64,000 nt of DNA from Anaerofilum hominis (GTDB lineage: Bacteria; Bacillota; Clostridia; Oscillospirales; Ruminococcaceae): contig NZ_JACONZ010000003.1 of assembly GCF_014287275.1 (NCBI RefSeq), positions 310,001 to 374,000 of the forward strand, written 5' to 3'. Of this stretch, positions 1-64,000 are shown in pieces. Both the position numbers and the translations under genes were made by a program. Below the pieces are notes generated by a model. It had not been told where the DNA came from. It was given only the letters and a program-made list of their open reading frames with translations, and did no database searches. The number at the start of each line of letters is the position of its first letter. Positions within the stretch are counted from its first letter, which is position 1.

Positions 1-414
1 ACCTCCACCGTGGACCGCGAGAACGGCTTCCGCTCCGCGTTTGAGGGCACCGGCTTCGAGATCCTCGAGACCCAGTACAGCGAGGGCGACGCGGCCAAGT
101 CCAAAGACATCGCCACCAACTACATCGCGCAGGGCTGCGTGGGCATCTTCGGCACCAACGAGGGCACCACGGTCGGCACCGGCAACGCCATCAAGGAAGA
201 CGGCGGCGACGTGATCGGCGTGGGCTTTGACAAATCTGACACGATCCTCGGCCTGATCAAGGACGGCTCCATCCTGTGCGCCATGGCCCAGAACCCCGAC
301 GTCATGGGCTATGAGGGCATCAAGGCCGCCGTTGCGGCCCTGGACGGCAGCGACGCGGGCGACGGCTCCACCTCTGACACCGGCGTCACCGTGCTCACCA
401 AAGACAATATCTGA
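1..414 (+). CDS. Sugar ABC transporter substrate-binding protein, C-terminal part (5' end outside window)
   Basis: The frame is open from base 1, so only the last ~137 residues are visible. They match the C-terminal lobe of ribose/xylose-type periplasmic binding proteins (Peripla_BP_4): a segment with the pattern GIFGTNEG, then VIGVGFDKSD, an AMAQNPDVMGYEG stretch that corresponds to the hinge and last helix, and an ending VTVLTKDNI typical of clostridial RbsB-like lipoproteins. Outside the membrane the protein would capture a sugar for an ABC importer whose other genes lie upstream, beyond the window. It is followed by a rho-independent terminator, so it closes its operon. The family call is firm; the sugar cannot be deduced. 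Confidence 0.85.
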   Translation, partial: TSTVDRENGFRSAFEGTGFEILETQYSEGDAAKSKDIATNYIAQGCVGIFGTNEGTTVGTGNAIKEDGGDVIGVGFDKSDTILGLIKDGSILCAMAQNPDVMGYEGIKAAVAALDGSDAGDGSTSDTGVTVLTKDNI

Positions 415-428
415 ACTCATCTCTCTTA

Positions 429-467
429 AAAGGGAAAGGGCCTGCGGAACTGCCGCGGGCCCTTTTC
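429..467 (+). terminator. Rho-independent terminator after the sugar-binding protein gene
   Basis: A GC-rich stem (GGGCCTGCGG / CCGCGGGCCC) with a short loop is followed by a TTTT tract, 15 bases after the stop codon. Confidence 0.85.
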
Positions 468-951
468 CATCTGCGCTTGGCAGCTTTAGGCGCGGAGGGA
501 GCGCACGGGGCGGACGGCTGCCCAGCCCCCCGCACCTTTGCAGCGCCCACGTCCTTGCGCCCCTGCGGCGCCGGGAGGCGGGCGCGTTTTTCGCCGCGCT
601 TTTGGCGCTGCACCTTGAGGGCGCAGCCCCGCCGGCACCGGCCGCGGGACGCGTTCTCGCCGCCTGCGCCGGCTGGGGGGAAATAAAGCAGGATCGAGAG
701 CAAAGCGGCAGATCGCTTTCTCGCTGTCGCCTGCCTGTGCGGCGGCCGGTGCATAAAAGGGGGCGCGGGGCGCTGTGCCCCCCTGCCGGGACGGCGGCGG
801 GCGGTGGGCGCTGTGAGGCGTTTCCCGCGCGGGCCAGGCCAAAATTTCGCGCGCAAAATCCTTGCTTTTCCGCTGCCTGCGAGATAAAATAATACCGTAT
901 GTCCGCCCGCAGGGGCGGCCCACCCATTCTGCGAGCGGGAGGAACGTAAAG
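468..951. other. Non-coding GC-rich stretch before prfC
   Basis: About 480 bases of very GC-rich sequence. Open frames exist on both strands but have no ribosome-binding site and show only compositional residues (Arg, Ala, Gly, Pro). No tRNA or clear promoter was recognised. The last 15 bases hold the prfC ribosome-binding site. Confidence 0.6.
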
Positions 952-2562
952 TTGTCCAAACAATATGAACAGGAGATCCGGCGGCGGCGCACTTTCGCCA
1001 TCATCAGCCACCCGGACGCCGGTAAGACCACCCTGACCGAAAAGCTGCTGCTCTACGGCGGCGCCATCCAGCTGGCGGGCACGGTCAAGGGCAAAAAGAC
1101 CCAGCGGGCCGCCGTGTCCGACTGGATGGAGATCGAAAAACAACGCGGGATCTCGGTCACCAGTTCGGTGATGCAGTTCAACTACGACGGCTACTGCATC
1201 AATATCCTGGACACCCCGGGCCATCAGGACTTTTCCGAGGACACCTACCGCACCCTGATGGCGGCCGACAGCGCGGTGATGGTCATCGACGCGGCCAAGG
1301 GGGTGGAGCGGCAGACGGAAAAACTGTTCAAGGTCTGCCTGCTGCGGGATATCCCCATCTTCACTTTTATCAACAAAATGGACCGGGAGTCGCTGAACCC
1401 CTTTGACCTGCTGGACGACATCGAGCAGAAGCTGGGCATCCGCACCTATCCCATGAACTGGCCCATCGGCAGCGGCCGGGACTTTAAGGGCGTATACAAC
1501 CGCGAAAACAGGGAGATCCTGTCCTATGGCGACGAGGCAGGCAGCGCTTTGGGCGGGCAGCACAAGCTGCAGACCGTCAAGGCCACGCTGGGCGACCCGG
1601 GGCTGGACGGCCTGATCGGGGCGGCGCAGCATCAGACCCTGGCCGACGATATCGAGCTTCTGGATGGCGCCAGCTATGATTTCGATCTGGAGGCCATCCG
1701 CCACGCAAAGCTCTCGCCGGTGTTTTTCGGCAGCGCGCTGACCAACTTTGGCGTCGAGCCGTTTTTGCAGGATTTTCTTCGCCTGACCACCCCGCCGCTG
1801 CCGCGCCGGTCGGACGCGGGGGAGATCGACCCCATGGACGATGATTTTTCGGCCTTTGTGTTCAAGATCCAGGCCAACATGAACAAGGCGCATCGGGACC
1901 GCATCGCTTTTATGCGCATCTGCAGCGGCCGGTTTGAGAAGAATATGGAGGTGCTGCACGTCCAGCAGGACCGCAAGCTGCGGCTCTCCCAGCCGCAGCA
2001 GATCCTGGCTTCGGAGCGTGAGATCATCGAGGAGGCCTATGCCGGAGATATCATCGGCGTATTTGACCCGGGGGTCTTTTCCATCGGCGACACGCTCTGC
2101 GCGCCGGGCAAAAAGTTCCGGTTCGAGGGCATCCCCACCTTTGCGCCCGAGCACTTCTGCCTCGTGCGGCAGGTGGATACCATGAAACGCAAGCAGTTTA
2201 TCAAGGGCACCACCCAGATCGCCAACGAGGGCGCCATCCAGATCTTTCAGGAGTTGGGCGGCGGCATGGAAGAGGTCGTGGTGGGCGTTGTGGGCGTGCT
2301 GCAGTTCGAGGTGTTTGAGTACCGGCTGAAAAACGAGTACAACGTGGACGTTCATATGCAGCGGATGCCCCACCAGTTTATCCGCTGGATCGAGAACGAG
2401 GACCTGGACCCCAACACCCTTTCGCTGACCAGCGATACCAAAAAGGTGCAGGACGTGCGGGGCGGCAGGCTGCTGCTGTTCACCAACAGCTGGAGCATCC
2501 AGTGGGCGCTGGACCACAACGAGGGCCTGGCGCTGTCGGAGTTCGGCAAGGCCAAGGTGTGA
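952..2562 (+). CDS. prfC: Peptide chain release factor 3 (RF3)
   Basis: RF3 is the translational GTPase that removes RF1/RF2 from the ribosome after peptide release. The 536-residue product has the full GTPase set: G1 SHPDAGKTT at residues 19-27, G3 DTPGHQDF near 88-95 and G4 NKMD near 142, followed by the domain II/III region with the RF3-typical YAGDIIGVFDPG and GVVGVLQFEVF. The start is taken as TTG at 952 because a GGGAGGA site lies 8 bases upstream and the protein then begins MSKQYEQEI, as in the family; an ATG 90 bases earlier in the same frame has no such site. The gene is monocistronic, ending in a near-perfect terminator. Confidence 0.97.
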   Translation: MSKQYEQEIRRRRTFAIISHPDAGKTTLTEKLLLYGGAIQLAGTVKGKKTQRAAVSDWMEIEKQRGISVTSSVMQFNYDGYCINILDTPGHQDFSEDTYRTLMAADSAVMVIDAAKGVERQTEKLFKVCLLRDIPIFTFINKMDRESLNPFDLLDDIEQKLGIRTYPMNWPIGSGRDFKGVYNRENREILSYGDEAGSALGGQHKLQTVKATLGDPGLDGLIGAAQHQTLADDIELLDGASYDFDLEAIRHAKLSPVFFGSALTNFGVEPFLQDFLRLTTPPLPRRSDAGEIDPMDDDFSAFVFKIQANMNKAHRDRIAFMRICSGRFEKNMEVLHVQQDRKLRLSQPQQILASEREIIEEAYAGDIIGVFDPGVFSIGDTLCAPGKKFRFEGIPTFAPEHFCLVRQVDTMKRKQFIKGTTQIANEGAIQIFQELGGGMEEVVVGVVGVLQFEVFEYRLKNEYNVDVHMQRMPHQFIRWIENEDLDPNTLSLTSDTKKVQDVRGGRLLLFTNSWSIQWALDHNEGLALSEFGKAKV

Positions 2563-2603
2563 CCCCCGCTGCGCGGCAGCGCTCCGCAGAAAGACGCAGC
2601 AAC

Positions 2604-2640
2604 AAAAGACCAGCTTCCGCAGAGCGGAAGCTGGTCTTTT
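2604..2640 (+). terminator. Terminator of prfC
   Basis: A 16-bp perfect inverted repeat (AAAAGACCAGCTTCCG and its complement) with a 5-base loop ends in TTTT. The A-rich 5' arm would let it also work on the minus strand. Confidence 0.9.
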
Positions 2641-2685
2641 GGCCATCCGCCCGGCTGCCGCGCAGCGGGGCGGCCGGGTGCGGAC
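2635..2685. repeat. Dispersed hairpin repeat, copy 1
   Basis: Contains the words GGCCATCCGCCCGG and TGCCGCGCAGCGG, shared with copies at about 8066, 9497, 10278 and 62490. It sits directly against the prfC terminator. This copy is partial and diverged in its right part. Confidence 0.55.
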
Positions 2686-2852
2686 GGATCTTTTGCCGGT
2701 TTACGGTGTTTCACGCTGAAAGCAACAGCCGCGCTGCTGAGTTTTTTCCTGTGCCCATCCTTTGCCGTGGGCAGGTGCGCGGTCCTTTTGACCAGCCCCG
2801 GACGCAGAGGGACCGGGCGGCGGCTTCCTGACGCCCCACCGCGCAAAGCTGT

Positions 2853-2899
2853 AAAAAAGAAAGACCTGATCGCGGCGGTCGCCGGCAGCCGGGTCTTTC
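2853..2899 (-). terminator. Probable terminator of the minus-strand GNAT gene
   Basis: Arms GAAAGACC and GGGTCTTTC enclose a GC-rich loop. Read on the minus strand it is followed by a run of six T. It lies 50 bases beyond the stop codon of the acetyltransferase gene. Confidence 0.55.
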
Positions 2900-2948
2900 C
2901 TGTTGGACGGTTTTTGACACCAGCGGCTGGGGGCGGGGCCCCATTTTT

Positions 2949-3428
2949 TTACAGCGCCAGTTCCAGGTAGCCGCAGGTGAAAGGGAAAAAATCAAATTTC
3001 TGGGTGCGCACGGGCACAAAGCCCTGGGCCTGGTACCAGTTCTTCAGCACGGTATTTTCCTCAATGATACTGATCTCCATTTTGCGGCAGCCCATCGCGC
3101 GCGCCTCCCGCACCGCATGGTCCACGAGCGCCTTGCCGATGCCCAGATGGCGGCAGGCGGGCAGCACGGCCAGATGGTTCAGCTCGCAGGCGCCCTCTTC
3201 CCCGCCGGGGGACAGGGAGCAATAGCCTGCCGCGCGCCTCTCGTGTTCGTAAAGGTACATGGGTTCCCCGCGGTCATATTGGTCGAAAAGGCGCCGGGCC
3301 GGCAAAAAAGAGGTGTGCCGGGGCGCGGTCTCGCGGGTGATGCCGTATTGGGGCGCCACAGTGGCAAAACTCTCGCGCACCAGCGCGGCGCAGGCCTCCA
3401 GCTCTTCCCGGCGGACAGGGCGTATCAT
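2949..3428 (-). CDS. GNAT family N-acetyltransferase
   Basis: A 159-residue single-domain GNAT that would transfer an acetyl group from acetyl-CoA to an unknown amine. The acetyl-CoA loop reads CRHLGIGKALV (motif A, R/Q-x-x-G-x-G/A), preceded by the strand ELNHLAVLP and followed by the late-motif EISIIEENTVLKNWYQAQGF, where Tyr and the GF turn are usual. The start is placed at ATG 3428, 8 bases from AGGAG; a GTG two codons earlier lies too close to that site. It is separated from the regulator gene upstream by 25 bases on the same strand, so co-transcription with it is possible. Substrate unknown. Confidence 0.88.
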   Translation of the reverse strand: MIRPVRREELEACAALVRESFATVAPQYGITRETAPRHTSFLPARRLFDQYDRGEPMYLYEHERRAAGYCSLSPGGEEGACELNHLAVLPACRHLGIGKALVDHAVREARAMGCRKMEISIIEENTVLKNWYQAQGFVPVRTQKFDFFPFTCGYLELAL

Positions 3429-3453
3429 GGACACAACTCCTCTCCCGGCGGGA

Positions 3454-4641
3454 TCATCCCTCGGTGACGTCGATGGGCTGCAGCGTGGTCGCCAGACGCA
3501 CGCCGCGGCCGCGGTATTCGGCGCGGAAGCGGCGCTCTACCCGGCCGATGACCTTGAGCCCGTTTTCATAGGTGCGGGTCGCCATCAGCGCCACATATTG
3601 GGTGGCGGAAAAGCGGGCCACCACGTCGCCCCGGCGCAGGCTGAGCACCAGCGTCTTTTCCAGGTGATCCATGGCCCGGTTGCGGGCGCGGCCCGCCGGC
3701 GCGCTGCCCTCCTCGTCGGTGAGGGTCAGCAGGCCGAGAAACATCTTCTGCCCGGTGCGCGCGGCCGCCCGCGCCTCTACCCGGTACAGCTCTTTGAAGA
3801 TCTCATATTCGCACAGGAAAGCGCCCCGGGCCTCGCCCTTTTCGCTGATGTCCTGTTTGATCTTGGCGATGTCGATCTCGATGTTGTTCATGTGCCGGAT
3901 GATGTCGAGATACAGACCGCGCACCTGCTCGGGCAGGCTCTCGCCGCGCTCGCGGTAATACAGGTTTTGCAGATAATTGTAGTATTCCAGCGCTTTGGGC
4001 TGCATCTCCAGCCCCAGCAGAGCCCGCAGCTGGTAATAGCTGGCCGGGGCGTCGAACGGGTCGATGTCGGTGCTGTGGCTGGCGAGCTGCAGCAGAGCGC
4101 TCCAATTCTGCGTACCGTCCAGATACTCCATCAGCGGCAGGGCGCAGGCGGCATACTTCCCGTGCAGGTCCTCACGCACGGCGGCGGCCCAGCTCTGCCG
4201 CTCCTCTCCCGGCAGATAATCGCCGCTGTAAAGGATGGCCGCCCTTTTCAGCAGGGGGATGCGCTGGGGCCCCTCCGCCCGCAGCGCCTGCGCGGCCGCG
4301 GCCTCGAACAGCTCGGTGTCCGCCTCCAGCGGCAGGGCGCCGTTGAACCGGTAGACGCCCCGTTTGCAGAGGATGAGCTGCTTTGCATCCGAGATGCCCG
4401 CATCCTCAAAAGTGGTGCGCACCCGGTAGACCAGATTTTTCAGGGCGTTGGAGGGATTGCCGGTGCCTTTTGGCCAAAGGGCAGCTTGAAGCTCGGACGC
4501 CGGGATCTCCCGATGCCGGAAGGTGACAAGATATTGAAGCAGGCTCCAAAGCTGGCCCTTGCGGCAGTCGGGACCGCAGATCTCCACCTCGCCGACCGAA
4601 ACTGCAAAACCGCCCAGCATCTGCATTTTGATCAGTTCCAC
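3454..4641 (-). CDS. BTAD-type (SARP-like) transcriptional regulator with a degenerate GGDEF domain
   Basis: The 395-residue protein starts with a winged-helix OmpR/SARP-like DNA-binding domain (residues ~1-95: MLGGFAV, then the WSLLQYLVTF helix and the GVYRFN wing). A bacterial transcriptional activator (BTAD) helical-repeat domain follows (~100-265). The last ~115 residues look like a diguanylate cyclase fold: LRRGDVVARF aligns with the strand before GGDEF, but SATQY stands where GGDEF should be, so no cyclase activity is expected. The start is GTG at 4641, with AAGGAG 9 bases upstream; an in-frame extension to 4875 crosses the promoter and is rejected. It is transcribed divergently from the FMN-binding lipoprotein gene, its most obvious candidate target. 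Confidence 0.8.
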   Translation of the reverse strand: MELIKMQMLGGFAVSVGEVEICGPDCRKGQLWSLLQYLVTFRHREIPASELQAALWPKGTGNPSNALKNLVYRVRTTFEDAGISDAKQLILCKRGVYRFNGALPLEADTELFEAAAAQALRAEGPQRIPLLKRAAILYSGDYLPGEERQSWAAAVREDLHGKYAACALPLMEYLDGTQNWSALLQLASHSTDIDPFDAPASYYQLRALLGLEMQPKALEYYNYLQNLYYRERGESLPEQVRGLYLDIIRHMNNIEIDIAKIKQDISEKGEARGAFLCEYEIFKELYRVEARAAARTGQKMFLGLLTLTDEEGSAPAGRARNRAMDHLEKTLVLSLRRGDVVARFSATQYVALMATRTYENGLKVIGRVERRFRAEYRGRGVRLATTLQPIDVTEG

Positions 4642-4719
4642 GGATAGTCTCTCCTTTCTGCCCCCCAAAGCGGGAAAAAAGCCGCGCAGCCGCAGCCCGC
4701 GGCGGTTCTTTGCGGTTTC

Positions 4720-4748
4720 ATTATAAAATAATTCGGCGTTGATTACAA
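4720..4748 (-). promoter_or_regulatory. Promoter of the BTAD regulator gene
   Basis: On the minus strand: -35 TTGTAA (4748-4743), 17-base spacer, -10 TATAAT (4725-4720), in an AT-rich patch 79 bases ahead of the GTG start. Confidence 0.7.
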
Positions 4749-4881
4749 TAAAAAGCGACTTTTTGACATGAATTTTTTGCATTTGGCTGTCCTGCGCGCA
4801 CAGTGGGGAGTGAAGCGGGCGGGAAAGGGGCATACTGAAGACAAAGACACCCGCAGCGGCGGAAAACGTGTGCAAAAGAGA

Positions 4882-4911
4882 TTGACAAAGTTTGGCTGCG
4901 CGTGGTAAAAT
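4882..4911 (+). promoter_or_regulatory. Promoter of the FMN-binding lipoprotein gene
   Basis: TTGACA at 4882-4887, 18-base spacer, TAAAAT at 4906-4911. The 336-base intergenic region holds this and the divergent regulator promoter. Confidence 0.75.
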
Positions 4912-4977
4912 AAAATCCCATAAGACCTTTAGGAAATAGGGGAATTAAAAAAGGAAAGATCATAAGGAGGCATTCTC

Positions 4978-5421
4978 ATGAAAAAGATGGTCGCGATCGC
5001 CCTTTCACTGGTGCTGGCCCTGGGCCTGGTCGCCTGCGGCGGCAGCAGCAAGGTAAAGGACGGCACCTACACTGCCGAGCTGAGCGACGCCGCTGCCGAG
5101 GCAAATCACGGCTGGAAAGATTACCTCACCGTCACCTATAAAGACGGTAAGATCGCCGAGCTGGATTTCGACTCCAAAGACGCGGACGGAAACCTGAAAA
5201 GCGAATGGGCCACCCCGGACAACTACCCCATGACCCCGCAGCCCTCTGAGTGGATCCCGCAGCTGGAAGAGAACCTCAAGGCCACCAGCGACCCGGATAA
5301 GGTGGCGGCGGTTGCCGGCGCCACGATGGGCAGCGACCACGCCAAAGCGCTGTACAAGGCCGTGATCGAAAAAGCCGAAGCGGGCGACTCCACCGTTGCG
5401 GTCGTGGACGTGGGAGAGTAA
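4978..5421 (+). CDS. FMN-binding domain lipoprotein
   Basis: A 147-residue exported lipoprotein. The signal peptide ends in the lipobox LVAC (Cys20), so the mature protein would be tethered to the outer face of the membrane. The remainder is one FMN_bind domain: DGTYTAE at the start, the strand VTYKDGKIAELDFD, and a C-terminal VAGATMGSDHAKAL that corresponds to the SGAT motif in which a Thr or Ser can carry FMN covalently by a phosphoester bond (here AGATM). Such proteins take part in extracytoplasmic electron transfer. The start has AAGGAGG at the ideal distance. It is monocistronic, with its own sigma-A-type promoter and a terminator. Confidence 0.85.
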   Translation: MKKMVAIALSLVLALGLVACGGSSKVKDGTYTAELSDAAAEANHGWKDYLTVTYKDGKIAELDFDSKDADGNLKSEWATPDNYPMTPQPSEWIPQLEENLKATSDPDKVAAVAGATMGSDHAKALYKAVIEKAEAGDSTVAVVDVGE

Positions 5422-5570
5422 GCGAGATCCCGTTTGTTCGCGGCAGCCTGCGCAAGGGCTGCAAATTCTTCTTCGCACGGCATTTTTATCTCTTTCCTTT
5501 ATGTTATAGGGGGAGGGGAGAACGGCGGGGAAGAGCACTTTTCTAACTTTGCGGAAAAGATAAGAAAAAT

Positions 5571-5612
5571 AAAAGCAGGGTCGTCAATGTTATATTGGCG
5601 ACCCTGCTTTTT
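5571..5612. terminator. Bidirectional terminator
   Basis: Arms AAAAGCAGGGTCG and CGACCCTGCTTTT (perfect) around a loop of about 14 bases, with A-run and T-run on the two sides. It serves the converging lipoprotein (plus) and aldose-epimerase-like (minus) genes. Confidence 0.9.
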
Positions 5613-5658
5613 GTAAGGCGGGATTTTACTATCCTGTCTATCCCGGGGAAGATCGCCC

Positions 5659-6534
5659 TCAAAACACCGTCACGGTGTATTCCAGAGAACGGCTTTGGCC
5701 GGGGGCCAGCGGGATGAGGTAGGGCTTTTCTTCGAACAGGCCGCTTTCGCCCTCCATTTCCGGCAGGCCGTGCCAGGGCTCGATGCAGAGGAAAGGGGCG
5801 TCCGCCCGCTCTTTGGTCCAGAGCGCCATCACCGGGAAGCCCGCATAGGCCATCGAGACACCGCGCCCGCTGCGGCGGTCCCGCAGCGTGATGCTGTGCA
5901 GCCCAGGCTGTTCCAGATAAAGGGTCCCCTGATCGAAAAGCCCCCGGTCCAGCCCAAAGCCCGTCACCCCGGACAGCAGGGGCCGGCTCGGCTGCTGCCC
6001 CGGCAGGGGCGTGTTTTGGACGGGCATGAGCAGCACGTCTGCCTGTTCCGGCAGCAGCAGGTCGTGATCTTCAAAGGCGCCCGCGCCCCGCGGGCAGCAA
6101 AAGCCCACGTGGCCGCCGATGCAGTAAGCCATCGGGCGGCTGCCGGTGTTTGTCACCCGGTAACGGGTGGCAAAGCCCGCGCCGGTGAGGGAGTGGGTGA
6201 TCTCCAGCGCAAAGGGGTAAGGGTAGACGGCCAGCGTGTCTCTGTCGGCCTCGGCGCGCAGGGTAACTGAAAAGTCGCTGCGCGCGGTGACGGTATACTC
6301 CAGATCGCGGCCAAAACCGTGGTTCTTCACCGGGTTCCGCTGCCCGTCGATGCGCAGGACGCGGTCCTTTACGGCCCCCACCAGCGGGAACAGGACCGGG
6401 CTGCGGCCGGTCCAGCTGTCCGGGCTGCCGCCCCAGAGCACCTGCTCCCCGGCCGGGGTGCGGTAGGAGAACAGCTCCGCCCCGTGCGTGTCGGCAAGGG
6501 CGGCGGCGCCGCCCCGTTTCAATTCGATCTGCAT
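5659..6534 (-). CDS. Aldose 1-epimerase family protein (LacX-like)
   Basis: This 291-residue protein belongs to the galactose-mutarotase-like fold, in the short branch that includes LacX and YeaD-like proteins rather than true GalM. Visible family features are VLWGGSPDSW and SPVLFPLVGA near the N-terminus, KNHGFGRDLEY with the His that contacts the sugar ring, CIGGHVGFCCP in the middle with a second His, and FLCIEPWHGLP with the conserved Glu. It would act on the anomeric carbon of a sugar or sugar phosphate in the cytoplasm. The start ATG has GGAGGA 6 bases upstream. It follows the winged-helix gene by 146 bases on the same strand. Confidence 0.85.
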   Translation of the reverse strand: MQIELKRGGAAALADTHGAELFSYRTPAGEQVLWGGSPDSWTGRSPVLFPLVGAVKDRVLRIDGQRNPVKNHGFGRDLEYTVTARSDFSVTLRAEADRDTLAVYPYPFALEITHSLTGAGFATRYRVTNTGSRPMAYCIGGHVGFCCPRGAGAFEDHDLLLPEQADVLLMPVQNTPLPGQQPSRPLLSGVTGFGLDRGLFDQGTLYLEQPGLHSITLRDRRSGRGVSMAYAGFPVMALWTKERADAPFLCIEPWHGLPEMEGESGLFEEKPYLIPLAPGQSRSLEYTVTVF

Positions 6535-6680
6535 GGTGATTCCTCCTTTGCTCCCGGCCCCGAACGCGGCAGGAATGCGGCGTGCGGCTGCCGGGGCTTT
6601 TGCTGTTGCTCCGCTCTGCGGCGGCTTTTGGGCAGGGGGGGAGGGCGTGTCGGCCCGAAGCTGCCGCCGCGGAGAAAGTC

Positions 6681-7874
6681 TCAGACGATCTCCAGCGTGA
6701 AATGCTGCAGGCGGGCCTGCCGGAACACGGCATATTCTTCTGCCAGCCGTTCCAAAGCGCCGCGCTCCGGCGTCTGCAGATCCTCCCAAACAGAGACCGA
6801 GATCCCGAGCGCCTCCTTTGCCGGCCGGGCCTGCCAGACGCCGATGACCCGGCCGTCTTTCAGGACTGCGCCGGGGTTTGCCACCGTTTTCCACACCCTG
6901 CGCTGCAGGACCGGGTCGGCCAGCACAACGGCCCGGTCCCGCAGATCGAGATAGGGGTCGTGGGGGCCGAGCAAAAGCAGGGACCGGTCCCCCGGCTGTG
7001 CGGCGGCGAGCGCCTCCCGCTCGCAGGCCAGCAGATAACGGGTCCCACCCGCCACCTGTACGGGCTCCAGCTCGGGGGCGACGCCGTTCCACAGGCGCGC
7101 GGCCTGCCGCGGAGAGCAGCCCAGCCAGGCGGCCAACCCGCTTTGGGAGGCGGGGCCATAACAGCGCAGAAAACGGCGCACCAGCTCCTTTTCCCCCTCC
7201 GGCCACTGCCGAGGCTGCCGGCCGGTCCAGCTTTGAAAAGAGGTGAAAGTGGGACTGCCGTCCTGTCTCTGTCCAAAGACCACCAGAGAGGCGAAAGAAC
7301 ACGGGCGCAGCAAAAAGGAGACGACAGCCCCGCCCACCGACTGCCGGTCCGGCGCGCCGTACATGGAGGGCGCGTTCCACAGCGGCCGTTTTTCCGCAGG
7401 CAGATGCGGTTCCACCCGGGCGGCAAGGGTGCGGTCCAGCGCCTCTTTGCTTCGGACTGTGCAGCCGTCCAGACAGGCCGCCGCCTCCGCGACCAGCGGC
7501 AGCAGCTGGTCGAAGGACATGCCGAGAAAGTCCAGCGCTGCGCTCACGCCGCGGGTGTAGATCCAGGGGCCTTCTCCCGGCAGGGCGGCCAGAGGGGAGA
7601 GAAAGACACCGCTTTCCCCGGTGGGAAAGACCACCGGCACGCCCCGGTAGCTCCAGGCCTGAAGCAGCTCTTTGCGGACGCAGAGCGCCTCCTCCAGCCC
7701 CGCCAGGGTACACCCTGCCACGCGGTTGAACAGGGCCGTCTCCCACGCGCCCGGCGGTGAGTTCTGTACCCCGCAGGCCCCGGCGGCTGCCGCCAGTTCC
7801 CCGGCGGGCAGCCGGCGGTCCAGATGATGGGCGTGAAGCCGGTAGGCCCGGATCTTTTCAAAAGTGATCTCCAT
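6681..7874 (-). CDS. Winged-helix DNA-binding domain protein (HTH_42 / AlkX-YcaQ superfamily)
   Basis: A 397-residue protein of the HTH_42 superfamily. Members include DNA glycosylases of the AlkX/YcaQ type and many uncharacterised proteins. The N-terminal part (FEKIRAYRLHAHHLD) and the QSGLAAWLGCSPRQAARLW helix-turn-helix in the middle are typical, as are LLGPHDPYLDLRD and the late GVWQARP strand. The glycosylase QxQ/QxD active-site motif could not be recognised, so only DNA binding is claimed. The start was moved to ATG 7874, where AGGAG lies 6 bases upstream; an in-frame ATG nine codons earlier lacks such a site. Confidence 0.75.
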   Translation of the reverse strand: MEITFEKIRAYRLHAHHLDRRLPAGELAAAAGACGVQNSPPGAWETALFNRVAGCTLAGLEEALCVRKELLQAWSYRGVPVVFPTGESGVFLSPLAALPGEGPWIYTRGVSAALDFLGMSFDQLLPLVAEAAACLDGCTVRSKEALDRTLAARVEPHLPAEKRPLWNAPSMYGAPDRQSVGGAVVSFLLRPCSFASLVVFGQRQDGSPTFTSFQSWTGRQPRQWPEGEKELVRRFLRCYGPASQSGLAAWLGCSPRQAARLWNGVAPELEPVQVAGGTRYLLACEREALAAAQPGDRSLLLLGPHDPYLDLRDRAVVLADPVLQRRVWKTVANPGAVLKDGRVIGVWQARPAKEALGISVSVWEDLQTPERGALERLAEEYAVFRQARLQHFTLEIV

Positions 7875-8002
7875 GCTGCGCTCCTGTCTGCGGATCTCCA
7901 AAGAAAGAAAACCGCCGCTCTGCGGTGTCGCCGCGCCCGGCTGAGGCGGGGGGGACGGCGGGCCGCCGCCGGGTCAGGACGGCGTCTGCCGCTGTTGTTT
8001 TT

Positions 8003-8056
8003 ATTATACTGCATCCTGGCGCAAAGAAAAAGCAGGCTTCCGGTAGGGAAGCCTGC
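8003..8056 (-). promoter_or_regulatory. Minus-strand hairpin followed by a promoter-like -10
   Basis: The stem GCAGGCTTCC / GGAAGCCTGC (8032-8056), read on the minus strand, is followed by CTTTTTC and could terminate transcripts entering from the AT-rich zone. Further downstream a TATAAT (8008-8003) may be the -10 of the winged-helix gene promoter; its -35 is poor. Confidence 0.45.
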
Positions 8057-8065
8057 GCGGGCGGT

Positions 8066-8134
8066 AAAAAATAGCCGGAGGCTATTTTTTCGGCCATCCG
8101 CCCGGTTGCCGCGAAAGCGGCGAGGGCGGGGCCA
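8066..8134. repeat. Dispersed hairpin repeat, copy 2
   Basis: A first stem AATAGCC-GGAG-GGCTATT flanked by A and T runs is followed by GGCCATCCGCCCGGTTGCCGCG and its partner AGCGGCGAGGGCGGGGCC. It aligns almost base for base with the copy at 62490. The intergenic stretch 7875-8686 consists largely of this and the next copy. Confidence 0.8.
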
Positions 8135-8149
8135 ATTTAAGATAAGTTG

Positions 8150-8243
8150 TTTTTTATTGCGAAGCAATAAAAAATAGCCGGAGGCTATTTTTTAACAGCC
8201 ATGTGGCCTGTCCGCAGGCCACGGCGCATGGAGATAGATTTTG
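8150..8243. repeat. Dispersed hairpin repeat, copy 3 (second subtype)
   Basis: Begins with a small stem TTATTGCGAAGCAATAA, repeats the AATAGCCGGAGGCTATT hairpin of copy 2, then continues with a different right half (ACAGCCATGTGGCCTGTCC, GCAGGCCACGGCG) shared with the copy at 9402. Confidence 0.75.
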
Positions 8244-8337
8244 AGCTGTCAAAGATTGTGAAATACTGAAAAGCCTCATGGCTACTGAATTATAGGGCTT
8301 TGTTCGTGTGAATAATTAGTAGGCTAAAAGTGTGGTT

Positions 8338-8398
8338 TGACGCTTTTTTGACGCCCGAACTCAATGAGAACTTATTAAAACAAATAAGAAGATATGGC
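8338..8398. repeat. Direct repeat, left copy
   Basis: The 20-mer TGACGCTTTTTTGACGCCCG at 8338-8357 recurs exactly at 9248-9267. A second shared word, GATATGGC, follows at 8391 (left) and 9293 (right). The 20-mer itself is two TGACGC words separated by T5. The pair brackets ~0.9 kb that includes the DUF3781 gene. Confidence 0.7.
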
Positions 8399-8686
8399 TA
8401 CTTATCTTTGCAAAATGCAATCTCCTTATACCAGTTTAGCAAATGCGGGTTATCCATTTTCATTTTTTCCTTTCCTGTTTTTGGGACAAAGAAATAGAAG
8501 AGCAAGCATAGGAAGAAGGTACCCTCTTCCAGAAAACTGCTTGTTGGTAGTATCCCAAACCCTCTCTCTATTTCCTAACTGGGTACCAATAATGTATTAT
8601 AGAAATGTTGATAGAGATGTAGTATTATTAAAGCGATATAAAATTATGATTGAGAGTGATAAATCGGAAGTTATAAAGGAGAAAGA

Positions 8687-8935
8687 ATGGAAGACAAAAA
8701 GATATTACTTGATAATATTGACAAAATTCATACAACCGAAATGGGAGTTGATAGAATTAAAAGAAATCTAAAAATAGATACAGTAGATGTTGTTGAGTAT
8801 TGCAAAAATAAGGTATTGGATAAAAATTGCAACATATACAAACAGGGGAAAAATTGGTATTGTGAAGTTGAAAATATCAAAATCACTATCAATTCATATA
8901 GTTATACAATTATCACAGCACATATTATTAAGTAA
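8687..8935 (+). CDS. DUF3781 domain protein
   Basis: An 82-residue protein that I place in the DUF3781 family from its start (LLDNIDKIHTTEMGVDRIKRNL), the VDVVEYCKNKV helix, and the end GKNWYCEVENIKITIN, SYSYTIITAHIIK. The family has no established function. The start ATG has AAAGGAG at a good distance. Codon use is strongly AT-rich, unlike the chromosome around it, and the gene lies between two copies of a 20-bp direct repeat and among hairpin repeats. Recent acquisition is likely. It stands alone; no partner gene can be recognised beside it. Confidence 0.75.
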   Translation: MEDKKILLDNIDKIHTTEMGVDRIKRNLKIDTVDVVEYCKNKVLDKNCNIYKQGKNWYCEVENIKITINSYSYTIITAHIIK

Positions 8936-9247
8936 ATCCTAGTTTGTTAGGGAGATTGTGAGCATATAACGCAACGGAAAGTAGCAGAACCAGCCGCCCT
9001 TGTTAACGATAAAGTAAACGGCTTCGCCGTCATTGAGAAGCTCATCTGCCCCTGTTTGTGTGGCAATCAAAAGAGCGACAGCAAATTATGCTTTCGCCCT
9101 CGATAATTGTGAGGCATACTTGTTAAGAAGTAGGAGCAGAAATAGCCTTGCTATAAGCGGCTTTCAGCGCAAATTTTAATGGGTGCGGTACATTATCTTT
9201 ATATCCTCCTAAAATACATCTTAGCAGCGTAACATCACGATTTCACA

Positions 9248-9300
9248 TGACGCTTTTTTGACGCCCGCGCTTACAAAAAGAGCTTATAAAGAGATATGGC
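9248..9300. repeat. Direct repeat, right copy
   Basis: Exact copy of the 20-mer at 8338-8357, followed by GATATGGC 45 bases from its start. See the left copy. Confidence 0.7.
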
Positions 9301-9401
9301 AAGATTTAGGCAGAAGTAGAGAAACGCTTTGATTTACAAGGGCTTCGCAGCTCCGTTATAAAGGCTTATAAGAAGTTGTAAGAAGATTTTCGTCTATAAA
9401 A

Positions 9402-9480
9402 TCAATAAAAAATAGCCGGAGGCTATTTTTTAGCAGCCATGCGGCCTGTCCTCAGGCCGCGGCGAATAGAGATAGGATTT
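9402..9480. repeat. Dispersed hairpin repeat, copy 4 (second subtype)
   Basis: AATAGCCGGAGGCTATT hairpin, then AGCAGCCATGCGGCCTGTCC and CAGGCCGCGGCG. It matches copy 3 over about 70 bases, including the GAGATAG..TTTT right end. Confidence 0.75.
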
Positions 9481-9590
9481 TTTATTGCAAAGCAATAAAA
9501 AATAGCCGCAGACTGCAGACTGTTTTTTGGCCGGTGCCCCGGTCGCCGCGTGAGCGGCGAGGGCATGGACATCAGGATAAAAAACAGGAA
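9481..9590. repeat. Dispersed hairpin repeat, copy 5
   Basis: Starts with TTATTGCAAAGCAATAA and an AATAGCCGCAGACTG stem, then GGCCGGTGCCCCGG with TCGCCGCGTGAGCGGCGAGGG. The right part is shared with the copy at 10278, including the GGATA..AAAA end. Confidence 0.7.
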
Positions 9591-9668
9591 TTGATTTGTT
9601 TCTGTCTGTGACAGCTGCGGCTGTTTTTGCCCGTTGGGAACGTCTCAAATCCTTGTCCAAACTGGAAA

Positions 9669-10217
9669 TTACCGTTCAGACCGTAGGATCGAATAGCGTG
9701 CACAATCTACGATGCCTTGATTATTTCTACCGCTCTGACGTAAAGTGCCTTCATACTTCATACCGATTTTCTGCATCACGCGACCGGAATTGGGATTGTT
9801 CACATCATGGCCTGCATAAACACAATTTGCCCCGACCTTATCAAAGAACACTTCAAGTACTGTTTTTGCTGCTTCTGCTGTGTATCCGTTTCCCCAATAT
9901 TTTCTTCCTATGACCCAGCCCAGTTCCAAACTATCCGTTTCCTCAATTACTTTTACAGCAGAAATATTACCGATCAATTCATGAGTCTCTTTTATTTCTA
10001 TTGTCCACTGATAAAATGCGGGATCCGCATATCCTTGTATGCAATAATTTATATATCCTATCGTCATTTCAACATTTTGATGCGTAGGCCAAGTTAAATA
10101 TTTTGTTACCTCGTCGTCTGATGCCCAATTGTGGAACATTTCCTCTGCATCCTCTATGGTAAAGCGCCTGAGGATCAATCGGTCTGTTTCCAATCTGATC
10201 GTCCCAATGTGATTCAT
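9669..10217 (-). CDS. GNAT family N-acetyltransferase (RimJ/RimL type)
   Basis: A 182-residue Acetyltransf_3 protein. The N-terminus IRLETDRLILRRF and the following EDAEEMFHNWASDDEV are hallmarks of the RimJ/RimL group, which acetylates N-terminal or side-chain amines and includes many resistance-type enzymes. The acetyl-CoA loop is RKYWGNGYTAEA. The conserved VNNPNSGRVMQKIGMKYEG helix, with its Asn-x-x-Ser, lies near the C-terminus. The start ATG has AGGAG 5 bases upstream. The gene is much more AT-rich than its surroundings and sits between repeat copies 5 and 6, so it is probably foreign. Substrate unknown. Confidence 0.88.
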   Translation of the reverse strand: MNHIGTIRLETDRLILRRFTIEDAEEMFHNWASDDEVTKYLTWPTHQNVEMTIGYINYCIQGYADPAFYQWTIEIKETHELIGNISAVKVIEETDSLELGWVIGRKYWGNGYTAEAAKTVLEVFFDKVGANCVYAGHDVNNPNSGRVMQKIGMKYEGTLRQSGRNNQGIVDCARYSILRSER

Positions 10218-10277
10218 GATATCTCCTGCACAAATTCCTTTTTGTCCATTTGTTTGCTTGAATTACAGCACTGATCG

Positions 10278-10362
10278 TAAAAAATGGCCGTAAACCTATT
10301 GGGGGGGCCAGTGCCCCGGCCGCCGCGTGAGCGGCCAGGGTGGGGCATCGGGATAGAAAATA
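10278..10362. repeat. Dispersed hairpin repeat, copy 6
   Basis: AAAAAATGGCCG start, then GGCCAGTGCCCCGGCCGCCG with CGTGAGCGGCCAGGG, and a GGATAGAAAATAA right end. Closest to copy 5. It occupies the interval 10218-10582 together with a terminator. Confidence 0.7.
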
Positions 10363-10414
10363 AAGCGCCTTTTTCCCGGCGGAGCTGTGCCGGCAAAAAC
10401 GGCATAAGCTGGGA

Positions 10415-10455
10415 AAAGCAGGCGGCAAAACCTGTGAGTTGCCGCCTGTTTTTTA
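10415..10455. terminator. Terminator-like hairpin
   Basis: CAGGCGGCAA / TTGCCGCCTG stem (10419-10448), ten-base loop, then T7 on the plus strand and CTTTTC on the minus strand. It probably ends transcripts of the minus-strand membrane protein gene. Confidence 0.75.
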
Positions 10456-10582
10456 TCGAGAAAAGACGCGCGCGAAACAGAGGATCCGCTGCGGCCACAC
10501 ACCGCCGCCGGCCTGCATGGCTGTGCGCCTGCAGCGGGCGGATGCGCGCACAGTCAGAGGCCACCTGCCGCGGGGCGAAAGA

Positions 10583-11047
10583 TCACTGCGGGTCCTGCGG
10601 CCCGGCGGGCGGCGCCTGGGTAGAGCTGGCGGTTTTCACCAGGCCGAACGCTTTGTCGGCAAACCCCTTGCAGAGGGGGACGCTGGCGTCCTTGCCCTTG
10701 GCGACGTTGACCAGGCCGATGACGGCAAAGATCAGGATGACAAGAGAGAGGATGCCGGCCACGGCGCTGAAAAAAACAGATACGACGCCGAAGAGACCTG
10801 AGACCAGGATCCCCAGAATGGGGATGGTGCAAAGCCAGGAGAAGGCGCCCATAAAAGCGCTGACGATCCCCGAGATCAGGGACAGGAAAAACGCCTGCAT
10901 GGTCTGGCGGATCAGCCATTCGTCCTGCTCGGCCAGGATGACGAACGCGAGCAGCAGCCCGCCCAGCAGGGTTTGGCCCAAGATCGTCAGAACAAAGGAC
11001 AGCACCGCGTAAAAGGTCAGACAGATCCCAAAACGGTCCTTTTTCAT
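10583..11047 (-). CDS. Small integral membrane protein of unknown function
   Basis: A 154-residue protein with three or four hydrophobic stretches (about residues 8-35, 48-90 and 90-115), consistent with a multi-pass membrane protein, and a short soluble Pro/Ala-rich tail. The pattern of a few helices followed by VIGLVNVAKGKD resembles the Tic20/DUF4870-type small membrane proteins of Firmicutes, but I cannot assign a family with confidence. Translation starts at ATG 11047 with an AGGAGG site 7 bases upstream. It stands alone, with a hairpin terminator beyond its stop. No catalytic motif is visible. Confidence 0.7.
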   Translation of the reverse strand: MKKDRFGICLTFYAVLSFVLTILGQTLLGGLLLAFVILAEQDEWLIRQTMQAFFLSLISGIVSAFMGAFSWLCTIPILGILVSGLFGVVSVFFSAVAGILSLVILIFAVIGLVNVAKGKDASVPLCKGFADKAFGLVKTASSTQAPPAGPQDPQ

Positions 11048-11300
11048 GATGATTCCTCCTTTTAGTCCAGGCCCCGCCCCACGCAGGGCCTGGATCCATT
11101 ATACAGGAAAAGGAAAAAAAAAACAGGCGTGCAATAAGAAAAATCTCAATTTTACAGCAAAACGGGGATCTGAAAGGTGCGCCTGGGCTGGAGGGGAGAG
11201 CGGAAGAAAGAATTTTCTCTTGCCGCTCTCGCCACTGTGCCCCCTGGCGGCAGCGCCGCCTGCGGCTGAGCTCCCCTACCAGAGGCGCTGCATTCCCCTC

Positions 11301-11404
11301 GGACAACTTTACCTCCTGACGACCGCACTCTCTCTTGACGGCTGCGCTCCCCCTATGACAGCGCCCTCCTTGACAGCCGCGCCCTCCCGACAACTACGCC
11401 TCCC
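11301..11404. repeat. Degenerate short tandem repeat
   Basis: About six imperfect units of 15-20 bases, each starting near GACRRC and running into a C/T-rich end (for example TGACGGCTGCGCTCCC, TGACAGCCGCGCCCTCCC). Unit length varies, so the array is old or noisy. Confidence 0.5.
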
Positions 11405-11441
11405 TGGGCAGAGCGGCTCAGAAAAAGCGGGACAAAAATAT

Positions 11442-11478
11442 GGCCCGGCGCCGAAAAAACATTTCCCGGCGCCGGGCC
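11442..11478 (-). terminator. Terminator of the ddl-murI-argS operon
   Basis: A 12-bp perfect stem GGCCCGGCGCCG / CGGCGCCGGGCC. Read on the minus strand it is followed by ATATTTTTG. Confidence 0.8.
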
Positions 11479-11653
11479 GCGGCGAAGCTTTACGGGCGGC
11501 TGACAAAGCCGCACCTTGAAAAACATCGACGCTTGATCGCTGTATCTTTATCGGGATCGTGCATGAGGCCATCCGCCATTGTTTGCGGTTTAGGGCCGCC
11601 TGCCGAAAAAGCCGTCCCTGTTTCCCGCAGGTGCGTCAGCCGCTCCGCCGGGT

Positions 11654-13414
11654 TCACATCTTTTCCGGCACCGTGATCTTCAGCATCGCAAGACCGTTGG
11701 CGATGGTGGTCTTTGCCGCAGTGCACAGGGCGAGCCGCGCCTGCTGCAGCGCGTCCGCCTCCCCCTTGACGTGACAGGCGGTATAAAATTTGTGGAACAG
11801 GGTAGCCAGATCGGTGACATAGCGGGTGATGCGGGCCGGATCGTAGTTCTTGGCCGCGGTCACGATCTCTTCGGGGAAATAGCCGATGTGGCGCACCAGT
11901 TCGATCTCGGCCGGGTCGGTGAGCAGGGAGAGGTCGGCCTGGGCCGCGGGCCGCGGCGTGACCCCCTCTGCGGCCAGGGCGCGCAGGATGCTGCAGATGC
12001 GGGCATGGGCGTACTGCACATAGTACACCGGGTTGTCGCTGTCCTGTTTTACCGCCAGGTCCATATCGAACAGCACCTGGGCCCCCGGCTCGCGCTGGTT
12101 GAAGAAGAACCGGGCGCTGTCGATAGGGACCTCGTCCAGCAGGTCCACCAGCGAGACCGCCTTGCCGGTGCGCTTGCTCATGCGCACCTCCTGGCCGTCC
12201 CGCACCAGCTTGACCAGCTGCATCAGCACCACGTCCAGCCGGCTGCCGGACAGGCCCACCGCGTCCATGGACCCCTTCATGCGGGGCACGTGGCCCGCGT
12301 GGTCGGCGCCCCAGACGTCGATGGACAGATCAAAGCCGCGGGTGACCAGCTTGTTGTAATGGTAGGCGATGTCGGCGGCGAAATAGGTGGGGATGCCGTT
12401 GGCGCGCACCAGCACCTCGTCCTTGGGCCCGTCCTGCGCCTCGCCCTCGCCCGCCTTGGGGCGCTTGTTGGCGCCCCATTTCAGGCTGTATTCGCCCGCC
12501 TTGTACCAGATGGCGCCGTCCTTTTCATAGGTGGCGCCCAGGGCGGACAGCTTGTCCAGCACCTCCTGCACCGCGCCGCTCTCGTGCAGCTGGCTCTCGA
12601 GGAACCAGACGTCATAGTGGATGCGGTATTTTTCCATGGCGTCTTTCATGGCCTGGATGTTCAGCGGGAGCGCATAGTCCACCAGGGCCTTTTTGCGCTC
12701 TTGCGCAGGGCTGTCCACAAAGGCGTCGCCGTGCAGGTCGGCAAACTCGCGGGCGCGCTGGCGGATATCCTCGCCCTGATAGCCGTTTTCGGGGAAAGGC
12801 ACCGCCTCTTCGCCCTTGAAGATCTGCAGATAACGGGCGGACAGGCTGTCGCCGAATTTTTCGATCTGGTTGCCCGCATCGTTGACATAAAACTCGCGGG
12901 TGACCTGATAGCCCGCCCATTCCAGCGCTGCGGCCAGGCAGTCGCCCAGCGCGCCGCCCCGGGCGTTGCCCAGATGCATGGGGCCGGTGGGGTTGGCCGA
13001 GACGAACTCCACGTTCACCCGTTTGCCCTCGCCGAACTCGGTGCGGCCCCAGTCCGCGCCCTGCTGGTTGGCGGCCAGCACCACATCCTCGAAATAGCGG
13101 TGGGACAAAAAGAAATTGATGAAGCCCGGCCCCGCCACCTCCAACCGCTCAAAAGGGGTGCCCGCACAGTCGGCGCGGGCGGTCAGGATCTCGGCGATCC
13201 TGCGCGGCGGCAGCCGGAAAGCGCGCGCCCCCACCATGGCGGCGTTGCAGGCGAAGTCGCCGTTGCGCACGTCGCCGGGGATCTCGATCTTGAAAGCAGG
13301 CGTGGGCGCCTCGGGCAGTTCGCCGGCCGCCACGGCCGCGCCCATGGCGGCCAGGATCAGGTCGTAGGCCGCGCTGCGCGCGCGGGCCACCGGGTTGTAA
13401 TGATGAAACTCCAA
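11654..13414 (-). CDS. argS: Arginyl-tRNA synthetase
   Basis: A class I synthetase that charges tRNA-Arg. The 586 residues contain the N-terminal additional domain (NPVARARSAAYDLI), the HIGH motif as GPMHLGNARGG around residues 140-150, the KMSKS motif as RMSKRTG around 385, and the C-terminal DALR anticodon-binding domain with YVQYAHARICSI. The start is TTG at 13414; a GGAGG lies 10 bases upstream, overlapping the end of the DUF1934 gene, which leaves five bases between the two. It is the last gene of the ddl-murI-DUF1934-argS operon. Start choice is slightly uncertain; the function is not. Confidence 0.96.
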   Translation of the reverse strand: MEFHHYNPVARARSAAYDLILAAMGAAVAAGELPEAPTPAFKIEIPGDVRNGDFACNAAMVGARAFRLPPRRIAEILTARADCAGTPFERLEVAGPGFINFFLSHRYFEDVVLAANQQGADWGRTEFGEGKRVNVEFVSANPTGPMHLGNARGGALGDCLAAALEWAGYQVTREFYVNDAGNQIEKFGDSLSARYLQIFKGEEAVPFPENGYQGEDIRQRAREFADLHGDAFVDSPAQERKKALVDYALPLNIQAMKDAMEKYRIHYDVWFLESQLHESGAVQEVLDKLSALGATYEKDGAIWYKAGEYSLKWGANKRPKAGEGEAQDGPKDEVLVRANGIPTYFAADIAYHYNKLVTRGFDLSIDVWGADHAGHVPRMKGSMDAVGLSGSRLDVVLMQLVKLVRDGQEVRMSKRTGKAVSLVDLLDEVPIDSARFFFNQREPGAQVLFDMDLAVKQDSDNPVYYVQYAHARICSILRALAAEGVTPRPAAQADLSLLTDPAEIELVRHIGYFPEEIVTAAKNYDPARITRYVTDLATLFHKFYTACHVKGEADALQQARLALCTAAKTTIANGLAMLKITVPEKM

Positions 13415-13419
13415 AGTCG

Positions 13420-13842
13420 TTATGCCTCCCTGACGGTAATATTGACGGTGTTTTTCGAGAACGGGCTCGAATTGATGTCCAGATTATAGCTGAAGCGCAG
13501 GCTGCCGCCGCGGTCGGACAGATCGGCGATGATCTCGTCCGCGGCGATGCCCATGGTGATAGCGCCGTGGCCGGTGTCGTAGTGGCAGATATGCCGCCGC
13601 CCCTTTTCGATCACCAGCTGGCTGGGCGCGGGGCCGAACCGCAGCATGCTGACCGTGCCGGCCTTGTCCAGTTTTACGGTAGTGGTGCAGCCGTCGTAGC
13701 CGGTGGCCTCGGTTTCGCGGTAGGTGATATAATAGCTGCCGCCCCGCTGCACAAAGCTGCCGCGGGTCATCAGCTCCACCTCGTTCTCTTCGCCCTCGGA
13801 CTCCTGCACGCCTTTGATCCTGATCAGATAATCCTCTTTCAT
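13420..13842 (-). CDS. DUF1934 family beta-barrel protein (YwiB-like)
   Basis: A 140-residue protein of the DUF1934 family, known structurally as a small lipocalin-like beta-barrel of unknown function. Visible family features are the start DYLIRIKGVQ, the SYYITYRETE strand, SMLRFGPAPSQLVIEKGRRH, and the end FSYNLDINSSPFSKNTVNITV. In Firmicutes the gene often stands directly before argS, as here. The start is ATG 13842 with GGAGG 6 bases upstream; upstream in-frame codons lie in the intergenic space after murI and lack a site. The sequence shows no catalytic residues, and the link to argS is positional only. Confidence 0.85.
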   Translation of the reverse strand: MKEDYLIRIKGVQESEGEENEVELMTRGSFVQRGGSYYITYRETEATGYDGCTTTVKLDKAGTVSMLRFGPAPSQLVIEKGRRHICHYDTGHGAITMGIAADEIIADLSDRGGSLRFSYNLDINSSPFSKNTVNITVREA

Positions 13843-13910
13843 ATCCGCCCTCCCGGGTCTGACCCGGACGGCGCGGGCGGGCCGCCCGTGCCGCTCCGGC
13901 ATCCCTGTGC

Positions 13911-14723
13911 TCAATCCCATAGTGTAAACGGGTGCACGGTGCCGTGCACATCCTTTCCGAGAAAAAGACCGCCCACCTCGGCGAAGTTTTCTCCTGAATC
14001 GCTGACATAAAAGCTGACGGCGCCGCCGGACGTCCGCCCGTTCAGCAGGTCCTGCCGCTCCAGCAGCTGCCGCAGCGCCGCGGCGCCCTCGGCGCCGGAG
14101 TCGATCAGCCGCACCCCCGGGCCCATCTCGTCGGCGATGGCGCCGGCGATGAGCGGGTAGTGGGTGCAGCCCAGGATCAGCGTATCCACCCCGGCCCGCC
14201 GCACCGGGGCGAGATATTCTTTTGCCAGGGTCGTGACGATGAGGTCGTCGCGGCCCACATAGCCGTTTTCGATCACCGGCACAAAGAGCGGGCAGGCCCG
14301 CGCGGTGAGGACGCTGTCCGGGCGCAGGGCCCTTACTGCGGCCTCGTAGCCGCCGCTGCGGACAGAGGCGGCTGTGGCGATGACCCCGATGCGGCCGCTG
14401 CAGCTGGCGTGGACAGCCGCCTGTGCCGCCGCCTGCACCACGCCCACAAAGGGCACGGGCAGCGCGTCGGTCACCGCGGCGGGCAAAGTGGAGGACACGG
14501 TGCCGCAGGCGCAGAGCACCGCCTTGACGCCCTTTGAGAGCAGGAACTGGATATCCTCTTTGCCGTAGCGGATGATGGTGTCGGCCCCGCGCCCGCCGTA
14601 GGGCACCCGCGCCGTGTCGCCGAAGTAGACGATGTCCTCGCCGGGCAGCAGCCGCACCAGCTCTTTGACCCCGGTGAGCCCGCCCAGGCCGGAGTCGAAC
14701 ACGCCGATGGGCCGGTTATCCAT
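13911..14723 (-). CDS. murI: Glutamate racemase
   Basis: Converts L-glutamate to the D-glutamate of the peptidoglycan stem peptide. In the 270-residue product the substrate loop FDSGLGGLT (Asp10, Ser11) is intact, as are FGDTARVPYG and the two catalytic cysteines, Cys73 in CACGTVSS and Cys186 in LGCTHYPL. In the first Cys motif Gly74 replaces the Asn of the common ACNT form. The start overlaps the end of ddl by 8 bases, which points to coupled translation of the two cell-wall enzymes: D-glutamate and D-Ala-D-Ala are both stem-peptide parts. Confidence 0.95.
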   Translation of the reverse strand: MDNRPIGVFDSGLGGLTGVKELVRLLPGEDIVYFGDTARVPYGGRGADTIIRYGKEDIQFLLSKGVKAVLCACGTVSSTLPAAVTDALPVPFVGVVQAAAQAAVHASCSGRIGVIATAASVRSGGYEAAVRALRPDSVLTARACPLFVPVIENGYVGRDDLIVTTLAKEYLAPVRRAGVDTLILGCTHYPLIAGAIADEMGPGVRLIDSGAEGAAALRQLLERQDLLNGRTSGGAVSFYVSDSGENFAEVGGLFLGKDVHGTVHPFTLWD

Positions 14724-15795
14724 TCGCGGTCTCCTTCCTCTCGAAAGCCAGCTGGATCAGCCGGTCCAGCAGCCCGCCGTAGGTCATGCCGGCGTGCAGC
14801 ATCAGTTTGGGGTACATGCTGATGTCGGTGAAACCGGGCATGGTGTTGATCTCGTTGAGCAGCACCCTGCCGGTGCCTGCCTCCACAAAAAAGTCCACCC
14901 GGGCCAGGCCGGTGCAGCAGAGGGTGCGGTAAGCGCGCACCGCCGTCACCCGCACCTCTTCCAGCTTTTCCGGGGCCAGCTGCGCCGGGATGACCACCCG
15001 GCTGGTGCCGGCGAGATACTTGTCGTCGTAGGTGTAAAACTCCTGGCTGGCGAGGATCTCGCCGGGCAGGGTGCCCTGCGGGCCGTCGTTGCCCATCACC
15101 GCGCACTCCACCTCCTGCCCGGTGACGAACCGCTCAAAGACGATGCGGGTGTCGTGGGCCAGGGCCAGATGCACGGCGTCCAGCAGCTCGCGCCGGTCGT
15201 GCGCCTTGCTGATGCCCACCGAGCTGCCCGCGTTGGCGGGCTTGACAAAGATGGGCCAGCCCAGCCTGCGCTCCAGCCGGTCGGCCACGGCGTCAAAGCC
15301 GGGCAGCTCGGCCCGGGTCATGTAGTCCCACTCGCAGCGGTCGATGCCCGCGGCGTCCATCACCAGGTTGGCGGCCGCTTTGTCCATGCACAGCGCGCTG
15401 GACAGCACGCCGCAGCCGACATAGGGGATGCCCGCCAGCTCCAGCAGGCCCTGTACGGTGCCGTCCTCGCCGCCCTTGCCGTGCAGCACGGGAAAGACCG
15501 CGTCCACCTTTTGCAGCGTGAAAGCGCCGTCCACGCACTTGACGATGCCGCGGTCGGTGGCGTCCGGGCTGATAAAAGCGGGCACGCAGTCGGGATACTG
15601 CTCCCAGCTGCCGTCCGCCAGATTGGCCACCGGGCCGGGGTAATACAGCCAGCGGCCCTTTTTGGTGATGCCCACCGGGATCACCTCGTAGCGGTCGGCG
15701 GGGATGTTGCGGATCACCGAGGCCGCCGACATCAGCGACACCTCGTGTTCGCTGGATACGCCTCCAAACAGGACGCAGATCTTTTGTTTTGCCAT
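14716..15795 (-). CDS. ddl: D-alanine--D-alanine ligase
   Basis: An ATP-grasp enzyme that joins two D-alanines for peptidoglycan. The 359 residues show LFGGVSSEHEVS at the N-terminus (Glu and Ser of the first D-Ala site), FPVLHGKGGEDGT, the ATP-grasp loop VKPANAGSSVGISK, the omega-loop EFYTYDDKY with the Tyr typical of D-Ala-D-Ala rather than D-Ala-D-lactate ligases, and LNEINTMPGFT, which binds Mg-ATP and the second D-Ala. The start ATG has AAGGAG about 12 bases upstream, slightly long. It is the first gene of a four-gene operon with murI, DUF1934 and argS. Confidence 0.96.
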   Translation of the reverse strand: MAKQKICVLFGGVSSEHEVSLMSAASVIRNIPADRYEVIPVGITKKGRWLYYPGPVANLADGSWEQYPDCVPAFISPDATDRGIVKCVDGAFTLQKVDAVFPVLHGKGGEDGTVQGLLELAGIPYVGCGVLSSALCMDKAAANLVMDAAGIDRCEWDYMTRAELPGFDAVADRLERRLGWPIFVKPANAGSSVGISKAHDRRELLDAVHLALAHDTRIVFERFVTGQEVECAVMGNDGPQGTLPGEILASQEFYTYDDKYLAGTSRVVIPAQLAPEKLEEVRVTAVRAYRTLCCTGLARVDFFVEAGTGRVLLNEINTMPGFTDISMYPKLMLHAGMTYGGLLDRLIQLAFERKETANG

Positions 15796-15932
15796 GATCT
15801 AAGAATACTCCTTCCCGATTTGGGAAAAACGGCCGGGGCGGCCCGTCCCCGCCGCATCCTGCGCGGCGGCCCAAAAACGCGGGCGCGGGCGGCCGGCGCC
15901 CGGCACGCGGTCAAAATTGCAGATACAGATAT

Positions 15933-15961
15933 ATATTACCATACCGCGCGGGTTATGAAAA
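15933..15961 (-). promoter_or_regulatory. Possible promoter of the ddl operon
   Basis: On the minus strand: TTTTCA (15961-15956), 17-base spacer, TAATAT (15938-15933). The -35 matches the consensus at only four positions, but this is the only AT-rich patch ahead of ddl. Confidence 0.45.
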
Positions 15962-16018
15962 GAGGATGCGGGCGCAGCCGGGCCTTTTTTTGCCCGGCGG
16001 CTTTTTGGGCCGCCGCAG

Positions 16019-16054
16019 ACAAAAAGCCTTCGAGCCGCGGCTCAAAGGCTTTCA
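16019..16054 (-). terminator. Terminator of the XRE regulator gene
   Basis: Stem AAAGCCTT.GAGCC / GGCTC.AAGGCTTT begins at the stop codon. It is followed by CTTTTTGTC on the minus strand. Confidence 0.8.
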
Positions 16055-16387
16055 GTTTTCTTTCAGCGAGGAGATGACGCTGTCGAGAATGTCCAGCGCC
16101 TGCTTTTTGCGTCCGGGGTCCAGGGCGTCCAGCCTTTTGATGATATCGTTGCTCTTGGCGAAATAGCCGACCGTCAGGCTGTCCTGCAGCACGTCGTCCG
16201 CAGAGGCGGAAAGGGTGTTCAGGATGTGGACGAAGGTCTCCAGCTTGGGCACCTTGTCCCCGCGCTCGATGTCCGCCAGGTAGCGGGTGCTGATGCCGAT
16301 CTTTTCTGCGCATTCCTTGATGCTCCAGCCCCGCTTTGCCCTGTAAGATCTCAGCTTTTTCCCCAGACTTTTGGAATTCACGGGCAT
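16052..16387 (-). CDS. XRE-family helix-turn-helix regulator
   Basis: A 111-residue protein. Residues ~8-62 form a Cro/C1-type HTH (LGKKLRSYRAKRGWSIKECAEKIGIS, then TRYLADIERGDKVPKLETFVHILNTL), and a short C-terminal helical part of ~45 residues follows, which may serve dimerisation. The domain is typical of single-domain repressors of Clostridia. The ribosome-binding site ahead of ATG 16387 is weak (AGGCGG), so GTG at 16381 is an alternative. It is divergent from the AbrB gene, and the 170-base region between them holds both promoters, so mutual or self regulation is plausible. The target is unknown. Confidence 0.85.
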   Translation of the reverse strand: MPVNSKSLGKKLRSYRAKRGWSIKECAEKIGISTRYLADIERGDKVPKLETFVHILNTLSASADDVLQDSLTVGYFAKSNDIIKRLDALDPGRKKQALDILDSVISSLKEN

Positions 16388-16480
16388 CGCCGCCTATCTT
16401 GGGATATTTTCTACGAATAGCATACAAATTATACAGAACAGAAGAAACGATCTATCCATAGAAAAGTCCCTAAATAGATG

Positions 16481-16509
16481 TTGTTTCTGAGAAAAAGATG
16501 TGCTAACAT
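16481..16509 (+). promoter_or_regulatory. Promoter of the AbrB-type gene
   Basis: TTGTTT (16481-16486), 17-base spacer, TAACAT (16504-16509), 50 bases before the start codon. Confidence 0.55.
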
Positions 16510-16559
16510 GGGATTAAAAGGCGGGTCACCGAGAAAGAACTGGAACAGGAGAGAAGAAG

Positions 16560-16808
16560 ATGATAAAGTCGACGGGTATCCTCAGAAAAGTGGACGGGCT
16601 GGGACGGGTCGCGCTCCCGCTCGAGACGAGAAAAAGTCTTGACATCGGTGAAGAGGACAGTCTCGAGCTTCTCGTAGACGAAGAAAACGGGCGCATCATT
16701 TTTGAAAAGGTGTCGAAAAAATGCCTGCGGTGCGGGTCGGCGGACAGCCTGAAAGAGATCAAGCCCGGCTTTTTTCTGTGTGAGAACTGCATCCGCGAAC
16801 TGAAATGA
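16560..16808 (+). CDS. AbrB/SpoVT-type transition regulator with zinc ribbon
   Basis: An 82-residue regulator. The first 50 residues are a swapped-hairpin AbrB DNA-binding domain (STGILRKVDGLGRVALP, then RKSLDIGEEDSLELLVD, then GRIIFEK). The C-terminal 28 residues carry two CxxC pairs (Cys55/Cys58 and Cys74/Cys77), a small zinc ribbon common in clostridial members. Such proteins bind DNA as dimers or tetramers and control transition-phase genes. The start is supported by AGGAGAGAAGAAG just ahead of the ATG. It is monocistronic, with promoter and terminator, and divergent from the XRE gene. Confidence 0.9.
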   Translation: MIKSTGILRKVDGLGRVALPLETRKSLDIGEEDSLELLVDEENGRIIFEKVSKKCLRCGSADSLKEIKPGFFLCENCIRELK

Positions 16809-16835
16809 GCGGGGCGGCAGGCCCTGCGCAAAAGC

Positions 16836-16863
16836 GGCGCGCTGACAAAAGCGCGCCCTTTTT
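16836..16863 (+). terminator. Terminator of the AbrB-type gene
   Basis: GGCGCGC / GCGCGCC stem, eight-base loop, then CTTTTT, 28 bases after the stop codon. Confidence 0.85.
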
Positions 16864-17334
16864 ATGTTTTGCCTGCGGGGGCCCGGCGCGGAAAAAGCGC
16901 CTGCCCGCCCGGGCGCGGCAAGAAGGGAACCGCCGGACGGGGAGCTGCCGGCGGGACGAAAGGGGCGCCGCGCTTTTGGGACCGGGCGCCGTCAGGGCGG
17001 CGCGGCAGGGGGCGTGCTCTGCCGGGCGCTGCCGCTGCGGCAGTGGCCCCGCGGCCGGCCAAAGAGATCTCCCACGGCCTTTTTCTCCGGCCGCCGCACG
17101 CGCGCGGGCAAAAATATCCCCCGCGCGCGAAAGAAAAGGCCTGCATGCCCTTGACGCGGGCGGGCGGGATGTGCTATAGTTAATTCACCTCTTTGCAGGT
17201 CTATTTTTTTGTGCCTATTTTTTGACGCAAAAAGCGGGCCCGCTACTTTAAAAAAGAGGGAGGCCAGCCCGCCGTGACCGCGCTTTGCGGGGGCGGCAGA
17301 GGCGAAACGAACCGTTTAATGGAGGTGCCGAAGA
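16864..17334. other. GC-rich intergenic stretch with the ribosomal operon promoter
   Basis: No supportable gene. Frames on both strands are compositional only. The 3' part carries the rpmG-secE-nusG promoter and a leader of about 150 bases. Confidence 0.6.
17151..17180 (+). promoter_or_regulatory. Promoter of the rpmG-secE-nusG-rplK-rplA operon
   Basis: TTGACG (17151-17156), 18-base spacer, TATAGT (17175-17180). A second possible start is TTGACG (17222-17227) with TACTTT (17244-17249), nearer rpmG. Confidence 0.75.
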
Positions 17335-17484
17335 ATGAGAGTCAAAATTACCCTTGCATGCACGGAGTGCAAACAGCGCAACTACAACACCATGAAGAAC
17401 AAGAAGAACAGCCCCGACCGGCTGGAGATGAACAAGTACTGCCGCTTCTGCAAGAAGCACACTCTCCACAGAGAGACGAAGTAA
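17335..17484 (+). CDS. rpmG: Ribosomal protein L33
   Basis: A 49-residue protein of the large ribosomal subunit, too short for most ORF filters but unmistakable: [17 protein letters not shown], then [22 protein letters not shown] and a basic end. Two CxxC pairs (Cys9/Cys12 and Cys36/Cys39) make this the zinc-binding form. ATGGAGGTG ahead of the start provides the Shine-Dalgarno site. It is the first gene of the operon, 15 bases before secE, the usual order in Clostridia. Confidence 0.97.
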
Positions 17485-17499
17485 GAAAGGCGGAGAACA

Positions 17500-17775
17500 A
17501 TGGCTGAAAAGGCTGAAAAAGCCGTCAAGACGGAAAAGCCCGCCAAGACGGAAAAGAAAGAGAAGAAGCCGTTTTTCCTCATCCGCTTCTTCCGCTCGAT
17601 CAAAAAGTTCTTCCGCGATACCTTCACCGAGATGAAGAAGATCGTCTGGCCCAGCAAAAAGCAGGTCATCAACAATACGCTGGTCGTCATTGCCGTGGTG
17701 ATCGTCGCCGGGCTGGTGATCTTCGGCCTGGACAACCTGTTCGGCCTGATCCTGAAGCTGATCCTGCGCACCTGA
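17500..17775 (+). CDS. secE: Preprotein translocase subunit SecE
   Basis: A single-spanning subunit of the SecYEG channel. The 91 residues have a Lys/Glu-rich N-terminal extension (about 1-24), the conserved amphipathic part FFRDTFTEMKKIVWPSKKQ (about 38-56), and one membrane helix (about 58-85: NTLVVIAVVIVAGLVIFGLD). It sits between rpmG and nusG. GGCGGAG supplies the ribosome-binding site. The charged extension is longer than in minimal SecE proteins but common in Firmicutes. Confidence 0.95.
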   Translation: MAEKAEKAVKTEKPAKTEKKEKKPFFLIRFFRSIKKFFRDTFTEMKKIVWPSKKQVINNTLVVIAVVIVAGLVIFGLDNLFGLILKLILRT

Positions 17776-17808
17776 TAAGGGCGCGGCGCAATGAAAGGGG
17801 AGACGGAG

Positions 17809-18327
17809 ATGGCAGAAGAAGGTCTGTGGTATGTGGTGCATACCTATTCCGGCTATGAAAACAAGGTCGCGCAGAACCTGGAGACCCTGGTGGAGAACCG
17901 CCGCCTCCATGATCTGATCCAGGAGGTCAAGGTGCCCACCGAGATCGTCCCCGAGATCAAGGACGGCGTCAAGCGCGAGGTGGAGCGCAAGCTCTTTCCG
18001 GGCTATGTGCTGGTCAAGATGGTCATGACCGACGATTCCTGGTATGTGGTGCGCAACACCCGCGGGGTCACCGGCTTTGTGGGCCCCTCTTCCAAGCCGA
18101 TCCCCCTGACCCAGGCGGAAGTCGACGCGCTGGGCGTGGAGACGCACGAGGCGCAGGTGGATTACAAGGTGGGGGACAACGTCGAGGTCACCGCCGGCCC
18201 GCTGGAGGGCTTCATCGGCCTGGTGGAAGAGATCGATATGGAAAAACAGAAGGTCAAGGTCAAGGTCTCCATGTTTGGGCGCGAGACGTCCGCGGAGCTG
18301 GACCTGTCGCAGGTGAAACCCCTGTAA
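17809..18327 (+). CDS. nusG: Transcription termination/antitermination factor NusG
   Basis: A 172-residue elongation factor that binds RNA polymerase and, through its KOW domain, other partners such as Rho or S10. The NGN domain is residues 1-~110 (WYVVHTYSGYENKVAQNLE, then FPGYVLVKM and GVTGFVG), and the KOW domain follows (GDNVEVTAGPLEGFIGLVEE). The start is ATG 17809, since GGGGAG lies 6 bases upstream; an in-frame ATG six codons earlier overlaps that site. The start lies 33 bases after secE. Confidence 0.97.
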   Translation: MAEEGLWYVVHTYSGYENKVAQNLETLVENRRLHDLIQEVKVPTEIVPEIKDGVKREVERKLFPGYVLVKMVMTDDSWYVVRNTRGVTGFVGPSSKPIPLTQAEVDALGVETHEAQVDYKVGDNVEVTAGPLEGFIGLVEEIDMEKQKVKVKVSMFGRETSAELDLSQVKPL

Positions 18328-18344
18328 GTCCGCAATTTTTGCAG

Positions 18345-18390
18345 AAAACCGCTTTTGCGGTTTTTGATAGGAGCCCCTTTTGGGGGCTCC
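18345..18390 (+). promoter_or_regulatory. Two hairpins between nusG and rplK (terminator-like and processing/attenuation candidate)
   Basis: AAAACCGC / GCGG with TTTTT (18345-18365) looks like a weak terminator, and GGAGCCCC / GGGGCTCC (18370-18390) is a second strong stem. Together they could lower read-through from nusG into rplK or mark a processing site. Confidence 0.55.
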
Positions 18391-18450
18391 GTGGGAGGAT
18401 GGGGGACATCCTCATCCGCAACGAACCACAATTTTTTGGAGGTGCAGACA

Positions 18451-18876
18451 ATGGCTCAGAAGGTAGTGGGGTATATTAAACTCCAGATTCCCGCCGGCAA
18501 GGCAACCCCGGCACCGCCCGTTGGTCCCGCTCTCGGCCAGCACGGCGTCAACATCATGTCTTTCACGAAAGAATTCAACGAGCGCACCCAGAAGGATATG
18601 GGCTACATCATCCCCGTGGTGATCACCGTCTATGCCGACCGCTCGTTCAGCTTCATCACCAAGACTCCTCCGGCCCCGGTCCTGATCAAAAAGGCCTGCG
18701 GCATCGAGTCCGGCTCCGGCGCGCCCAACAAGACCAAGGTGGCCACCATCACCAAGGATCAGCTGCGCGAGATCGCCCAGACCAAGATGCCTGACCTGAA
18801 CGCCTCGTCTGTCGAGAGCGCCATGTCCATGATCGCCGGCACCTGCCGCAGCATGGGCGTCAAGGTCGCCGAGTAA
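18451..18876 (+). CDS. rplK: Ribosomal protein L11
   Basis: A 141-residue protein of the GTPase-associated centre of the 50S subunit. It has the family start [33 protein letters not shown], and the C-terminal rRNA-binding domain ending [24 protein letters not shown]. The start is ATG 18451 with TTGGAGGTG 8 bases upstream; an in-frame extension to 18355 reads through the hairpin leader and is rejected. rplA follows after 60 bases. Confidence 0.97.
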
Positions 18877-18936
18877 GCTTTGCGGACCCGCCAGAAGTGG
18901 GAGGAAATTTCCGATTTAACCACAGGAGGATAGAAT

Positions 18937-19632
18937 ATGAAACACGGTAAAAAGTACGTCGACTCGGCGAAGCTGGTCGACCGCACCAAAACATATGAGG
19001 CCGAGGAGGCCCTGGCGCTGTGCTGCCAGACCGCAAAGGCCAAATTTGACGAGACCGTCGAGCTGCACGTGCGCCTGGGCGTCGACAGCCGCCACGCCGA
19101 CCAGCAGGTCCGCGGCGCCGTCGTGCTGCCCCACGGCACCGGCAAGGACGTGCGGGTCATCGTCATCGCCAAGGGCGACGCCGCCAAGGCGGCCGAGGAC
19201 GCCGGCGCAATGATGGTGGGCGACGAAGAGCTCGCCGCCAAGATCCAGAACGAGGGCTTCATCGATTTTGACGTCCTCATCACCACCCCGAACATGATGG
19301 GCGTCGTGGGCCGCCTGGGCAAGATCCTGGGACCCCGCGGCCTGATGCCGAACCCCAAGGCCGGCACCGTCACCATGGACGTGGGCCGCGCGGTGGCCGA
19401 GGCCAAGGCCGGTAAGATCGAATACCGTCTGGACAAGGCCAACATCATCCATGTGCCCATCGGCAAGGCCTCCTTTGGCGCCGAGAAGCTGGGCGACAAC
19501 CTGAAGACCGTCATGGACGCCATCGTGAAGGCGAAGCCCGCCGCCGCGAAAGGCCAGTATATCAAGAGCGCCACCGTGGCCTCCACCATGGGCCCCGGCG
19601 TCAAGCTGAACAGCGCCCGCTACGGCGCCTGA
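18937..19632 (+). CDS. rplA: Ribosomal protein L1
   Basis: A 231-residue protein of the L1 stalk. It is recognised by [16 protein letters not shown], then the two-domain pattern with [25 protein letters not shown], the signature [19 protein letters not shown], and [13 protein letters not shown]. The start has ACAGGAGGA 6 bases upstream. L1 usually represses the rplK-rplA unit by binding its mRNA; no clear copy of the L1 target was identified here. The operon stops at this gene, since a new promoter follows. Confidence 0.97.
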
Positions 19633-19643
19633 GCGGCAGGCTC

Positions 19644-19672
19644 TTGACAAACCCCGCAAGAGGGGGTAAAAT
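19644..19672 (+). promoter_or_regulatory. Promoter of rplJ-rplL
   Basis: Consensus TTGACA (19644-19649), 17-base spacer, TAAAAT (19667-19672), starting 11 bases after the rplA stop codon. Confidence 0.85.
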
Positions 19673-19675
19673 AAA

Positions 19676-19806
19676 AAAGCTGTCCAAAGACAGCAGGTAT
19701 CGCCAGATATAAAGGGGTTTTGCCCCGCCTGCCGAGGATGAGCGCTCAAAGATCGCAATGCGACGTTTTGCGCCTCTTCCCGGCTGCCGGGGAGAGGCTT
19801 TTTTAT
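19676..19806 (+). ncRNA. Ribosomal L10 leader with attenuator
   Basis: The 5' leader of rplJ carries AGACAGCAGGT and the distal CCTGCCGAGG, the two conserved halves of the L10-leader kink-turn stem. It ends in a rho-independent hairpin (GCCTCTTCCCGG / CCGGGGAGAGGC with T6, 19771-19806). Binding of the L10(L12)4 complex to such leaders is known to shut down rplJL expression. The placement directly before rplJ fits. Confidence 0.85.
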
Positions 19807-19835
19807 CTGAAAACAGGGAAACGAGGTGAAAAATT

Positions 19836-20348
19836 TTGCCAAGTGAGAAAATTCTGTCCCAGAAACAGGCTTACGTCAAGGAGCTGGAGGAGAAGCTGAA
19901 AAACTCTGTGGCCGGCGTCGTGGTCGACTACAAGGGCATCAGCGTTGCGGACGACACCAAGCTGCGCCGCGAGCTGCGCGAGGCGGGCGTCGAGTACACC
20001 GTCGTCAAGAACACCATGCTGCGCTTTGCGATCGCCGGTCTCGGCTACACCGAGATGGAGAAGGTGCTGGAGGGTTCCACCGCCATCGCGATCTCCAAGG
20101 AGGATCCCATCGCCGCCGCCAAGATCCTGGGCAAGTACGCTGAAGCGTCCAAGGGCAAGTTCTCCATCAAGGCCGGCTATATGGACGGCAAGGAGATGGA
20201 TGTCGCGGGCGTCGAAGAGCTGTCCAAGCTGCCGGGCAAGCAGGAGCTGCTGTCCATGCTGTGCTCCGCGCTGCAGGGCAATATCCGCGGCCTGGCCGTC
20301 GCTCTGAACGCCATTGCCGAGAAGAACGGCGAGGGCGACGCGGCCTGA
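19836..20348 (+). CDS. rplJ: Ribosomal protein L10
   Basis: The 170-residue base of the L7/L12 stalk. The start is TTG at 19836, with GAGGTG 7 bases upstream, giving MPSEKILSQKQAYVKELEEK as in relatives. Core features are VAGVVVDYKGISV, LRRELREAGVEYTVVKNTMLR and the C-terminal helix AALQGNIRGLAVALNAIAEK-like segment that binds L7/L12 dimers. It is co-transcribed with rplL 57 bases downstream and controlled by the L10 leader. Confidence 0.97.
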   Translation: MPSEKILSQKQAYVKELEEKLKNSVAGVVVDYKGISVADDTKLRRELREAGVEYTVVKNTMLRFAIAGLGYTEMEKVLEGSTAIAISKEDPIAAAKILGKYAEASKGKFSIKAGYMDGKEMDVAGVEELSKLPGKQELLSMLCSALQGNIRGLAVALNAIAEKNGEGDAA

Positions 20349-20405
20349 CCTGGTTTGGGCCGCCCCACAACACAAAAAATTTGAACATTATGGAGGGACA
20401 ACATT

Positions 20406-20783
20406 ATGGCTTCCGAGAAGATCACCAACTTTGTTGAAGAAATCAAGACCCTGTCCGTTCTCGAGCTGAACGAGCTGGTCAAGGCTATCGAAGAGGAGTT
20501 CGGCGTTTCCGCCGCTGCTCCCGTCGTCGTTGCCGGCGGCGCTGCCGGCGGTGCCGCTGCCGCTGAGGAGAAGAGCGAGTTTGACGTCGTTCTGGCCGAG
20601 GTCGGCGCCAACAAGATGCAGGTCATCAAGACCGTCAAGGAGATCACCGGCCTGGGCCTGAAAGAGGCCAAGGACCTGGTCGACAACGCCCCGAAGACCC
20701 TGAAAGAGGCTGCTTCCAAGGCGGACGCCGAGGACATCAAGAAGAAGCTGGAAGATGTCGGCGCGAAGATCGAGCTGAAATAA
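20406..20783 (+). CDS. rplL: Ribosomal protein L7/L12
   Basis: A 125-residue stalk protein that recruits translational GTPases. It shows the N-terminal dimerisation helices ([25 protein letters not shown]), an Ala/Gly-rich hinge, and the conserved C-terminal domain [38 protein letters not shown]. Codon choice is highly optimised, as expected for an abundant protein. A strong terminator follows, so rpoB is not part of this transcript. Confidence 0.98.
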
Positions 20784-20800
20784 GCTTCGTTTCCCCTGTA

Positions 20801-20832
20801 AAAAAAGCCGCGGCCTTTGCCGCGGCTTTTTT
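20801..20832 (+). terminator. Terminator of rplJ-rplL
   Basis: AAAAAAGCCGCGG / CCGCGGCTTTTTT, perfect 13-bp stem with a six-base loop. Confidence 0.95.
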
Positions 20833-21041
20833 GCATCTGCGGCCGGGACAGGGACGCGGAGCCCGGCCGGGCCGCCCGCCTTTTTTTGAGGGGGGCGGCG
20901 CCCCTTTTGCGGCAGGAAAGGGCGGAGCGCCATTGTCCGGGGACGGGAGATGGCCCGGCCGCTGCCTGCTGCCCCGAGACCGCCGCTGCGGCCGCAGGCC
21001 TGCAGACCAAAATGAGAGAGAAGAGAGATCAGGAGATGGAA

Positions 21042-21695
21042 ATGACGGAAGAAAAGGAACAGATCACGATCCGCCGCGAGACAAAGGCCGACCACGCGCG
21101 GGTGGAAGAGATCACCCGGCAGGCCTTTTACAATCTGTATATCCCCGGCTGTGTGGAGCATTACCTCGTCCATATCATGCGCAGCCACCGGGATTTTGTG
21201 CCGGAACTGGACCTGGTGCTGGAGCGCGGCGGCCAGGTGATCGGGAATATCATGTATACGCGCGCCAGCCTGACCGATAGGGACGGAGCGGAGAAGCAGA
21301 TCCTGACCTTTGGCCCGGTCAGCATCCTGCCGGGTCTTCAGCGCAGGGGATATGGCAAGCTGCTGATGGAGGACTCGTTTGCGCGGGCGCTCGCGCTGGG
21401 GTATGAAGCGATCGTGATCTTCGGCAGCCCGGCCAACTATGTGGGGCGCGGGTTTAAAAGCTGCAGGAAGTATCGGGTGTGCGCAGAGGATGGGAGCTAT
21501 CCGGCGGCCATGCTGGTGAAAGAGCTCCGGCCCGGCGCGCTGGAGGGGAAAGACTGGGTCTACCGGGACAGCCCCGTTATGAAGATCGAGGAACAGGAAG
21601 CACAGCGCTTTGACGACGGGCTGGAAAAGATGGAGAAAAAGCAGCAGCCCAGCCAGGAAGAGTTCTATATCCTCAGCCATTCCGTGATCCGGTGA
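21042..21695 (+). CDS. GNAT family N-acetyltransferase (YhbS-like)
   Basis: A 217-residue acetyltransferase. The sequence fits the YhbS group: ITIRRETKADHARVEEITRQAF at the start, FGPVSILPGLQRRGYGKLLM for the acetyl-CoA loop, then AIVIFGSPANYVGRGFKSC, which corresponds to the group's GDPxYYxRFGF. A Glu-rich C-terminal tail of about 40 residues follows. The start is set at ATG 21042 because AGGAG lies 6 bases upstream; ATG 21036 overlaps that site. It stands alone behind the ribosomal terminator. Substrate unknown. Confidence 0.85.
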   Translation: MTEEKEQITIRRETKADHARVEEITRQAFYNLYIPGCVEHYLVHIMRSHRDFVPELDLVLERGGQVIGNIMYTRASLTDRDGAEKQILTFGPVSILPGLQRRGYGKLLMEDSFARALALGYEAIVIFGSPANYVGRGFKSCRKYRVCAEDGSYPAAMLVKELRPGALEGKDWVYRDSPVMKIEEQEAQRFDDGLEKMEKKQQPSQEEFYILSHSVIR

Positions 21696-22813
21696 GCGCC
21701 GTGGCGGCCCTTTTGGGCCCGCGCCCGGAGAGCTTCCCCGATGGGACCGCGCCGCCCTCTGTAAAAGTGCGCGCGGCTGGGCGGCCCAAACAGGATATTT
21801 TGCTGTTTTGTGTTTATGAAGGCCGCCCCTCCCTGTGCGCCTGCCCTTTCCCGCAGAAAAGCGCCGGGCACCCTGCCGCGGTACCGGGGGCGGCAGGGCC
21901 ATCCCTGCGGCCGGCTTGGAATACAAATGGTATTAAAGTATGCAAAAAGTCCAAAAAGGAGCGCGGCGCGGGAAAGAGCGCGGAACGGAAAGAAAGCAGA
22001 GGCCGGGCGCAGCAGATCGCGGTATCCTCTGGACCTGCCGCCGCAGGACGGCGGGGCGGAGGCGCCGGAGCGCGCGCACCCTCACGCGGGACGCCGCCCG
22101 CAGACCGCTTTTGCGGGACGCCTCTCGCCCTTTTTTTGCTGAAAAACAGATACGGCGACAGCCGCGCAAAAGGAAAAGCCCCGTGCATCCTGCGATGCCG
22201 GGGCTTTCTCTGCAAAAGTTACCCTCCCGTTTCGGCCGCTTTGCACAGAGCGGGAACCGAACTGAAACAGGGGCCAAACCCGTTTCGCGGGCCGATGACG
22301 CTTCTTCCCGCCGCCGCGCGTTTGCGGCCGGTTTCACAGCCGGTTTTGTGCAGCGGGCGGCCCCTTTGCCGTCGGCTGCTTCTGAAGCCGGATGGGAAGT
22401 CGCAAGAGCAAAAACGGCGCGGAACAGGTCCGGGCCAGGGCCCAAGACAGTATTTTGGAGCCTTTTGGAAAAAGAAAGGCCGGGCGTTTTTGGGGGAGAC
22501 TCAGGTCTCCCGCTCACTGCTCTGCATCGGCTTTTTTCTTTTTAGGGCAAAAAGTCCGGCGCAAAAAGCCCGGCTGCGGGCAGCTGCCGGCGCAAAACCA
22601 GCGCGGCCCGGACGCGGCGCGCGCAGAGAAAAAGGCGCCGGCCAAGGGCCGGGGGCGCGGCGGCAGTATGACAGCGGAGAGAAGCAGCGCAGGGCCACAC
22701 GCAGAAAGGGTGCAAAACAGACGCTCTGCACCCTCTTTTTACAGCCTGCCGCCCTGTTTTTCCAGGGAGGGACGGCTGAGCTATTTTTTCAGCATGTGGC
22801 CCTGCCCCGTATT
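21696..22813. other. 1.1-kb stretch without a supportable gene, with orphan terminator-like hairpins
   Basis: Long open frames exist in several registers but are purely compositional and lack ribosome-binding sites. Two terminator-like hairpins occur: 22173-22209 (GAAAAGCCCCG / CGGGGCTTTC) and 22707-22742 (AGGGTGCA / TGCACCCT with T5). Their orientation suggests plus-strand transcripts, possibly small RNAs, but no promoter is convincing. Confidence 0.5.
22707..22742. terminator. Terminator-like hairpin downstream of galM
   Basis: AGGGTGCA / TGCACCCT stem, 12-base loop, T5 on the plus strand. It lies 70 bases beyond the minus-strand galM stop, where its U-tract is poorer. Confidence 0.55.
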
Positions 22814-23857
22814 TCAGCGCGCTGAAAAGGCGTAAACGGTGACCTCATGGTAGATCTCCCCCGCGCGCAGCACGGTCGAGGGAAAGTTTTTGCAGTTGTT
22901 GGCGTTGGGGAAATACTGGGTCTCCAGACAGACCGCCTCGCGGTCGCCGTACCGGCGTCCCCCCTTGCCGGGCGCGGCGTTTTTGTCCATGAAATTGGCA
23001 CTGTAGAGCTGCAGGCCGGGGCAGGTGGTGCGGCAGGTGAGCACGATACCGCTTTGATCTCCCTCCAGCACAGCAGCGGTGGCCAGCTGGCCGGCTGCCT
23101 TGTTCAGCGCGAAGTTGTGGTCGTAGCCGCCGCCGAAGCCCATCTGTTCGTCCTGCGCGCCAATCCGCTCTGCCAGGGTGTGAAATTCCCGAAAATCAAA
23201 CGGGGTGCCGTCCACCGGCATCAGCGCGCCGGTGGGAAGCGAGTCCGCGTCCATCGCGGTGATGGCATCCGCGTCGATGCGCAGCCGGTGCGCCATGGCG
23301 TCGCCGCCGCCGTTGAGGTTGAAATAGCTGTGGTTGGTGAGGTTGACCACCGTGTCTTTGCTGGCGGACGCGCGGTAGTCCAGCGTCAGGGCCCCCGCCT
23401 CGTCCAGCGTGTAAGCGGCGGTGAGGGACACCTCACCGGGGAACCCCTCCTCCCCGTCCGGGCTCAGGCAGGAAAAGGCCACGCCGCCCTCCACCTCGCG
23501 GGCGGAAAAAAGCTTTTCATTGAAGCCGTGCAGACCGCCGTGAAGCTGCTTTTTGCCCTCGTTGGCGGTGACCGGCCAGCGCTTGCCGTCGATCTCAATA
23601 AAAGCGCCGCCCAGACGGTTGGCGTTGCGGCCCACCAGCGCGCCCAGATAACCGCCGCTGACGAGGTAACCGTCCAGCCCGGGGTAGCCCAGCACCACGT
23701 CGACCGGCCCGGAGGCCGTGGGCACGCAGATGCTCTGCAGGATGGCGCCGTAATCCAGCGCCGTGACCTGCATACCGGCGCTGTTGGAGATGGTATAAGC
23801 CGTGACGGGCCTGCCGTCCGGCAGCGTTCCAAAGGGGCGGGTGGAGACTGTGATCAA
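22814..23857 (-). CDS. galM: Aldose 1-epimerase (mutarotase)
   Basis: Interconverts alpha and beta anomers of galactose and other aldoses. The 347 residues contain the classic GalM elements: YGAILQSICVP, GRNANRLGGA, the LHGG motif in KKQLHGGLHGFN, the catalytic His in VNLTNHSYFNL, YDHNFAL, and the catalytic Glu in CLETQYFPNANN. The start is TTG 23857, with GGAGG 8 bases upstream, giving MITVSTRPFG; the frame stays open for another 430 bases but that part crosses the promoter. Single gene, no sugar operon attached. Confidence 0.94.
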   Translation of the reverse strand: MITVSTRPFGTLPDGRPVTAYTISNSAGMQVTALDYGAILQSICVPTASGPVDVVLGYPGLDGYLVSGGYLGALVGRNANRLGGAFIEIDGKRWPVTANEGKKQLHGGLHGFNEKLFSAREVEGGVAFSCLSPDGEEGFPGEVSLTAAYTLDEAGALTLDYRASASKDTVVNLTNHSYFNLNGGGDAMAHRLRIDADAITAMDADSLPTGALMPVDGTPFDFREFHTLAERIGAQDEQMGFGGGYDHNFALNKAAGQLATAAVLEGDQSGIVLTCRTTCPGLQLYSANFMDKNAAPGKGGRRYGDREAVCLETQYFPNANNCKNFPSTVLRAGEIYHEVTVYAFSAR

Positions 23858-23908
23858 GAGAAAAACCTCCCTTAAATTCTCAAAAATACGAAAAAACCGA
23901 TCGATTCT

Positions 23909-23937
23909 AGTGTACCTGCCCGGCGGGAGAATGTCAA
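23909..23937 (-). promoter_or_regulatory. Promoter of galM
   Basis: On the minus strand TTGACA (23937-23932), 17-base spacer, TACACT (23914-23909). Confidence 0.7.
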
Positions 23938-24546
23938 TCGGCAGGCGGGCGGGCCCCTTTTTTTCATCCGTCCCGACGGCAAAAATCCCGTCAGTTGCCC
24001 TAAAAGGCGGACCCCATAGAGCCAAAATGAAAACAGGGGATGGACTCAAATGCCAAGCCGTCCGTTTTTTGTATGGCTCACAAACGAGGGGAATGTACCG
24101 CGTTTTGATCTGAGGAAGAACAAACACCATCCCATCACCGAAAAGCAGATAAGCTGTGCGGCCGCCTGTCCGAGCGATTCTATGACCTGTTTCCTGATGA
24201 AAAAGTGGAGAGCCGACCGCTTTGACCGGCGCCAAAAGCCGGATGCCACCAAGGGGGCCAGATACCCGGCGCAAAGAACCCCTGCACATCCTTGGTGCAG
24301 GGGTTCTTTTGGGTTATTTCGATAAAGACCGGTTTGCCCGGCCGGATGTCAACACTGATGTGAAATACCGAGAGGCGGGCAGACTTGTGTCACAGATAGG
24401 CCCCGAGGACCAAAGCGCCGCTGCATCCCGGAAAGACCGTCTCTGGCGACGTCTCGATCGGGAGCGGTGCTTTGAGCCGGGATCGGAGGCGGGAAAGGCG
24501 GGGGAAGGGGCGCTTTTGACCTGCCGCCGCGGGCCTGCCGGCGGCC
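23938..24546. other. Intergenic stretch between galM and dapL
   Basis: About 600 bases. A 91-codon open frame at 24050-24325 (plus) and overlapping minus-strand frames exist but have no ribosome-binding site or family match I can name. A plus-strand terminator-like hairpin lies at 24273-24312. Confidence 0.5.
24273..24312 (+). terminator. Orphan terminator
   Basis: AAAGAACCCCTGCAC / GTGCAGGGGTTCTTT, 15-bp perfect stem with a seven-base loop and TTTT on the plus strand. No plus-strand gene precedes it. Confidence 0.75.
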
Positions 24547-25740
24547 TCAGCGCAAAAACTCCAGCGTGCGGGGCAGGCGATCGCAGGCCTGTTCCACGCT
24601 GGCCGGGTCGCCGAACGCAGAGAGCCGGAAATACCCCTCGCCCATGGGGCCGAAGCCGATGCCAGGCGTGCCCACCAGATTGCCGTATTGCAGCAGAAAA
24701 TCAAAAAAGCCCCAGGAGGACAGCCCGCGCGGGCATTTCAGCCACAGATAAGGCGAGTGCTGGCCGCCCCAATGGGGCAGGCCGGCCGCCGTGAGGGCCG
24801 CGGCCAGACGACGGCTGTTTTCACGATAGACGGCCAGAGCGCGGGCGGTCTGCTGGCGGCCTGCGGGGCTGTATACAGCCGCCGCGCCGCGCTGCACCAC
24901 ATAGGCTACCCCATTGGACCGGGAGGCCAGCCGCCGCCGCCAGAGCCCCTGCAGCGAGACCCCGCGCACCTGCAGTTCGGTGGGGAAGACCGTGTAGCCG
25001 CAGCGGGTGCCGGTGAACCCGGCCACTTTGGAAAAAGAGCCGATCTCCACCGCACAGTTCTTGGCGCCGGGGATCTCGTAAATGCTGCGCGGCAGCTTGG
25101 GGTCGGTGATAAAGGATTCATAGGCCGAGTCAAAGATCAGCAGCGCCTCGCGGCTGCGGGCATACTCCACCCAGGCCGCCAGCTGGTCCCGGTCATACAC
25201 GGCGCCGGTAGGGTTGGCGGGGCTGCACAGATACACGGCGTCCACCTCTCCGTCGCCTGCGGGAGGCAGGGGCAGAAAACCGTTGGCCTCGGTGCCGGGC
25301 AGCGAGACCGGGCGCATGCCGCGCATGCGGCAGTCGTCCCGCACCGCCGGATAGGTGGGATCGCAGAGCAGCACCGCGCCCCCCGGCGCAAACAGGTCGA
25401 AGATGCCGCCGAGATCGGTCTTGGCCCCGTCGCTGATAAAGATGTCCCGCGGCGGCACCGGCGCGCCGCGCTGGGTCAGGGCGGCGGCGACGGCCTGACG
25501 CAGAAACTGATATCCCTGCTCCGGCCCATAGCCGTGAAAGGTCCTCTGCCGGGCCTGATCGGCCACCGCCTGCCGCATGGCCCGGGTCACGGCGGGACAG
25601 ATGGGGCCGCGCACGTCCCCGATGCCCAGCGAGATCAGCCGGGCGTCGGGATTTTGAGAGGCAAAGCGCCGCACGCGGCGGCTGACCTCAGAAAAAACAT
25701 AATCCTCTTCCAGTGCAAGCAGACCATTGTTCAGCTTCAT
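24547..25740 (-). CDS. dapL: LL-diaminopimelate aminotransferase
   Basis: A PLP-dependent class I/II aminotransferase that converts tetrahydrodipicolinate directly to LL-diaminopimelate, the short route to meso-DAP and lysine used by many Clostridia. The 397 residues have LISLGIGDVRGPICPAV, TFHGYGPEQGYQFLR, the DapL-typical ISDGAKTDLGGIFDLF, YLCSPANPTGAVY, FDSAYESFITD, and the PLP lysine in GSFSKVAGFTGTRCGYTV. It is slightly shorter than the ~405-residue norm, mainly between DPTYPAVRDD and SLPGTEANG. The ribosome-binding site (AGGGG) is modest. The YitT gene upstream on the same strand is separated by a hairpin. Confidence 0.93.
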   Translation of the reverse strand: MKLNNGLLALEEDYVFSEVSRRVRRFASQNPDARLISLGIGDVRGPICPAVTRAMRQAVADQARQRTFHGYGPEQGYQFLRQAVAAALTQRGAPVPPRDIFISDGAKTDLGGIFDLFAPGGAVLLCDPTYPAVRDDCRMRGMRPVSLPGTEANGFLPLPPAGDGEVDAVYLCSPANPTGAVYDRDQLAAWVEYARSREALLIFDSAYESFITDPKLPRSIYEIPGAKNCAVEIGSFSKVAGFTGTRCGYTVFPTELQVRGVSLQGLWRRRLASRSNGVAYVVQRGAAAVYSPAGRQQTARALAVYRENSRRLAAALTAAGLPHWGGQHSPYLWLKCPRGLSSWGFFDFLLQYGNLVGTPGIGFGPMGEGYFRLSAFGDPASVEQACDRLPRTLEFLR

Positions 25741-25766
25741 CGCAAAAACCCCTGTGCAGCAAAATC

Positions 25767-25805
25767 AGGAAACGCGGGGCACGCCCCGGCGTTTCCTGTC
25801 TTTTT
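25767..25805 (-). terminator. Hairpin between the YitT gene and dapL
   Basis: AGGAAACGC..GGGC / GCCC..GCGTTTCCT stem. On the minus strand it is followed by GATTTT. Likely terminator of the YitT gene. Confidence 0.65.
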
Positions 25806-25888
25806 ACGACCTGGAGATTTTCAACAGCCTGTTATAAAAAAGAAAATAATACAAAACAAAAAGCCCGGCACAAAGAGCCCAGCCGGCC

Positions 25889-26752
25889 TCAGATCTCCCG
25901 GAAGCCTTTGCCGATGATCTCGGAGGAGTTGACCATGGTGATGAAAGCATGGCGGTCGATGCCGCGGATAAAGTTGCGCAGCGTGACCGCCTGGCGGCGG
26001 GTGAGCACGGTGGTGATGACCTGCTCGGGGCGGTGGGTAAACGCACCCTCTGCCTGGCTGATGGTGGCGCCGCGGTGCAGTTTTTCCAGGATAAAGGTCT
26101 TGACCTGCTCCGGCTCGGCGCAGATGACCGTGACATACTTGCGCGAGTTGATGCCGTCGATGACGATGTCCACCAAAAAGGTCTTCAGCAGCAAGCCCAG
26201 CACGCAGTAAAGGCCGGTGCGGGCGTCGAACAGCCAGAAAGTGGCGGCGGTGATCAAAAAGTCGGACACCAGCAGCGCCTTGCCGATCTCCATGGAAGAG
26301 TATTTCGCCAGCACCATGGCCACAATGTCGGTGCCGCCAGTGGAAGCGCCGATGTTGAACACCAGCGCCGAGCCCACAGCGGGCAGGATGACCGCCCAGA
26401 TCAGCTCCAGCATGGTGTCGTCGGTGAGCGGCGCGGCAAGCGGCACCAGCTTTTCAAAAAGCGCCACATAGACCGACAGGGCTGCGGACGCATACACCGT
26501 GGCGCCGCCGAAGCTGCGGCCGAGGAAGAGAAAACCGAAGATCACCAGCACCAGATTGATGATCATCATTGCCCCGCCCACATCAAGCCGGGGAAAGAGA
26601 TCGGCCAGGATGATGGCAAGGCCGCTGGTGCCGCCCATGGCAAAGTGGTTGGGCGTCTTGAATATACTTATGCCGGCCGCAGTAAAGATTAGACCGGCGT
26701 TGAGGATGAGAAACCAGATCAGCTTTGCCTGGAAAGACTGCTTTTTTGTCAT
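25889..26752 (-). CDS. YitT family membrane protein (DUF161/DUF2179)
   Basis: A 287-residue protein with five to six membrane helices in residues ~10-190 and a soluble DUF2179 domain at the C-terminus (~205-285: RKYVTVICAEPEQVKTFILEK, RGATISQAEGAFTH, VLTRRQAVTLRNFIRGID, HAFITMVNSSEIIGKGF). The early motif FKTPNHFAMGGTSGLAIIL and the later FNIGASTGGTDIVAMVLAK are characteristic. The family is widespread in Firmicutes; the function is unsettled, with transport or sensing suspected. The start is ATG 26752 with AGGAAG 7 bases upstream; the frame remains open upstream for 127 codons without a site. Confidence 0.92.
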   Translation of the reverse strand: MTKKQSFQAKLIWFLILNAGLIFTAAGISIFKTPNHFAMGGTSGLAIILADLFPRLDVGGAMMIINLVLVIFGFLFLGRSFGGATVYASAALSVYVALFEKLVPLAAPLTDDTMLELIWAVILPAVGSALVFNIGASTGGTDIVAMVLAKYSSMEIGKALLVSDFLITAATFWLFDARTGLYCVLGLLLKTFLVDIVIDGINSRKYVTVICAEPEQVKTFILEKLHRGATISQAEGAFTHRPEQVITTVLTRRQAVTLRNFIRGIDRHAFITMVNSSEIIGKGFREI

Positions 26753-27422
26753 AAGAGCACTTCCTGTCGGTAGTTGGTGGGGAGCAGCGGCGGGCTGCCC
26801 GTGCTCCATTATAAGGCTTTGGCCGCCCGGTTGCAAGGAAGGACGGCGTTTTCCGCCGCGGAAAATGACGCGCGGGCCACCCCCTCCGGCCGCCCGGGGA
26901 CACGGCTGTTTCCGGGGCCGCCGTACCGTGCTACAGCTGCCCCGCCGCCGCGCCCACAGAGGAGAGCACGGTGGAGCTCCTTTGCCCAAGCGCTCAGAAA
27001 CGGCCCGGCGGCGCTGCGCGCGGGCGGGGCGGACCTTTCCACCCCAGGCAGGTCCCCCCGGCAGCGGGAGGGAGAGGGCCCGGGAAGGACTTGCTGCGGC
27101 GCTTTTCAGGCGGCGGCGAAGTTCCTCCCGCATTTACCTGCCGCTGAAGCCCGAAAACAGGAATTTCCGGCGCGGCGTCAAGCCCCCCTGCTGCAGTGGG
27201 AGAAGGAGCGGTTTCCCGCTTTCGGCAGCGGATGCGGACGCCCTTTTTTCGTCCGGCAGCGCCGGTGGGCGCTTTTGCCCGGACAGACAAAGAGCAGGCG
27301 GCGTTTTCCCGGTGAGAAAACGCCGCCTGCCGTCTCGATTTGTAAAAAAGCATTTGCCGCGAAACGCCGCTGGAAAACCGCCGGCTGTCCGGAAAGCGCC
27401 GCGCGGCGCAAAGGCGGGTGTC
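26753..27422. other. Intergenic stretch
   Basis: About 670 bases of GC-rich sequence with only compositional reading frames. It contains the terminator of the DUF3048 gene at 27294-27330. Confidence 0.55.
27294..27330 (-). terminator. Terminator of the first DUF3048 gene
   Basis: GCAGGCGGCGTTTTC / GAAAACGCCGCCTGC, 15-bp perfect stem with a seven-base loop, followed by TCTTTGTC on the minus strand. Confidence 0.75.
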
Positions 27423-28523
27423 TCAGGCGGCGGGGGACGGGGTGGGCGCGGCGTTCAGGGCCGCGCCGTCCACGGTCAGGCTGTCCTCGCGGGCGGTGCT
27501 GACCACCGCGATATAGCTTTTGCCCGCTGCGACGGTCAGCTCGCTGCCGTCCGCGCCATAGACTTTCAGCGGGGCCTGGTCTCCGTCTTTGCTCCAGGTG
27601 ATGGGGGCATAGCTGCCGCCGGTGAAATAATAGCCGCTGCCGGAGGACAGGTCAAAATCAGTCAGCTGCGGCTCGGGCTTGTGCCCCACGCCCGCAAACA
27701 GCACGAACACGTTTTTGAACGCCAGCTGTCCGCCGGTGGCGGCGTCGACCTGGGCGGCGCCGTAGATATCTTTCAGGTAAAGCCCGGTGTCGGCGCTGTA
27801 GTGGAAAGCCGCGTCGCCGTAGTCGGAAAAGCGGAAAGCCAGCGTGGAGGCCGCGCCGCCGGACAGCTTTACCGCCGCGCCCTTGTCCGCAAAGCGGAAC
27901 AGGGGAGAGAGGGCGCCGGTGGTGGAGAGGGAACCCAGGGTGTCGATGCCGCGCTGCACCAGCTCGCCGCTGGTATACCAGCAGTGTTCCTGAGCCTTGG
28001 TCTTATAGCGCTCCTCATCAAAATAAAAGGCGCTGGTGCCAAGATACATGCCGTCGATATCCTGATACTTGTAGTAGTTCAGCATGCGGGTGGAATAGGT
28101 GGAGCCGCCGATGTGGACGAACAGGGCGTTCATGGGCAGCACGAACTGGACGAACTGGTCGCGCGAGGAGCGCACCGGCCCCACCAGAGGCATCGAGGTG
28201 TAATCGGCAAAGACCGCCATCATGCGGGTGATGCCGCCCTCGGTCTCCATCTCATAGATCACGTCCGCCGACCCGATACCGGTCTGGGGCAGGGCGGTCT
28301 GGATATTGTTGATCATCACCGCTGCCGGGCGCTGCCCGTCGGCCAGGCCGGCGGGCTTGTCCTCGCCGGTGAGAGGGTTATAGTCCAGCGCGGTGACCGG
28401 CTGAGGGGTGGCGGTGGGGGACGGGGCGCTGCCCGAAGAGCCGGACCCCGGCCCCCCGCAGCCCGACAGGGCCCCCAGCGCCAGCGTCAGCGCCATCAGC
28501 AGGGAAAGTGTGCGTTTTTTCAT
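27423..28523 (-). CDS. DUF3048 domain lipoprotein (YerB-like), paralog 1
   Basis: A 366-residue lipoprotein: signal peptide with lipobox LSGC (Cys22), a Ser/Pro/Thr linker, then the DUF3048 domain. Its core shows RPAAVMINNIQTALPQTGIG, ADVIYEMETEGGITRMMAVF, LVGPVRSSRDQFVQFV and LFVHIGGS, and a C-terminal DUF3048_C part contains ITWSKDGDQAPLKVY and GKSYIAVVS. The family is found on the outer face of Firmicute membranes; its role is not established, though cell-envelope work is suspected. It is the most diverged of three paralogs in a row and lacks the tyrosine-rich YPYPGGN segment of the other two. It has its own promoter and terminator. Confidence 0.9.
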   Translation of the reverse strand: MKKRTLSLLMALTLALGALSGCGGPGSGSSGSAPSPTATPQPVTALDYNPLTGEDKPAGLADGQRPAAVMINNIQTALPQTGIGSADVIYEMETEGGITRMMAVFADYTSMPLVGPVRSSRDQFVQFVLPMNALFVHIGGSTYSTRMLNYYKYQDIDGMYLGTSAFYFDEERYKTKAQEHCWYTSGELVQRGIDTLGSLSTTGALSPLFRFADKGAAVKLSGGAASTLAFRFSDYGDAAFHYSADTGLYLKDIYGAAQVDAATGGQLAFKNVFVLFAGVGHKPEPQLTDFDLSSGSGYYFTGGSYAPITWSKDGDQAPLKVYGADGSELTVAAGKSYIAVVSTAREDSLTVDGAALNAAPTPSPAA

Positions 28524-28578
28524 GGTTTGTCTCCTGACTTTATCAGAACGGCCGCAGCCGCGTGTCGTTATATCCCCT

Positions 28579-28607
28579 ATTATAAGGGCAAAACGGGAGC
28601 TTGTAAA
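28579..28607 (-). promoter_or_regulatory. Promoter of DUF3048 paralog 1
   Basis: Minus strand TTTACA (28607-28602), 17-base spacer, TATAAT (28584-28579). Same hexamers and spacing as the promoter of paralog 2. Confidence 0.8.
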
Positions 28608-28739
28608 GCCGCGGCAGGGCGGGGAAGCGGCCCCGGCGGATGTGAAATTTTAACCAAAAGCGGCAGAGGGCGGCGGGACCGGCGCGGGGAAAAGCGGAGG
28701 AGAGGGCGCCCCCCGCAGTTTGACGCGGCTTTCTGCAAA

Positions 28740-28778
28740 GACAGGCACAAAACGCGCGCCGCGCGTTTTGTGCCTGTC
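28740..28778 (-). terminator. Long palindrome, probable terminator of DUF3048 paralog 2
   Basis: An 18-bp perfect stem (GACAGGCACAAAACGCGC and its complement) with a three-base loop, 60 bases beyond the stop codon. The U-tract is short (CTTTGC). Confidence 0.6.
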
Positions 28779-28837
28779 CGCTGCCCGGCGGCTGCCGGGC
28801 GGTCTGCTGTCTGACGCAATACAGCGGGGCGCGGGCT

Positions 28838-30052
28838 TTATTCCCCCGCGGCCTCCGCCGCAGCCTCGTTCTGCGCGGCGTTGGGGTCCACGCTGACCGA
28901 TTCGTCGGCCGCGCTGCCCTCTGCGCCCTGGATGGAGAAGTTGTCGTACTCCTCCAGGCTGACCACGGCCACATAGGACCTGCCGCGGTTCACTTTCAGG
29001 CTGTTGCCCGCCTCGTCGGTGAGCATCAGCGCGTACTGGATGGGGCCTTTTTCCCAGTGGATCTTTTCGGCCTTTCCGCCGTTGATATAATAGCCCAGGC
29101 CGCCGAAGTCGTAGTTCACTTTTTTGTAGTCCGGGTCGCCCTTGTCGTTGCCGTTGGCATCCAGATTGCCGCCCGGATAGGGGTAGGTGGTGATCTCGGT
29201 GAACAGCACGATCAGGTTGTCAAAAGCGGTCTGCTCGCCGGTGTTCTCGTCCACGGTGTCCTCGATATATCCCTTGTGGGAGTTGTACTGGCTCATCCGG
29301 TACTGGTTGCTGATCACGTCGTAATCAAAATAAGTGCGATAGCTGTTGGAGTGGACGATCCCCACGCTGAGCGCGTCCTGGCCGCCGAGGCTGCGGGACG
29401 GCTCGCGGTAGTCCACAAAGTCGAAGATGGGGCTGGACAGATCCCGGCTCATGTCCACATCTTTCCAGTCCACATAGCTCTTCAGCCGCTCGCCGGTGGT
29501 GAAAGCGGTGTGCTCGTAGGCATAATTTTGACTGAGGCGGTTCTGGTCGCGGTAGATCAGGTCGTCAAAGCCGTTGCCGTCCAGGTTCAGGTCGCCGTAC
29601 TCCACGTCGTCGATGTACTGCTGGGTGATGCCGCTGCGGCCGATGTGGACGTAGAGCGGCTGAAAGGGCATCACCAGCCGGAAAAACTGGTCGCGGGCCG
29701 AGCGCACCGGCCCCACGTCGCCCAGGGCCTCGTAGTTGTTGAACAGGGCCATAAAGCGGGTGATGCCGCCCTCGACCATGATCTCGTACAGCACGTCCGC
29801 GTCGTTGATGCCCCGCTGGGGGCGCGCCTGGGCGATATTGTTGATCATGACGGCCACCGGGCGCACGGAGACATAGTCGCTGCCCTTGGCCTCGCCGGTG
29901 AGCGGATCGGGGTCATAGGGCTCCGGCGTGGCGGTGGGCGCGGGGGTGGCGGCCGCGGGCTGCGAATCGCCGCCGCCGCTGCCGCCGCACCCGGCGAGGG
30001 CCGTCAGGGACAGCGCAAGGCAGAGCAGCAGAGCAAAAAGACGCTTTGTCAT
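28838..30052 (-). CDS. DUF3048 domain lipoprotein (YerB-like), paralog 2
   Basis: A 404-residue lipoprotein: lipobox LAGC (Cys21), a linker with PAPTATPEPYDP, then DUF3048: RPVAVMINNIAQARPQRGI, ADVLYEIMVEGGITRFMALF, VGPVRSARDQFFRLVMPFQP and LYVHIGRSGITQQYIDD. The distal part holds TTYPYPGGNLD, the NYDFGGLGYYINGGKAEKIH segment, and GRSYVAVVSLEEYDNFSIQG. It is the same length as paralog 3 and much closer to it than to paralog 1. An acidic and Ala-rich tail ends the protein. The start has GGAGAAATCA upstream. Unknown role at the cell surface. Confidence 0.9.
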   Translation of the reverse strand: MTKRLFALLLCLALSLTALAGCGGSGGGDSQPAAATPAPTATPEPYDPDPLTGEAKGSDYVSVRPVAVMINNIAQARPQRGINDADVLYEIMVEGGITRFMALFNNYEALGDVGPVRSARDQFFRLVMPFQPLYVHIGRSGITQQYIDDVEYGDLNLDGNGFDDLIYRDQNRLSQNYAYEHTAFTTGERLKSYVDWKDVDMSRDLSSPIFDFVDYREPSRSLGGQDALSVGIVHSNSYRTYFDYDVISNQYRMSQYNSHKGYIEDTVDENTGEQTAFDNLIVLFTEITTYPYPGGNLDANGNDKGDPDYKKVNYDFGGLGYYINGGKAEKIHWEKGPIQYALMLTDEAGNSLKVNRGRSYVAVVSLEEYDNFSIQGAEGSAADESVSVDPNAAQNEAAAEAAGE

Positions 30053-30270
30053 TGATTTCTCCTGGATTCCGCCGGAAGAGACGGGGCCGGACCGGTAAAA
30101 AAGACGCCGCCGCAGAGAGAACGGCCCGAGCCGCGGCGGAGGCGCGCCCGCGTGGCTGCGGCTGCGGAGCGCTGTCCCCGCGCGGGGCAGAGCGCGTCTT
30201 GTTACCCGGGCCCGGCCAAAGTCCCGGCTGTATTTTTTGCGGCGGCTCGTCCGCCGCAGAGCATATCCTC

Positions 30271-30299
30271 ATTATAAAACCTTGCCGCGGTTTTGTAAA
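30271..30299 (-). promoter_or_regulatory. Promoter of DUF3048 paralog 2
   Basis: Minus strand TTTACA (30299-30294), 17-base spacer, TATAAT (30276-30271), about 220 bases before the start codon, so a long 5' leader follows. Confidence 0.8.
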
Positions 30300-30334
30300 C
30301 CGCGGGGCGGGCCGCACGCCCTGTGCGCGGGCAA

Positions 30335-30371
30335 AAAAGGCCCGATACCAGGGCGGTACCGGGCCTTTTGG
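30335..30371 (-). terminator. Terminator of DUF3048 paralog 3
   Basis: AAAAGGCCCG.TACC / GGTA.CGGGCCTTTT, 15-bp stem with one mismatch. Minus-strand read-out gives CTTTTTTGC. Confidence 0.85.
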
Positions 30372-30390
30372 GGCAAAATGTGGGAGAGCC

Positions 30391-31605
30391 TCAGCCGGCG
30401 TCCGCGACGTCGGCCGCCTGCTCGGCCTGCTGGGCGGCGGAGTCCGCGTTCGGGTCCACGGCCACCGAGTTGGCGGTGGCGTCCCCGCCGTCGCCCTCAT
30501 AGCTGAAGTTGTCGTATTCGTTGAGGCTGACCACCGCCACATAGGACTTGCCGCAGTTGACCTTCAGGCTGTTGCCCGCCTCGTCCTGCAGCATCAGCGG
30601 GTATTCGGTGGGGCCTTTGGTCCAGCGGATCTTCTCGATGCGCCCGTTGCTGATGTAATAGCCCAGGCCGCCGAAGTCATAATCCACCTTTTTATAATCC
30701 GGGTTGCCGTGGGGGTTGCCGCCCGGATAGGGGTACTGGGTGATGTCGGTGAACAGCACGATCACGTTTTCAAACGCCATGCGCCCGCCGGTGGCCTCGT
30801 CCACCATGGGGGTGTAGCCGCTCTTGGGGGCGTACAGGCTGGTGAGATATTTGCCCGAGGACGCGTCGTAGTCAAACGCCGTGCGATAGCTGCTGGAATG
30901 GACGATGTTGACGCTGGTGGCGCTGTCGCCGCCCAGGGTGCGGGGGGACTCGCGATAATCCACAAAGTCGAAGATCGGGCTGGTCAACTCGCGGCTCATG
31001 TCCACGTTGTTGCTCTGGATATAGGACTGGATCTTTTCCCCGTTGGTGTAGGCGGTGGCGTCGGTCGTCCACCCTTGAGCCTCACGGGCAGCGTCCCGGT
31101 AGGCGAAGCTGACCTTCATCCCGTTGACCGCCAGTTCACCGTATTCCGTGTCGTCGATGTACTGCTGGGTGATCTCGCTGCGGCCCACGAACAGATACAG
31201 GGCCTGATAGGGACGGATGAGGCGGAAGAACTGGTCGCGGCCCGAGCGCACGGGACCGATCTCAGAGAGATCGGCGGTGGGGAACAGGGCCATAAAGCGG
31301 GTGATGCCGCCCTCGACCATGATCTCGTACAGCACGTCGGCCTGCGACAGGCCGCGGGTGGGACGGCTGTCGGAGCGGTTGTTGATCATCACCGCCACCG
31401 GCCTGCCGCCCACATAATCGGCGCCTTTTTCCTCGCCGGTGAGGGGCCGGCCGTCAAAGGGGGCGGCGGTGGGCTCCGGCGTGGCGGTGGACACCGGCGC
31501 CGAAGAGCCGCCGGAGGACGCCGAGGAGGAATCGTCCTTGCCGCAGCCCGCGAAAACGGTCAGGGACAGCGCAAGGGCAAGGGTGAGACAGAGCAGACGT
31601 TTCAT
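30391..31605 (-). CDS. DUF3048 domain lipoprotein (YerB-like), paralog 3
   Basis: A 404-residue lipoprotein with lipobox FAGC (Cys21) and a Ser-rich linker. DUF3048 residues: RPVAVMINNRSDSRPTRGLS, ADVLYEIMVEGGITRFMALF, IGPVRSGRDQFFRLIRPYQA and LYLFVGRSEITQQYIDD; the C-terminal part has TQYPYPGGNPH, VDYDFGGLGYYISNGRIEKI and GKSYVAVVSLNEYDNFSYEG. These segments parallel paralog 2 nearly residue by residue, so tandem duplication is clear. The start is ATG 31605; the frame continues upstream antisense to the GH25 gene and that part is not used. Divergent from the muramidase gene 194 bases away. Confidence 0.9.
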   Translation of the reverse strand: MKRLLCLTLALALSLTVFAGCGKDDSSSASSGGSSAPVSTATPEPTAAPFDGRPLTGEEKGADYVGGRPVAVMINNRSDSRPTRGLSQADVLYEIMVEGGITRFMALFPTADLSEIGPVRSGRDQFFRLIRPYQALYLFVGRSEITQQYIDDTEYGELAVNGMKVSFAYRDAAREAQGWTTDATAYTNGEKIQSYIQSNNVDMSRELTSPIFDFVDYRESPRTLGGDSATSVNIVHSSSYRTAFDYDASSGKYLTSLYAPKSGYTPMVDEATGGRMAFENVIVLFTDITQYPYPGGNPHGNPDYKKVDYDFGGLGYYISNGRIEKIRWTKGPTEYPLMLQDEAGNSLKVNCGKSYVAVVSLNEYDNFSYEGDGGDATANSVAVDPNADSAAQQAEQAADVADAG

Positions 31606-31671
31606 GGCAAAATCTCCATTTCTTTTCGCGGTGACGATGGGGTACGCATCCCGCGCCTTGATTTCTTTTTT

Positions 31672-31700
31672 ACTATACCCAAAAAGACGACAAATGTAAA
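31672..31700 (-). promoter_or_regulatory. Promoter of DUF3048 paralog 3
   Basis: Minus strand TTTACA (31700-31695), 17-base spacer, TATAGT (31677-31672). Nearly the same as the promoters of paralogs 1 and 2. Confidence 0.8.
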
Positions 31701-31799
31701 GTGAAAGCCGGCCCGCGCGGGGAAACATTTTGCCCGGCGGCGGATAAACTGAAGCGTGGGAAAGCCGCGCCGGACGCGGCCCCAGAAGGAGGAAAAGAG

Positions 31800-32924
31800 A
31801 TGCAGCAATTGGAACGGGCCGCCGCACGGCCGGTGGCGGAGCTTGGCATCGACGTGAGCAAATATCAGGGCCGGATCGACTGGCGGCGTGTCGCGGCCGC
31901 GGGCTACCGCTTCGCTTTTGTGCGCACCGGCTGGGCGGGCTATGCGGGCGGCATTGAAGAGGGCTATGACCCCCGCTTCGTGGAAAACGCCGTGGGTGCG
32001 CGGGAGGCGGGCCTGTCGGTGGGGGCTTACGTCTACAGTTATATGAACACCCCGGCCGCGGCCCACGCGGCGGCGGAAAGCGTGATGAGGCTGGTGGAGC
32101 CCTACCGGCTCTCTTATCCGCTGGTGCTGGACTTTGAGGACGCCAAAACCTATGCGGCGCTGGGCAGGGCCCGCAGCACCGCCATCGCCCGCAGCTTTCT
32201 TGAGGATCTGGAGGCGGGGGGCTACTACGCCATGCTCTACACCTACACGAATTTTGCAAACAACTATCTCGATATGGCGGCGCTGTCCGCCTATGACCTG
32301 TGGATCGCGGACTACCGCGCCTCGGTGGGGTACCGGGGCAGTTACGGCATCTGGCAGTACACCAGCAGCGGACGGGTGAACGGCATCACCGGCGCAGTGG
32401 ACCTGGACCGCTCTTACAAGTACTACAGCTCCATCATCCGCGGCGCCCATCTCAACCATCTGGACGCTCCCCAGCCGGCCATGCAGCCGCTGACGAACGC
32501 CGAGCTGGAAGTGTTCGGGCAGAAAAACTGCGAATTTTTTACCGGGCCCGACGTTTACCGGGTGGCGGGCAGCCTGGCGAACGGGCGCTACAAGGCCATC
32601 GCGCGCAGCACCGACGTGTTCGGCGGTTTTTCCTGGGTGATGCTGCTGATGGGTGGCAGCGTCTGGTGGACGGCCCTGTTGGAGGATCGCTGCCGCCTGA
32701 TCGGGGGCAAGTCCGGTTCCCGCAGCGCCCTGTGGGAGGAAGAACGCCACCTGGAAGAGCTGGTGGACAAATACCGGGAGGAAAACGACTTTTTGCGCTG
32801 CCGCCTGGACGCGGCGGAAGAAAAGCTCTCGGCTGCCCGCCTGCTGCTGGATCTGCCGGCCCCGGCCTGTATAGAGGAAGAAGACGCGGCCCGGGAACAG
32901 GAGGAAAACGCAGAATCCTTATAA
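31800..32924 (+). CDS. GH25 muramidase-like protein with SH3-like domain and C-terminal coiled coil
   Basis: A 374-residue protein. The glycoside hydrolase 25 domain spans about residues 13-210: GIDVSKYQGRIDW (Asp18), FVRTGWAGYAGG, YPLVLDFED with the acidic catalytic pair, MLYTYTNFANNYL, LWIADYRAS, and GIWQYTSSGRVNGITGAVDLD. GH25 enzymes cut the MurNAc-GlcNAc bond of peptidoglycan. Residues ~235-305 resemble a bacterial SH3 fold (FFTGPDVYRVAGSLANGRY, SVWWTALLEDR), and the last ~60 are charged helix, probably coiled coil. There is no signal peptide. The start ATG has AAGGAGG 7 bases upstream. Export by another route, or release by lysis, would be needed. Confidence 0.88.
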   Translation: MQQLERAAARPVAELGIDVSKYQGRIDWRRVAAAGYRFAFVRTGWAGYAGGIEEGYDPRFVENAVGAREAGLSVGAYVYSYMNTPAAAHAAAESVMRLVEPYRLSYPLVLDFEDAKTYAALGRARSTAIARSFLEDLEAGGYYAMLYTYTNFANNYLDMAALSAYDLWIADYRASVGYRGSYGIWQYTSSGRVNGITGAVDLDRSYKYYSSIIRGAHLNHLDAPQPAMQPLTNAELEVFGQKNCEFFTGPDVYRVAGSLANGRYKAIARSTDVFGGFSWVMLLMGGSVWWTALLEDRCRLIGGKSGSRSALWEEERHLEELVDKYREENDFLRCRLDAAEEKLSAARLLLDLPAPACIEEEDAAREQEENAESL

Positions 32925-33067
32925 TGAACGACGGGACGATGAAAAAAGTTACGCCGCGGAAAAGTTTTCACAAAATGGGCCCGCCCGCAGGGGGGCTGCC
33001 GCGATGCGCGCAGAAGCCCCGCCTGGACGGCCGGGACAGGAGCACCCGCCCGCCGCCGGGCGAAAAC

Positions 33068-33107
33068 AAAAGACCGGCCCCGCCCGCAAGGGGAGGCCGG
33101 CCTTTCG
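33068..33107. terminator. Terminator between converging GH25 and GNAT-YoaP genes
   Basis: CCGGCC / GGCCGG core stem extended by AAAG and CTTT, then CGTTTTTTCC on the plus strand and TTTGTTTTC on the minus strand. Confidence 0.7.
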
Positions 33108-33158
33108 TTTTTTCCTTTTTGGGGGAAGCGCGGGCAAAGCCGCGCGGGCGGCCGCGGT

Positions 33159-33914
33159 TCAGCCGCAGAGCTCGCCGATCAGCTGAACCATCTTTTTGGC
33201 GGACAGGATCTCGTTGGTGACAAAGGCGCCGTTGTAAAACAGGCTGTAGGTGGGCCAGGGCGCGGGGCAGGCCTGCGCTTCGGCGGCACTTTTCAGCTGC
33301 ACTTCCTGAAACGGCACTCCCGCGGCCTCGGCCACGGCGCGGACCACCGGCACATATTTGGCGGTATAGGGGCATTGATGGCTGTAATAAAGGACAAAGC
33401 CGGGCGCGGCGGGGCCGGGCCCCCGCACCGAGGGGGAAAAGCGCGGCGGCGCGGCATCCGGCTTCAGCGGCAGCCAGAGCAGCTCAAACCAGGGGGCGGC
33501 CCTGTCGGCCACGGTGAAGCCCCGGCGGCGCAGATAGTCCGGGTCGGAGAGAAAAGGGCGCTTTTTGGGGGAAGAGAGCACGGCCAGACCCGTTTTGCCC
33601 TTGGCGCGGCAGTCGTCGATACAGGCGTTCAGCAGCAGGGTGGCGTTGCCCTGCCCCTGCAGCTGGCCGGACACCCAAAAACAGTCGATCACGGCCGCGC
33701 CCGGGGCCTCCACGGGCGCCCAGGCGCACTCGGCGGGCAGATACTCGATAAAGCATTTGCCGCGCACATTGCCCTTGAGAAAGACCAGCCCTTCGGCCAG
33801 CCGGGCGGCAAGCCAGGCCTTTTTGGCCGCCACCTGCGGGTCCCGCGCCGAGGCGATGGCGCAGCAGATATGCTCTTTTTCCAGATTGTCGGCAGTGATG
33901 CGGACCAGTTCCAT
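33159..33914 (-). CDS. GNAT acetyltransferase fused to a YoaP thioredoxin-like domain
   Basis: A 251-residue two-domain protein that resembles B. subtilis YoaP. Residues ~1-150 are a GNAT fold (start ELVRITADNLEKEHICCAIA, CoA loop VSGQLQGQGNATLLLNACI). Residues ~175-251 are the YoaP domain, thioredoxin-like, with YYSHQCPYTAKYVPVV in the position of the redox loop but only one Cys, and APWPTYSLFYNGAFVTNEILS, where the cis-Pro loop would be. The substrate is not known. The start overlaps the TfoX stop codon by one base (TGATG), so the two proteins are translated together. Confidence 0.88.
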   Translation of the reverse strand: MELVRITADNLEKEHICCAIASARDPQVAAKKAWLAARLAEGLVFLKGNVRGKCFIEYLPAECAWAPVEAPGAAVIDCFWVSGQLQGQGNATLLLNACIDDCRAKGKTGLAVLSSPKKRPFLSDPDYLRRRGFTVADRAAPWFELLWLPLKPDAAPPRFSPSVRGPGPAAPGFVLYYSHQCPYTAKYVPVVRAVAEAAGVPFQEVQLKSAAEAQACPAPWPTYSLFYNGAFVTNEILSAKKMVQLIGELCG

Positions 33915-34252
33915 CAGGTCTCCTCCTTGGGGGCGGCTTTGCGCCGTCTGGATCTTGGCTCGGGCAGGGCGGCGCAGGTGGCCTCCACCAGCCGGCGCAG
34001 AAAGTCGCGGTCGTCCAGCTCTTCCACCAGATACATCCGCGCCCCCTCGTGGGGCTCCGCCAGCGGCGGGTCTCCCAGCAGCTGCCGCCCGGCCTCGGTG
34101 GGCTTGACATAGAACTGATCGTCCTCCACTGTGCCAAAAAATTTGCCGCCGCGCCAGAGACCGTATTCCCCAAAGAGCTTTTTATAGGTCACGCCGCCCG
34201 CCTGTGAGAGCTGGTCGGCCACAAACCGCACATATTCCGGGCTGGAAGCCAT
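33914..34252 (-). CDS. TfoX/Sxy N-terminal domain protein
   Basis: A 112-residue single-domain protein: SSPEYVRFVADQLSQAG, then the family core VTYKKLFGEYGLWRGGKFFGTVEDDQFYVKPT and a C-terminal helix. The full TfoX protein regulates competence in gamma-proteobacteria; short stand-alone N-terminal domains like this one are common in Firmicutes and have no proven role. It is the first gene of a two-gene unit with the GNAT-YoaP gene and ends in a basic tail (RSRRRK). Confidence 0.85.
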   Translation of the reverse strand: MASSPEYVRFVADQLSQAGGVTYKKLFGEYGLWRGGKFFGTVEDDQFYVKPTEAGRQLLGDPPLAEPHEGARMYLVEELDDRDFLRRLVEATCAALPEPRSRRRKAAPKEET

Positions 34253-34314
34253 CTTCTCGCCGCCTTTCGATCTGGTTTTTTGAGATCTTATTCTATAATG
34301 AAGTATACAGGGCG

Positions 34315-34340
34315 AAACAGGACAGCAGCCTGTCCTGTTT
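34315..34340 (-). terminator. Hairpin downstream of the WYL regulator gene
   Basis: AAACAGGACA / TGTCCTGTTT, 10-bp stem with a six-base loop, followed by TTTCG on the minus strand. The rest of 34253-34564 shows nothing codable. Confidence 0.5.
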
Positions 34341-34564
34341 GAGGAGAAAAGCCGGGCGGGGTGAAAAAAAGGGGCTTCCCCGATGGGGACAGCAGGGTTC
34401 CAAGCCTCTGTGAATACCTTTTCCCAGCTGTAAAAATAGCCGTAAAAGGGGGCGCGGCGCTTTGCAGGACCCTGCTGTGGGGCGGGTGAGGGGCGCGGCG
34501 CTTTGCAGAGACGCGCCGGGCTTTCCCGCCGGGCAGTTTCCCTCCTGTACCCCGGGATGGGGCT

Positions 34565-35482
34565 TTATTTTGGAGCGAGAGCGGCGTCTCCCTCGTGGCG
34601 GCCGGCGATGCGGCGGGCCAGCGCGGCCAGCTTTTTTCTCAGATCGGCGGGTTCCAGCAGCTCGGCGGCCTCCCCAAAGCTCAGCAGCCAGCCCAGCGGG
34701 TACGCCTCATCCGGGAACCAGGCCCGCAGCAGCAGGCGGCCGTCCCGCTCTTCCAGCTGGTCCGCGCCGTACTCCTCCAACAGTCTCCAGCGGACGGAGG
34801 GATCGAACGCCGCCAGGATACAGACCCGGGCGGGAAAGGCGCGCGCCGGGTCAAAGCCGCCGTCCCCGGGCAGGGGGCGAGGCTCGAAAGTGCCCTCCAG
34901 CAGCTCCAGTCCCTCCATGCGGGCCAGTTTAAAGGTGCGGAAAGCCCGCCTGTCCCGGCACCAGCCGCGGAGATACCAGCTGGACCATTCAAACAGCAGC
35001 TGTGCCGGCTCCGCACAGCGCAGACCCTCGCCCGAGGGCCCGGCATAGCGGAAGCGCACCGGCCGCCTTTGGGCGATGGCCTGGCGCAGCAGCTCCAGTT
35101 TGGGGGCGAGAGAGGCGCGGTAATAACAGGCGAGATCGATGCGCAGCGCCTCGTCCGGGCCCCCGCCCGCGTCCAGCTTTTCCATCAGCTGGCGGTAGCG
35201 GGGGCTCTCGGACACGCTGTCCAGGCCCGCCAGCCCGGCCAGGATGGCGGACAGCTCGGGCCGGGTGAGCAGGGTGCGGTCCACCCGGTATCCCGGCATC
35301 ACCGAGATGCCGCCGCCCGCCCCCCGGCTGGTGGTCACCGGCACCCCGGCGCGGGCCAGCGCGTCGATGTCCCGGCTGATGGTGCGCCGGGAGACCTCAA
35401 AGCGGGAGGCCAGCTCCGGCGCGGTCACCTGCTCCCGCTGCAGCAAAATAGCCAGGATGCCGATCATCCGGTCGATCTTCAT
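34565..35482 (-). CDS. YafY-like transcriptional regulator (HTH + WYL domain)
   Basis: A 305-residue regulator: N-terminal HTH_11 (MIGILAILLQREQVTAPELASRFEVSRRTISRDIDAL, residues ~5-42), a helical linker, then a WYL domain (~140-215) with IAQRRPVRFRY and the SSWYLRGWCRDRRAFRTFKL strand, and a C-terminal WCX extension. WYL domains sense nucleotides or other ligands. The start is ATG 35482 with GGAGG 7 bases upstream; the open frame upstream to 35821 is not used. Its promoter region faces the opuC operon across 547 bases, so opuC is one possible target, but self or distant control is equally likely. Confidence 0.88.
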   Translation of the reverse strand: MKIDRMIGILAILLQREQVTAPELASRFEVSRRTISRDIDALARAGVPVTTSRGAGGGISVMPGYRVDRTLLTRPELSAILAGLAGLDSVSESPRYRQLMEKLDAGGGPDEALRIDLACYYRASLAPKLELLRQAIAQRRPVRFRYAGPSGEGLRCAEPAQLLFEWSSWYLRGWCRDRRAFRTFKLARMEGLELLEGTFEPRPLPGDGGFDPARAFPARVCILAAFDPSVRWRLLEEYGADQLEERDGRLLLRAWFPDEAYPLGWLLSFGEAAELLEPADLRKKLAALARRIAGRHEGDAALAPK

Positions 35483-35814
35483 TTTGCAACCCTCCCCCAC
35501 GGCGGTTTCTGCTTTCCCCTCTATCATACCACGACAGGCCGGGGCGGCAAAAGAAATTCGGCCGACCGGCCGCGGCGCAGGGGGGAACATCGGCCTGCAG
35601 GCGAAAAGCGCCGCAGGGCCCGGAGACCCAGCGCACAGGGGAGGAGGGCAGGGCGCGCTTTCCGCAGCCGCAGGCGCAGACCTGGCCATGCAGCGCCTGC
35701 GCAGCGGGGCCGCCGGCCCCTTTGGCCGGGCCCCCTGCGGAGAAAGCGCAAGACCGGAAAAGTATGAAGAAAATATTAAATTTACATTTTTTTTACTTTG
35801 AGGCGCGGGGCTAC

Positions 35815-35844
35815 TTGACAAAGTGACAACTTCAATAGTATTAT
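35815..35844 (+). promoter_or_regulatory. Upstream promoter (P1) of the opuC leader
   Basis: TTGACA (35815-35820), 18-base spacer, TATTAT (35839-35844). The transcript would run straight into the terminator at 35863-35903. Confidence 0.65.
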
Positions 35845-35852
35845 AAAGTTGT
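35826..35852. promoter_or_regulatory. Operator-like palindrome overlapping P1
   Basis: Arms ACAACTT (35826-35832) and AAGTTGT (35846-35852) enclose the P1 -10 hexamer, a layout typical of a repressor site. Confidence 0.5.
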
Positions 35853-35862
35853 TATAAAACAA

Positions 35863-35903
35863 GCCCCAGCCATCGTTGAGGCCGGGGCGCTTCTGTTTTT
35901 TTG
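35863..35903 (+). terminator. Leader terminator between P1 and P2 of opuC
   Basis: GCCCC.GCC / GGC.GGGGC stem with an eight-base loop, then CTTCTGTTTTTTTG. Confidence 0.75.
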
Positions 35904-35933
35904 TACAAAAAAGCAGAAGAAAAAACATTTTTT

Positions 35934-35962
35934 TTGACCTCATTGCTCAGAGGTGCTATAAT
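35934..35962 (+). promoter_or_regulatory. Proximal promoter (P2) of opuCA
   Basis: TTGACC (35934-35939), 17-base spacer, TATAAT (35957-35962), 68 bases before the opuCA start. Confidence 0.8.
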
Positions 35963-36029
35963 AACAGGAAAAAAATGGATATTAAAAACAGGGCCCAGCG
36001 CCCTGCGGAACAGCGGGAGGCAGAAAAGG

Positions 36030-37160
36030 ATGATCGAATACAGAAATGTCTGTAAGAACTACGGCGACCGCAAGATCGTCAAGGATCTCAGCTTCACGGT
36101 GGAGGACGGGCAGTTTGCCGTGCTGATCGGCCCGTCCGGCTGCGGCAAGACCACGACGCTGAAGATGCTCAACCGGCTGATCCAGTCGGACGGGGGCGAG
36201 ATCCTGCTGGACGGGAAAAACATCAACGATATCAACGCAGAGGAACTGCGCACCCACATCGGCTACGTGATCCAGCAGATCGGCCTGTTCCCCAACATGA
36301 CGGTGGAGCAGAACATCACGGTGGTGCCGCGGTTGCTGAAATGGGATAAAGAGCGCTGCAACAAGCGGGTGCGCGAGCTGCTGGCGCTGGTGGATATGGA
36401 CTATGACACCTATGCAAAGAAATATCCCAACGAGCTGTCGGGCGGGCAGCAGCAGCGCGTGGGCGTGCTGCGCGCGCTGGCGGCCGAGCCGCCGGTCATT
36501 TTGATGGACGAACCTTTCGGCGCTCTGGACCCCATCACCCGCGACGCGCTGCAGGACGAGGTCAAAAACCTGCAGAAGCGGCTGCACAAAACCATTATCT
36601 TTGTCACCCACGACATGAACGAGGCCATCAAGATGGCCGACGTGATCTTGTTTATGAGCGACGGCGAGCTGCTGCAGAAGGCCTCTCCCGAGGAGATGCT
36701 GCGCGCGCCGGCCAACGACACGGTGCGCGAGTTTATGGGCAAGCATGTGTCGCAGGGCGTTGCCGGGCAGGACAACATCCCCTGCGGCGAGATCATGCGC
36801 AAGAACGTGGCCAAGGTGTCCGACACCTGGCGCACGCTGGAGTGCGTGCAGCTGATGAGCAGCCGCGAGATCGACTCTCTGGTGGTGGTGGACGACAGCG
36901 ACCGCTACCTGGGCGTGGTCACCATCGAGGGCATCAAGGCGCGCGGCAAGGCGGGCGCTTCGGTGCGCAACATCCTGGAGACCACGGTGCCCACCGTGCG
37001 CACCGACACCCTGGCCAAAGAGGCCTTTGCCACGCTGGACAGCACCAAGGCGCGTTATCTAGTGGTGCTGGACAAGGACGACCGCGCTGTGGGCATCATC
37101 ACCCGCACCAGCATGTCGAAGGCCCTGGCCTATATGGTCTGGGGAGGTGACGCCGTATGA
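36030..37160 (+). CDS. opuCA: Osmoprotectant ABC transporter ATP-binding protein with CBS domains
   Basis: The 376-residue ATPase of an OpuC-type importer for glycine betaine, choline or carnitine. It has Walker A GPSGCGKTTT at ~33-42, Q-loop YVIQQIGLFPNMT, signature LSGGQQQRVGVLRAL, Walker B VILMDEPFGALDP, and H-loop FVTHDMNEA. After ~residue 250 come two CBS modules (MRKNVAKVSDTWRTLECVQL, DSLVVVDDSDRYLGVV; then VRTDTLAKEAF, YLVVLDKDDRAVGIITR), which in OpuA-type systems sense ionic strength or nucleotides. The start is ATG 36030 with GGGAGG about 12 bases upstream. Overlaps opuCB by 4 bases. Confidence 0.92.
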   Translation: MIEYRNVCKNYGDRKIVKDLSFTVEDGQFAVLIGPSGCGKTTTLKMLNRLIQSDGGEILLDGKNINDINAEELRTHIGYVIQQIGLFPNMTVEQNITVVPRLLKWDKERCNKRVRELLALVDMDYDTYAKKYPNELSGGQQQRVGVLRALAAEPPVILMDEPFGALDPITRDALQDEVKNLQKRLHKTIIFVTHDMNEAIKMADVILFMSDGELLQKASPEEMLRAPANDTVREFMGKHVSQGVAGQDNIPCGEIMRKNVAKVSDTWRTLECVQLMSSREIDSLVVVDDSDRYLGVVTIEGIKARGKAGASVRNILETTVPTVRTDTLAKEAFATLDSTKARYLVVLDKDDRAVGIITRTSMSKALAYMVWGGDAV

Positions 37161-37795
37161 CCCACCTCATCGAGCTCTATGGCGCCATGCTGGTAAAGGC
37201 CATTTTTGTGCATCTGGCGTATGTGCTGGTCTCGGTGGCCGCGGCCACGGTGGTGGCGCTGCTGCTGGGCGTACTGCTCTCGCGGGCGCCGCGCATCGCC
37301 GGGCTGGTGATGCCGGTCATCTCGATCTTCCAGACCATCCCCGGCATCGTCTTTATCGGCATCCTGTATCTCTATCTCGGCATGGTGCCGGTCACCGCCT
37401 TTACCGCGCTGGCCATCTATGCCATCTTCCCCATCCTCAAAAACACCTATGCGGGGCTGCTGGGGGTGGAGGAAAAGTATAAGGAGGCCGCCCGCGGCTG
37501 CGGCATGAACGCGCGGCAGATCCTGTTTAAGGTAGAGCTGCCCCTGGCCATGCCCACCATCTTCGCCGGCATCCGCATGTCCACTGTTTACACGGTGAGC
37601 TGGGCGGTGCTGACGGCCATGATCGGTCTTGGGGGCCTGGGCGAGTTTGTCTACCGGGGCGTTTCCACCAACAACAGCACCCTCACCGTGATCGGCGCGG
37701 TGCCCGCCGCGCTGATGGCCATCGGCCTGGGCGCGCTGATCGACTTGATACAGAAAAAGGTCACTCCGCGCGGCCTGCAGGAGGTGAAGAACTGA
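37157..37795 (+). CDS. opuCB: Osmoprotectant ABC transporter permease
   Basis: A 212-residue permease with about five or six membrane helices and the BPD_transp_1 domain. The cytoplasmic EAA loop that docks the ATPase reads YKEAARGCGMNARQILFKVELPLAMPTIFAGI. Its start lies in an ATGA overlap with opuCA and its stop overlaps the next permease by one base, so expression is tightly coupled. Two permease genes in one operon point to a heterodimeric channel, as in B. subtilis OpuC. Confidence 0.92.
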   Translation: MTHLIELYGAMLVKAIFVHLAYVLVSVAAATVVALLLGVLLSRAPRIAGLVMPVISIFQTIPGIVFIGILYLYLGMVPVTAFTALAIYAIFPILKNTYAGLLGVEEKYKEAARGCGMNARQILFKVELPLAMPTIFAGIRMSTVYTVSWAVLTAMIGLGGLGEFVYRGVSTNNSTLTVIGAVPAALMAIGLGALIDLIQKKVTPRGLQEVKN

Positions 37796-38388
37796 TGGAT
37801 TGGAGCAGAGTTTGGGAGCATTTCACCATCGTCGCCATCGCCAGTGTCTTTACCATCCTGCTGGGGCTGCTGCTGGGCTTCACCGCCCATCTGAACCGAA
37901 AAGCGGGCAAGGTCATCCTGGCTGTGGTGGACGTGCTGCAGACCATTCCGGCGCTGGCGCTGCTGGGCATCATCATGGTGTTCTTCGGCGGCAGCCGCAC
38001 CACCGTCATCGTCGGCCTGGTGCTGTACTCGCTGCTGCCGGTGGTGCGCAACACCTGCACCGGGCTTGAAAGTGTGAGCCCCGCAGTGAAAGAGGCGGCT
38101 CTGGGCATGGGCATGAGCAAGACCTACCGGCTGTTCCGGGTAGAGTTCCCCATCGCCTTTCCCACCATTTTCACCGGCATCCGCATCGCGGTGGTCACCT
38201 CCATCAGCGTGGCCGTGTTCGGCACCTTTGTGGGCGGCGGCGGTCTGGGACAGGTCATCTACCGCGGCATCTATGTACAGGATATGAGCCGCATCCTGTT
38301 CGGCACCGTGTCGCTGATGGTGATGGCCGTAGTGCTGGATTTTATCATGTCGCTGGTCGAAAAGAGGCTTTACCGGCACCAGATGTGA
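37795..38388 (+). CDS. opuCD: Osmoprotectant ABC transporter permease (second subunit)
   Basis: A 197-residue permease. The EAA loop is VKEAALGMGMSKTYRLFRVEFPIAFPTIFTGIRI, and the helices follow the same plan as the first subunit (FTILLGLLLGFTAHL, ALALLGIIMVFFGG, FGTFVGGGGLGQVIYRGI). The start ATG shares an A with the opuCB stop (TGATGG). In B. subtilis the order is CA-CB-CC-CD; here the second permease precedes the binding protein. The symbol is by position and similarity. Confidence 0.9.
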   Translation: MDWSRVWEHFTIVAIASVFTILLGLLLGFTAHLNRKAGKVILAVVDVLQTIPALALLGIIMVFFGGSRTTVIVGLVLYSLLPVVRNTCTGLESVSPAVKEAALGMGMSKTYRLFRVEFPIAFPTIFTGIRIAVVTSISVAVFGTFVGGGGLGQVIYRGIYVQDMSRILFGTVSLMVMAVVLDFIMSLVEKRLYRHQM

Positions 38389-38453
38389 GGATGCCGGAGG
38401 CTTTGCAGACAACTTTGAAACGGGATCTTGACAAGAGAAAAGGAGGACACTAC

Positions 38454-39374
38454 ATGAAGAGATTGAAAAAATTATCCGCTCTGCTGCTGAGTGTGCTGAT
38501 GGCGGTCACGCTGCTGTCCGGCTGCGGCGGCAGCAAAAACACCATCGTCATCCTGGACGGCGAGTTTGCCGAGCCGGAGATCATCGCCGAGATGGCGAAG
38601 ATGCTCATTGAGGACAAGACCGACCTGAAAGCGAAGATCAAGGACGCCATGACCCCGGTGTTCGGGTTCAACGAGATGAACGAGGGCAAGATCGACCTGA
38701 TGCTCAGCTACGACGGCAGCCTGCTGGTCACCTTTTTGAAACACGACGACTCGGAGGTGCCCGAGGGTATGAGCACCTACGACTACGCCCAGCAGGTGGC
38801 GGCGGAAGAATGCAATGTCCATCTGCTGGAAAAGCTGGGCGCGAACAACACCTATTCCATCGCGGTGCGCCGCGAGACCGCGGAAAAGTATGACCTCAAG
38901 ACCATCAGCGACCTGGTGCCGGTGGCCGGCGAGCTGGTGTTCGGCGCCGAGCACAAGTTCTTTGACGAGGAGGGCCTGATCCGCTATAAGCCCATGTGCA
39001 AGGCGTACGGCCTTGAGTTCAAGGACGGCAAATCCATCGACCTGAACCTGAAATACTCCGCCATCGCCAGCGGCGAGATCGACGTCACCGAGATCTACGC
39101 GACCGACGGCCAGCGCATGGCCAACGACCTGGTGCTGCTGGAGGACGATAAGGGCTTTTTCCCGGAGTACAACCTGGCGCTGCTGGTGCGCAACGACCTG
39201 TTTGAGGATTACAAGGACGCCGCCCCCGAGCTGGAAGAGGTGCTCAACCTGCTGGCGGGAAAGATCAGCAACGACGCCATTGCCCAGATGAGCTACGAGG
39301 TGGACGTGAACAAGCGCGAGCCCGAGGACGTGGCCCGTGAGTGGCTGGTGGAGCAGGGCCTGCTGAAAGGCTAG
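38454..39374 (+). CDS. opuCC: Osmoprotectant-binding lipoprotein
   Basis: A 306-residue substrate-binding lipoprotein of the OpuAC family with lipobox LSGC (Cys22). Recognisable parts are the start IVILDGEFAEPEIIAEMAKMLIED, LMLSYDGSLLVTFL, KYDLKTISDLVPVAGELVFGAEHKF, SGEIDVTEIYATDGQRM and PEYNLALLVRND, which follow the QAT-type binding proteins (OpuCC, ProX of Archaeoglobus type). It hands quaternary ammonium compounds to the two permeases. The start was chosen at ATG 38454, with AGGAGG 7 bases upstream. A terminator follows, closing the operon. Confidence 0.92.
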   Translation: MKRLKKLSALLLSVLMAVTLLSGCGGSKNTIVILDGEFAEPEIIAEMAKMLIEDKTDLKAKIKDAMTPVFGFNEMNEGKIDLMLSYDGSLLVTFLKHDDSEVPEGMSTYDYAQQVAAEECNVHLLEKLGANNTYSIAVRRETAEKYDLKTISDLVPVAGELVFGAEHKFFDEEGLIRYKPMCKAYGLEFKDGKSIDLNLKYSAIASGEIDVTEIYATDGQRMANDLVLLEDDKGFFPEYNLALLVRNDLFEDYKDAAPELEEVLNLLAGKISNDAIAQMSYEVDVNKREPEDVAREWLVEQGLLKG

Positions 39375-39405
39375 GCAAGTGCCTGGGACCGCTGACAAGT
39401 AAGAC

Positions 39406-39447
39406 AAAAAGAGAGGACGCGGCAGCTGCCGCGCCCTCTCTTTTTGC
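39406..39447 (+). terminator. Terminator of the opuC operon
   Basis: AAAAAGAGAGG / CCTCTCTTTTT with an internal palindrome CGCGGCAGCTGCCGCG; very stable. Confidence 0.92.
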
Positions 39448-39550
39448 GCTTTGAAAGGCGCGGGGGCGGAAGATCTCGCCACGTGACGGGTGATGAGAAA
39501 AAAATAGCGCTGCTGAAAGAAACTGGACAGTTTGATCAAGACGAAAGGCC

Positions 39551-39578
39551 TTGACAGAAAAGAAAAAAAGGGTATACT
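39551..39578 (+). promoter_or_regulatory. Promoter of the CocE-like hydrolase gene
   Basis: TTGACA (39551-39556), 16-base spacer, TATACT (39573-39578), in an AT-rich region that marks the left edge of the catabolic island. Confidence 0.75.
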
Positions 39579-39587
39579 TAATTTAAT

Positions 39588-39599
39588 CCTGTATTACAA
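39588..39599 (-). promoter_or_regulatory. Operator-like site 1 (GntR regulon candidate)
   Basis: Minus-strand TTGTAATACAGG, 10 bases after the -10 hexamer, so it covers the transcription start. Same word as at 41558 and 42741. Confidence 0.6.
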
Positions 39600-39697
39600 C
39601 ATGACAACAAACAAGCTATCCGCTGCGTATTCGTATCGACTCCGGGCGCGCACTTTAGCAGGTGCCCTCCCTGTATGTTAACTTAGGAGGTCATTTT

Positions 39698-41428
39698 ATG
39701 TCGGTTTGTAAGAATGAGATCATTTATCGCCGGGCTCCGGGACTTTCGGACCCGGGCTGCAGTTATCCCGGATTTGCCCCGGAATCAAAGGTGCTCAAAA
39801 AAGGGTCTGTCTGCCGCGCAGGGCATGCGCCGCTGGCCTGCGATATCCTGTTCGAACGGGACACGGCCATTACGGTACGTGACGGCACTATCTTATACGC
39901 GGATATTTATCGTCCGGTGGGAGAGGAAAAAGTTCCGGCGATTCTTAATTCCACTACTTTTGGAAAATCTACCGATGAGAAAAAGCCGGCTATGATCCAG
40001 CAGAAAGCGGCGTCCGGCGAACAATTTCCGGGCGTACCTAAAAGTATGACCTCAGGTCTGAATAGTTTTGAATCCACCGACCCGGGTTTTTTTGTTCCTC
40101 ATGGTTACGCGGTGGTAAATCTGGATATCCGCGGCAGTTACATGTCCGGCGGTGACAATCCCTATTTTGGTACGCAGGAAGCTGAGGATGATTACGACGT
40201 TATTGAATGGCTTGCCATGCAGGAGTGGTGCAGCGGCGCTGTCGCTATGACCGGTAATTCCTGGCTGGGCATCAATCAGTGGTTTGCAGCAGCCCAAAGG
40301 CCGCCGCATCTGGTTTGTATTGCCCCTTGGGAGGGCTGGTACGATATGTATCGCGATGAATATATGGTGGGCGGCATCCCGAATTATCCTGGTTTTCGCT
40401 TTAATAACGCCTATAGTGAGGGCGGAAAGATGGAGGATGTAGTGGCAAATTGCCTTGCCCATCCCCTGTTGGATGAGTACTGGAAAGATAAGGCGGCTCA
40501 TCCCGAGAAGATCGAGATCCCCGTTTATGCCACTGCTTCGTGGAGCAGCGTTGTGCATTGCCAGGGCACGCTGAATGCCTGGCGCAAGGTCCCCACAGAT
40601 CAAAAATGGCTGCGGGTCCACAATACCCAGGAGTGGAGGGATACTTACGACGAAAACAATTCTCAGGACCTGCTGCGCTTTTTCGACCATTATATGAAAA
40701 AAGAAGAAAATGGTTGGGAGAACACGCCCAAAGTACGCCTTTCGGTTCTGGACCCGGGTGGACAGGACATTGTCGAACGGCCGGAAAAGGAATTTCCACT
40801 GGAACGCCAGCGGCTGTGTGAGTTGTATCTGGATGCAGCTGCGGGCAAATTGTGCGAGACGCTGCCGGAGAAAGAGGCTGAGGCGCGATATTCCGGCTGG
40901 AATGGCAAAGATATGGTTAAATTCCGCTATACTTTCGACAAGGAGACAGAACTCGTCGGTTATAGCAGTGTGCGGTTGTATGTGGAATCGCACGGATACA
41001 ATGATCTGGACCTGTTCGTAAAATTGGAGAAGCTGGGTGCGGATGGCCGACGAGCCGAACATATCTCAGTGGCGACGGTACCTGATTTTGACCGCTATTC
41101 AGGTCCGACGGGCCGCCAGCGTGTGTCCCTGCGTAATCTGGATCCGGAAAAATCGGCACCGAATGAGCCTTATCACACATTTGACCAAGTGCAAAAGCTG
41201 CGCCCGCATGAGATAGTGCCGGTGGAAATAGGCCTGTTTCCCACCGGTCTGCGTTTTCACAAGGGGGAATCCATTGAACTTAAAATTGCCGGCTGGTGCT
41301 TTTACGATGTGCCGGGGGGATTTGGAAATCTGCTCCACATGGGCATCGATAATAATGGAGAACATGTGATCCACACCGGTGGGCAGTTTGCTTCAAAGGT
41401 CGTGCTGCCCATGATCCCGTTGGAATAA
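39698..41428 (+). CDS. CocE/NonD family hydrolase (peptidase S15-like)
   Basis: A 576-residue alpha/beta hydrolase. The catalytic part has ITVRDGTILYADIYRP, HGYAVVNLDIRGSYMSGG, and the nucleophile elbow GNSWLGI, in which Ser is the nucleophile. A C-terminal PepX_C jelly-roll domain (~350-576) contains YLDAAAGKLCE, FRYTFDKETELVGYSSVRLY and KGESIELKIAGW. The family includes cocaine esterase, X-Pro dipeptidyl peptidases and acylases; here an ester or amide of a plant or sugar compound is plausible. There is no signal peptide, so it acts inside the cell. The start is ATG 39698 with AGGAGG 7 bases upstream. Codon use is less GC-biased than in the flanks. It shares an operator-like site with the operon downstream. 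Confidence 0.88.
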   Translation: MSVCKNEIIYRRAPGLSDPGCSYPGFAPESKVLKKGSVCRAGHAPLACDILFERDTAITVRDGTILYADIYRPVGEEKVPAILNSTTFGKSTDEKKPAMIQQKAASGEQFPGVPKSMTSGLNSFESTDPGFFVPHGYAVVNLDIRGSYMSGGDNPYFGTQEAEDDYDVIEWLAMQEWCSGAVAMTGNSWLGINQWFAAAQRPPHLVCIAPWEGWYDMYRDEYMVGGIPNYPGFRFNNAYSEGGKMEDVVANCLAHPLLDEYWKDKAAHPEKIEIPVYATASWSSVVHCQGTLNAWRKVPTDQKWLRVHNTQEWRDTYDENNSQDLLRFFDHYMKKEENGWENTPKVRLSVLDPGGQDIVERPEKEFPLERQRLCELYLDAAAGKLCETLPEKEAEARYSGWNGKDMVKFRYTFDKETELVGYSSVRLYVESHGYNDLDLFVKLEKLGADGRRAEHISVATVPDFDRYSGPTGRQRVSLRNLDPEKSAPNEPYHTFDQVQKLRPHEIVPVEIGLFPTGLRFHKGESIELKIAGWCFYDVPGGFGNLLHMGIDNNGEHVIHTGGQFASKVVLPMIPLE

Positions 41429-41436
41429 GCCGATCC

Positions 41437-41483
41437 GGCAAAGTGACCGCAGGCCCTGCAGGGTCTGCGGCCATTTTGCCTTT
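41437..41483 (+). terminator. Terminator of the hydrolase gene
   Basis: GGCAAA.TG.CCGCAG / CTGCGG.CA.TTTGCC arms (imperfect) with inner palindrome CCCTGCAGGG, then CTTTTAATAAAAAA. Confidence 0.7.
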
Positions 41484-41515
41484 TAATAAAAAAGGAATTT
41501 TTTGGGTGTTTTATA

Positions 41516-41544
41516 TTGACAAATGTTTAACAATTGGATACAAT
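41516..41544 (+). promoter_or_regulatory. Promoter of the GntR regulator gene
   Basis: TTGACA (41516-41521), 17-base spacer, TACAAT (41539-41544). A 200-base leader follows. Confidence 0.8.
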
Positions 41545-41557
41545 TTTGCATGTATAC

Positions 41558-41568
41558 TTGTAATACAA
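41558..41568 (+). promoter_or_regulatory. Operator-like site 2 (GntR autoregulation candidate)
   Basis: TTGTAATACAA, a perfect odd palindrome (TTGTA-A-TACAA), 13 bases after the -10 hexamer. Confidence 0.6.
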
Positions 41569-41741
41569 TATTACAGTATGAAGACCATTTCTAATGGACA
41601 GACATCTCTTAATGCGTATAGAAGTAGTTTCTGAAATAAAACAAAAAATCGTTCTCCTGCTTTTCAGAGAAAGGAAAATCAAAATAACAATACCCAAACA
41701 AATTCATTCTGGTACAATAAAAAGTCGTGAGGAGAGAGTCC

Positions 41742-42449
41742 ATGAATTTATCCCCTGTAAAAAAAACAAGCATCAGCGATCAGGTGTTTGAGCAGCTGAA
41801 GACAAATCTAATTGATGGTACCTGGCGTCCGGGAGAGAAGATCCCCTCTGAAAACGATTTGGCCAGCGCTTTTGGAGTGAGCCGGGTAACGGCCCGGCAG
41901 GCGCTTTCCCGCCTGTCAACATTGGGGCTGATCGAGACGCGTCTGGGCGAGGGGTCCTTTGTGAGGGAGATCAAACCGGGAGATTTTCTGCAGGATATGA
42001 TCCCCAATGTGTATCTTAATTATGAGCTTAGCCACGACTCGATCCGGGAGGTGCTGGAGTTCCGTCTGCTTTACGAGGTAGAGGTCGCCGGGCTTGCGGC
42101 GCAGCGCATCAATGACGCCCAGATCCTTCAGTTGGAGCAAAGCTATGAAAAAATGAAAAAGTTCGCTTTACAAAGCCTTGAAAATTACACAGAAGAGGAT
42201 CTCAGCTTTCATTCTATGCTGGCGCAGGCTACCGGAAATTCGTTGGTCATCCAACTGAGCGGGATCATGAACGACCTGCTGCGGGTAACCATCAATAAGC
42301 TCACCAGCAATATTGGTACCGACAACGGACTACACTATCACCACAAGCTTATCAGAGCCTGCCGCAGTCATGATCCGCAAGCAGCCAAGAGTGTGATGTT
42401 AGAGCATCTGCAGCAAACTTTATCGGATTTTCAAAAAACAGAAAATTGA
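41742..42449 (+). CDS. GntR family transcriptional regulator (FadR/FCD subfamily)
   Basis: A 235-residue regulator. Its winged helix is at residues ~8-75 (SISDQVFEQLKTNLIDGTWRPGEKIPSENDLA, FGVSRVTARQALSRLSTLGLIE). The all-helical FCD ligand domain follows (~95-230) with the metal-binding pattern: REVLEFRLLYEVEVAGLA, LSFHSMLAQATGN and the late HYHHKLIRACRSHD. FCD members usually sense small carboxylates or sugar acids and leave DNA when the ligand binds. The start ATG has GAGGAGAG upstream. It sits between the hydrolase gene and the long operon, and all three promoters carry the same short palindromic word, so it is the likely local repressor. Confidence 0.92.
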   Translation: MNLSPVKKTSISDQVFEQLKTNLIDGTWRPGEKIPSENDLASAFGVSRVTARQALSRLSTLGLIETRLGEGSFVREIKPGDFLQDMIPNVYLNYELSHDSIREVLEFRLLYEVEVAGLAAQRINDAQILQLEQSYEKMKKFALQSLENYTEEDLSFHSMLAQATGNSLVIQLSGIMNDLLRVTINKLTSNIGTDNGLHYHHKLIRACRSHDPQAAKSVMLEHLQQTLSDFQKTEN

Positions 42450-42481
42450 GTACACCGCAAGGTGGCCCATATTAAAAAAAT

Positions 42482-42517
42482 AAAAGGCAGCTGTTTTACA
42501 GCTGCCTTTTATTTTTG
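42482..42517 (+). terminator. Terminator of the GntR regulator gene
   Basis: AAAAGGCAGCTGT / ACAGCTGCCTTTT with a short loop, then ATTTTTG. Confidence 0.9.
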
Positions 42518-42686
42518 CCGGGCCTTTCTATCCGCATAATTAAGTTTTTTGAAAAAAGAAAAGTGTAACAAAAGATCCTTAACAGCTTAAAAAAACTTTC
42601 AGGCCGGACTGGGTAAAAAAACAAATTTGTGAGATTACGCTAAAAATATTCAATAAATATCTTGTATTTTAACCATAAAATATAGA

Positions 42687-42715
42687 TTGACAGTCCAACA
42701 ACTTGAATGTATACT
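42687..42715 (+). promoter_or_regulatory. Promoter of the dehydrogenase-transketolase-transporter operon
   Basis: TTGACA (42687-42692), 17-base spacer, TATACT (42710-42715). Confidence 0.85.
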
Positions 42716-42740
42716 AGTCACATAGCAAGATAGCTGGTAG

Positions 42741-42752
42741 TTGTCATACAGG
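42741..42752 (+). promoter_or_regulatory. Operator-like site 3 (GntR regulon candidate)
   Basis: TTGTCATACAGG, one base different from site 1, located 25 bases after the -10 hexamer where it could block early elongation. Confidence 0.6.
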
Positions 42753-42795
42753 ATAAAACAAGAGAAATGAGTCCGCTAAAGGAGTTGTTGGATCA

Positions 42796-43824
42796 ATGAG
42801 AGCGCTCAGATATCTGGGGCCAGAGAAACTGGAGGTACAGCAGGTAGTGACCCCTGTGCCAGGGCAAGACGAGGTATTGCTGCGGGTACGTGCCTGCGGT
42901 ATCTGCGGCAGCGATGTGCATGGCTTTTTGGGCCTTACAGGGCGCCGTATTCCTCCGGTGACCATGGGCCATGAGTTCTGCGCCGAGGTCGTTCAGTGCG
43001 GGAAAAACGCAAAGAAGTTTAAAGAGGGTGAATTGGTTATCGCGCAGCCGATCCACTTTTGCGGCAGCTGTGTCAACTGCAGACAGGGACTGACCATGCT
43101 TTGCCTCAACAAAAAATTTTTCGGCGTGTTGGACACTGATGGCGCTATGGCAGAATACATCGCGGTGCCGGAGAAGCTTCTCTATCCGCTGCCGGCCGGC
43201 TGCAGCCCGGAGGTGGGAGCACTGGCGGAGCCATATGCGGTGGCTTATGGCGCGGTCAAAAAAGCGGGCGATCTAACCGGAAAAGACGTGCTGATCATCG
43301 GGGCAGGCACTATAGGGATCTGCATTCTGCAGCTGGTAAAACTGCAGGGGCCTAAAAAGATCATTGTCTCCGACCTGAGCGATACTCGATTGGAACGGGC
43401 CAAGCTCCTGGGAGCGGACGGGATAGTCAATCCAGGGAAAGAGAATGATCTGGAGGCGATCAGAACGCTGACCGGCGGCAGTATGGTCGATCTCTCTATC
43501 GAGGCCGTAGGAGTGCAGGCTACGGCAAATCAATCTATCAAGGCCCTGAAGGTCGGGGGAACGACGGTCTGGGTCGGCATGTCCCAGCGTGAAATGACGA
43601 TCGATATGCAGGACATCGTCTGCTCTGCACGGTCGGTGTTGGGATCTTTCAATTATACCCATCAGGATTTCGGCGAGGTAGTGCAGCTGTTGGGCAGCGG
43701 CCGGATGGAATCGGGTCGTCTGATCTCTCGAGTAGTCTCATTAGAAGAAGCTCCCCAGGCATTTCGCGATCTGCACGACCGGCCTGACGAGCTGCTCAAA
43801 ATCTTGATCGACCCAACCAGGTGA
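42796..43824 (+). CDS. Zinc-dependent medium-chain dehydrogenase (sorbitol/threonine dehydrogenase type)
   Basis: A 342-residue MDR enzyme that oxidises a secondary alcohol of a polyol or sugar acid with NAD(P). The catalytic zinc ligands lie in ACGICGSDVHG (Cys) and TMGHEFCAEV (His, Glu), the structural zinc uses the four Cys of CGSCVNCRQGLTMLC, and the Rossmann turn is VLIIGAGTIGICILQL with acidic SDLSDTR after it, which favours NAD. The start ATG follows AAAGGAG, about 10 bases away. It is the first gene of the operon and so probably catalyses the entry or an early oxidation of the imported compound. The exact substrate cannot be read from the sequence. Confidence 0.9.
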   Translation: MRALRYLGPEKLEVQQVVTPVPGQDEVLLRVRACGICGSDVHGFLGLTGRRIPPVTMGHEFCAEVVQCGKNAKKFKEGELVIAQPIHFCGSCVNCRQGLTMLCLNKKFFGVLDTDGAMAEYIAVPEKLLYPLPAGCSPEVGALAEPYAVAYGAVKKAGDLTGKDVLIIGAGTIGICILQLVKLQGPKKIIVSDLSDTRLERAKLLGADGIVNPGKENDLEAIRTLTGGSMVDLSIEAVGVQATANQSIKALKVGGTTVWVGMSQREMTIDMQDIVCSARSVLGSFNYTHQDFGEVVQLLGSGRMESGRLISRVVSLEEAPQAFRDLHDRPDELLKILIDPTR

Positions 43825-43834
43825 GGTGACGCGG

Positions 43835-44638
43835 ATGAAATACGGATGCTGTCTGAATATGGTAGCCGGAGGTCCTGACGGAACCGGCATGGAACATATC
43901 GCGGCGCTGGCGGCTGCCGGATACGACTATGTCGAACTGCCGCTGGCCGAGATCATGGCACTCGACGAAACACAGTTTACCGCGCTGTATCAGGCGCTGC
44001 AAAATGCGAATATTCCCTGTGAGGCCTGTAATAACTTTTTTCCGAAAACGCTGAGGCTGACCGGCACGCAGGCAGACTCTATAGAACAGACAATGGAATA
44101 TGTAGAGCGCGCATTGGCCAGAGCAGCAACCTTGGGAGCGCGAAAAGTGGTATTTGGCAGCGGCGGAGCAAAAAATGTGCCCGCAGGCTTTCCCATTGAG
44201 GAAGGCTGGCGGCAAGTGACGGAATTGACCAGGCGTATCGGCCCGGTTGCGCGGCAAAACGGCATCCTCATCGTCATCGAGCCGCTGCGAAAGGCCGAGT
44301 GCAATCTGATTAATTCTTTTGCAGAGGGCTGCCGGTTGGCCGACGATGTGGACGACTCAAATGTAAAGGTGCTGGTGGATTATTATCACCTGACCGAGGA
44401 AAAGGAGTCTGTAAAGCACGTTGAACAATTGGGACCGCATTATCTGGGACATATCCATTTTGCCAATCCGAAAGGCCGGGTTTATCCCTCGGCGCAAGAT
44501 GGCTGGGACTATTCGGATTTTGTAAAAGCGATCAAGGCGGCCGGATACAGCGATACCTTGAGCTGCGAAGCTTATACTTCAGAATATCCCAGGGCGGCGC
44601 GGGAGGCATTGGAATTTTTTAAGGCGAATTTTGACTGA
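43835..44638 (+). CDS. Sugar (phosphate) isomerase/epimerase, TIM-barrel (DTE/Hyi-like)
   Basis: A 267-residue AP-endonuclease-2-fold protein. Metal and catalytic residues expected in ketose 3-epimerases and hydroxypyruvate isomerases are present: Glu in LIVIEPLRKAECN, Asp and His in VLVDYYHL, His in LGHIHFANPKGR, and Glu in TLSCEAYTSEYP. It would move a carbonyl or invert a hydroxyl next to it on a free sugar. The start is ATG 43835, with GAGGTG 6 bases upstream; a GTG three codons earlier overlaps that site. It begins 10 bases after the dehydrogenase gene, so the ketose produced there is a natural substrate. Confidence 0.86.
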   Translation: MKYGCCLNMVAGGPDGTGMEHIAALAAAGYDYVELPLAEIMALDETQFTALYQALQNANIPCEACNNFFPKTLRLTGTQADSIEQTMEYVERALARAATLGARKVVFGSGGAKNVPAGFPIEEGWRQVTELTRRIGPVARQNGILIVIEPLRKAECNLINSFAEGCRLADDVDDSNVKVLVDYYHLTEEKESVKHVEQLGPHYLGHIHFANPKGRVYPSAQDGWDYSDFVKAIKAAGYSDTLSCEAYTSEYPRAAREALEFFKANFD

Positions 44639-44744
44639 GCCGGCAAACGTTGGCAATGCCAACTGCCGGGGCGGAATAAACACCGAAAAATACGTCTGTT
44701 TTGGGAGTCGGTGAAATGGTTCGGAACAGAAAGGGGTACTTAGA

Positions 44745-45569
44745 ATGAAATACAGCGCACAGGAAATCGCAAGGCTCGAAGAAAAAGCGCGCGCGATCCG
44801 TCGCGGGACCCTTGAGTGCATGGGGATCGGGGTCGCCGGGCATGTGGGAGGCTCCTGTTCCAGTGCGGACATTATCGCCGCACTCTACTTCCACAAGATG
44901 AAATATGATCCTCAGAATCCGCAAGACCCGGACAGGGACCGATTTTTGCTCAGTAAAGGGCATGTAGCCATTGCGCAATATGCCGCGCTGGCCGAGGCAG
45001 GGATCATCCCCCGCGAGTGGCTGAAGACCACTAAGCAGCTTGGCTCACGCCTGCAGGGCCATCCGGACCGCCTCAAGACGCCGGGCGTAGAGGCGGGGAC
45101 CGGGTCACTGGGGCAGGGCCTGTCCATCGGCTTGGGTATGGCGTTAGGGCAGAAGCTGGCCGGGATCGCCCGTAAGACCTATGTGCTTTTGGGAGACGGT
45201 GAGATCGCAGAAGGACAGGTGTGGGAGGCCGCATTGGCCGCGCCGATTCTGGGGGCGGACAACTTGGTGGCCATTGTAGATAATAACAGACTGCAGGCCA
45301 CTGATTTTATTAAGAAGCGGTTCAACACTTTGCCGTTAGCTCCGAAATTTCAGGGCTTTGGTTGGCATGTGATCGAAATCGATGGCCATGACATGGAGGA
45401 GATCCTTTCGGCGCTGGACGCCGTGGACGAAATAAAAGGAGTGCCTACTGTCATCATTGCGCACACGGTCAAAGGTAAGGGCGTGAGCTTTGCCGAAAAC
45501 GTTGCGGCTTATCACAACGGCGCGCTGAACGCAGAACAATATGAGCAGGCCATGACAGAACTGGCCTGA
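44745..45569 (+). CDS. Transketolase, N-terminal subunit
   Basis: The 274-residue thiamine-diphosphate-binding half of a split transketolase. It shows GHVGGSCSSADIIAALYF, DRFLLSKGHVAIAQYA with the His that touches the cofactor, GTGSLGQGLSIGLGMALG, and the ThDP motif GDGEIAEGQVWEAAL ... VDNNRLQ (GDG-X-NN). Such half-genes pair with a separate C-terminal half, here the next gene. In bacteria split transketolases are frequent in special sugar pathways next to the housekeeping enzyme. The 106 bases before it contain no promoter I can identify. Confidence 0.94.
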   Translation: MKYSAQEIARLEEKARAIRRGTLECMGIGVAGHVGGSCSSADIIAALYFHKMKYDPQNPQDPDRDRFLLSKGHVAIAQYAALAEAGIIPREWLKTTKQLGSRLQGHPDRLKTPGVEAGTGSLGQGLSIGLGMALGQKLAGIARKTYVLLGDGEIAEGQVWEAALAAPILGADNLVAIVDNNRLQATDFIKKRFNTLPLAPKFQGFGWHVIEIDGHDMEEILSALDAVDEIKGVPTVIIAHTVKGKGVSFAENVAAYHNGALNAEQYEQAMTELA

Positions 45570-45662
45570 GGAGAAAAAAGCCCACGGGCACAGGGACAGG
45601 GGAGCGACGCGCTCGCCCGGAAACTTCCGGCTTGGGCTGACAGCGAAAGGAAGGTTACAGGC

Positions 45663-46598
45663 ATGAGCTATACCAACCAGAGAAAGGCGTACGGTGAGAC
45701 CCTGACCGCGCTGGGCGCGGAAAATCCAAAGATTGTTGCCCTGGAAGCAGATCTGGGCAATTCGACCATGTCGCGCCTGTTCCAGCAGGCATACCCGGAA
45801 CGCTATTTTGAGATGGGCATCGCCGAGGCGAATATGACCTCGGTGGCCGCGGGACTTGCCCAGACCGGGTTCATCCCGGTGACGCATTCCTTTGCGGTTT
45901 TCTCCGGCGGACGCGCTTTTGACCAGTTGCGCCAGACCATTGCGATTGGCAAGCTGAACGTCAAGGTTTGTGGTTCATCGGCCGGCTGTTCGGACTTCGG
46001 CGACGGCGCCACACATCAATCGGTGGAAGATATCGCCATCATGCGGGCAATTCCTAATATGACGGTGCTCTGCCCGGCAGACGCCAACGAAACGGTGGGA
46101 GCCGTGCGGGCGATGATCGAACTGGAAGGCCCCTGCTATATCCGTATCAACCGCAATGATTACAGCAATGTGACAGAGGAGCATGCTCCGTTTAAGATCG
46201 GGGTCCCCACTGTACTGAGGGAAGGCAGGGACGTGACGATTTTTGCCATCGGTTATATGACGACTTTGGCTCTGGAAGCCGCCGAGGCGCTGAAAGACGA
46301 GCTTTCGGTCCGAGTGGTCAATGTAAGCACCCTTAAGCCGGTGCGGGAAGAGACGCTTGCAGCCCTTGCAAAGGGCTGCCGAGGCGTGGTCACCGCTGAG
46401 GAGCACAGTGTAGTTGGCGGTCTTGGCAGCATTGTTTGTCAGGCGCTGCGGGGCAGCGGCCTGCCGGTGGAGCTGGTGGGCATCGAAGATGTTTTTGGAT
46501 GCAGCGCCCACAGCTATGACGAAATTTTAGGTCATCTTGGGCTCACGCAAGAGCACATTCAGGAGGCGGCCCGCAGAGCTGCGAAAGCCGCAAGATGA
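45663..46598 (+). CDS. Transketolase, C-terminal subunit
   Basis: The 311-residue pyrimidine-binding half plus C-terminal domain. Key parts are IVALEADLGNSTMS, the activating Glu in FEMGIAEANMTSVAAGLA, VTHSFAVFSGGRAFDQLR, DFGDGATHQSVEDIAIMRA and YIRINRNDY, and the C-terminal VVTAEEHSVVGGLGS. Together with the preceding gene it forms one active site at the heterodimer interface and transfers a two-carbon ketol unit. GAAAGGAAGG lies before the start. Substrate specificity cannot be told; the absence of a sugar kinase in the cluster suggests a non-phosphorylated donor. Confidence 0.94.
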   Translation: MSYTNQRKAYGETLTALGAENPKIVALEADLGNSTMSRLFQQAYPERYFEMGIAEANMTSVAAGLAQTGFIPVTHSFAVFSGGRAFDQLRQTIAIGKLNVKVCGSSAGCSDFGDGATHQSVEDIAIMRAIPNMTVLCPADANETVGAVRAMIELEGPCYIRINRNDYSNVTEEHAPFKIGVPTVLREGRDVTIFAIGYMTTLALEAAEALKDELSVRVVNVSTLKPVREETLAALAKGCRGVVTAEEHSVVGGLGSIVCQALRGSGLPVELVGIEDVFGCSAHSYDEILGHLGLTQEHIQEAARRAAKAAR

Positions 46599-46638
46599 AA
46601 AATACGCGGTTCCCTTTATAAATAAGGAGGTCTTTCAC

Positions 46639-47526
46639 GTGAAGATTGGATTTATCGGGCTGGGCATCATGGGCAGGCCCATGGCAAAAAATTTGTTGAA
46701 AGCGGGACATGAACTGGTAGTTTACGACGTTGTACGAACCAATGTGGAAACGCTCACTGCGGCAGGGGCAACGGCAGCCGATTCTTCCCGTGAGGTAGCG
46801 CAGCAATGCAGGGTCATCATCACCATGCTGCCCAACTCCCCTCACGTAAAAGCTGCGGTGTTGGGTGAGAACGGTGTGCTGGAAGGCGCGCAGCAGGGAA
46901 CGATCCTAGTGGACATGAGTTCTATCGCACCGCTTGCGTCCCAAGAGATTTGTGAGGCCTGCGCGCAAAAAGGGGTGCGGATGATCGACGCACCGGTCAG
47001 CGGAGGCGAGCCGAAAGCGGTCGACGGGACCATTGCCATCATGGTAGGCGGAGACCGGGCCGTTTATGAGGAAGTAAAAGATCTGTTGCTGGTCATGGGA
47101 TCTAGCGCTGTTTGGTGCGGTGGTATCGGTGCTGGCAACACCACCAAATTGGCAAATCAGGTCATTGTGGCGCTCAATATTGCAGCAGTGTCCGAAGCGT
47201 ATCTGCTGGCGAAAAAAGCCGGCGTTGATCCACGCTTGGTTTTTGAGGCTATTCGGGGTGGTCTTGCGGGCTCTACAGTGATGGAGGCAAAGACCCCAAT
47301 GATCTTGTCGCGCGATTTTAAGCCCGGTTTTCGCATCGATCTGCATATCAAAGACCTGGCCAATGCTTTGGAAACCGGTCATTCGGTAGGAGCGCCGCTG
47401 CCGCTGACCGCCTCGGTTATGGAAATGCTGCAGACCCTGCACGCAGACGGCTGCGGTTCAGACGATCACAGCGGCATCGCAAAATATTACGAGAAAGTAG
47501 CGGGCGCGCAGATCGCAGAACCTTGA
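46639..47526 (+). CDS. Beta-hydroxyacid dehydrogenase (GarR / 3-hydroxyisobutyrate dehydrogenase family)
   Basis: A 295-residue NAD(P)-dependent reductase. It has the Rossmann start IGFIGLGIMGRPMAKNLLKAG, the family signatures VDMSSIAPLASQEI and DAPVSGGEPKAVDGTIAIMVGG, and the catalytic Lys in GAGNTTKLANQVIVALN. GarR reduces tartronate semialdehyde to glycerate; relatives reduce succinic semialdehyde, sulfolactaldehyde and similar short aldehydes. The start is GTG 46639, with AAGGAGG 7 bases upstream. It ends the enzymatic part of the operon and would dispose of a short aldehyde released by the transketolase. Glycerate, if made, could go to the glycerate kinase at 53450. Confidence 0.9.
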   Translation: MKIGFIGLGIMGRPMAKNLLKAGHELVVYDVVRTNVETLTAAGATAADSSREVAQQCRVIITMLPNSPHVKAAVLGENGVLEGAQQGTILVDMSSIAPLASQEICEACAQKGVRMIDAPVSGGEPKAVDGTIAIMVGGDRAVYEEVKDLLLVMGSSAVWCGGIGAGNTTKLANQVIVALNIAAVSEAYLLAKKAGVDPRLVFEAIRGGLAGSTVMEAKTPMILSRDFKPGFRIDLHIKDLANALETGHSVGAPLPLTASVMEMLQTLHADGCGSDDHSGIAKYYEKVAGAQIAEP

Positions 47527-47733
47527 TCCCCGCACCCTCGTGCAAGACACAGGAAGCACCCAGCACTTTTTATGTGCCGACGGCACTGCCGCCGGAAAGA
47601 TGAGTCACTTTTATCGCGGGGCGGCAGGGAGGTGGGAATAGTACCGGTGCACCGTTACTTCCGATAAGCCGGTATAGGCCACGGACCCCACATTCCGCGA
47701 TAAGAAAAATAAGAGCAGGAAAGGAACAAGAAA

Positions 47734-48696
47734 ATGAAAAAGTTATTTGCGATTCTCACAGCACTTGTCCTGGCAACTTCTCTAGCCGCCTGTGGCGGCA
47801 GCGACTCCTCCATTTCTACAGAGGGACAGTCCTCCAGTGCAGGTACGACAGTCGGTGCCTCCCATAAGATTGGCTTTGCCTGTGACGATCTGAGCACCGA
47901 TTTTGCAGCCGCAATGGCTGATGGAGTCAAAAACAAATGCGCCGAACTGGGCATCGAGGTGGAGATCACGGATGCCAACAAGGACCCCAATAACCAGACC
48001 AGCCAGGTGGAGAATATGATCACCAACGGCTGTGAAGCGATTATCATGTCCCCTTATGATTTGTCGGCCTGCGGTGCTCTGGCCACTGCCTGCGAAGAGG
48101 CGGGAATACCGCTGATCGTGCTGAATACACCGCTGAATGACGGGACCTATTTTTCTACAGCAGTCGTCATGGACATTGAGGCGATGGCCACTGCAAAGGC
48201 GAACGCTATCGTAGAGGCTCTGGACGGAGAAGGACGGGTCTACATGTTGATGGGCCCTCTGGCACAAGAGATGTGGACCACCCAGGCTGACATCGCGCGG
48301 AAAATTTTTGCAGAGCATCCGGGTATTGAGATCATCGATGAACAGACCGGCAACAACAAGCGGGACGAGAGCATCGTGGTCATGGAAAACTGGATCTCCA
48401 CAGGCGCAGAATTCGACGCCGTGTGGTGCTCTAACGACGCCTCGGCTATCGGGGCGGGCACGGCCTGTAAAGAGGCTGGACTGGATGCTTTCATTATTGG
48501 TCAGGGCGGACAGGCTGAGGGATGCCAAGCGATTAAAGACGGACTGTTTGACTGGACCATTTATGCCCCTGGTTCCCTGATCGGTTCCTCAGGTGTAGAG
48601 GCTGCTTATAAGTTGCTGAGCGGCGAAGAAGTGGGAAAGACTTATTCGCTTAAACTGGAATATGTCACCCCGGAGAACGTGGACGAATACCTCTGA
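47734..48696 (+). CDS. Sugar ABC transporter substrate-binding lipoprotein (RbsB-like)
   Basis: A 320-residue lipoprotein: signal peptide ending SLAAC (Cys20), a Ser/Gly linker, then a Peripla_BP_4 fold. HKIGFACDDLSTDFAAAMADGVK begins the first lobe, QVENMITNGCEAIIMSPYD and IVLNTPLND follow, and AVWCSNDASAIGAGTACKEA and IIGQGGQAEGCQAIKDG belong to the second lobe. The binding pocket is of the ribose/allose group but its residues do not reveal the sugar. A strong hairpin after the gene may keep its mRNA level above that of the ATPase and permease. The start has AGGAAAGGAAC upstream. Confidence 0.92.
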   Translation: MKKLFAILTALVLATSLAACGGSDSSISTEGQSSSAGTTVGASHKIGFACDDLSTDFAAAMADGVKNKCAELGIEVEITDANKDPNNQTSQVENMITNGCEAIIMSPYDLSACGALATACEEAGIPLIVLNTPLNDGTYFSTAVVMDIEAMATAKANAIVEALDGEGRVYMLMGPLAQEMWTTQADIARKIFAEHPGIEIIDEQTGNNKRDESIVVMENWISTGAEFDAVWCSNDASAIGAGTACKEAGLDAFIIGQGGQAEGCQAIKDGLFDWTIYAPGSLIGSSGVEAAYKLLSGEEVGKTYSLKLEYVTPENVDEYL

Positions 48697-48727
48697 TTTC
48701 ATCGGGCGTCTTTGCCCTCGCGGGGAG

Positions 48728-48760
48728 ATCGGGCAGGCCGCTGTGAACGGCCTGCCCGAT
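48728..48760 (+). promoter_or_regulatory. Intra-operon stem-loop after the binding-protein gene
   Basis: ATCGGGCAGGCCG / CGGCCTGCCCGAT, 13-bp perfect stem with a seven-base loop and no U-tract. Probably stabilises the upstream mRNA rather than terminating. Confidence 0.7.
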
Positions 48761-48829
48761 TGACAAATAACGGCCGGAGGGAAGCGCTCCGCGCCCTCTC
48801 TCTACAGTGCCGACGAAAGGCGAAAAATT

Positions 48830-50332
48830 ATGGAGAAAAACGATATATTGCTGCAGGTCAGCGGAGTGTCAAAATCGTTTCCCGGCGTCAGGGCCCTGGA
48901 CGGGATGAATCTGAGCGTCCGTCGGGGGACCGTCCACGCGCTGATGGGAGAAAACGGAGCAGGAAAATCCACTCTGATGAAGATTCTCACGGGCCTTTAC
49001 CAAAGAGACAGCGGCGAGATCACCTTGGACGGCGTGCCGCTGGAAACGCATACTATCTCCGCCGTGATTGCGCAGGGTATCTCAATGATTTATCAGGAGC
49101 TCAACCCCATTGAAGGGATGACAGTGGCGGAGAATATTTTTTGCGGCAAAGAGCCCTGCCGGGTCAAGCTGTTCTACGTAGACCGCGCGGCGATGAACAG
49201 GCAAGCCGCCGCACTGCTGGAAAAACTGGGAGTGATAGGCATTTCACCTACCGCGAAGCTGCATACATTGAGCAACGCCCAAAAGCAGCTGGTAGAGATT
49301 GCAAAGGCTATTTCCAATGATTCGAAGCTTATCATCATGGATGAGCCCACCTCCGCAATTACAGAAAGTGAGTGCCAGAGGCTGTTTGAGACCATCAAAC
49401 GACTTCAGGCAAGCGGGATGACCTTCATTTACATTACCCATAAGATGGACGAGATCTTCAGTATCTGTGATGAGGTCACAGTGATGCGAGATGGGAAATA
49501 TGTGGATACACGACCTGTAAGCGAGGTGACTCACGACAGCCTGGTGGCAATGATGGTGGGAAGAGCGATCACCAATGTGTATCCTAAACAGAAAGCCCAG
49601 ATCGGTGAGACGGTGCTGGAGGTGCGGGAGTTATGCGCGGGAAAGTCGTTTCATAACGTTAGTTTTGAATTGAAAAAGGGAGAGATTTTGGGTTTTGCCG
49701 GGCTGATGGGGGCGGGGCGTACTGAAATCGCCGAGGCGCTATTCGGTACCCGCCCCATCACCGGCGGCGAGGTGTTCGTCGAGGGCAAAAAGGCACGTAT
49801 TGGCACCCCGCGCGATGCCATCCGCCTTCGAATGGCAATGCTCACGGAAGACAGGCGCCTTACCGGCTGTTTGATCAATTCAAAAGTATATGATAACATC
49901 CTTACCCTGATGTGGAAAAGGCTTCGAGGCCCCCTTGGGATTGACCACAGAAAAGGGAAACAGATCTGCAACGAGCAGATCGGGCGCTTTTCGATCAAGA
50001 CTACCGGCCCGGATCAAAGGATGCGCAATCTTTCGGGTGGAAATCAGCAAAAGGTGCTGCTGGCGCGCTGGCTGCTGACGGAGCCTGATATCCTCATCCT
50101 GGATGAACCGACCCGTGGTATTGACGTGGGAGCAAAATATGAGATCTATCAAGACATGGTGCGCCTGGCTCAACAGGGTAAGTCTATTATCATGATCTCC
50201 TCGGAGCTTCCGGAGGTCTTGGGCATGAGCGACCGCATTCTTGTGATGCACGAGGGGGAGCAAATGAAGATCCTGGATGCTGCACAGGCCGACCAGGAAA
50301 CCATTATGCGGTATGCCTCCGGCATTGCGTAG
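48830..50332 (+). CDS. Sugar ABC transporter ATP-binding protein (RbsA/MglA-like, duplicated ABC)
   Basis: A 500-residue ATPase with two ABC modules. The first has Walker A GENGAGKSTLMKIL, the RbsA-typical LSNAQKQLVEIAKAIS in place of the canonical signature, and Walker B LIIMDEPTSAI. The second has the degenerate P-loop GFAGLMGAGRTEIAEAL, signature LSGGNQQKVLLARWL, and ILILDEPTRGIDVGAKYEIY. This asymmetry is normal for ribose-type importers. The start is ATG 48830, weakly supported by an AAAGG 14 bases upstream. It energises the permease encoded 17 bases downstream. Confidence 0.94.
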   Translation: MEKNDILLQVSGVSKSFPGVRALDGMNLSVRRGTVHALMGENGAGKSTLMKILTGLYQRDSGEITLDGVPLETHTISAVIAQGISMIYQELNPIEGMTVAENIFCGKEPCRVKLFYVDRAAMNRQAAALLEKLGVIGISPTAKLHTLSNAQKQLVEIAKAISNDSKLIIMDEPTSAITESECQRLFETIKRLQASGMTFIYITHKMDEIFSICDEVTVMRDGKYVDTRPVSEVTHDSLVAMMVGRAITNVYPKQKAQIGETVLEVRELCAGKSFHNVSFELKKGEILGFAGLMGAGRTEIAEALFGTRPITGGEVFVEGKKARIGTPRDAIRLRMAMLTEDRRLTGCLINSKVYDNILTLMWKRLRGPLGIDHRKGKQICNEQIGRFSIKTTGPDQRMRNLSGGNQQKVLLARWLLTEPDILILDEPTRGIDVGAKYEIYQDMVRLAQQGKSIIMISSELPEVLGMSDRILVMHEGEQMKILDAAQADQETIMRYASGIA

Positions 50333-50349
50333 TCAAAGGAAGGATAACA

Positions 50350-51333
50350 ATGGAAAAGACAAAAAAGAACAAAAGCAGTATGTCTCTGGGTGAGAGATTT
50401 CTGCGGCTTCTAACTGACGAGCAGACCGGCGCCGCGATCATCCTTGCCGTCGTAGTCCTCATCCTGGCCCTCACAGCGGACAACTTTTTATCCACACGCA
50501 ATCTGACCAATCTACTGCGCTATGCATCCTTTTATGTGATGGTGGGCGTCGGAGTATTGGTGATCTTCCGCAGCGGTGCTATGGATCTGTCGTTAGGCGC
50601 AACGATGGGCATGTCCGGCATCCTGGCGGCCATGCTGGCGCAGCGCGGAATGCCGCTCTGGCTTATTCTTATTGAGACGCTGGTGGTGGGAGCCCTTATT
50701 GGCGCGTTCAACGGCTACCTGGTAGGATACTGGGGCTTCCCCGCCTTTATCGCCACATTGGGCAGCAAGCAGGTGGTGCGGGGCCTGATTACTGTGATCA
50801 CCGGCGGTTATCCGGTCAATGGACTCTCGGAGGAGTTTACTTTTCTCGGCGCGGGAAGTTTTCTGGGGATTCCGGTCCCCATTTATGTGGCCCTTGCAAT
50901 GATGGGCATCACTGCCTATGTGCTCAATAAGACGGTGTTCGGCCGGCATGTCTGTGCCACCGGCGGCAATACCCAGGCAGCATTGGTTTCTGGCATCAAC
51001 ACTCGGCGCATCCAGATGCTGGCATATGTCTACGGCGGTTGCTGCGCCGCTATTGCGGGCACGGTCCTCACTGCCCGCATCACTTCGGGCCAGGTCAATA
51101 CCGGCGACGGCTTCGAGTTGGACGCCATCGCGGGCGCCATCATCGGCGGTGCCGCCATGGACGGAAGCGGCGGTACCGTAACTGGTGTGCTCTGCGGCAT
51201 TCTGGTCATCTATGCGGTCAAAAATGGCATGACTCTACTGGCGGTCAACGCTTATTGGCAGCAGGTCGTACAAGGCGCGATCATCATCATCGCCATTTTC
51301 CTGGATATTATCCGCAAAAAACAGCGCAAGTGA
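50350..51333 (+). CDS. Sugar ABC transporter permease (RbsC-like)
   Basis: A 327-residue BPD_transp_2 permease with about eight to ten membrane helices. Diagnostic segments are NLLRYASFYVMVGVGVLVIFRSGAMDLSLGATMGMSG, GAFNGYLVGYWGFPAFIATLGSKQVVRG, YAYGG-type VYGGCCAAIAGTVLTARI, and GFELDAIAGAIIGGAAMDGSGGTVTG. One such gene would form the homodimeric channel. AAAGGAAGG precedes the start. It completes a three-gene transporter encoded together with the enzymes expected to use the sugar. Confidence 0.94.
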   Translation: MEKTKKNKSSMSLGERFLRLLTDEQTGAAIILAVVVLILALTADNFLSTRNLTNLLRYASFYVMVGVGVLVIFRSGAMDLSLGATMGMSGILAAMLAQRGMPLWLILIETLVVGALIGAFNGYLVGYWGFPAFIATLGSKQVVRGLITVITGGYPVNGLSEEFTFLGAGSFLGIPVPIYVALAMMGITAYVLNKTVFGRHVCATGGNTQAALVSGINTRRIQMLAYVYGGCCAAIAGTVLTARITSGQVNTGDGFELDAIAGAIIGGAAMDGSGGTVTGVLCGILVIYAVKNGMTLLAVNAYWQQVVQGAIIIIAIFLDIIRKKQRK

Positions 51334-51345
51334 GAGGAGCGGCTT

Positions 51346-51630
51346 ATGCAGATCGAATACGGACTGCTTCCAGAAGAACCGGGGATGGAAGAATCTTACA
51401 CGATCATTCCAGAGGATCTCAAAATGAATCCCAACTGCCCTTGCCCCACTCGAACCTGTCCAAACCACGGGTTTTGCCAGTACTGTGTACCGCATCATGA
51501 AAAAATTAGCCGCCGGCTGGCAGAGATGGGGCAACCCGGCCGTGCAGACCCGCCTTTCTGCCATCGGAAAGAATATCTCGAAACAAAGCGGGCAGCAGGT
51601 GCGGTGAAAAAGGGGAGGGGTGCGGAATGA
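51346..51630 (+). CDS. Small cysteine-rich protein (DUF6485-like)
   Basis: A 94-residue soluble protein with the motif CPCPTRTCPNHGFCQYCVPHH and a later PFCHRKEYLE. Seven Cys and several His in a 45-residue span suggest a zinc or metal site. The pattern resembles the small DUF6485 proteins (CxC-x4-C-x4-GxCxxCxxYH) of Clostridia, but the assignment is an inference from layout only. The start has AGAGGAGCGG upstream. Its last 4 bases overlap the start of the DUF6273 gene, so the two are probably made together. Its position behind a sugar transporter is unusual; no function can be assigned. Confidence 0.65.
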   Translation: MQIEYGLLPEEPGMEESYTIIPEDLKMNPNCPCPTRTCPNHGFCQYCVPHHEKISRRLAEMGQPGRADPPFCHRKEYLETKRAAGAVKKGRGAE

Positions 51631-52475
51631 AGTTGGGTGATCTTCCCATTGGGGCACGGGTATGTGACCAGGGTGGAGAAGCCGCCTTTCTCGTTGCAGC
51701 GCAGAACCATCCGGGCTACGCGGGGACGACCCTGCTGGCGGAAAAAGTGTTGGGAGTGCGCTGCCTTGACGCGGCGGAGCCGCAGCGCCGGCAGGTCTCT
51801 ATTTTTGAACGGGTATGGCAGTTTGGCAGCAACGACTATGCGACCAGCAACCTGCACCAGTGGCTGAACAGTCAAGAGACGGACTGGTTTCACCCCCAGC
51901 ATGAAGAGGACTGTCCGCCCAGCACCCCGTATCTGCGCTACGGTGAACAGCCCTATGACGGATTGCCCGGATACCTTAGCGGTTTTTCAAAAACCTTTTT
52001 GGCACAGATGCTGGTGAGCCAAGTGCCGGTACTGCGGCGCACCGAGCAGGGCAAAGCGGAATTGACATGGGTAAAAGCCCGGGTCTTTTTGCCCAGCCGC
52101 ACGGAGCTGAACAAAGGAGACGAGTGTGGAGTGGCCGAAGGAAAGCCGCTGCCGCTGCTCTGGGATCAACGTATCTTTAAGGCGGTGCCGCAGGAGAGCG
52201 AGCTGAAAAAGCACGGGCGCTCGTGGAACCCCGGCCGCGCTACAGCCCCTGAGGACGCCCCTCAGATCTATGATCCCCGATATGGCTGGTGGTATTGGAT
52301 GCGCACACCGAGCAGTTTGTATGCTTTTCTCACCCGGGTGGCCAGCCCTTATGGGGCGGTCAGTTATACTTATGCCAACAATGATGTAGTGGGAGTGCGG
52401 CCGCTGATGAATCTGGATGCCGGGACGCAGGTGGAGGGAGACGGACAGATCGACGAGACTTATACTATCGTCTGA
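51627..52475 (+). CDS. DUF6273 domain protein
   Basis: A 282-residue protein. The pattern FGSNDYATSNLHQWLNS near residue 65, FLAQMLVSQVPVLRRTEQG and VFLPSRTELNKGDECGVAEG in the middle, and WWYWMRTPSSLYAFLTRVASPYG, VVGVRPLMNLDAG at the end is that of the DUF6273 family, which occurs in clostridial surface and phage-like contexts and has no known activity. No signal peptide is seen, so it should be cytoplasmic. It starts in a 4-base overlap with the Cys-rich gene. Its role in the catabolic operon is unknown. Confidence 0.78.
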   Translation: MKLGDLPIGARVCDQGGEAAFLVAAQNHPGYAGTTLLAEKVLGVRCLDAAEPQRRQVSIFERVWQFGSNDYATSNLHQWLNSQETDWFHPQHEEDCPPSTPYLRYGEQPYDGLPGYLSGFSKTFLAQMLVSQVPVLRRTEQGKAELTWVKARVFLPSRTELNKGDECGVAEGKPLPLLWDQRIFKAVPQESELKKHGRSWNPGRATAPEDAPQIYDPRYGWWYWMRTPSSLYAFLTRVASPYGAVSYTYANNDVVGVRPLMNLDAGTQVEGDGQIDETYTIV

Positions 52476-52594
52476 CCGTAACACGCAGAACAAAAGGCGC
52501 AAAGGCTGGCAGCGGGGGTACATTCGGGCGGATATCTTTCGCCGGTGTACGGGCTGTCAGCCTTTTCTTGCATGGAGAGAGGGGAAAAGCTATA

Positions 52595-53242
52595 ATGAAA
52601 AAAACGACCCGGGCCTTTTGGTACTTGGCGGGACTGGCCCTGTTGGCACTGGGGAGCGCATTGAGCGTCAGGTCGGAGCTCGGGGTAACCGCGACTGCCA
52701 GCATCGGATATGTGCTGGCTGCGGCCAGCGGCTTATCTTTAGGGCTGATCACAATGCTTAATTTTATGTTTTTTATTGCGGTGCAGCTGTTGTTTACCTG
52801 TAAAAGCCGTCTGCGTATCCTGATGCAGCTGCCTTTCAGCGTCTTTTTTTCTGCTGTGCTTGACTTTTGCTTGGATATGCTGCGCTTTGAGGCGAACTCC
52901 CTGATCGCAAAATTTGCCCTGTTGGTGCTGGGGGTACTGTTGACTGCCGCGGGGGTGTTTTTAACGGTCAGTCCCGGTATCGTGCCAACTGCCCCCGACG
53001 GCTTTGTCGAAACTCTTGCAGGACGCTTTGGGTGGCGATTCGGCGTCGTTAAAAATATTTTTGATCTGGTCAGCGTGACGCTGGCGGCGGGGGTGGGTCT
53101 GCTGTGTGTCGGGAGCCCAAAGGGAATCGGCATAGGCACTCTGTTTTCTGCATTGCTGATTGGCCCGCTGGCCGGAGTGCTGATGAAACGTTTTGGAAAC
53201 AGTTTTGCCAAACCGCAGCAAACGTCTGCAAAGGCGGGGTAA
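52595..53242 (+). CDS. YczE-like membrane protein (DUF6198)
   Basis: A 215-residue protein with five predicted membrane helices (about residues 8-28, 38-66, 78-100, 108-132 and 150-178). The order of features (AFWYLAGLALLALGSALSVRSELGVTAT, SIGYVLAAASGLSLG, then GIGIGTLFSALLIGPLAGVLMKRF) matches the YczE/DUF6198 group. Distant similarity to YitT is known; transport or sensing is suspected. The start is ATG 52595 with AGAGGGG about 11 bases upstream. The gene is separated by 119 bases from the DUF6273 gene and may be transcribed with it. It marks the right end of the lower-GC island. Confidence 0.82.
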   Translation: MKKTTRAFWYLAGLALLALGSALSVRSELGVTATASIGYVLAAASGLSLGLITMLNFMFFIAVQLLFTCKSRLRILMQLPFSVFFSAVLDFCLDMLRFEANSLIAKFALLVLGVLLTAAGVFLTVSPGIVPTAPDGFVETLAGRFGWRFGVVKNIFDLVSVTLAAGVGLLCVGSPKGIGIGTLFSALLIGPLAGVLMKRFGNSFAKPQQTSAKAG

Positions 53243-53449
53243 AACAGCGTGCTTTGAAACTTTGAATAATTGAAGCGCTTTACTAAATCGGACAGCTTCG
53301 GCATCAAAAATATTCGGAACAGATAAACTGCGCTTGAACTGTTTGAAAGCTTCCCACCTCATTGACTTTCCCATTTTGAGACACACCCTGGGACGCCATA
53401 CAGTTGGACCGGAAATAAAATATGCTTTTATCCCAAAAGGAGAATGCCC

Positions 53450-54580
53450 ATGAAAAAAGTGATCCTGATCCCGGATTCATTCAAAGGGACGATGAGCTCG
53501 GCGGAGATCTGCGAGATAATGGGGGCGTGCATCCATGCCCGCTGGCCGGAGGCGCTGACGGTGAAGATCCCGGTGGCGGACGGCGGAGAGGGCAGCGTGG
53601 ACGCCTTTCTGGGAGCCATGGGGGGCGAAAAAGTCCCCTGCCGGGTCACCGGGCCGCGGGGCACGCTCTGCGACGCCTTTTACGGCAGGATCGGCGGCAT
53701 TGCCGTGATCGAGATGGCCGCGGCGGCGGGCCTGCCGATGATGGGGGAAGAGCTGGACGCAGCGGGGGCCACCACGTTCGGCGTGGGGGAGCTGATGCTG
53801 GCCGCCGCCCGGGCAGGGGCAAAAAAGATCATTATGGGCCTGGGGGGCAGCGCCACCAACGACGGCGGCTGCGGCGCTGCCGCGGCCTGCGGGGTGCGCT
53901 TTTTGGACGAGGCGGGCACAGCCTTTGTGCCCACCGGCGGCAGCCTGAGCCGGATCCGGCGGATCGACGCTTCGGGCCTTTCGCCGCTGCTGGGCGGCGT
54001 GGAGATCGTGACCATGTGCGACATCGATAACCCGCTGTGCGGTCCCCAGGGGGCCGCCGCGGTCTTTGGCCCGCAAAAGGGGGCCGACCCGGCGCAGGTG
54101 ACCCTGCTGGACCGGGGCCTCGCCCATCTGGCGGGTCTGGTGAAGCGCGATCTCGGCGCGGATATCCTGCAGCTGCCCGGCGCGGGCGCAGCCGGCGGCA
54201 TGGGCGGCGGTATGGTCGCCTTTTTCGGCTCGGCGCTGCAGATGGGCATCGAGACGGTGCTGGAAACAGTGGGCTTTGAGGCGGCCCTGGAGGGGACGGA
54301 CGCGGTTTTTACCGGCGAGGGGCGCATCGACGGCCAGAGCCTGCGCGGCAAGGTGGTGGTCGGGGTGGCCCGCGCGGCGCGCAAAAAGGGGGTGCCGGTG
54401 ATCGCGGTGGTAGGCGACATCGCCGACGGGGCCGAGGCGGCCTATGCGGAGGGGGTGTCCGCGATCTTCAGCATCAACCGGGTCGCGGTGCCCTACAGCG
54501 AGGCGAAGAAACGGGCCAAAAGCGATCTGCGGCTGACCATGGACAATCTTCTGCGCTTTATGGAACTGTGGAAAGCGTGA
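53450..54580 (+). CDS. Glycerate kinase (GarK/GlxK type I)
   Basis: A 376-residue glycerate kinase that phosphorylates D-glycerate (mostly at O2 in this type), feeding lower glycolysis. Family marks are MKKVILIPDSFKGTMSSAEI, KIPVADGGEGSVDAFL, GGIAVIEMAAAAGLPM, IIMGLGGSATNDGGCGAA, MCDIDNPLCGPQGAAAVFGPQKGA and FTGEGRIDGQSLRGKV. The start is ATG 53450 with AAGGAG 7 bases upstream; an ATG two codons earlier is too near that site. GC content and codon use are those of the chromosome, not of the island before it, yet its substrate would be the product of the GarR-like enzyme in that island. Confidence 0.93.
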   Translation: MKKVILIPDSFKGTMSSAEICEIMGACIHARWPEALTVKIPVADGGEGSVDAFLGAMGGEKVPCRVTGPRGTLCDAFYGRIGGIAVIEMAAAAGLPMMGEELDAAGATTFGVGELMLAAARAGAKKIIMGLGGSATNDGGCGAAAACGVRFLDEAGTAFVPTGGSLSRIRRIDASGLSPLLGGVEIVTMCDIDNPLCGPQGAAAVFGPQKGADPAQVTLLDRGLAHLAGLVKRDLGADILQLPGAGAAGGMGGGMVAFFGSALQMGIETVLETVGFEAALEGTDAVFTGEGRIDGQSLRGKVVVGVARAARKKGVPVIAVVGDIADGAEAAYAEGVSAIFSINRVAVPYSEAKKRAKSDLRLTMDNLLRFMELWKA

Positions 54581-55141
54581 GTGAAAATATGGGTCCCGCA
54601 GAGCGGGCGGGAAGCCTGCCGCGGGGAGGGCGGCCCCGGGCCGAACGGCGGCGCTGTTTTGGCGCGCAGCTGCCGACGGGTGCAGACGGATGCCGCGCTG
54701 CGGCGGGGCCTGTGTATCCGGCGCCCGGCGGCCGTTTTCGGCGCCGCTGAGAACGGGCTGCCGCCGGCCCGGGTGGACTTTTGAGAGGCGCGCTTCCCGC
54801 GCGCCGCAGCGGCAGAAAGCGCAGCGGGGAAGCAGAGATGTTTTTGAGGGAAAAAGAGAAAAACGTCCCTGCAAAACCGGCGGGGTGTTCGGCCCTTGCG
54901 GGGGGAGAAACAAACGCGCCGCTTTTGCAGCGTTTTTCTTTTGCCCGCGGAGGAGGCTGCGCCGTCGGGGATGAAACTCTTCCTGGTTGAAAAAGGTTCC
55001 CCATTTTCTGCGTTTTCCTGCTTCGGCCCTCCGCGCCCCTTTTCCCCGGAAAAGGCCGGGTCAGGCGCGGGGATGTTCTGCGCGGCTCCCTGTTGTTTTG
55101 GTGAGGAGCGGAAAGACAGACATTTACAGGGGTTTGAACAG

Positions 55142-55180
55142 ACAGCGCCTTTCGGAAACTTTCCGAAAGGCGCTGTTTTG
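55142..55180 (+). terminator. Terminator-like hairpin
   Basis: ACAGCGCCTTTCGG / CCGAAAGGCGCTGT, 14-bp perfect stem with a seven-base loop, then TTTGTTGG. It is more than 500 bases beyond the glycerate kinase stop codon, so what it terminates is unclear. Confidence 0.7.
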
Positions 55181-55195
55181 TTGGTTGGGGAAACC

Positions 55196-55440
55196 GCGGG
55201 CTATGCCGGTGGAGGTGCCGCGCAAAAAAGCTTTCGCTTCAAGTATCGAGCGAAGCGAGTTGCTGACATAGCAGCCTGCCGAGCAGCAATGGCTTAGGGA
55301 GATGGACTTGTGACGGTTTATGGGCGGCGGAGCAGTTGATGCAAAAGAGAGATAATTCAGTACATCTCTAGATGTCCGCCGGTGAAATGCCCTTTCAGGG
55401 CTTGATCAGGCCTCCGGCTTAGCCGGAGGTCATGACTTTA
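55196..55440 (+). mobile_element. Probable IS200/IS605-family right-end relic (tnpB tail and omega-RNA-like region)
   Basis: Reading one frame from 55204 gives MPVEVPRKKAFASSIERSELL and a stop, reminiscent of the last residues of IS605-type TnpB proteins. About 150 bases of structured non-coding sequence follow, with two stem-loops at the end: GCCCT-TTC-AGGGC (55389-55401) and CCTCCGGC-TTA-GCCGGAGG (55411-55429). Such a tail is what TnpB elements carry at their right end, where the guide (omega) RNA is encoded. The body of the transposon is missing. The identification rests on pattern memory and needs a search. Confidence 0.45.
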
Positions 55441-55529
55441 AAAAAGGCGTTGGGTGGAGAGCCACCCCCCAAACGGTCAAAAAATAAAAGCCTGTGCCCG
55501 CCGGGGGGCCGTGCGGTCCCCACCCCGTC

Positions 55530-55625
55530 CTGGGTCCCACCCGGGTCCCGCCCTGGTTCCGGCCCCGGGTCCTGCCCTTAGCGCCACATCCCGGCCTCGC
55601 CCCTGGTCCCGTCCCGGCTTCCGGC
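55530..55625. repeat. Degenerate GC-rich minisatellite
   Basis: Imperfect units of about 11-13 bases around GGGTCCCGCCC (GGGTCCCACCC, GGGTCCCGCCC, GGTTCCGGCCCC, GGGTCCTGCCC, GGTCCCGTCCC). Confidence 0.5.
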
Positions 55626-55749
55626 CCACGGTCTACGGAGGCTGCTCCCGGCGCGGCCCTTTTGCGGGCGGCCGCCGCGGCAAACGGCTTGGGCAAGCTT
55701 TGAATGCGCGCTCCCGGGCTGCTGCCGCAGGTTTGGGAAGCGGAGCGCT

Positions 55750-58700
55750 TCACGGCCGGGCGGGCGCCGTCTCGATGCGGCTGCCGCCGGGGGTCTTGCG
55801 CACGGCGATCTGGTTCTCGATGCGCTGGCGCAGCTCGTCCACGTGGCTGATGATGCCCACCAGCCGGTCGGAGGAGGCCAGCGCCGTCAGCACCCCCACC
55901 GCCTGTTCCAGCGAGCCGGCATCCAGCGACCCGAAGCCCTCGTCGATGAACAGCGCGTCGATCTCCACGCCGCCCGCTGCGCTCTGGATCACATCCGACA
56001 GGCCCAGCGCCAGGCAGAGCGCGGCTTTGAAGGACTCGCCGCCGGACAGCGACTTTACCGAGCGCGCCTTGCCGGTATAGTGGTCGATGACCTCCAGATC
56101 CAGCGCGTTTTTGCCCGAGAGGTCGCTCAGATCGTCGCGGCGGCGCAGCTCGTATTGGCCGCCGGACATGCGGGAAAAACGGGCCGCGGCGGCGGCCACC
56201 ACGTTGTCGAAGTAGGCCGCCTGCACGTATTTTTCAAAATCCAGCTTGGCCTTGCCGGCCAGAGTGCCGCAGGCGGTGTCCGCCAGCTGCTTTGCCGCCC
56301 CCGCGCGCTTTGCCGCCTCGCCGCTCTCCTGCAGGGCTTCCCGCATCTGCCGCGCCAGTTCCCGGTTCGCGGCAAGGCGGCTGTAGAGCGCACGCCCACG
56401 GGCGTCCGTCTGTTCCTTTTGCTGCGAAAGCGTTTCCCGGCGCGCCGCCAGCGCGGCGGGATCGGCTTTTTCAGGTCCCTGCAGGTCGGCTGCCAGCTGG
56501 GCCAGCGTCTCCTGCAGCGCCGCGCGCTGGCTGCGGGCGGCCTCCAGCGACTCCCGCAGTTTTTCCAGATCCGCGGGGGGCAGCAGGGCACCGGCATAGT
56601 CCTGCTCGTCCGCAAACCCCGCTTGAGACAGGGCGTCTTGCAGCCCTGCACGGGCGGCGGCAAGCGCCGCCTGCGCCCGGGCGAGCTCACCCCTGCGCTC
56701 GGCAAGCAGCCGGGCGTCCGCGGCCTGCCGCTGCTCTTCGGCGGCAAGAGCGGCGGAGGCGGCTTCTTTTGCCGCCTCTCTGCGGCTTGCCTCCCCGCGC
56801 AGGGCGGCAAGGCGGGCCTCCGCCGCGGCGCGGTCCGGCAGCGGCAGGCTGCCCAGCGCCGCGAGCCGGCCTTCCAGTTCCGCGGCGTCTGCGCGCAGCC
56901 GGGCGGCTGCGGCGCGCGCCTCCTCGCAGGCGGTGGCTGCGTGCAGACGCTGTTCCTCCAGGGCTTTGTGCTGTGCGTTGAGCGCGCTGAAAGCCTCGCT
57001 GTCGGCGGCCGCCGCAGCGGCGTCCGCTTCCGCGGCCCGCACGGCCCCGGCCAGACTGCCGGACAGCGCGGCGAGGGCGGCCCGCAGTTCTTTGCCCGGC
57101 GCATCCGCGCCGACGCTTACCCCCTGGGAGAGGAAAAACGGCAGTGCCGCCGCGTAGAGCTCGTCCCGCCGGGCCGCGGCGGCCGCTTTGGCCGCGCCCG
57201 CCTCCTGAGCCGCCTTTTGCCAGCCGGCGCGCGCTGTTTCCAGCCTGCCGCGCAGCGCCCGCAGCGCGGCTTCGTCCGGTGCGCCGCAAGGAGGGGCCGC
57301 GGGCGCGGGATGGTGTGTGGCGCCGCAGACCGGGCAGGGCGTTCCCTCGGCGAGGCCGGCGGCCAACAGCCCGGCCTGCGCTGAAAAAAACGCGCGCTCC
57401 TGCCGGTTGAACTCCTCCTGCAGGGCGGAAAAATCCGCGTCCTGCGCCGTGAAACGCTTTTGGGCTTCCTGCGCGGCGGCAAAAGCGGCGCGCACCCCCT
57501 CGAACCGGTCGGCAAGGCTCTGGGCTTCCCGCAGGGCGGCCTGCGCTTCCCGCAGGGCCGCCTGGCGTTCGGCCAGGCGCTGTTCGCAACCTGCCAGGCG
57601 CTCGCGGCGGTCCTCCAGCTCGGCCAGCCGCTGGGCAAGGGCCGCGGCCTTTGCGTCGGCGTCCGCTTCCTCCTTTTGCGCGCGGGCGGCGTCCGCCTGC
57701 AGCGCACCGCGCTGCTGCACAAGCGCCTCCCGCTGGGCGTAGCGGGGCAGCTCGGCCTCCAGCCGGGCGGCCTCGTCCCGCAGGGCGGCGCGCTGCGGCT
57801 CGTCCTGCTGCTGGGCGGCGTCGGCCCGGCGCAGGCGCTCCAGCGCCGCGGCGCCGTTTTGCAGGCCGTTTTCCAGCGCGGTGATCTTTTTCAGCAGGTC
57901 GTCGGCGGCCCGGGCCTCCCGCAGCGCCTGTTCCGCCGCCGGGAAGACCTTTTCCCGCGCGGCGCGCCCGCGCCGCAGCCGCAGCGCGTCCAGCCGCAGT
58001 TCGTCCCCTCTTGCATCCAGCGCTGCCAGCGCGTCCTGGGCCGCGTCTTTCCGGCGCAGCAGCTCCTGCCGGTGCAGCGCCCGCTGCTGGGCGGCGGCAA
58101 GGGCCAGCAGCTCTTCCCCCAGCGCGGCGGTCTCGCGCTGTGCCAGGGCATACAGGTCCTCGTCCTGCGCGTTTGACTGTTCCAGCAGGGACAGCATCTC
58201 CTCCGCCCGGCAGGGATCGCCCTCGGCGATCAGGGCTTCCCGCCGCGCGGCCAGCGCCTCGTCCGCAGGCGGCATGGAGGAGGCGAAGTACTGCACCAGC
58301 GCCCGGCCGCAGCGGTCAAACGCCTCGCGTTCATCCAGAGCGCGGCGGCGCAGCTCCTTTTGCAGGCGCTGGCAGGGCAGGGTGCCGAAGACCTGCCGCA
58401 AAATGGCGGCGCGGTCTTCGCTTTTGGTGTTGAGCAGCTTTAAAAATTCGCCCTGTGCGATCATCGAGATCTGTTTGAACTGGCTGTGGTCGATGCCCAG
58501 CAGCTCGCGCACCGCCGCGTCCACCCGCCGGGTGCCGGACAGCGCGCTGCCGTCCGGCAGGGTGAGCGAGGCGTCTCCCGGCTGCAGCAAAAAGCCATCG
58601 CCCCTCTTTTTGGGGCGCAGGTATTCCAGGTCGCGGCGCACCGTGTAGACCTGTCCCCGGTGGGAAAAGCGCAGCTCCACATAGGAGGGGGCGCCCGGTG

Positions 58701-58914
58701 CGGCAAAATCGCTGCGCAGGCCGCCCGCCTCCCGGTATTCGCCGCTGGCCTCGCCGTAGAGCGCATAGGAGATGGCATCGAACAGAGTGGTCTTGCCCGC
58801 GCCGGTGTCTCCGGTGATCAAAAACAGCCCGCGGCCGCCGAAAGCGGAAAAATCGACCTCCTCCCGGCCCGCGTAGGGGCCGAAAGCGGAAAGGGTCAGC
58901 TGGATGGGTTTCAG
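55750..58914 (-). CDS. sbcC: Exonuclease subunit SbcC
   Basis: The large ATPase of the SbcCD (Mre11-Rad50-like) nuclease that opens hairpins and protein-blocked DNA ends. The 1054 residues have Walker A ITGDTGAGKTT at ~33-43, two very long coiled coils rich in Ala, Glu, Arg and Gln, the zinc hook CPVCG at ~526, signature SLSGGESFKAAL near 955, and Walker B ALFIDEGFGSLD. The usual family start KPIQLTLSAFGPYAGREEVDFS is reached only if translation begins at CTG 58914-58912: a stop codon lies three codons upstream, no ATG, GTG or TTG is available before the Walker A region, and GGAGGTG stands 8 bases ahead of that CTG. The CTG overlaps the sbcD stop (CTGA). Confidence 0.94.
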   Translation of the reverse strand: MKPIQLTLSAFGPYAGREEVDFSAFGGRGLFLITGDTGAGKTTLFDAISYALYGEASGEYREAGGLRSDFAAPGAPSYVELRFSHRGQVYTVRRDLEYLRPKKRGDGFLLQPGDASLTLPDGSALSGTRRVDAAVRELLGIDHSQFKQISMIAQGEFLKLLNTKSEDRAAILRQVFGTLPCQRLQKELRRRALDEREAFDRCGRALVQYFASSMPPADEALAARREALIAEGDPCRAEEMLSLLEQSNAQDEDLYALAQRETAALGEELLALAAAQQRALHRQELLRRKDAAQDALAALDARGDELRLDALRLRRGRAAREKVFPAAEQALREARAADDLLKKITALENGLQNGAAALERLRRADAAQQQDEPQRAALRDEAARLEAELPRYAQREALVQQRGALQADAARAQKEEADADAKAAALAQRLAELEDRRERLAGCEQRLAERQAALREAQAALREAQSLADRFEGVRAAFAAAQEAQKRFTAQDADFSALQEEFNRQERAFFSAQAGLLAAGLAEGTPCPVCGATHHPAPAAPPCGAPDEAALRALRGRLETARAGWQKAAQEAGAAKAAAAARRDELYAAALPFFLSQGVSVGADAPGKELRAALAALSGSLAGAVRAAEADAAAAAADSEAFSALNAQHKALEEQRLHAATACEEARAAAARLRADAAELEGRLAALGSLPLPDRAAAEARLAALRGEASRREAAKEAASAALAAEEQRQAADARLLAERRGELARAQAALAAARAGLQDALSQAGFADEQDYAGALLPPADLEKLRESLEAARSQRAALQETLAQLAADLQGPEKADPAALAARRETLSQQKEQTDARGRALYSRLAANRELARQMREALQESGEAAKRAGAAKQLADTACGTLAGKAKLDFEKYVQAAYFDNVVAAAAARFSRMSGGQYELRRRDDLSDLSGKNALDLEVIDHYTGKARSVKSLSGGESFKAALCLALGLSDVIQSAAGGVEIDALFIDEGFGSLDAGSLEQAVGVLTALASSDRLVGIISHVDELRQRIENQIAVRKTPGGSRIETAPARP

Positions 58915-60050
58915 GGCTCGTCACCTCCGCTGGCGCGCAGCGCCGCCGCAAACAGCTCCCGCTGGCTGTCCGACATGCCGCCGCCGTTCATCAATTCAAA
59001 AAATTCGTCAAACAGCTGGGGCACGCTTTTGCGCTCCACCTCCGCAGCGGCGGTCTGGCCGCCCGCGGCGCGGGTGCGCCGGTTGTCGAAGTCCAGCTTC
59101 ATCAGGTTGGGGTAGACCGCCCGCACCCGGCCCACCGCGTCCATCAGCTCCTCCTCGTCGGTGAGGGTGACATGCATGTAATCGTCGGGGTCGGCGACGT
59201 TGGCCGGGTCCAGCAGGACCTGCAGCGGGCCGCGTACCTCGCGCAGGTCGTGCAGCGGCTGCAGGGGCAGCAGTTCCAGCGACAGGCTGCCCGGCGCGCC
59301 CAGCGTGATCAGGGGCGCGCTTTTGTGATGGCGCGCCTCGGAAAAGGAGTATTTCAACGGCGAGCCCGCATAGCGCACCGTCTCCCGGCCGATGCGCTGC
59401 GGGCCGTGCAGATGGCCCAGCGCCACATAGTCGTAGCCGTCAAAGCGGGCCGCGTCCACATTGTCCGCCCCGCCCACCGGCGCGATCTCAGAGTCGCACA
59501 GCGACGGGGCCGCGCCGCCCGCAGTGACGAACTGATGGGCGACAAGCACGTTGCGCCGCCCGGAGAGAGGCGGCAGAGCGGCCAGGGCTGCGGCCGCCGC
59601 CTCGTCGGCGTTTTTGGGGCGCTCGTCCGCAAAAGGGGCCAGGACCGCCGGTTTGACAAAGGGCAGCAGCGTAAAGTCCACCGGGCCCCACTCATCCTCC
59701 AGCGTGATCCGCAGCGGCGCGCCGCCGTACTCGCCCGCGATGTAGACCCCGCTGTCGCACAGCAGGCCGCTGGCAAAAGAGAGCCGCTCGGGCGAGTCGT
59801 GGTTGCCGCTCACCGCAAGCACCTTGTGCCCGGCCCGGGTCAGGGCGGTGAGGAACCAGTCCAGCAGCTCCACCGCTTCCGCCGGCGGCACCGGCTTGTC
59901 GTACAGATCTCCGGCCAGAAGTACCGCGTCGACGGCGTGCCGGTCCGCCAGGGCAAGCGCCTGTTCCAGCACATGGCGCTGGTCGGCCAGCAGGCTGAAC
60001 TCGTTTACCCGTTTGCCGAGGTGCAGATCGGCCAGATGCAGCAGTTTCAT
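58911..60050 (-). CDS. sbcD: Exonuclease subunit SbcD
   Basis: The 379-residue metallophosphoesterase partner of SbcC. Metal-binding motifs are HLADLHLGKR at the start, LLAGDLYDK, VSGNHDSPERL, AHQF and ALGHLHGPQ, the five Mre11-type phosphoesterase blocks in order, followed by the capping region YAGSPLKYSFSE and a C-terminal helix. The start is ATG 60050 with AAAGGGGG upstream; the open frame beyond is not used. Its stop overlaps the sbcC start by 4 bases, so the two subunits are translationally coupled. No promoter could be fixed in the GC-rich 60051-60250 region. Confidence 0.95.
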   Translation of the reverse strand: MKLLHLADLHLGKRVNEFSLLADQRHVLEQALALADRHAVDAVLLAGDLYDKPVPPAEAVELLDWFLTALTRAGHKVLAVSGNHDSPERLSFASGLLCDSGVYIAGEYGGAPLRITLEDEWGPVDFTLLPFVKPAVLAPFADERPKNADEAAAAALAALPPLSGRRNVLVAHQFVTAGGAAPSLCDSEIAPVGGADNVDAARFDGYDYVALGHLHGPQRIGRETVRYAGSPLKYSFSEARHHKSAPLITLGAPGSLSLELLPLQPLHDLREVRGPLQVLLDPANVADPDDYMHVTLTDEEELMDAVGRVRAVYPNLMKLDFDNRRTRAAGGQTAAAEVERKSVPQLFDEFFELMNGGGMSDSQRELFAAALRASGGDEP

Positions 60051-60379
60051 GGATGCGCCCCCTTTGCGCGGGGCGGGCCCCGCGGTGAGAAGTAGTGTTT
60101 GGCCCTGCCAAAAGAGAGGCGGGGACCGGGAAGCAGGCGGCCGCAGGGCGTGCCGGTGCGCACGCGTCGCCTTTTTGGGCCGGTGCAACAGGCGGGCCGC
60201 AGCCCCGCGCCCTTTTGGCACGACGGGCAGGATATCCCCATTATAGCGAAAAACGGCAGTAAAAGCCACTTTATCTCTTTGAAAAAATATGGTATACTGA
60301 GGGGCACCGAGAGAAATGCGCCCGGCGGTCCGGGCACGGAATAACAGGCGCGCGCCGCGCGCCGTGCAGGAGGTTCAGG
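60051..60379. other. Intergenic region between sbcD and the small membrane-anchored protein
   Basis: Divergent starts. An extended -10 (TGGTATACT, 60290-60298) lies about 80 bases before the plus-strand gene. No other structure stands out. Confidence 0.5.
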
Positions 60380-60706
60380 ATGAAATTCAGGACATTGGTC
60401 GCGATCGCCGCGGCCGCCGCCGCTTCCGCCGTTGCCTGGAAGATGGTGAAAGACGCCCGCAGCGAAGAGGACGACATCACCTTGGAACTGGCCGGAGACC
60501 AGGTGCGGGAAGCGCAGGATGAACAGGAACAGCCCGGCGCCGCAGGGGACGAAGAAAGGGCTGCCGGCCCGCAGGCGGAAGAGCCCGCGCCGGAGGCTGC
60601 CCCCGCCCCGGAGGAGAGCGCTGCCTCCCAGCCTGCCGACCCCGCGTCCATTGCCAGCGCCGAGGACTTTTCCGGCGACTGGGAGGATATCGGCTGCAAG
60701 GGATAA
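60380..60706 (+). CDS. Small membrane-anchored acidic protein of unknown function
   Basis: A 108-residue protein. Residues ~4-21 form one hydrophobic Ala/Val helix (LVAIAAAAAASAVAWKMV) without a cleavage site or lipobox, so it is probably an N-terminal anchor. The rest is hydrophilic, rich in Glu, Ala, Pro and Gln, apparently disordered, and ends with EDFSGDWEDIGCKG. The start has CAGGAGG 7 bases upstream. It stands alone and ends in a terminator. No family is recognised; similar small anchored acidic proteins occur in Clostridia without known role. Confidence 0.7.
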   Translation: MKFRTLVAIAAAAAASAVAWKMVKDARSEEDDITLELAGDQVREAQDEQEQPGAAGDEERAAGPQAEEPAPEAAPAPEESAASQPADPASIASAEDFSGDWEDIGCKG

Positions 60707-60758
60707 AAACGGCAGGCGGCAGGAAGAGAAGCTGTCCCGAACAGTCTTTGTGATTTTG

Positions 60759-60797
60759 AAAAGCGCGGGCCCCGCAGCCGGGATCCGCGCTTTTTTT
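60759..60797 (+). terminator. Terminator of the small membrane-anchored protein gene
   Basis: AAAAGCGCGG / CCGCGCTTTTTTT arms with a GC-rich loop. Confidence 0.8.
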
Positions 60798-61265
60798 GCG
60801 CCCCGCGAAGAGGATGGCTCTGCTGCCGGCGGCAGGGCGCGCGGCACTTTTCACCGCGCCCTCTTTTTTGGAAAAGCGGGGAGGGGGCGCGTTTTGCGCC
60901 TTGTTTTTGCCGGGGTTAAGGGCCGCTTTTTGCGGCTGTTTTTTCTGTGCTGTCCGCCCCGGTGCGGGGACACCCGGACAAGCGGCCTTTCCCTTTTTTG
61001 ACCGCCGGAAGCGGGCTCCCCTGCGCTTGTGCGGGCAAAGCAGAAGTTCCCGGGGATGTGCGCGATGCGTCGCCAGCGGGCGCCGGGGCGCTCCAGATGC
61101 TTCATAATAAAGTTCTCCCCAGCTGCGCGCGATGCGCCGCCCGCGTAACCCAGCCGGGCCGGCGCGCATAGGATGGCGGGATGGGGAGAGGGGCGCGCAG
61201 CGGCCCGGCAGGGGGCCGCCGCGTGCGATTCTGCGTTTGGCCCTCCCCAAAAGGAGGAGAACGAA
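60798..61265. other. Intergenic stretch
   Basis: Compositional reading frames only. No promoter or RNA gene was recognised. It ends with the ribosome-binding site of the next gene. Confidence 0.5.
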
Positions 61266-62138
61266 ATGTCAGAACTGGAACGCGCCGGCCTCTTTGCCCT
61301 CGAACCGGCCTTTGCATCCGACCCGCGTCCCACGGTGGACCCGCCCTATCCCGGAAAGCTGCTGCGGATGGGCTCGTCCGGGCCAGAGACTGCGCTGATA
61401 CAGCGCTGTCTGGAGGGGATCCGCACCGGGCGCTACCCCGAGCTGGCCCCTCTCTCGCCGGACGGCGTCTTTGGGCAAAAGACCCGCACCGCGGTGCAGC
61501 AGTATCAGGCGCTGGCAGGGTTAGCCGCCGACGGCATCGTGGGGCCGGACAGCTGGAACTCCATCGTCACCACCTATAACGCGCTCTACCCCGAGGGGGA
61601 CGGCCGCTGGCCCGGCAGCACGCTGCACCCGGGCAGCCGCGGGCCGGACGTGGTGCGCATGCAGCAGAAGCTGAACTATCTGGCCAATCTCTACACCGCC
61701 ATCAACCGGCAGACGGTGGACGGGGCGTACGGCTCCAGGATGGAGGCGGCAGTGCGCCGCTTTCAGGCCCAGTTCGGCCTGACGGCAGACGGCGCCGTGG
61801 GCCGCGCCACCTGGGAGCGCATCACCAGCGTGCAGGCGAACGCCGAACGGGGAGAGCCGGACGGCGTGCTGCCCCGTTATCCCGGCCGCCCGCTGCGGCG
61901 CGGGGACAAAGGCGACGGCGTGCGCTTTTTGCAGAGTTATCTGAACGAGACCCTGCGCGCGGAGGACCCGGGGGTGTCCCAGGTGCGGGTGGACGGCAGC
62001 TTCGGCCCGGCGACCGAGGCGCTGGTAAAAAGCTTTCAGCGGCATTTCCGGCTGGCGGAGGACGGCGCGGCGGGCCGGGATACCTGGGGCGTGGCGGTTG
62101 CCGAGTTCAACCGCCTGGTCATGCGCGGCAGGGCCTGA
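61266..62138 (+). CDS. Protein with three peptidoglycan-binding (PG_binding_1) repeats
   Basis: A 290-residue protein made almost wholly of three PG_binding_1 units. The first (~40-105) has GPETALIQRCLEGIRTG, DGVFGQKTRTAVQQYQAL, LAADGIVGPDSW. The second (~120-195) has GPDVVRMQQKLNYLANL, DGAYGSRMEAAVRRFQAQ, TADGAVGRATW. The third (~210-285) has GDGVRFLQSYLNETL, DGSFGPATEALVKSFQRH, AEDGAAGRDTW. Each unit ends with the usual DG-x-(V/A)-G-x-x-T/S-W. No catalytic domain and no signal peptide are visible, so it may act in the cytoplasm-to-spore setting or be exported otherwise. The start is ATG 61266 with AAGGAGGAG 8 bases upstream. Confidence 0.88.
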   Translation: MSELERAGLFALEPAFASDPRPTVDPPYPGKLLRMGSSGPETALIQRCLEGIRTGRYPELAPLSPDGVFGQKTRTAVQQYQALAGLAADGIVGPDSWNSIVTTYNALYPEGDGRWPGSTLHPGSRGPDVVRMQQKLNYLANLYTAINRQTVDGAYGSRMEAAVRRFQAQFGLTADGAVGRATWERITSVQANAERGEPDGVLPRYPGRPLRRGDKGDGVRFLQSYLNETLRAEDPGVSQVRVDGSFGPATEALVKSFQRHFRLAEDGAAGRDTWGVAVAEFNRLVMRGRA

Positions 62139-62374
62139 GACAGGAGCCGGGCGCGCAGCGGACCGCGGCTTTTTTCGGCGGGACAGGGGTGGACAGGGAA
62201 GAGCAGACCGAGAAGATGAGACATGAAAGAGCGCAGGGCATGAAAGCCCGCTTTGGCACAAAACCGGCAAGGGCTTTTACAGGCGGGGGGCGGCCGGACG
62301 AACGCCGCTGCGGGACGCAGTTCAGCTTCTTTGCTGCGCTTGAGTGAGGGCTTCCCCTCTTGATTTTAAACTGA

Positions 62375-62413
62375 AAAAGCAGGCACCCACGGCTTTGGCG
62401 GGTGTCTGCTTTC
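62375..62413 (+). terminator. Terminator downstream of the peptidoglycan-binding protein gene
   Basis: AAAGCAGGCACCC / GGGTGTCTGCTTT stem with one mismatch, then CATTTTGG. It is 240 bases after the stop codon. Confidence 0.7.
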
Positions 62414-62489
62414 ATTTTGGCAGGCGCGGGAGGCATGGCATGAGGGAGGCGCTGAGCATGTATCTGTTGTGTCGGCGGTGCTCTTTAAA

Positions 62490-62560
62490 GGAATAGCCGC
62501 AGACTATTTTGGGGCTATCCGCCCGGTTGCCGCGCAGCGGCGAGGGCGGGGCCGGTCGGG
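62490..62560. repeat. Dispersed hairpin repeat, copy 7
   Basis: AATAGCCGCAGACTATT stem, then GCTATCCGCCCGGTTGCCGCG and CAGCGGCGAGGGCGGGGCC. It is the best match to copy 2, 54 kb away. Confidence 0.75.
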
Positions 62561-62779
62561 ACAAGAAATCGTATTTGTTTTGCGCTGTAAAAAAAGAACT
62601 GCACAATGGTCACTTTGTGATATGATGTAGGCAGCCATAGAATCGATCCATATGGATTTTTTGCAGCAGGCGCAGTTTGCTTTTGTTTTTCAGCGATCCG
62701 GCCGGTACGAGATCGATCTCTTTGAGTGCGGTAAGGCGGGTGCGGTGCACAGAAAATATCATGAGAAAGGGAAAATGAT

Positions 62780-63550
62780 ATGGACAGGGATCAATGGATA
62801 TCAAATGAACTGGAACGCCTTGAAGAAGAATACGATATTAAGATTATTTATGCAGTGGAATCAGGCAGCCGCGCGTGGGGCTTTGCCTCCCCTGACAGCG
62901 ATTATGATGTGAGATTTATCTATAAACGGCCCAAAGAGTGCTATTTAAAGCTGGAAAAAAGTCGTGATACGCTTGAATTCATGCTGCCGGACGATCTTGA
63001 TCTGAGTGGATGGGATATTGATAAAGCGTTGAAATTGCTTCACGCTTCCAATCCGTCCCTGATCGAATGGATCAGATCTCCGATCGTTTACAAAACGACC
63101 CCCGATTTTGATCTGATCGCAAACCAGCTCGACCGTTATTTCTCCGTCAGAACAGGGGCCTATCATTACCTCAGCATGGCCAAAAATAATTATTCAACCT
63201 ATTTTCGCGGAGATACGGTCAGCGTAAAAAAGTACTTTTATGTGCTGCGCCCGATCCTTGCCGCAAGATATATTCTGAAAACAAAAACGCCGCCCCCCGT
63301 GCCTTTTGACGAACTTGCACAAGCGGAGATGGAACAGGAGCTGCAGCCTTATATCGACGAGCTTCTTGCGGTCAAGAGGGCGGTAAAGGAAATGCATCCC
63401 ATTCCGCGCGTAAAAACTGTGGATGAATACATTGAAGAAAATCTCAGACAGATCGAAACAGCGCTCTCTCATCTGCCCAGAGAAACGTCTCTTGCCTGGG
63501 GACCGCTGGACGAGCTGTTCTGCCGATTGATCGGCGTATGGGATAGATAA
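62780..63550 (+). CDS. Nucleotidyltransferase domain protein (RlaP/YcgL-like)
   Basis: A 256-residue protein with a DNA-polymerase-beta-type nucleotidyltransferase core. The motif GSRAWGFASPDSDYDVRF (residues ~29-46) carries the GS signature and the two metal-binding Asp, and the downstream helical part (SMAKNNYSTYF, KKYFYVLRPILAARYIL) is the RlaP family layout. Members are thought to act in RNA repair or phage-related nucleotidyl transfer. The start is ATG 62780, with AAAGGG upstream. Codon use is less GC-rich than in the neighbours, and a dispersed repeat lies just before it, so transfer is possible. It stands alone. Confidence 0.88.
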   Translation: MDRDQWISNELERLEEEYDIKIIYAVESGSRAWGFASPDSDYDVRFIYKRPKECYLKLEKSRDTLEFMLPDDLDLSGWDIDKALKLLHASNPSLIEWIRSPIVYKTTPDFDLIANQLDRYFSVRTGAYHYLSMAKNNYSTYFRGDTVSVKKYFYVLRPILAARYILKTKTPPPVPFDELAQAEMEQELQPYIDELLAVKRAVKEMHPIPRVKTVDEYIEENLRQIETALSHLPRETSLAWGPLDELFCRLIGVWDR

Positions 63551-63665
63551 GGGCGGTCACCGTGTTTGTGGCAAAGCGGTAAAACAGCGGCTTTCCTGAA
63601 AGCGGGACGGGGACCGACGGGGGCGGGCCAGGCGCCCGGACCGATAACGGGCGCGGCCGGGCCTG

Positions 63666-64000
63666 CTACTCCACGGCCGCTATAGCGAAGCTGCCTTTGT
63701 GGTGATCCGCCTCAATAAGGACCACCACTTTACCCGATATTTTGACGTCAAAGGTTGAGGTCTCGATGGCGTCCTGCTCAAAAATAACAGTACCGTTTTT
63801 GTCCTTCATTTCAAGAGAAATGCTTCCGCTCTCTGTTACGATCTCCACGTGAAGCGTTTCGTGGGTGTCTTTGGGGCGGATGGTGTGTTTCAATTTTCCG
63901 TCCAGAGTGAGATAGCTTGCAGACCAGCTTCTCCATCCGTCCGTACCTGTGTACCCGATGCGGATCGCGCTTCTCATGGTGCCGATCCCCAGGAAATTCG
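63666..64000 (-). CDS. Hypothetical protein, 5' end outside window
   Basis: At least 103 residues from an internal ATG at 63977; the frame stays open to the window edge, so the gene is probably longer and may begin with a signal peptide. The visible part is beta-rich and hydrophilic: SAIRIGYTGTDGWRSWSASYLTLDG, ETLHVEIVTESGSISLEMKDKNG, then KVVVLIEADHHKGSFAI. It looks like an extracytoplasmic beta-sandwich, as in many small clostridial lipoproteins, but I cannot name a family. No ribosome-binding site is clear before ATG 63977 (only GGGGA). Confidence 0.6.
   Translation of the reverse strand, partial: NFLGIGTMRSAIRIGYTGTDGWRSWSASYLTLDGKLKHTIRPKDTHETLHVEIVTESGSISLEMKDKNGTVIFEQDAIETSTFDVKISGKVVVLIEADHHKGSFAIAAVE

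Follow-up and report, generated by a model that had tools for sequence, protein, structure and literature searches.

Within the 64-kb stretch of Anaerofilum hominis DNA analysed here (the window), ten co-oriented genes form a real island of lower GC than its neighbours (Table 1) and, judged by their promoters and operators, look like one regulon under a GntR/FCD transcription factor. On balance, we favour the view that they serve a GntR/FCD-controlled sugar-acid route without a sugar kinase, whose most likely substrate is a five-carbon aldonate (pentonate). The gene content, a common operator, the class of the transketolase, its linkage to a GarR-type reductase and the exchange of carriers among relatives are direct observations, and they are laid out below.

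The gene and family calls of a sequence-only reading of this DNA, from the hydrolase to the ribose-type importer, and the common orientation of the genes hold by Pfam and NCBIfam matches. Its softer GC bias is also borne out, as third-position GC is 0.56–0.69 in the ten island genes against 0.84–0.87 in five neighbours (three OpuC-type genes, a glycerate kinase and the long ORF 55750–58821). In 2-kb segments, GC is 0.46–0.58 across 38 to 54 kb versus 0.60–0.74 in most others, the exceptions outside the island being 0.595 at 4–6 kb, 0.40–0.58 around 7–12 kb, 0.57–0.58 at 16–19 kb and 0.535 at the end of the window. As that reading had stated, no sugar kinase is found among the Pfam and NCBIfam matches of the island genes. 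Its range, 39551–53242, stands for the ten genes; the DUF6273 gene (51627) and the DUF6198 gene (52568) with which it ends had no BLAST counterpart in the ORFs of 38 relatives' loci, and were for this reason rejected as probably not belonging to the island.

Table 1. Genes and regulatory features of the island and its surroundings, with predicted functions (positions in the window)
Feature	Position	Strand	Basis
Promoter of the hydrolase gene	39551–39578	+	TTGACA-16-TATACT, 11/12 consensus positions
Operator TTGTAATACAG, 3' of the hydrolase promoter	39589–39599	-	TTGTNATACAR match
CocE/NonD-family alpha/beta hydrolase	39698–41428	+	PF02129 and PF08530
gntR promoter	41516–41544	+	TTGACA-17-TACAAT, 11/12
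Operator TTGTAATACAA, palindromic TTGT-NNN-ACAA	41558–41568	+	TTGTNATACAR match
GntR/FCD transcription factor	41727–42449	+	Family match
Likely terminator after gntR	42486–42506	+	Inverted repeat then T-run; not listed by motif scan
Promoter of the dehydrogenase operon	42687–42715	+	TTGACA-17-TATACT, 11/12
Operator TTGTCATACAG	42741–42751	+	TTGTNATACAR match
Zinc MDR dehydrogenase	42796–43824	+	Family match
AP_endonuc_2 TIM barrel, ketose-3-epimerase fold	43826–44638	+	Pfam and fold match
Transketolase N-terminal (ThDP-binding) subunit, TKN	44745–45569	+	Transketolase_N
Transketolase C-terminal subunit, TKC	45663–46598	+	Transket_pyr and Transketolase_C, motif RSFSR
GarR-type tartronate semialdehyde reductase	46639–47526	+	NCBIfam model above cut-off
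CUT2 importer, binding protein (inositol/polyol-like)	47734–48696	+	
CUT2 importer, twin ATPase	48830–50332	+	
CUT2 importer, permease	50350–51333	+	
Glycerate kinase, just outside 39551–53242	53444–54580	+	440 bits to PF02595

Searching with the epimerase across the class and the order found few close relatives (E below 1e-80; 3 of 391, 1 of 392 and 3 of 394 genomes, the centre genome included), so that the 38 loci of a genome scan, 18 of them with a transketolase, became the main sample, which was widened by transketolase searches (loci are given as L numbers). The control by GntR assumed in the sequence-only reading fits a common operator at three promoters: TTGTNATACAR occurs at three sites in the 64 kb (0.03 expected), each downstream of one of the three island promoters, and this common operator ties the hydrolase gene to the island. 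Operators of GntR/FCD proteins follow a TnGTnnnACnA-type consensus, and a palindromic operator of this type is present at the promoter of gntR itself and at those of its candidate targets. The putative operator recurs before cluster genes in L006, L010, L013, L015, L018, L033, L097, L098 and L104, and a GntR homologue (29–52% identity) is found in 16 of the 18 transketolase-bearing scan loci.

The window transketolase retains the ThDP-binding fold, and its TKN subunit matches the split transketolase 6yak (2.6e-79). According to the available part of PMC11659671, the canonical transketolase motif is RSFHR and that of the sulfofructose enzyme RAFDR. Neither the canonical phosphate-head-group motif nor RAFDR is present in the window enzyme, where Ser106 of TKC replaces the phosphate-binding His, at a position placed by our own alignments, to give RSFSR. 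Serine stands there in 18 of 18 cluster rows (window included) and in all 121 rows of an alignment that joins the window protein to the 120 database proteins nearest to it. R7, R164 and H118 of TKC are kept in 18 of 18 rows and H33, H73, H106 and H257 of TKN in 20 of 20; we take these to be the active-site His and pocket Arg residues. RSFSR thus suggests an altered substrate pocket in the split transketolase, and the ketol transfer envisaged in the sequence-only reading would hold.

A comparison of transketolase neighbourhoods, as that reading had proposed, extends its GarR-like enzyme beside the transketolase to most loci of the class. A GarR homologue (at least 45% identity) lies directly 3' on the same strand in 31 of 34 RSFSR loci, within 113 bases in 30 and at 542 in one, versus 0 of 24 loci of other readable motif classes (3 RSPSR, 8 H, 4 Y, 4 D, 1 N and 4 single-chain DXS-like), a zero that applies to the immediate 3' neighbour because the flank covered is only about 1.5 kb in most of these 24 loci. 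The RSFSR loci without an adjacent GarR are L022, L023 and L033. GarR is present at a distance in L107, L028 and L022; in L028 an RSFDR transketolase is clustered with GarR and an epimerase, GarR not being directly 3'. A 25th place, L025 (truncated, its motif unreadable, probably of the RSFSR class), has no GarR and is in neither count. The comparison draws on 77 of 115 sources (the window, L001–L038, L095–L114 and 18 paralogue loci); the other 38 repeat these places in earlier or shorter form or are epimerase loci that lack a transketolase. TKC matches of fewer than 120 residues were dropped, and the close relatives L002 and L005 (both Flexilinea), as well as L113 and L114, were counted separately. 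The window GarR scores 487 bits against a cut-off of 397 for the NCBIfam 2-hydroxy-3-oxopropionate reductase and matches 1vpd (424 bits). The four GarR proteins tested (window, L006, L017 and the non-RSFSR L028) all lie above the tartronate-semialdehyde-reductase cut-off, and GarR falls below that of L-threonate dehydrogenase. The island enzyme therefore scores as a reductase of tartronate semialdehyde, an acid aldehyde, which is its predicted role.

Homologues of the MDR dehydrogenase (61–71% identical) occur in 9 of the 18 transketolase-bearing scan loci, and in relatives an SDR often stands in its place, closest among specific models to KduD and gluconate 5-dehydrogenase, all below cut-off. 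The best NCBIfam models for the window MDR and epimerase are IolM (242 bits, cut-off 450) and IolO (71 bits, cut-off 300). The TIM barrel also weakly matches hydroxypyruvate isomerase (51 bits, cut-off 353); its fold match is headed by ketose 3-epimerases, the D-tagatose/D-psicose 3-epimerase fold being recovered, and E152, D185, H211 and E248, presumably the metal and catalytic residues, are invariant in 26 aligned sequences. Of the 12 RSFSR loci found via the transketolase, 11 (L095–L105; some at contig ends) showed no epimerase nearby, which suggests that it is accessory and that its presence in the first locus sample reflects the way that sample was drawn. The window glycerate kinase exceeds the TIGR00045 cut-off (392 versus 168 bits). 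Relatives carry such a gene in 5 of the 18 scan loci (L006, L013, L015, L016 and, on the opposite strand, L022) and, by BLAST, in L112, making 6 of 33 in total; the L006 copy directly follows GarR and is 62% identical to that of the window. With a third-position GC of 0.86 the window gene is high-GC and resident-looking, unlike the island, and no TTGTNATACAR operator stands in front of it; on these two grounds it was dropped as a certain island member. It could carry glycerate onward and may matter for the mechanism.

The carriers of the 18 transketolase-bearing scan loci are 6 CUT2, 5 TRAP, 2 GntP, 2 LIV-type, 1 TTT and 1 Opp-like, with none seen in one locus (HMMs identified one representative each of TRAP, GntP, TTT and LIV; the other carriers were assigned by BLAST cluster or size), and several of these swapped carriers are typical of acids. 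On a tree of 17 of the 19 candidate rows, from which L011 and L033 are absent, CUT2 needs five changes and TRAP four, at least three of each forced by strongly supported branches, and the clustering of carrier labels does not exceed that of shuffled labels. The named relatives of the window binding protein are inositol binders (32–36%), most of its matches being unnamed. None of the ORFs in the 38 scan loci is matched by the window CocE/NonD hydrolase in BLAST. A PF04199 hydrolase gene is present in 6 of 9 CUT2 loci versus 0 of 12 TRAP, GntP or LIV loci (Fisher p 0.0015, post hoc; L011 and L030, also with CUT2 genes, were excluded by hand from the CUT2 group, L011 being counted as TRAP), as expected if a neutral derivative of an acid is imported.

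The reactions, the substrates and the chain length (C5 or C6) of the route that we propose are all predicted from the genes. In the window, the CUT2 system perhaps imports a neutral lactone or ester, a guess based on its resemblance to inositol importers, which the CocE-type hydrolase would open to the free acid. The MDR (an SDR in many relatives) would oxidise the penultimate hydroxyl of the aldonate to give CH2OH-CO-CHOH-CHOH-COO-, a 4-keto acid, and the 3-epimerase would invert the carbon beside the ketone where the configuration of the substrate is wrong. Transketolases usually obey a 3S rule; if the island enzyme keeps it, the epimerase would, as worked out by hand, be needed for the C3 configuration of D-xylonate and L-arabinonate. 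The split transketolase would then transfer CH2OH-CO to a sugar phosphate, for example glyceraldehyde 3-phosphate to give xylulose 5-phosphate, and its cleavage of the 4-keto acid would leave tartronate semialdehyde. GarR would reduce this to D-glycerate, re-oxidising the NADH of the first step if both enzymes use NAD, and glycerate kinase would pass the D-glycerate into glycolysis. It is quite possible, going further, that the RSFSR enzymes, as a new transketolase class, act as a 4-keto-pentonate glycolaldehyde transferase and set tartronate semialdehyde free in an undescribed non-phosphorylative pentonate pathway of anaerobes that is redox-balanced with no ATP until glycerate, in which the 3-epimerase is a stereochemical adapter and the interchangeable MDR/SDR and importers widen the range of acids. 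A search of open-licence papers found no description of such a pathway, and the route looks undescribed.

In the scheme of the sequence-only reading, what enters the cell is a free sugar or polyol; oxidation turns it into a ketose, which is epimerised before cleavage, and the GarR-like enzyme then reduces a short neutral aldehyde. The ketose-3-epimerase fold, the MDR dehydrogenase and the CUT2 carriers of 6 of 18 loci would suit this scheme, and for the window alone a neutral substrate is possible, since its binding protein is related to inositol binders. For the family as a whole it is not supported, because the TRAP, GntP and TTT carriers that accompany the same core, the GarR score and the glycerate kinase near 6 of 33 relatives make a sugar acid the more likely substrate, and a hydrolase gene that tracks CUT2 carriers fits a neutral acid derivative; we consider this scheme improbable. 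Even less probable is the feeding of epimerase and transketolase by a 5-keto acid obtained through oxidation and hydrolysis of a cyclitol: the inositol-type binding protein, the hydrolase, and IolM and IolO as best sub-threshold models speak for it, but those scores are far under the cut-offs, no inositol dehydrogenase is among the Pfam and NCBIfam matches of the island, and relatives have acid carriers. We give hardly any credence to a glyoxylate/hydroxypyruvate metabolism with the TIM barrel as hydroxypyruvate isomerase on tartronate semialdehyde and the transketolase using hydroxypyruvate. GarR and glycerate kinase do occur in such pathways and the weak isomerase match agrees with it; however, the fold match is headed by 3-epimerases, no glyoxylate carboligase is among the island matches, and the MDR/SDR would be left unexplained.

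As for chain length, six-carbon aldonates are an unlikely but substantial alternative, in which a 5-keto-hexonate would be cleaved to tartaric semialdehyde (C4) and the GarR-like enzyme would form a tetronate. Galactonate dehydratase genes above cut-off that neighbour the cluster in L098 and, on the opposite strand, L100 are a hint of a six-carbon acid, the PdxA-family gene of L017 hints at four-carbon acids, and the nearest models of the SDR (KduD and gluconate 5-dehydrogenase) and of the epimerase (IolO, a 5-keto-L-gluconate epimerase), all below cut-off, point the same way, as does the transketolase cleavage of 5-keto-D-gluconate proposed in plant tartrate synthesis (PMC11066805, available part). 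Against it, GarR is far above the tartronate-semialdehyde cut-off and below that of L-threonate dehydrogenase, glycerate kinase recurs as a neighbour, and a tetronate kinase was unseen in the gene lists read. The pentonate reading gains from the pentose setting of some relatives (ArfA arabinofuranosidase and AraA in L104, AraA in L025, GH43 in L095 and L113); counted against it are the linkage of glycerate kinase in only 6 of 33 relatives, the inositol-like named relatives of the window binding protein, and IolM and IolO as best models, below cut-off. A sugar kinase linked to the cluster in relatives would have argued for an ordinary phosphorylated route; the core has none, and an FGGY-family kinase flanks L104 and L025 together with L-arabinose isomerase, while FGGY-like kinases, read from sequence, lie downstream in L011 and L019. 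The AraA, FGGY, GH43 and GH31 genes nearby could belong to operons that have no link to the cluster. In the available parts of PMC11770544 and PMC7583248, the substrate of nickel-pincer isomerase group 22 was not found.

If the pentonate reading is true, sugar acids join the few known substrates of dedicated split transketolases, a single residue (Ser for the phosphate-binding His) becomes a marker for annotating 'transketolase' pairs in Clostridia, and use of pentonates by anaerobes without a sugar kinase or a dehydratase is suggested. In each of the eight carrier genomes searched, the number of transketolase-like matches lies between 2 and 11, and those whose motif was read show several head-group motifs, so that reading the motif could open more pathways.

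Parts of the proposed route have known counterparts. GarR and glycerate kinase belong to the glucarate and glyoxylate pathways, which the lower half of the route resembles; in those pathways an aldolase or a carboligase supplies the semialdehyde, whereas here a transketolase would. The Thermotoga inositol route uses IolM and IolO, and in both cases MDR and 3-epimerase families would act beside the ketone of a keto acid, but the island proteins score far below both cut-offs and, to our knowledge, the Thermotoga route has no transketolase step. In the SqwGH pathway, as described in the available part of PMC11659671, glyceraldehyde 3-phosphate receives a C2 unit that a split sulfo-transketolase takes from an anionic ketose without a phosphate group, the leftover aldehyde can be reduced, and Clostridia including Faecalicatena are among its hosts. 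The island shares the split transketolase and the proposed C2 transfer from such a ketose, and differs in having RSFSR rather than RAFDR, in adding a dehydrogenase, an epimerase and a tartronate-semialdehyde-type reductase, and in that no sulfoquinovose isomerase or sulfosugar gene is among its Pfam and NCBIfam matches. With D-apiose AptAB it shares a two-subunit transketolase within a sugar-specific cluster; the apiose cluster includes the kinase aplK (PMC13001218, available part), unlike the island, which has no kinase before glycerate, glycerate kinase lying only outside it. The plant tartrate step is, in the available part of the review PMC11066805, putative and leads from C6 to C4, with no bacterial operon named there; cleavage of 5-keto-D-gluconate is reported in it for a mutant E. 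coli transketolase, and the likeness to the proposed route lies in a ketol transfer from a keto-aldonate that leaves an acid aldehyde.

The ten genes of the island were identified one by one, and every family agrees with the gene list of the sequence-only reading. The lower GC claimed there is borne out as well: the stretch falls below its surroundings, and its genes have a third-position GC of 0.56-0.69, as against 0.84-0.87 in five measured neighbours, namely three genes of the preceding OpuC-type operon and, after the island, a glycerate kinase and a long ORF. Given this third-position difference, together with the lower GC, the island looks like acquired DNA placed among resident genes. 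The range first proposed holds for the ten-gene core, but probably not for its last two genes (DUF6273 and DUF6198), to which BLAST matched none of the ORFs in the relatives' loci; the glycerate kinase lies just beyond it.

Locations of the features discussed (window positions, or positions within a relative's locus, L)
Feature	Location	Remarks
Island	39698-51333, + strand	ten genes: CocE hydrolase, gntR, MDR, epimerase, split transketolase, garR, CUT2 importer
Glycerate kinase	53444-54580	
OpuC-type glycine-betaine-like ABC operon	35901-39374	CBS domains; immediately 5' of island
Small Cys-rich ORF	51346-51630	94 aa, after permease; no Pfam match; CPCPTRTCPNHGFCQYC
Another low-GC pocket	8001-10000	GC 0.40
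Transaldolase-like gene	L008:9328-10383	PF00923 by search
Transaldolase-like gene	L026:8657-9682	by resemblance only
Transaldolase-like gene	L035:6705-7736	by resemblance only
RSFYR transketolase locus	L107:7263-13664	TTT carrier, PdxA-family gene, glycerate kinase, non-adjacent GarR (BLAST labels)
RSFYR transketolase locus	L108:7058-14851	TTT carrier, PdxA-family gene (BLAST labels)
Nickel-pincer-dependent isomerase group 22	L028:11710-12954	above NCBIfam cut-off; between GarR and distant RSFDR transketolase

One word is common to the stretches upstream of the hydrolase and gntR genes, with a variant upstream of the dehydrogenase. The 64 kb contain just three copies of this putative GntR operator, TTGTNATACAR (0.03 expected from shuffles), each 10-25 bases downstream of the -10 box of a promoter match, and those three promoters are the region's best matches (11/12 each). 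The island is thereby predicted to be one regulon with three promoters. As the CUT2 importer has no operator in front of it, and the promoter and terminator scan lists no forward-strand match in the gap from garR to the importer, transcription started at the dehydrogenase promoter probably extends into the importer genes.

A single scan of genome contigs with the epimerase alignment gave 38 relatives' loci, 18 of which bear the transketolase, as judged by an N-subunit with at least 45% identity. These 18 hold eight exact operator sites against 0.8 expected, seven preceding a cluster gene and one (L005) another gene; in L006, one site lies upstream of gntR, followed by dehydrogenase, epimerase, transketolase, garR and glycerate kinase, and a second upstream of the CUT2 operon. 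The other 20 loci have three sites against 1.0 expected, of which one precedes an SDR gene (L003) and another an SDR-resembling ORF (L036), and 20 later loci from transketolase searches have five, three before SDR, GntP-like or MDR genes (L097, L098, L104) and two not.

GarR is present in 15 of the 18 transketolase-bearing loci, MDR in nine, SDR in nine by cluster membership (plus L021 from its gene list) and glycerate kinase in five, while the carriers vary: CUT2 in six, TRAP in five, GntP and LIV-type in two each, TTT and Opp-like in one each, and none seen in one (HMM check on one representative each of TRAP, GntP, TTT and LIV). On the tree of joined transketolase subunits the carriers are scattered, with five changes for CUT2 and four for TRAP, at least three of each being forced by strongly supported branches. 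Carboxylates are the usual cargo of TRAP, GntP and TTT systems and, since the core is constant and the importers change, an acid is the probable common substrate. A hydrolase gene of family PF04199 is present at 6/9 CUT2 loci versus 0/12 TRAP/GntP/LIV loci (Fisher p 0.0015, post hoc, with L011 and L030 removed from the CUT2 group by hand). The CUT2 system of the window is distinct from those of the relatives (binding proteins 24-28% identical), and its CocE hydrolase is likewise preceded by the putative operator; we infer that CocE and PF04199 hydrolases both open neutral lactones or esters. The transaldolase-like genes of three loci lacking transketolase are perhaps an alternative to it.

At the phosphate pocket of its C-subunit the window transketolase reads RSFSR, with Ser106 in all 18 cluster rows and in 121/121 rows, made up of the window sequence and the 120 database proteins closest to it. 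Eight carrier genomes have 2 to 11 related transketolase matches each, and the paralogues whose motif was read include H, Y, D and P-S variants. Faecalicatena contorta (the L010 genome) has eleven transketolase-like matches to the C-subunit; four motifs were read, one RSFSR and three H. At 31 of 34 RSFSR places a GarR homologue follows in the same orientation, no more than 600 bases 3' (30 within 113 bases; exceptions L022, L023 and L033). Of 24 places whose motif is readable but different (3 RSPSR, 8 H, 4 Y, 4 D, 1 N and 4 single-chain DXS-like), none has GarR directly 3'; the truncated L025, of unassignable motif class and without GarR, stands outside both counts. L028 is a counter-case, in which an RSFDR pair is clustered with GarR and epimerase; its group 22 isomerase is possibly a 2-hydroxy-acid epimerase. 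The RSFYR sister class apparently belongs to another acid pathway.

GarR exceeds the tartronate semialdehyde reductase cut-off in 4/4 tested, and that of the window matches 1vpd, a Salmonella enzyme, with 424 bits over residues 1-292. Given this coupling of the RSFSR class to such a GarR, the transketolase product would most simply be tartronate semialdehyde, and the donor would then be CH2OH-CO-CHOH-CHOH-COO-, a 4-keto-pentonate. In the route we propose, an acid would be taken directly, or a lactone opened by the hydrolase; MDR or SDR, as penultimate-carbon dehydrogenase, would oxidise the acid to a keto acid, on which the epimerase would act where necessary; the ketol unit would then pass to glyceraldehyde 3-phosphate, and GarR would form glycerate, to be phosphorylated to phosphoglycerate. 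If dehydrogenase and GarR are both NAD-dependent, the route is redox-neutral and a sugar kinase unnecessary. Glycerate kinase is found near 6/33 relatives (L006, L013, L015, L016, L022, L112), and that of the window is close to the island, resident-looking and without the putative operator. In its fold the epimerase is a ketose 3-epimerase (model confidence 97), and four residues, which we take to be metal ligands, are invariant across 26 sequences. It was not seen near 11/12 RSFSR loci found via transketolase, some at contig ends, which fits a need limited to substrates with one C3 configuration.

The data leave room for six-carbon acids, with tartaric semialdehyde as the transketolase product: galactonate dehydratase genes adjoin L098 and L100, and the SDR resembles KduD/gluconate-5-dehydrogenase. 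Such a step has been put forward for plants and, according to the same review, observed with a mutant E. coli enzyme (PMC11066805). Pentose settings are found in L104 (ArfA, AraA, FGGY kinase), L025 (AraA, FGGY kinase), and L095 and L113 (GH43 genes). For the window itself an inositol-like or polyol substrate is possible, since the named relatives of its binding protein are inositol binders and the best models of MDR and epimerase are IolM and IolO, both sub-threshold. The earlier suggestion of an imported free sugar or polyol thus retains a basis in the binding protein, whereas the relatives' TRAP, GntP and TTT carriers suggest an acid.

No description of the pathway was found in the open-licence literature, which misses most subscription journals. 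According to PMC11659671, canonical transketolase holds the phosphate by RSFHR and the sulfofructose transketolase motif is RAFDR. The island system parallels sulfo-transketolase in working principle but, as both motif and linked genes differ, is not a member of it, and we class the island as a newly recognised form of split-transketolase catabolism.
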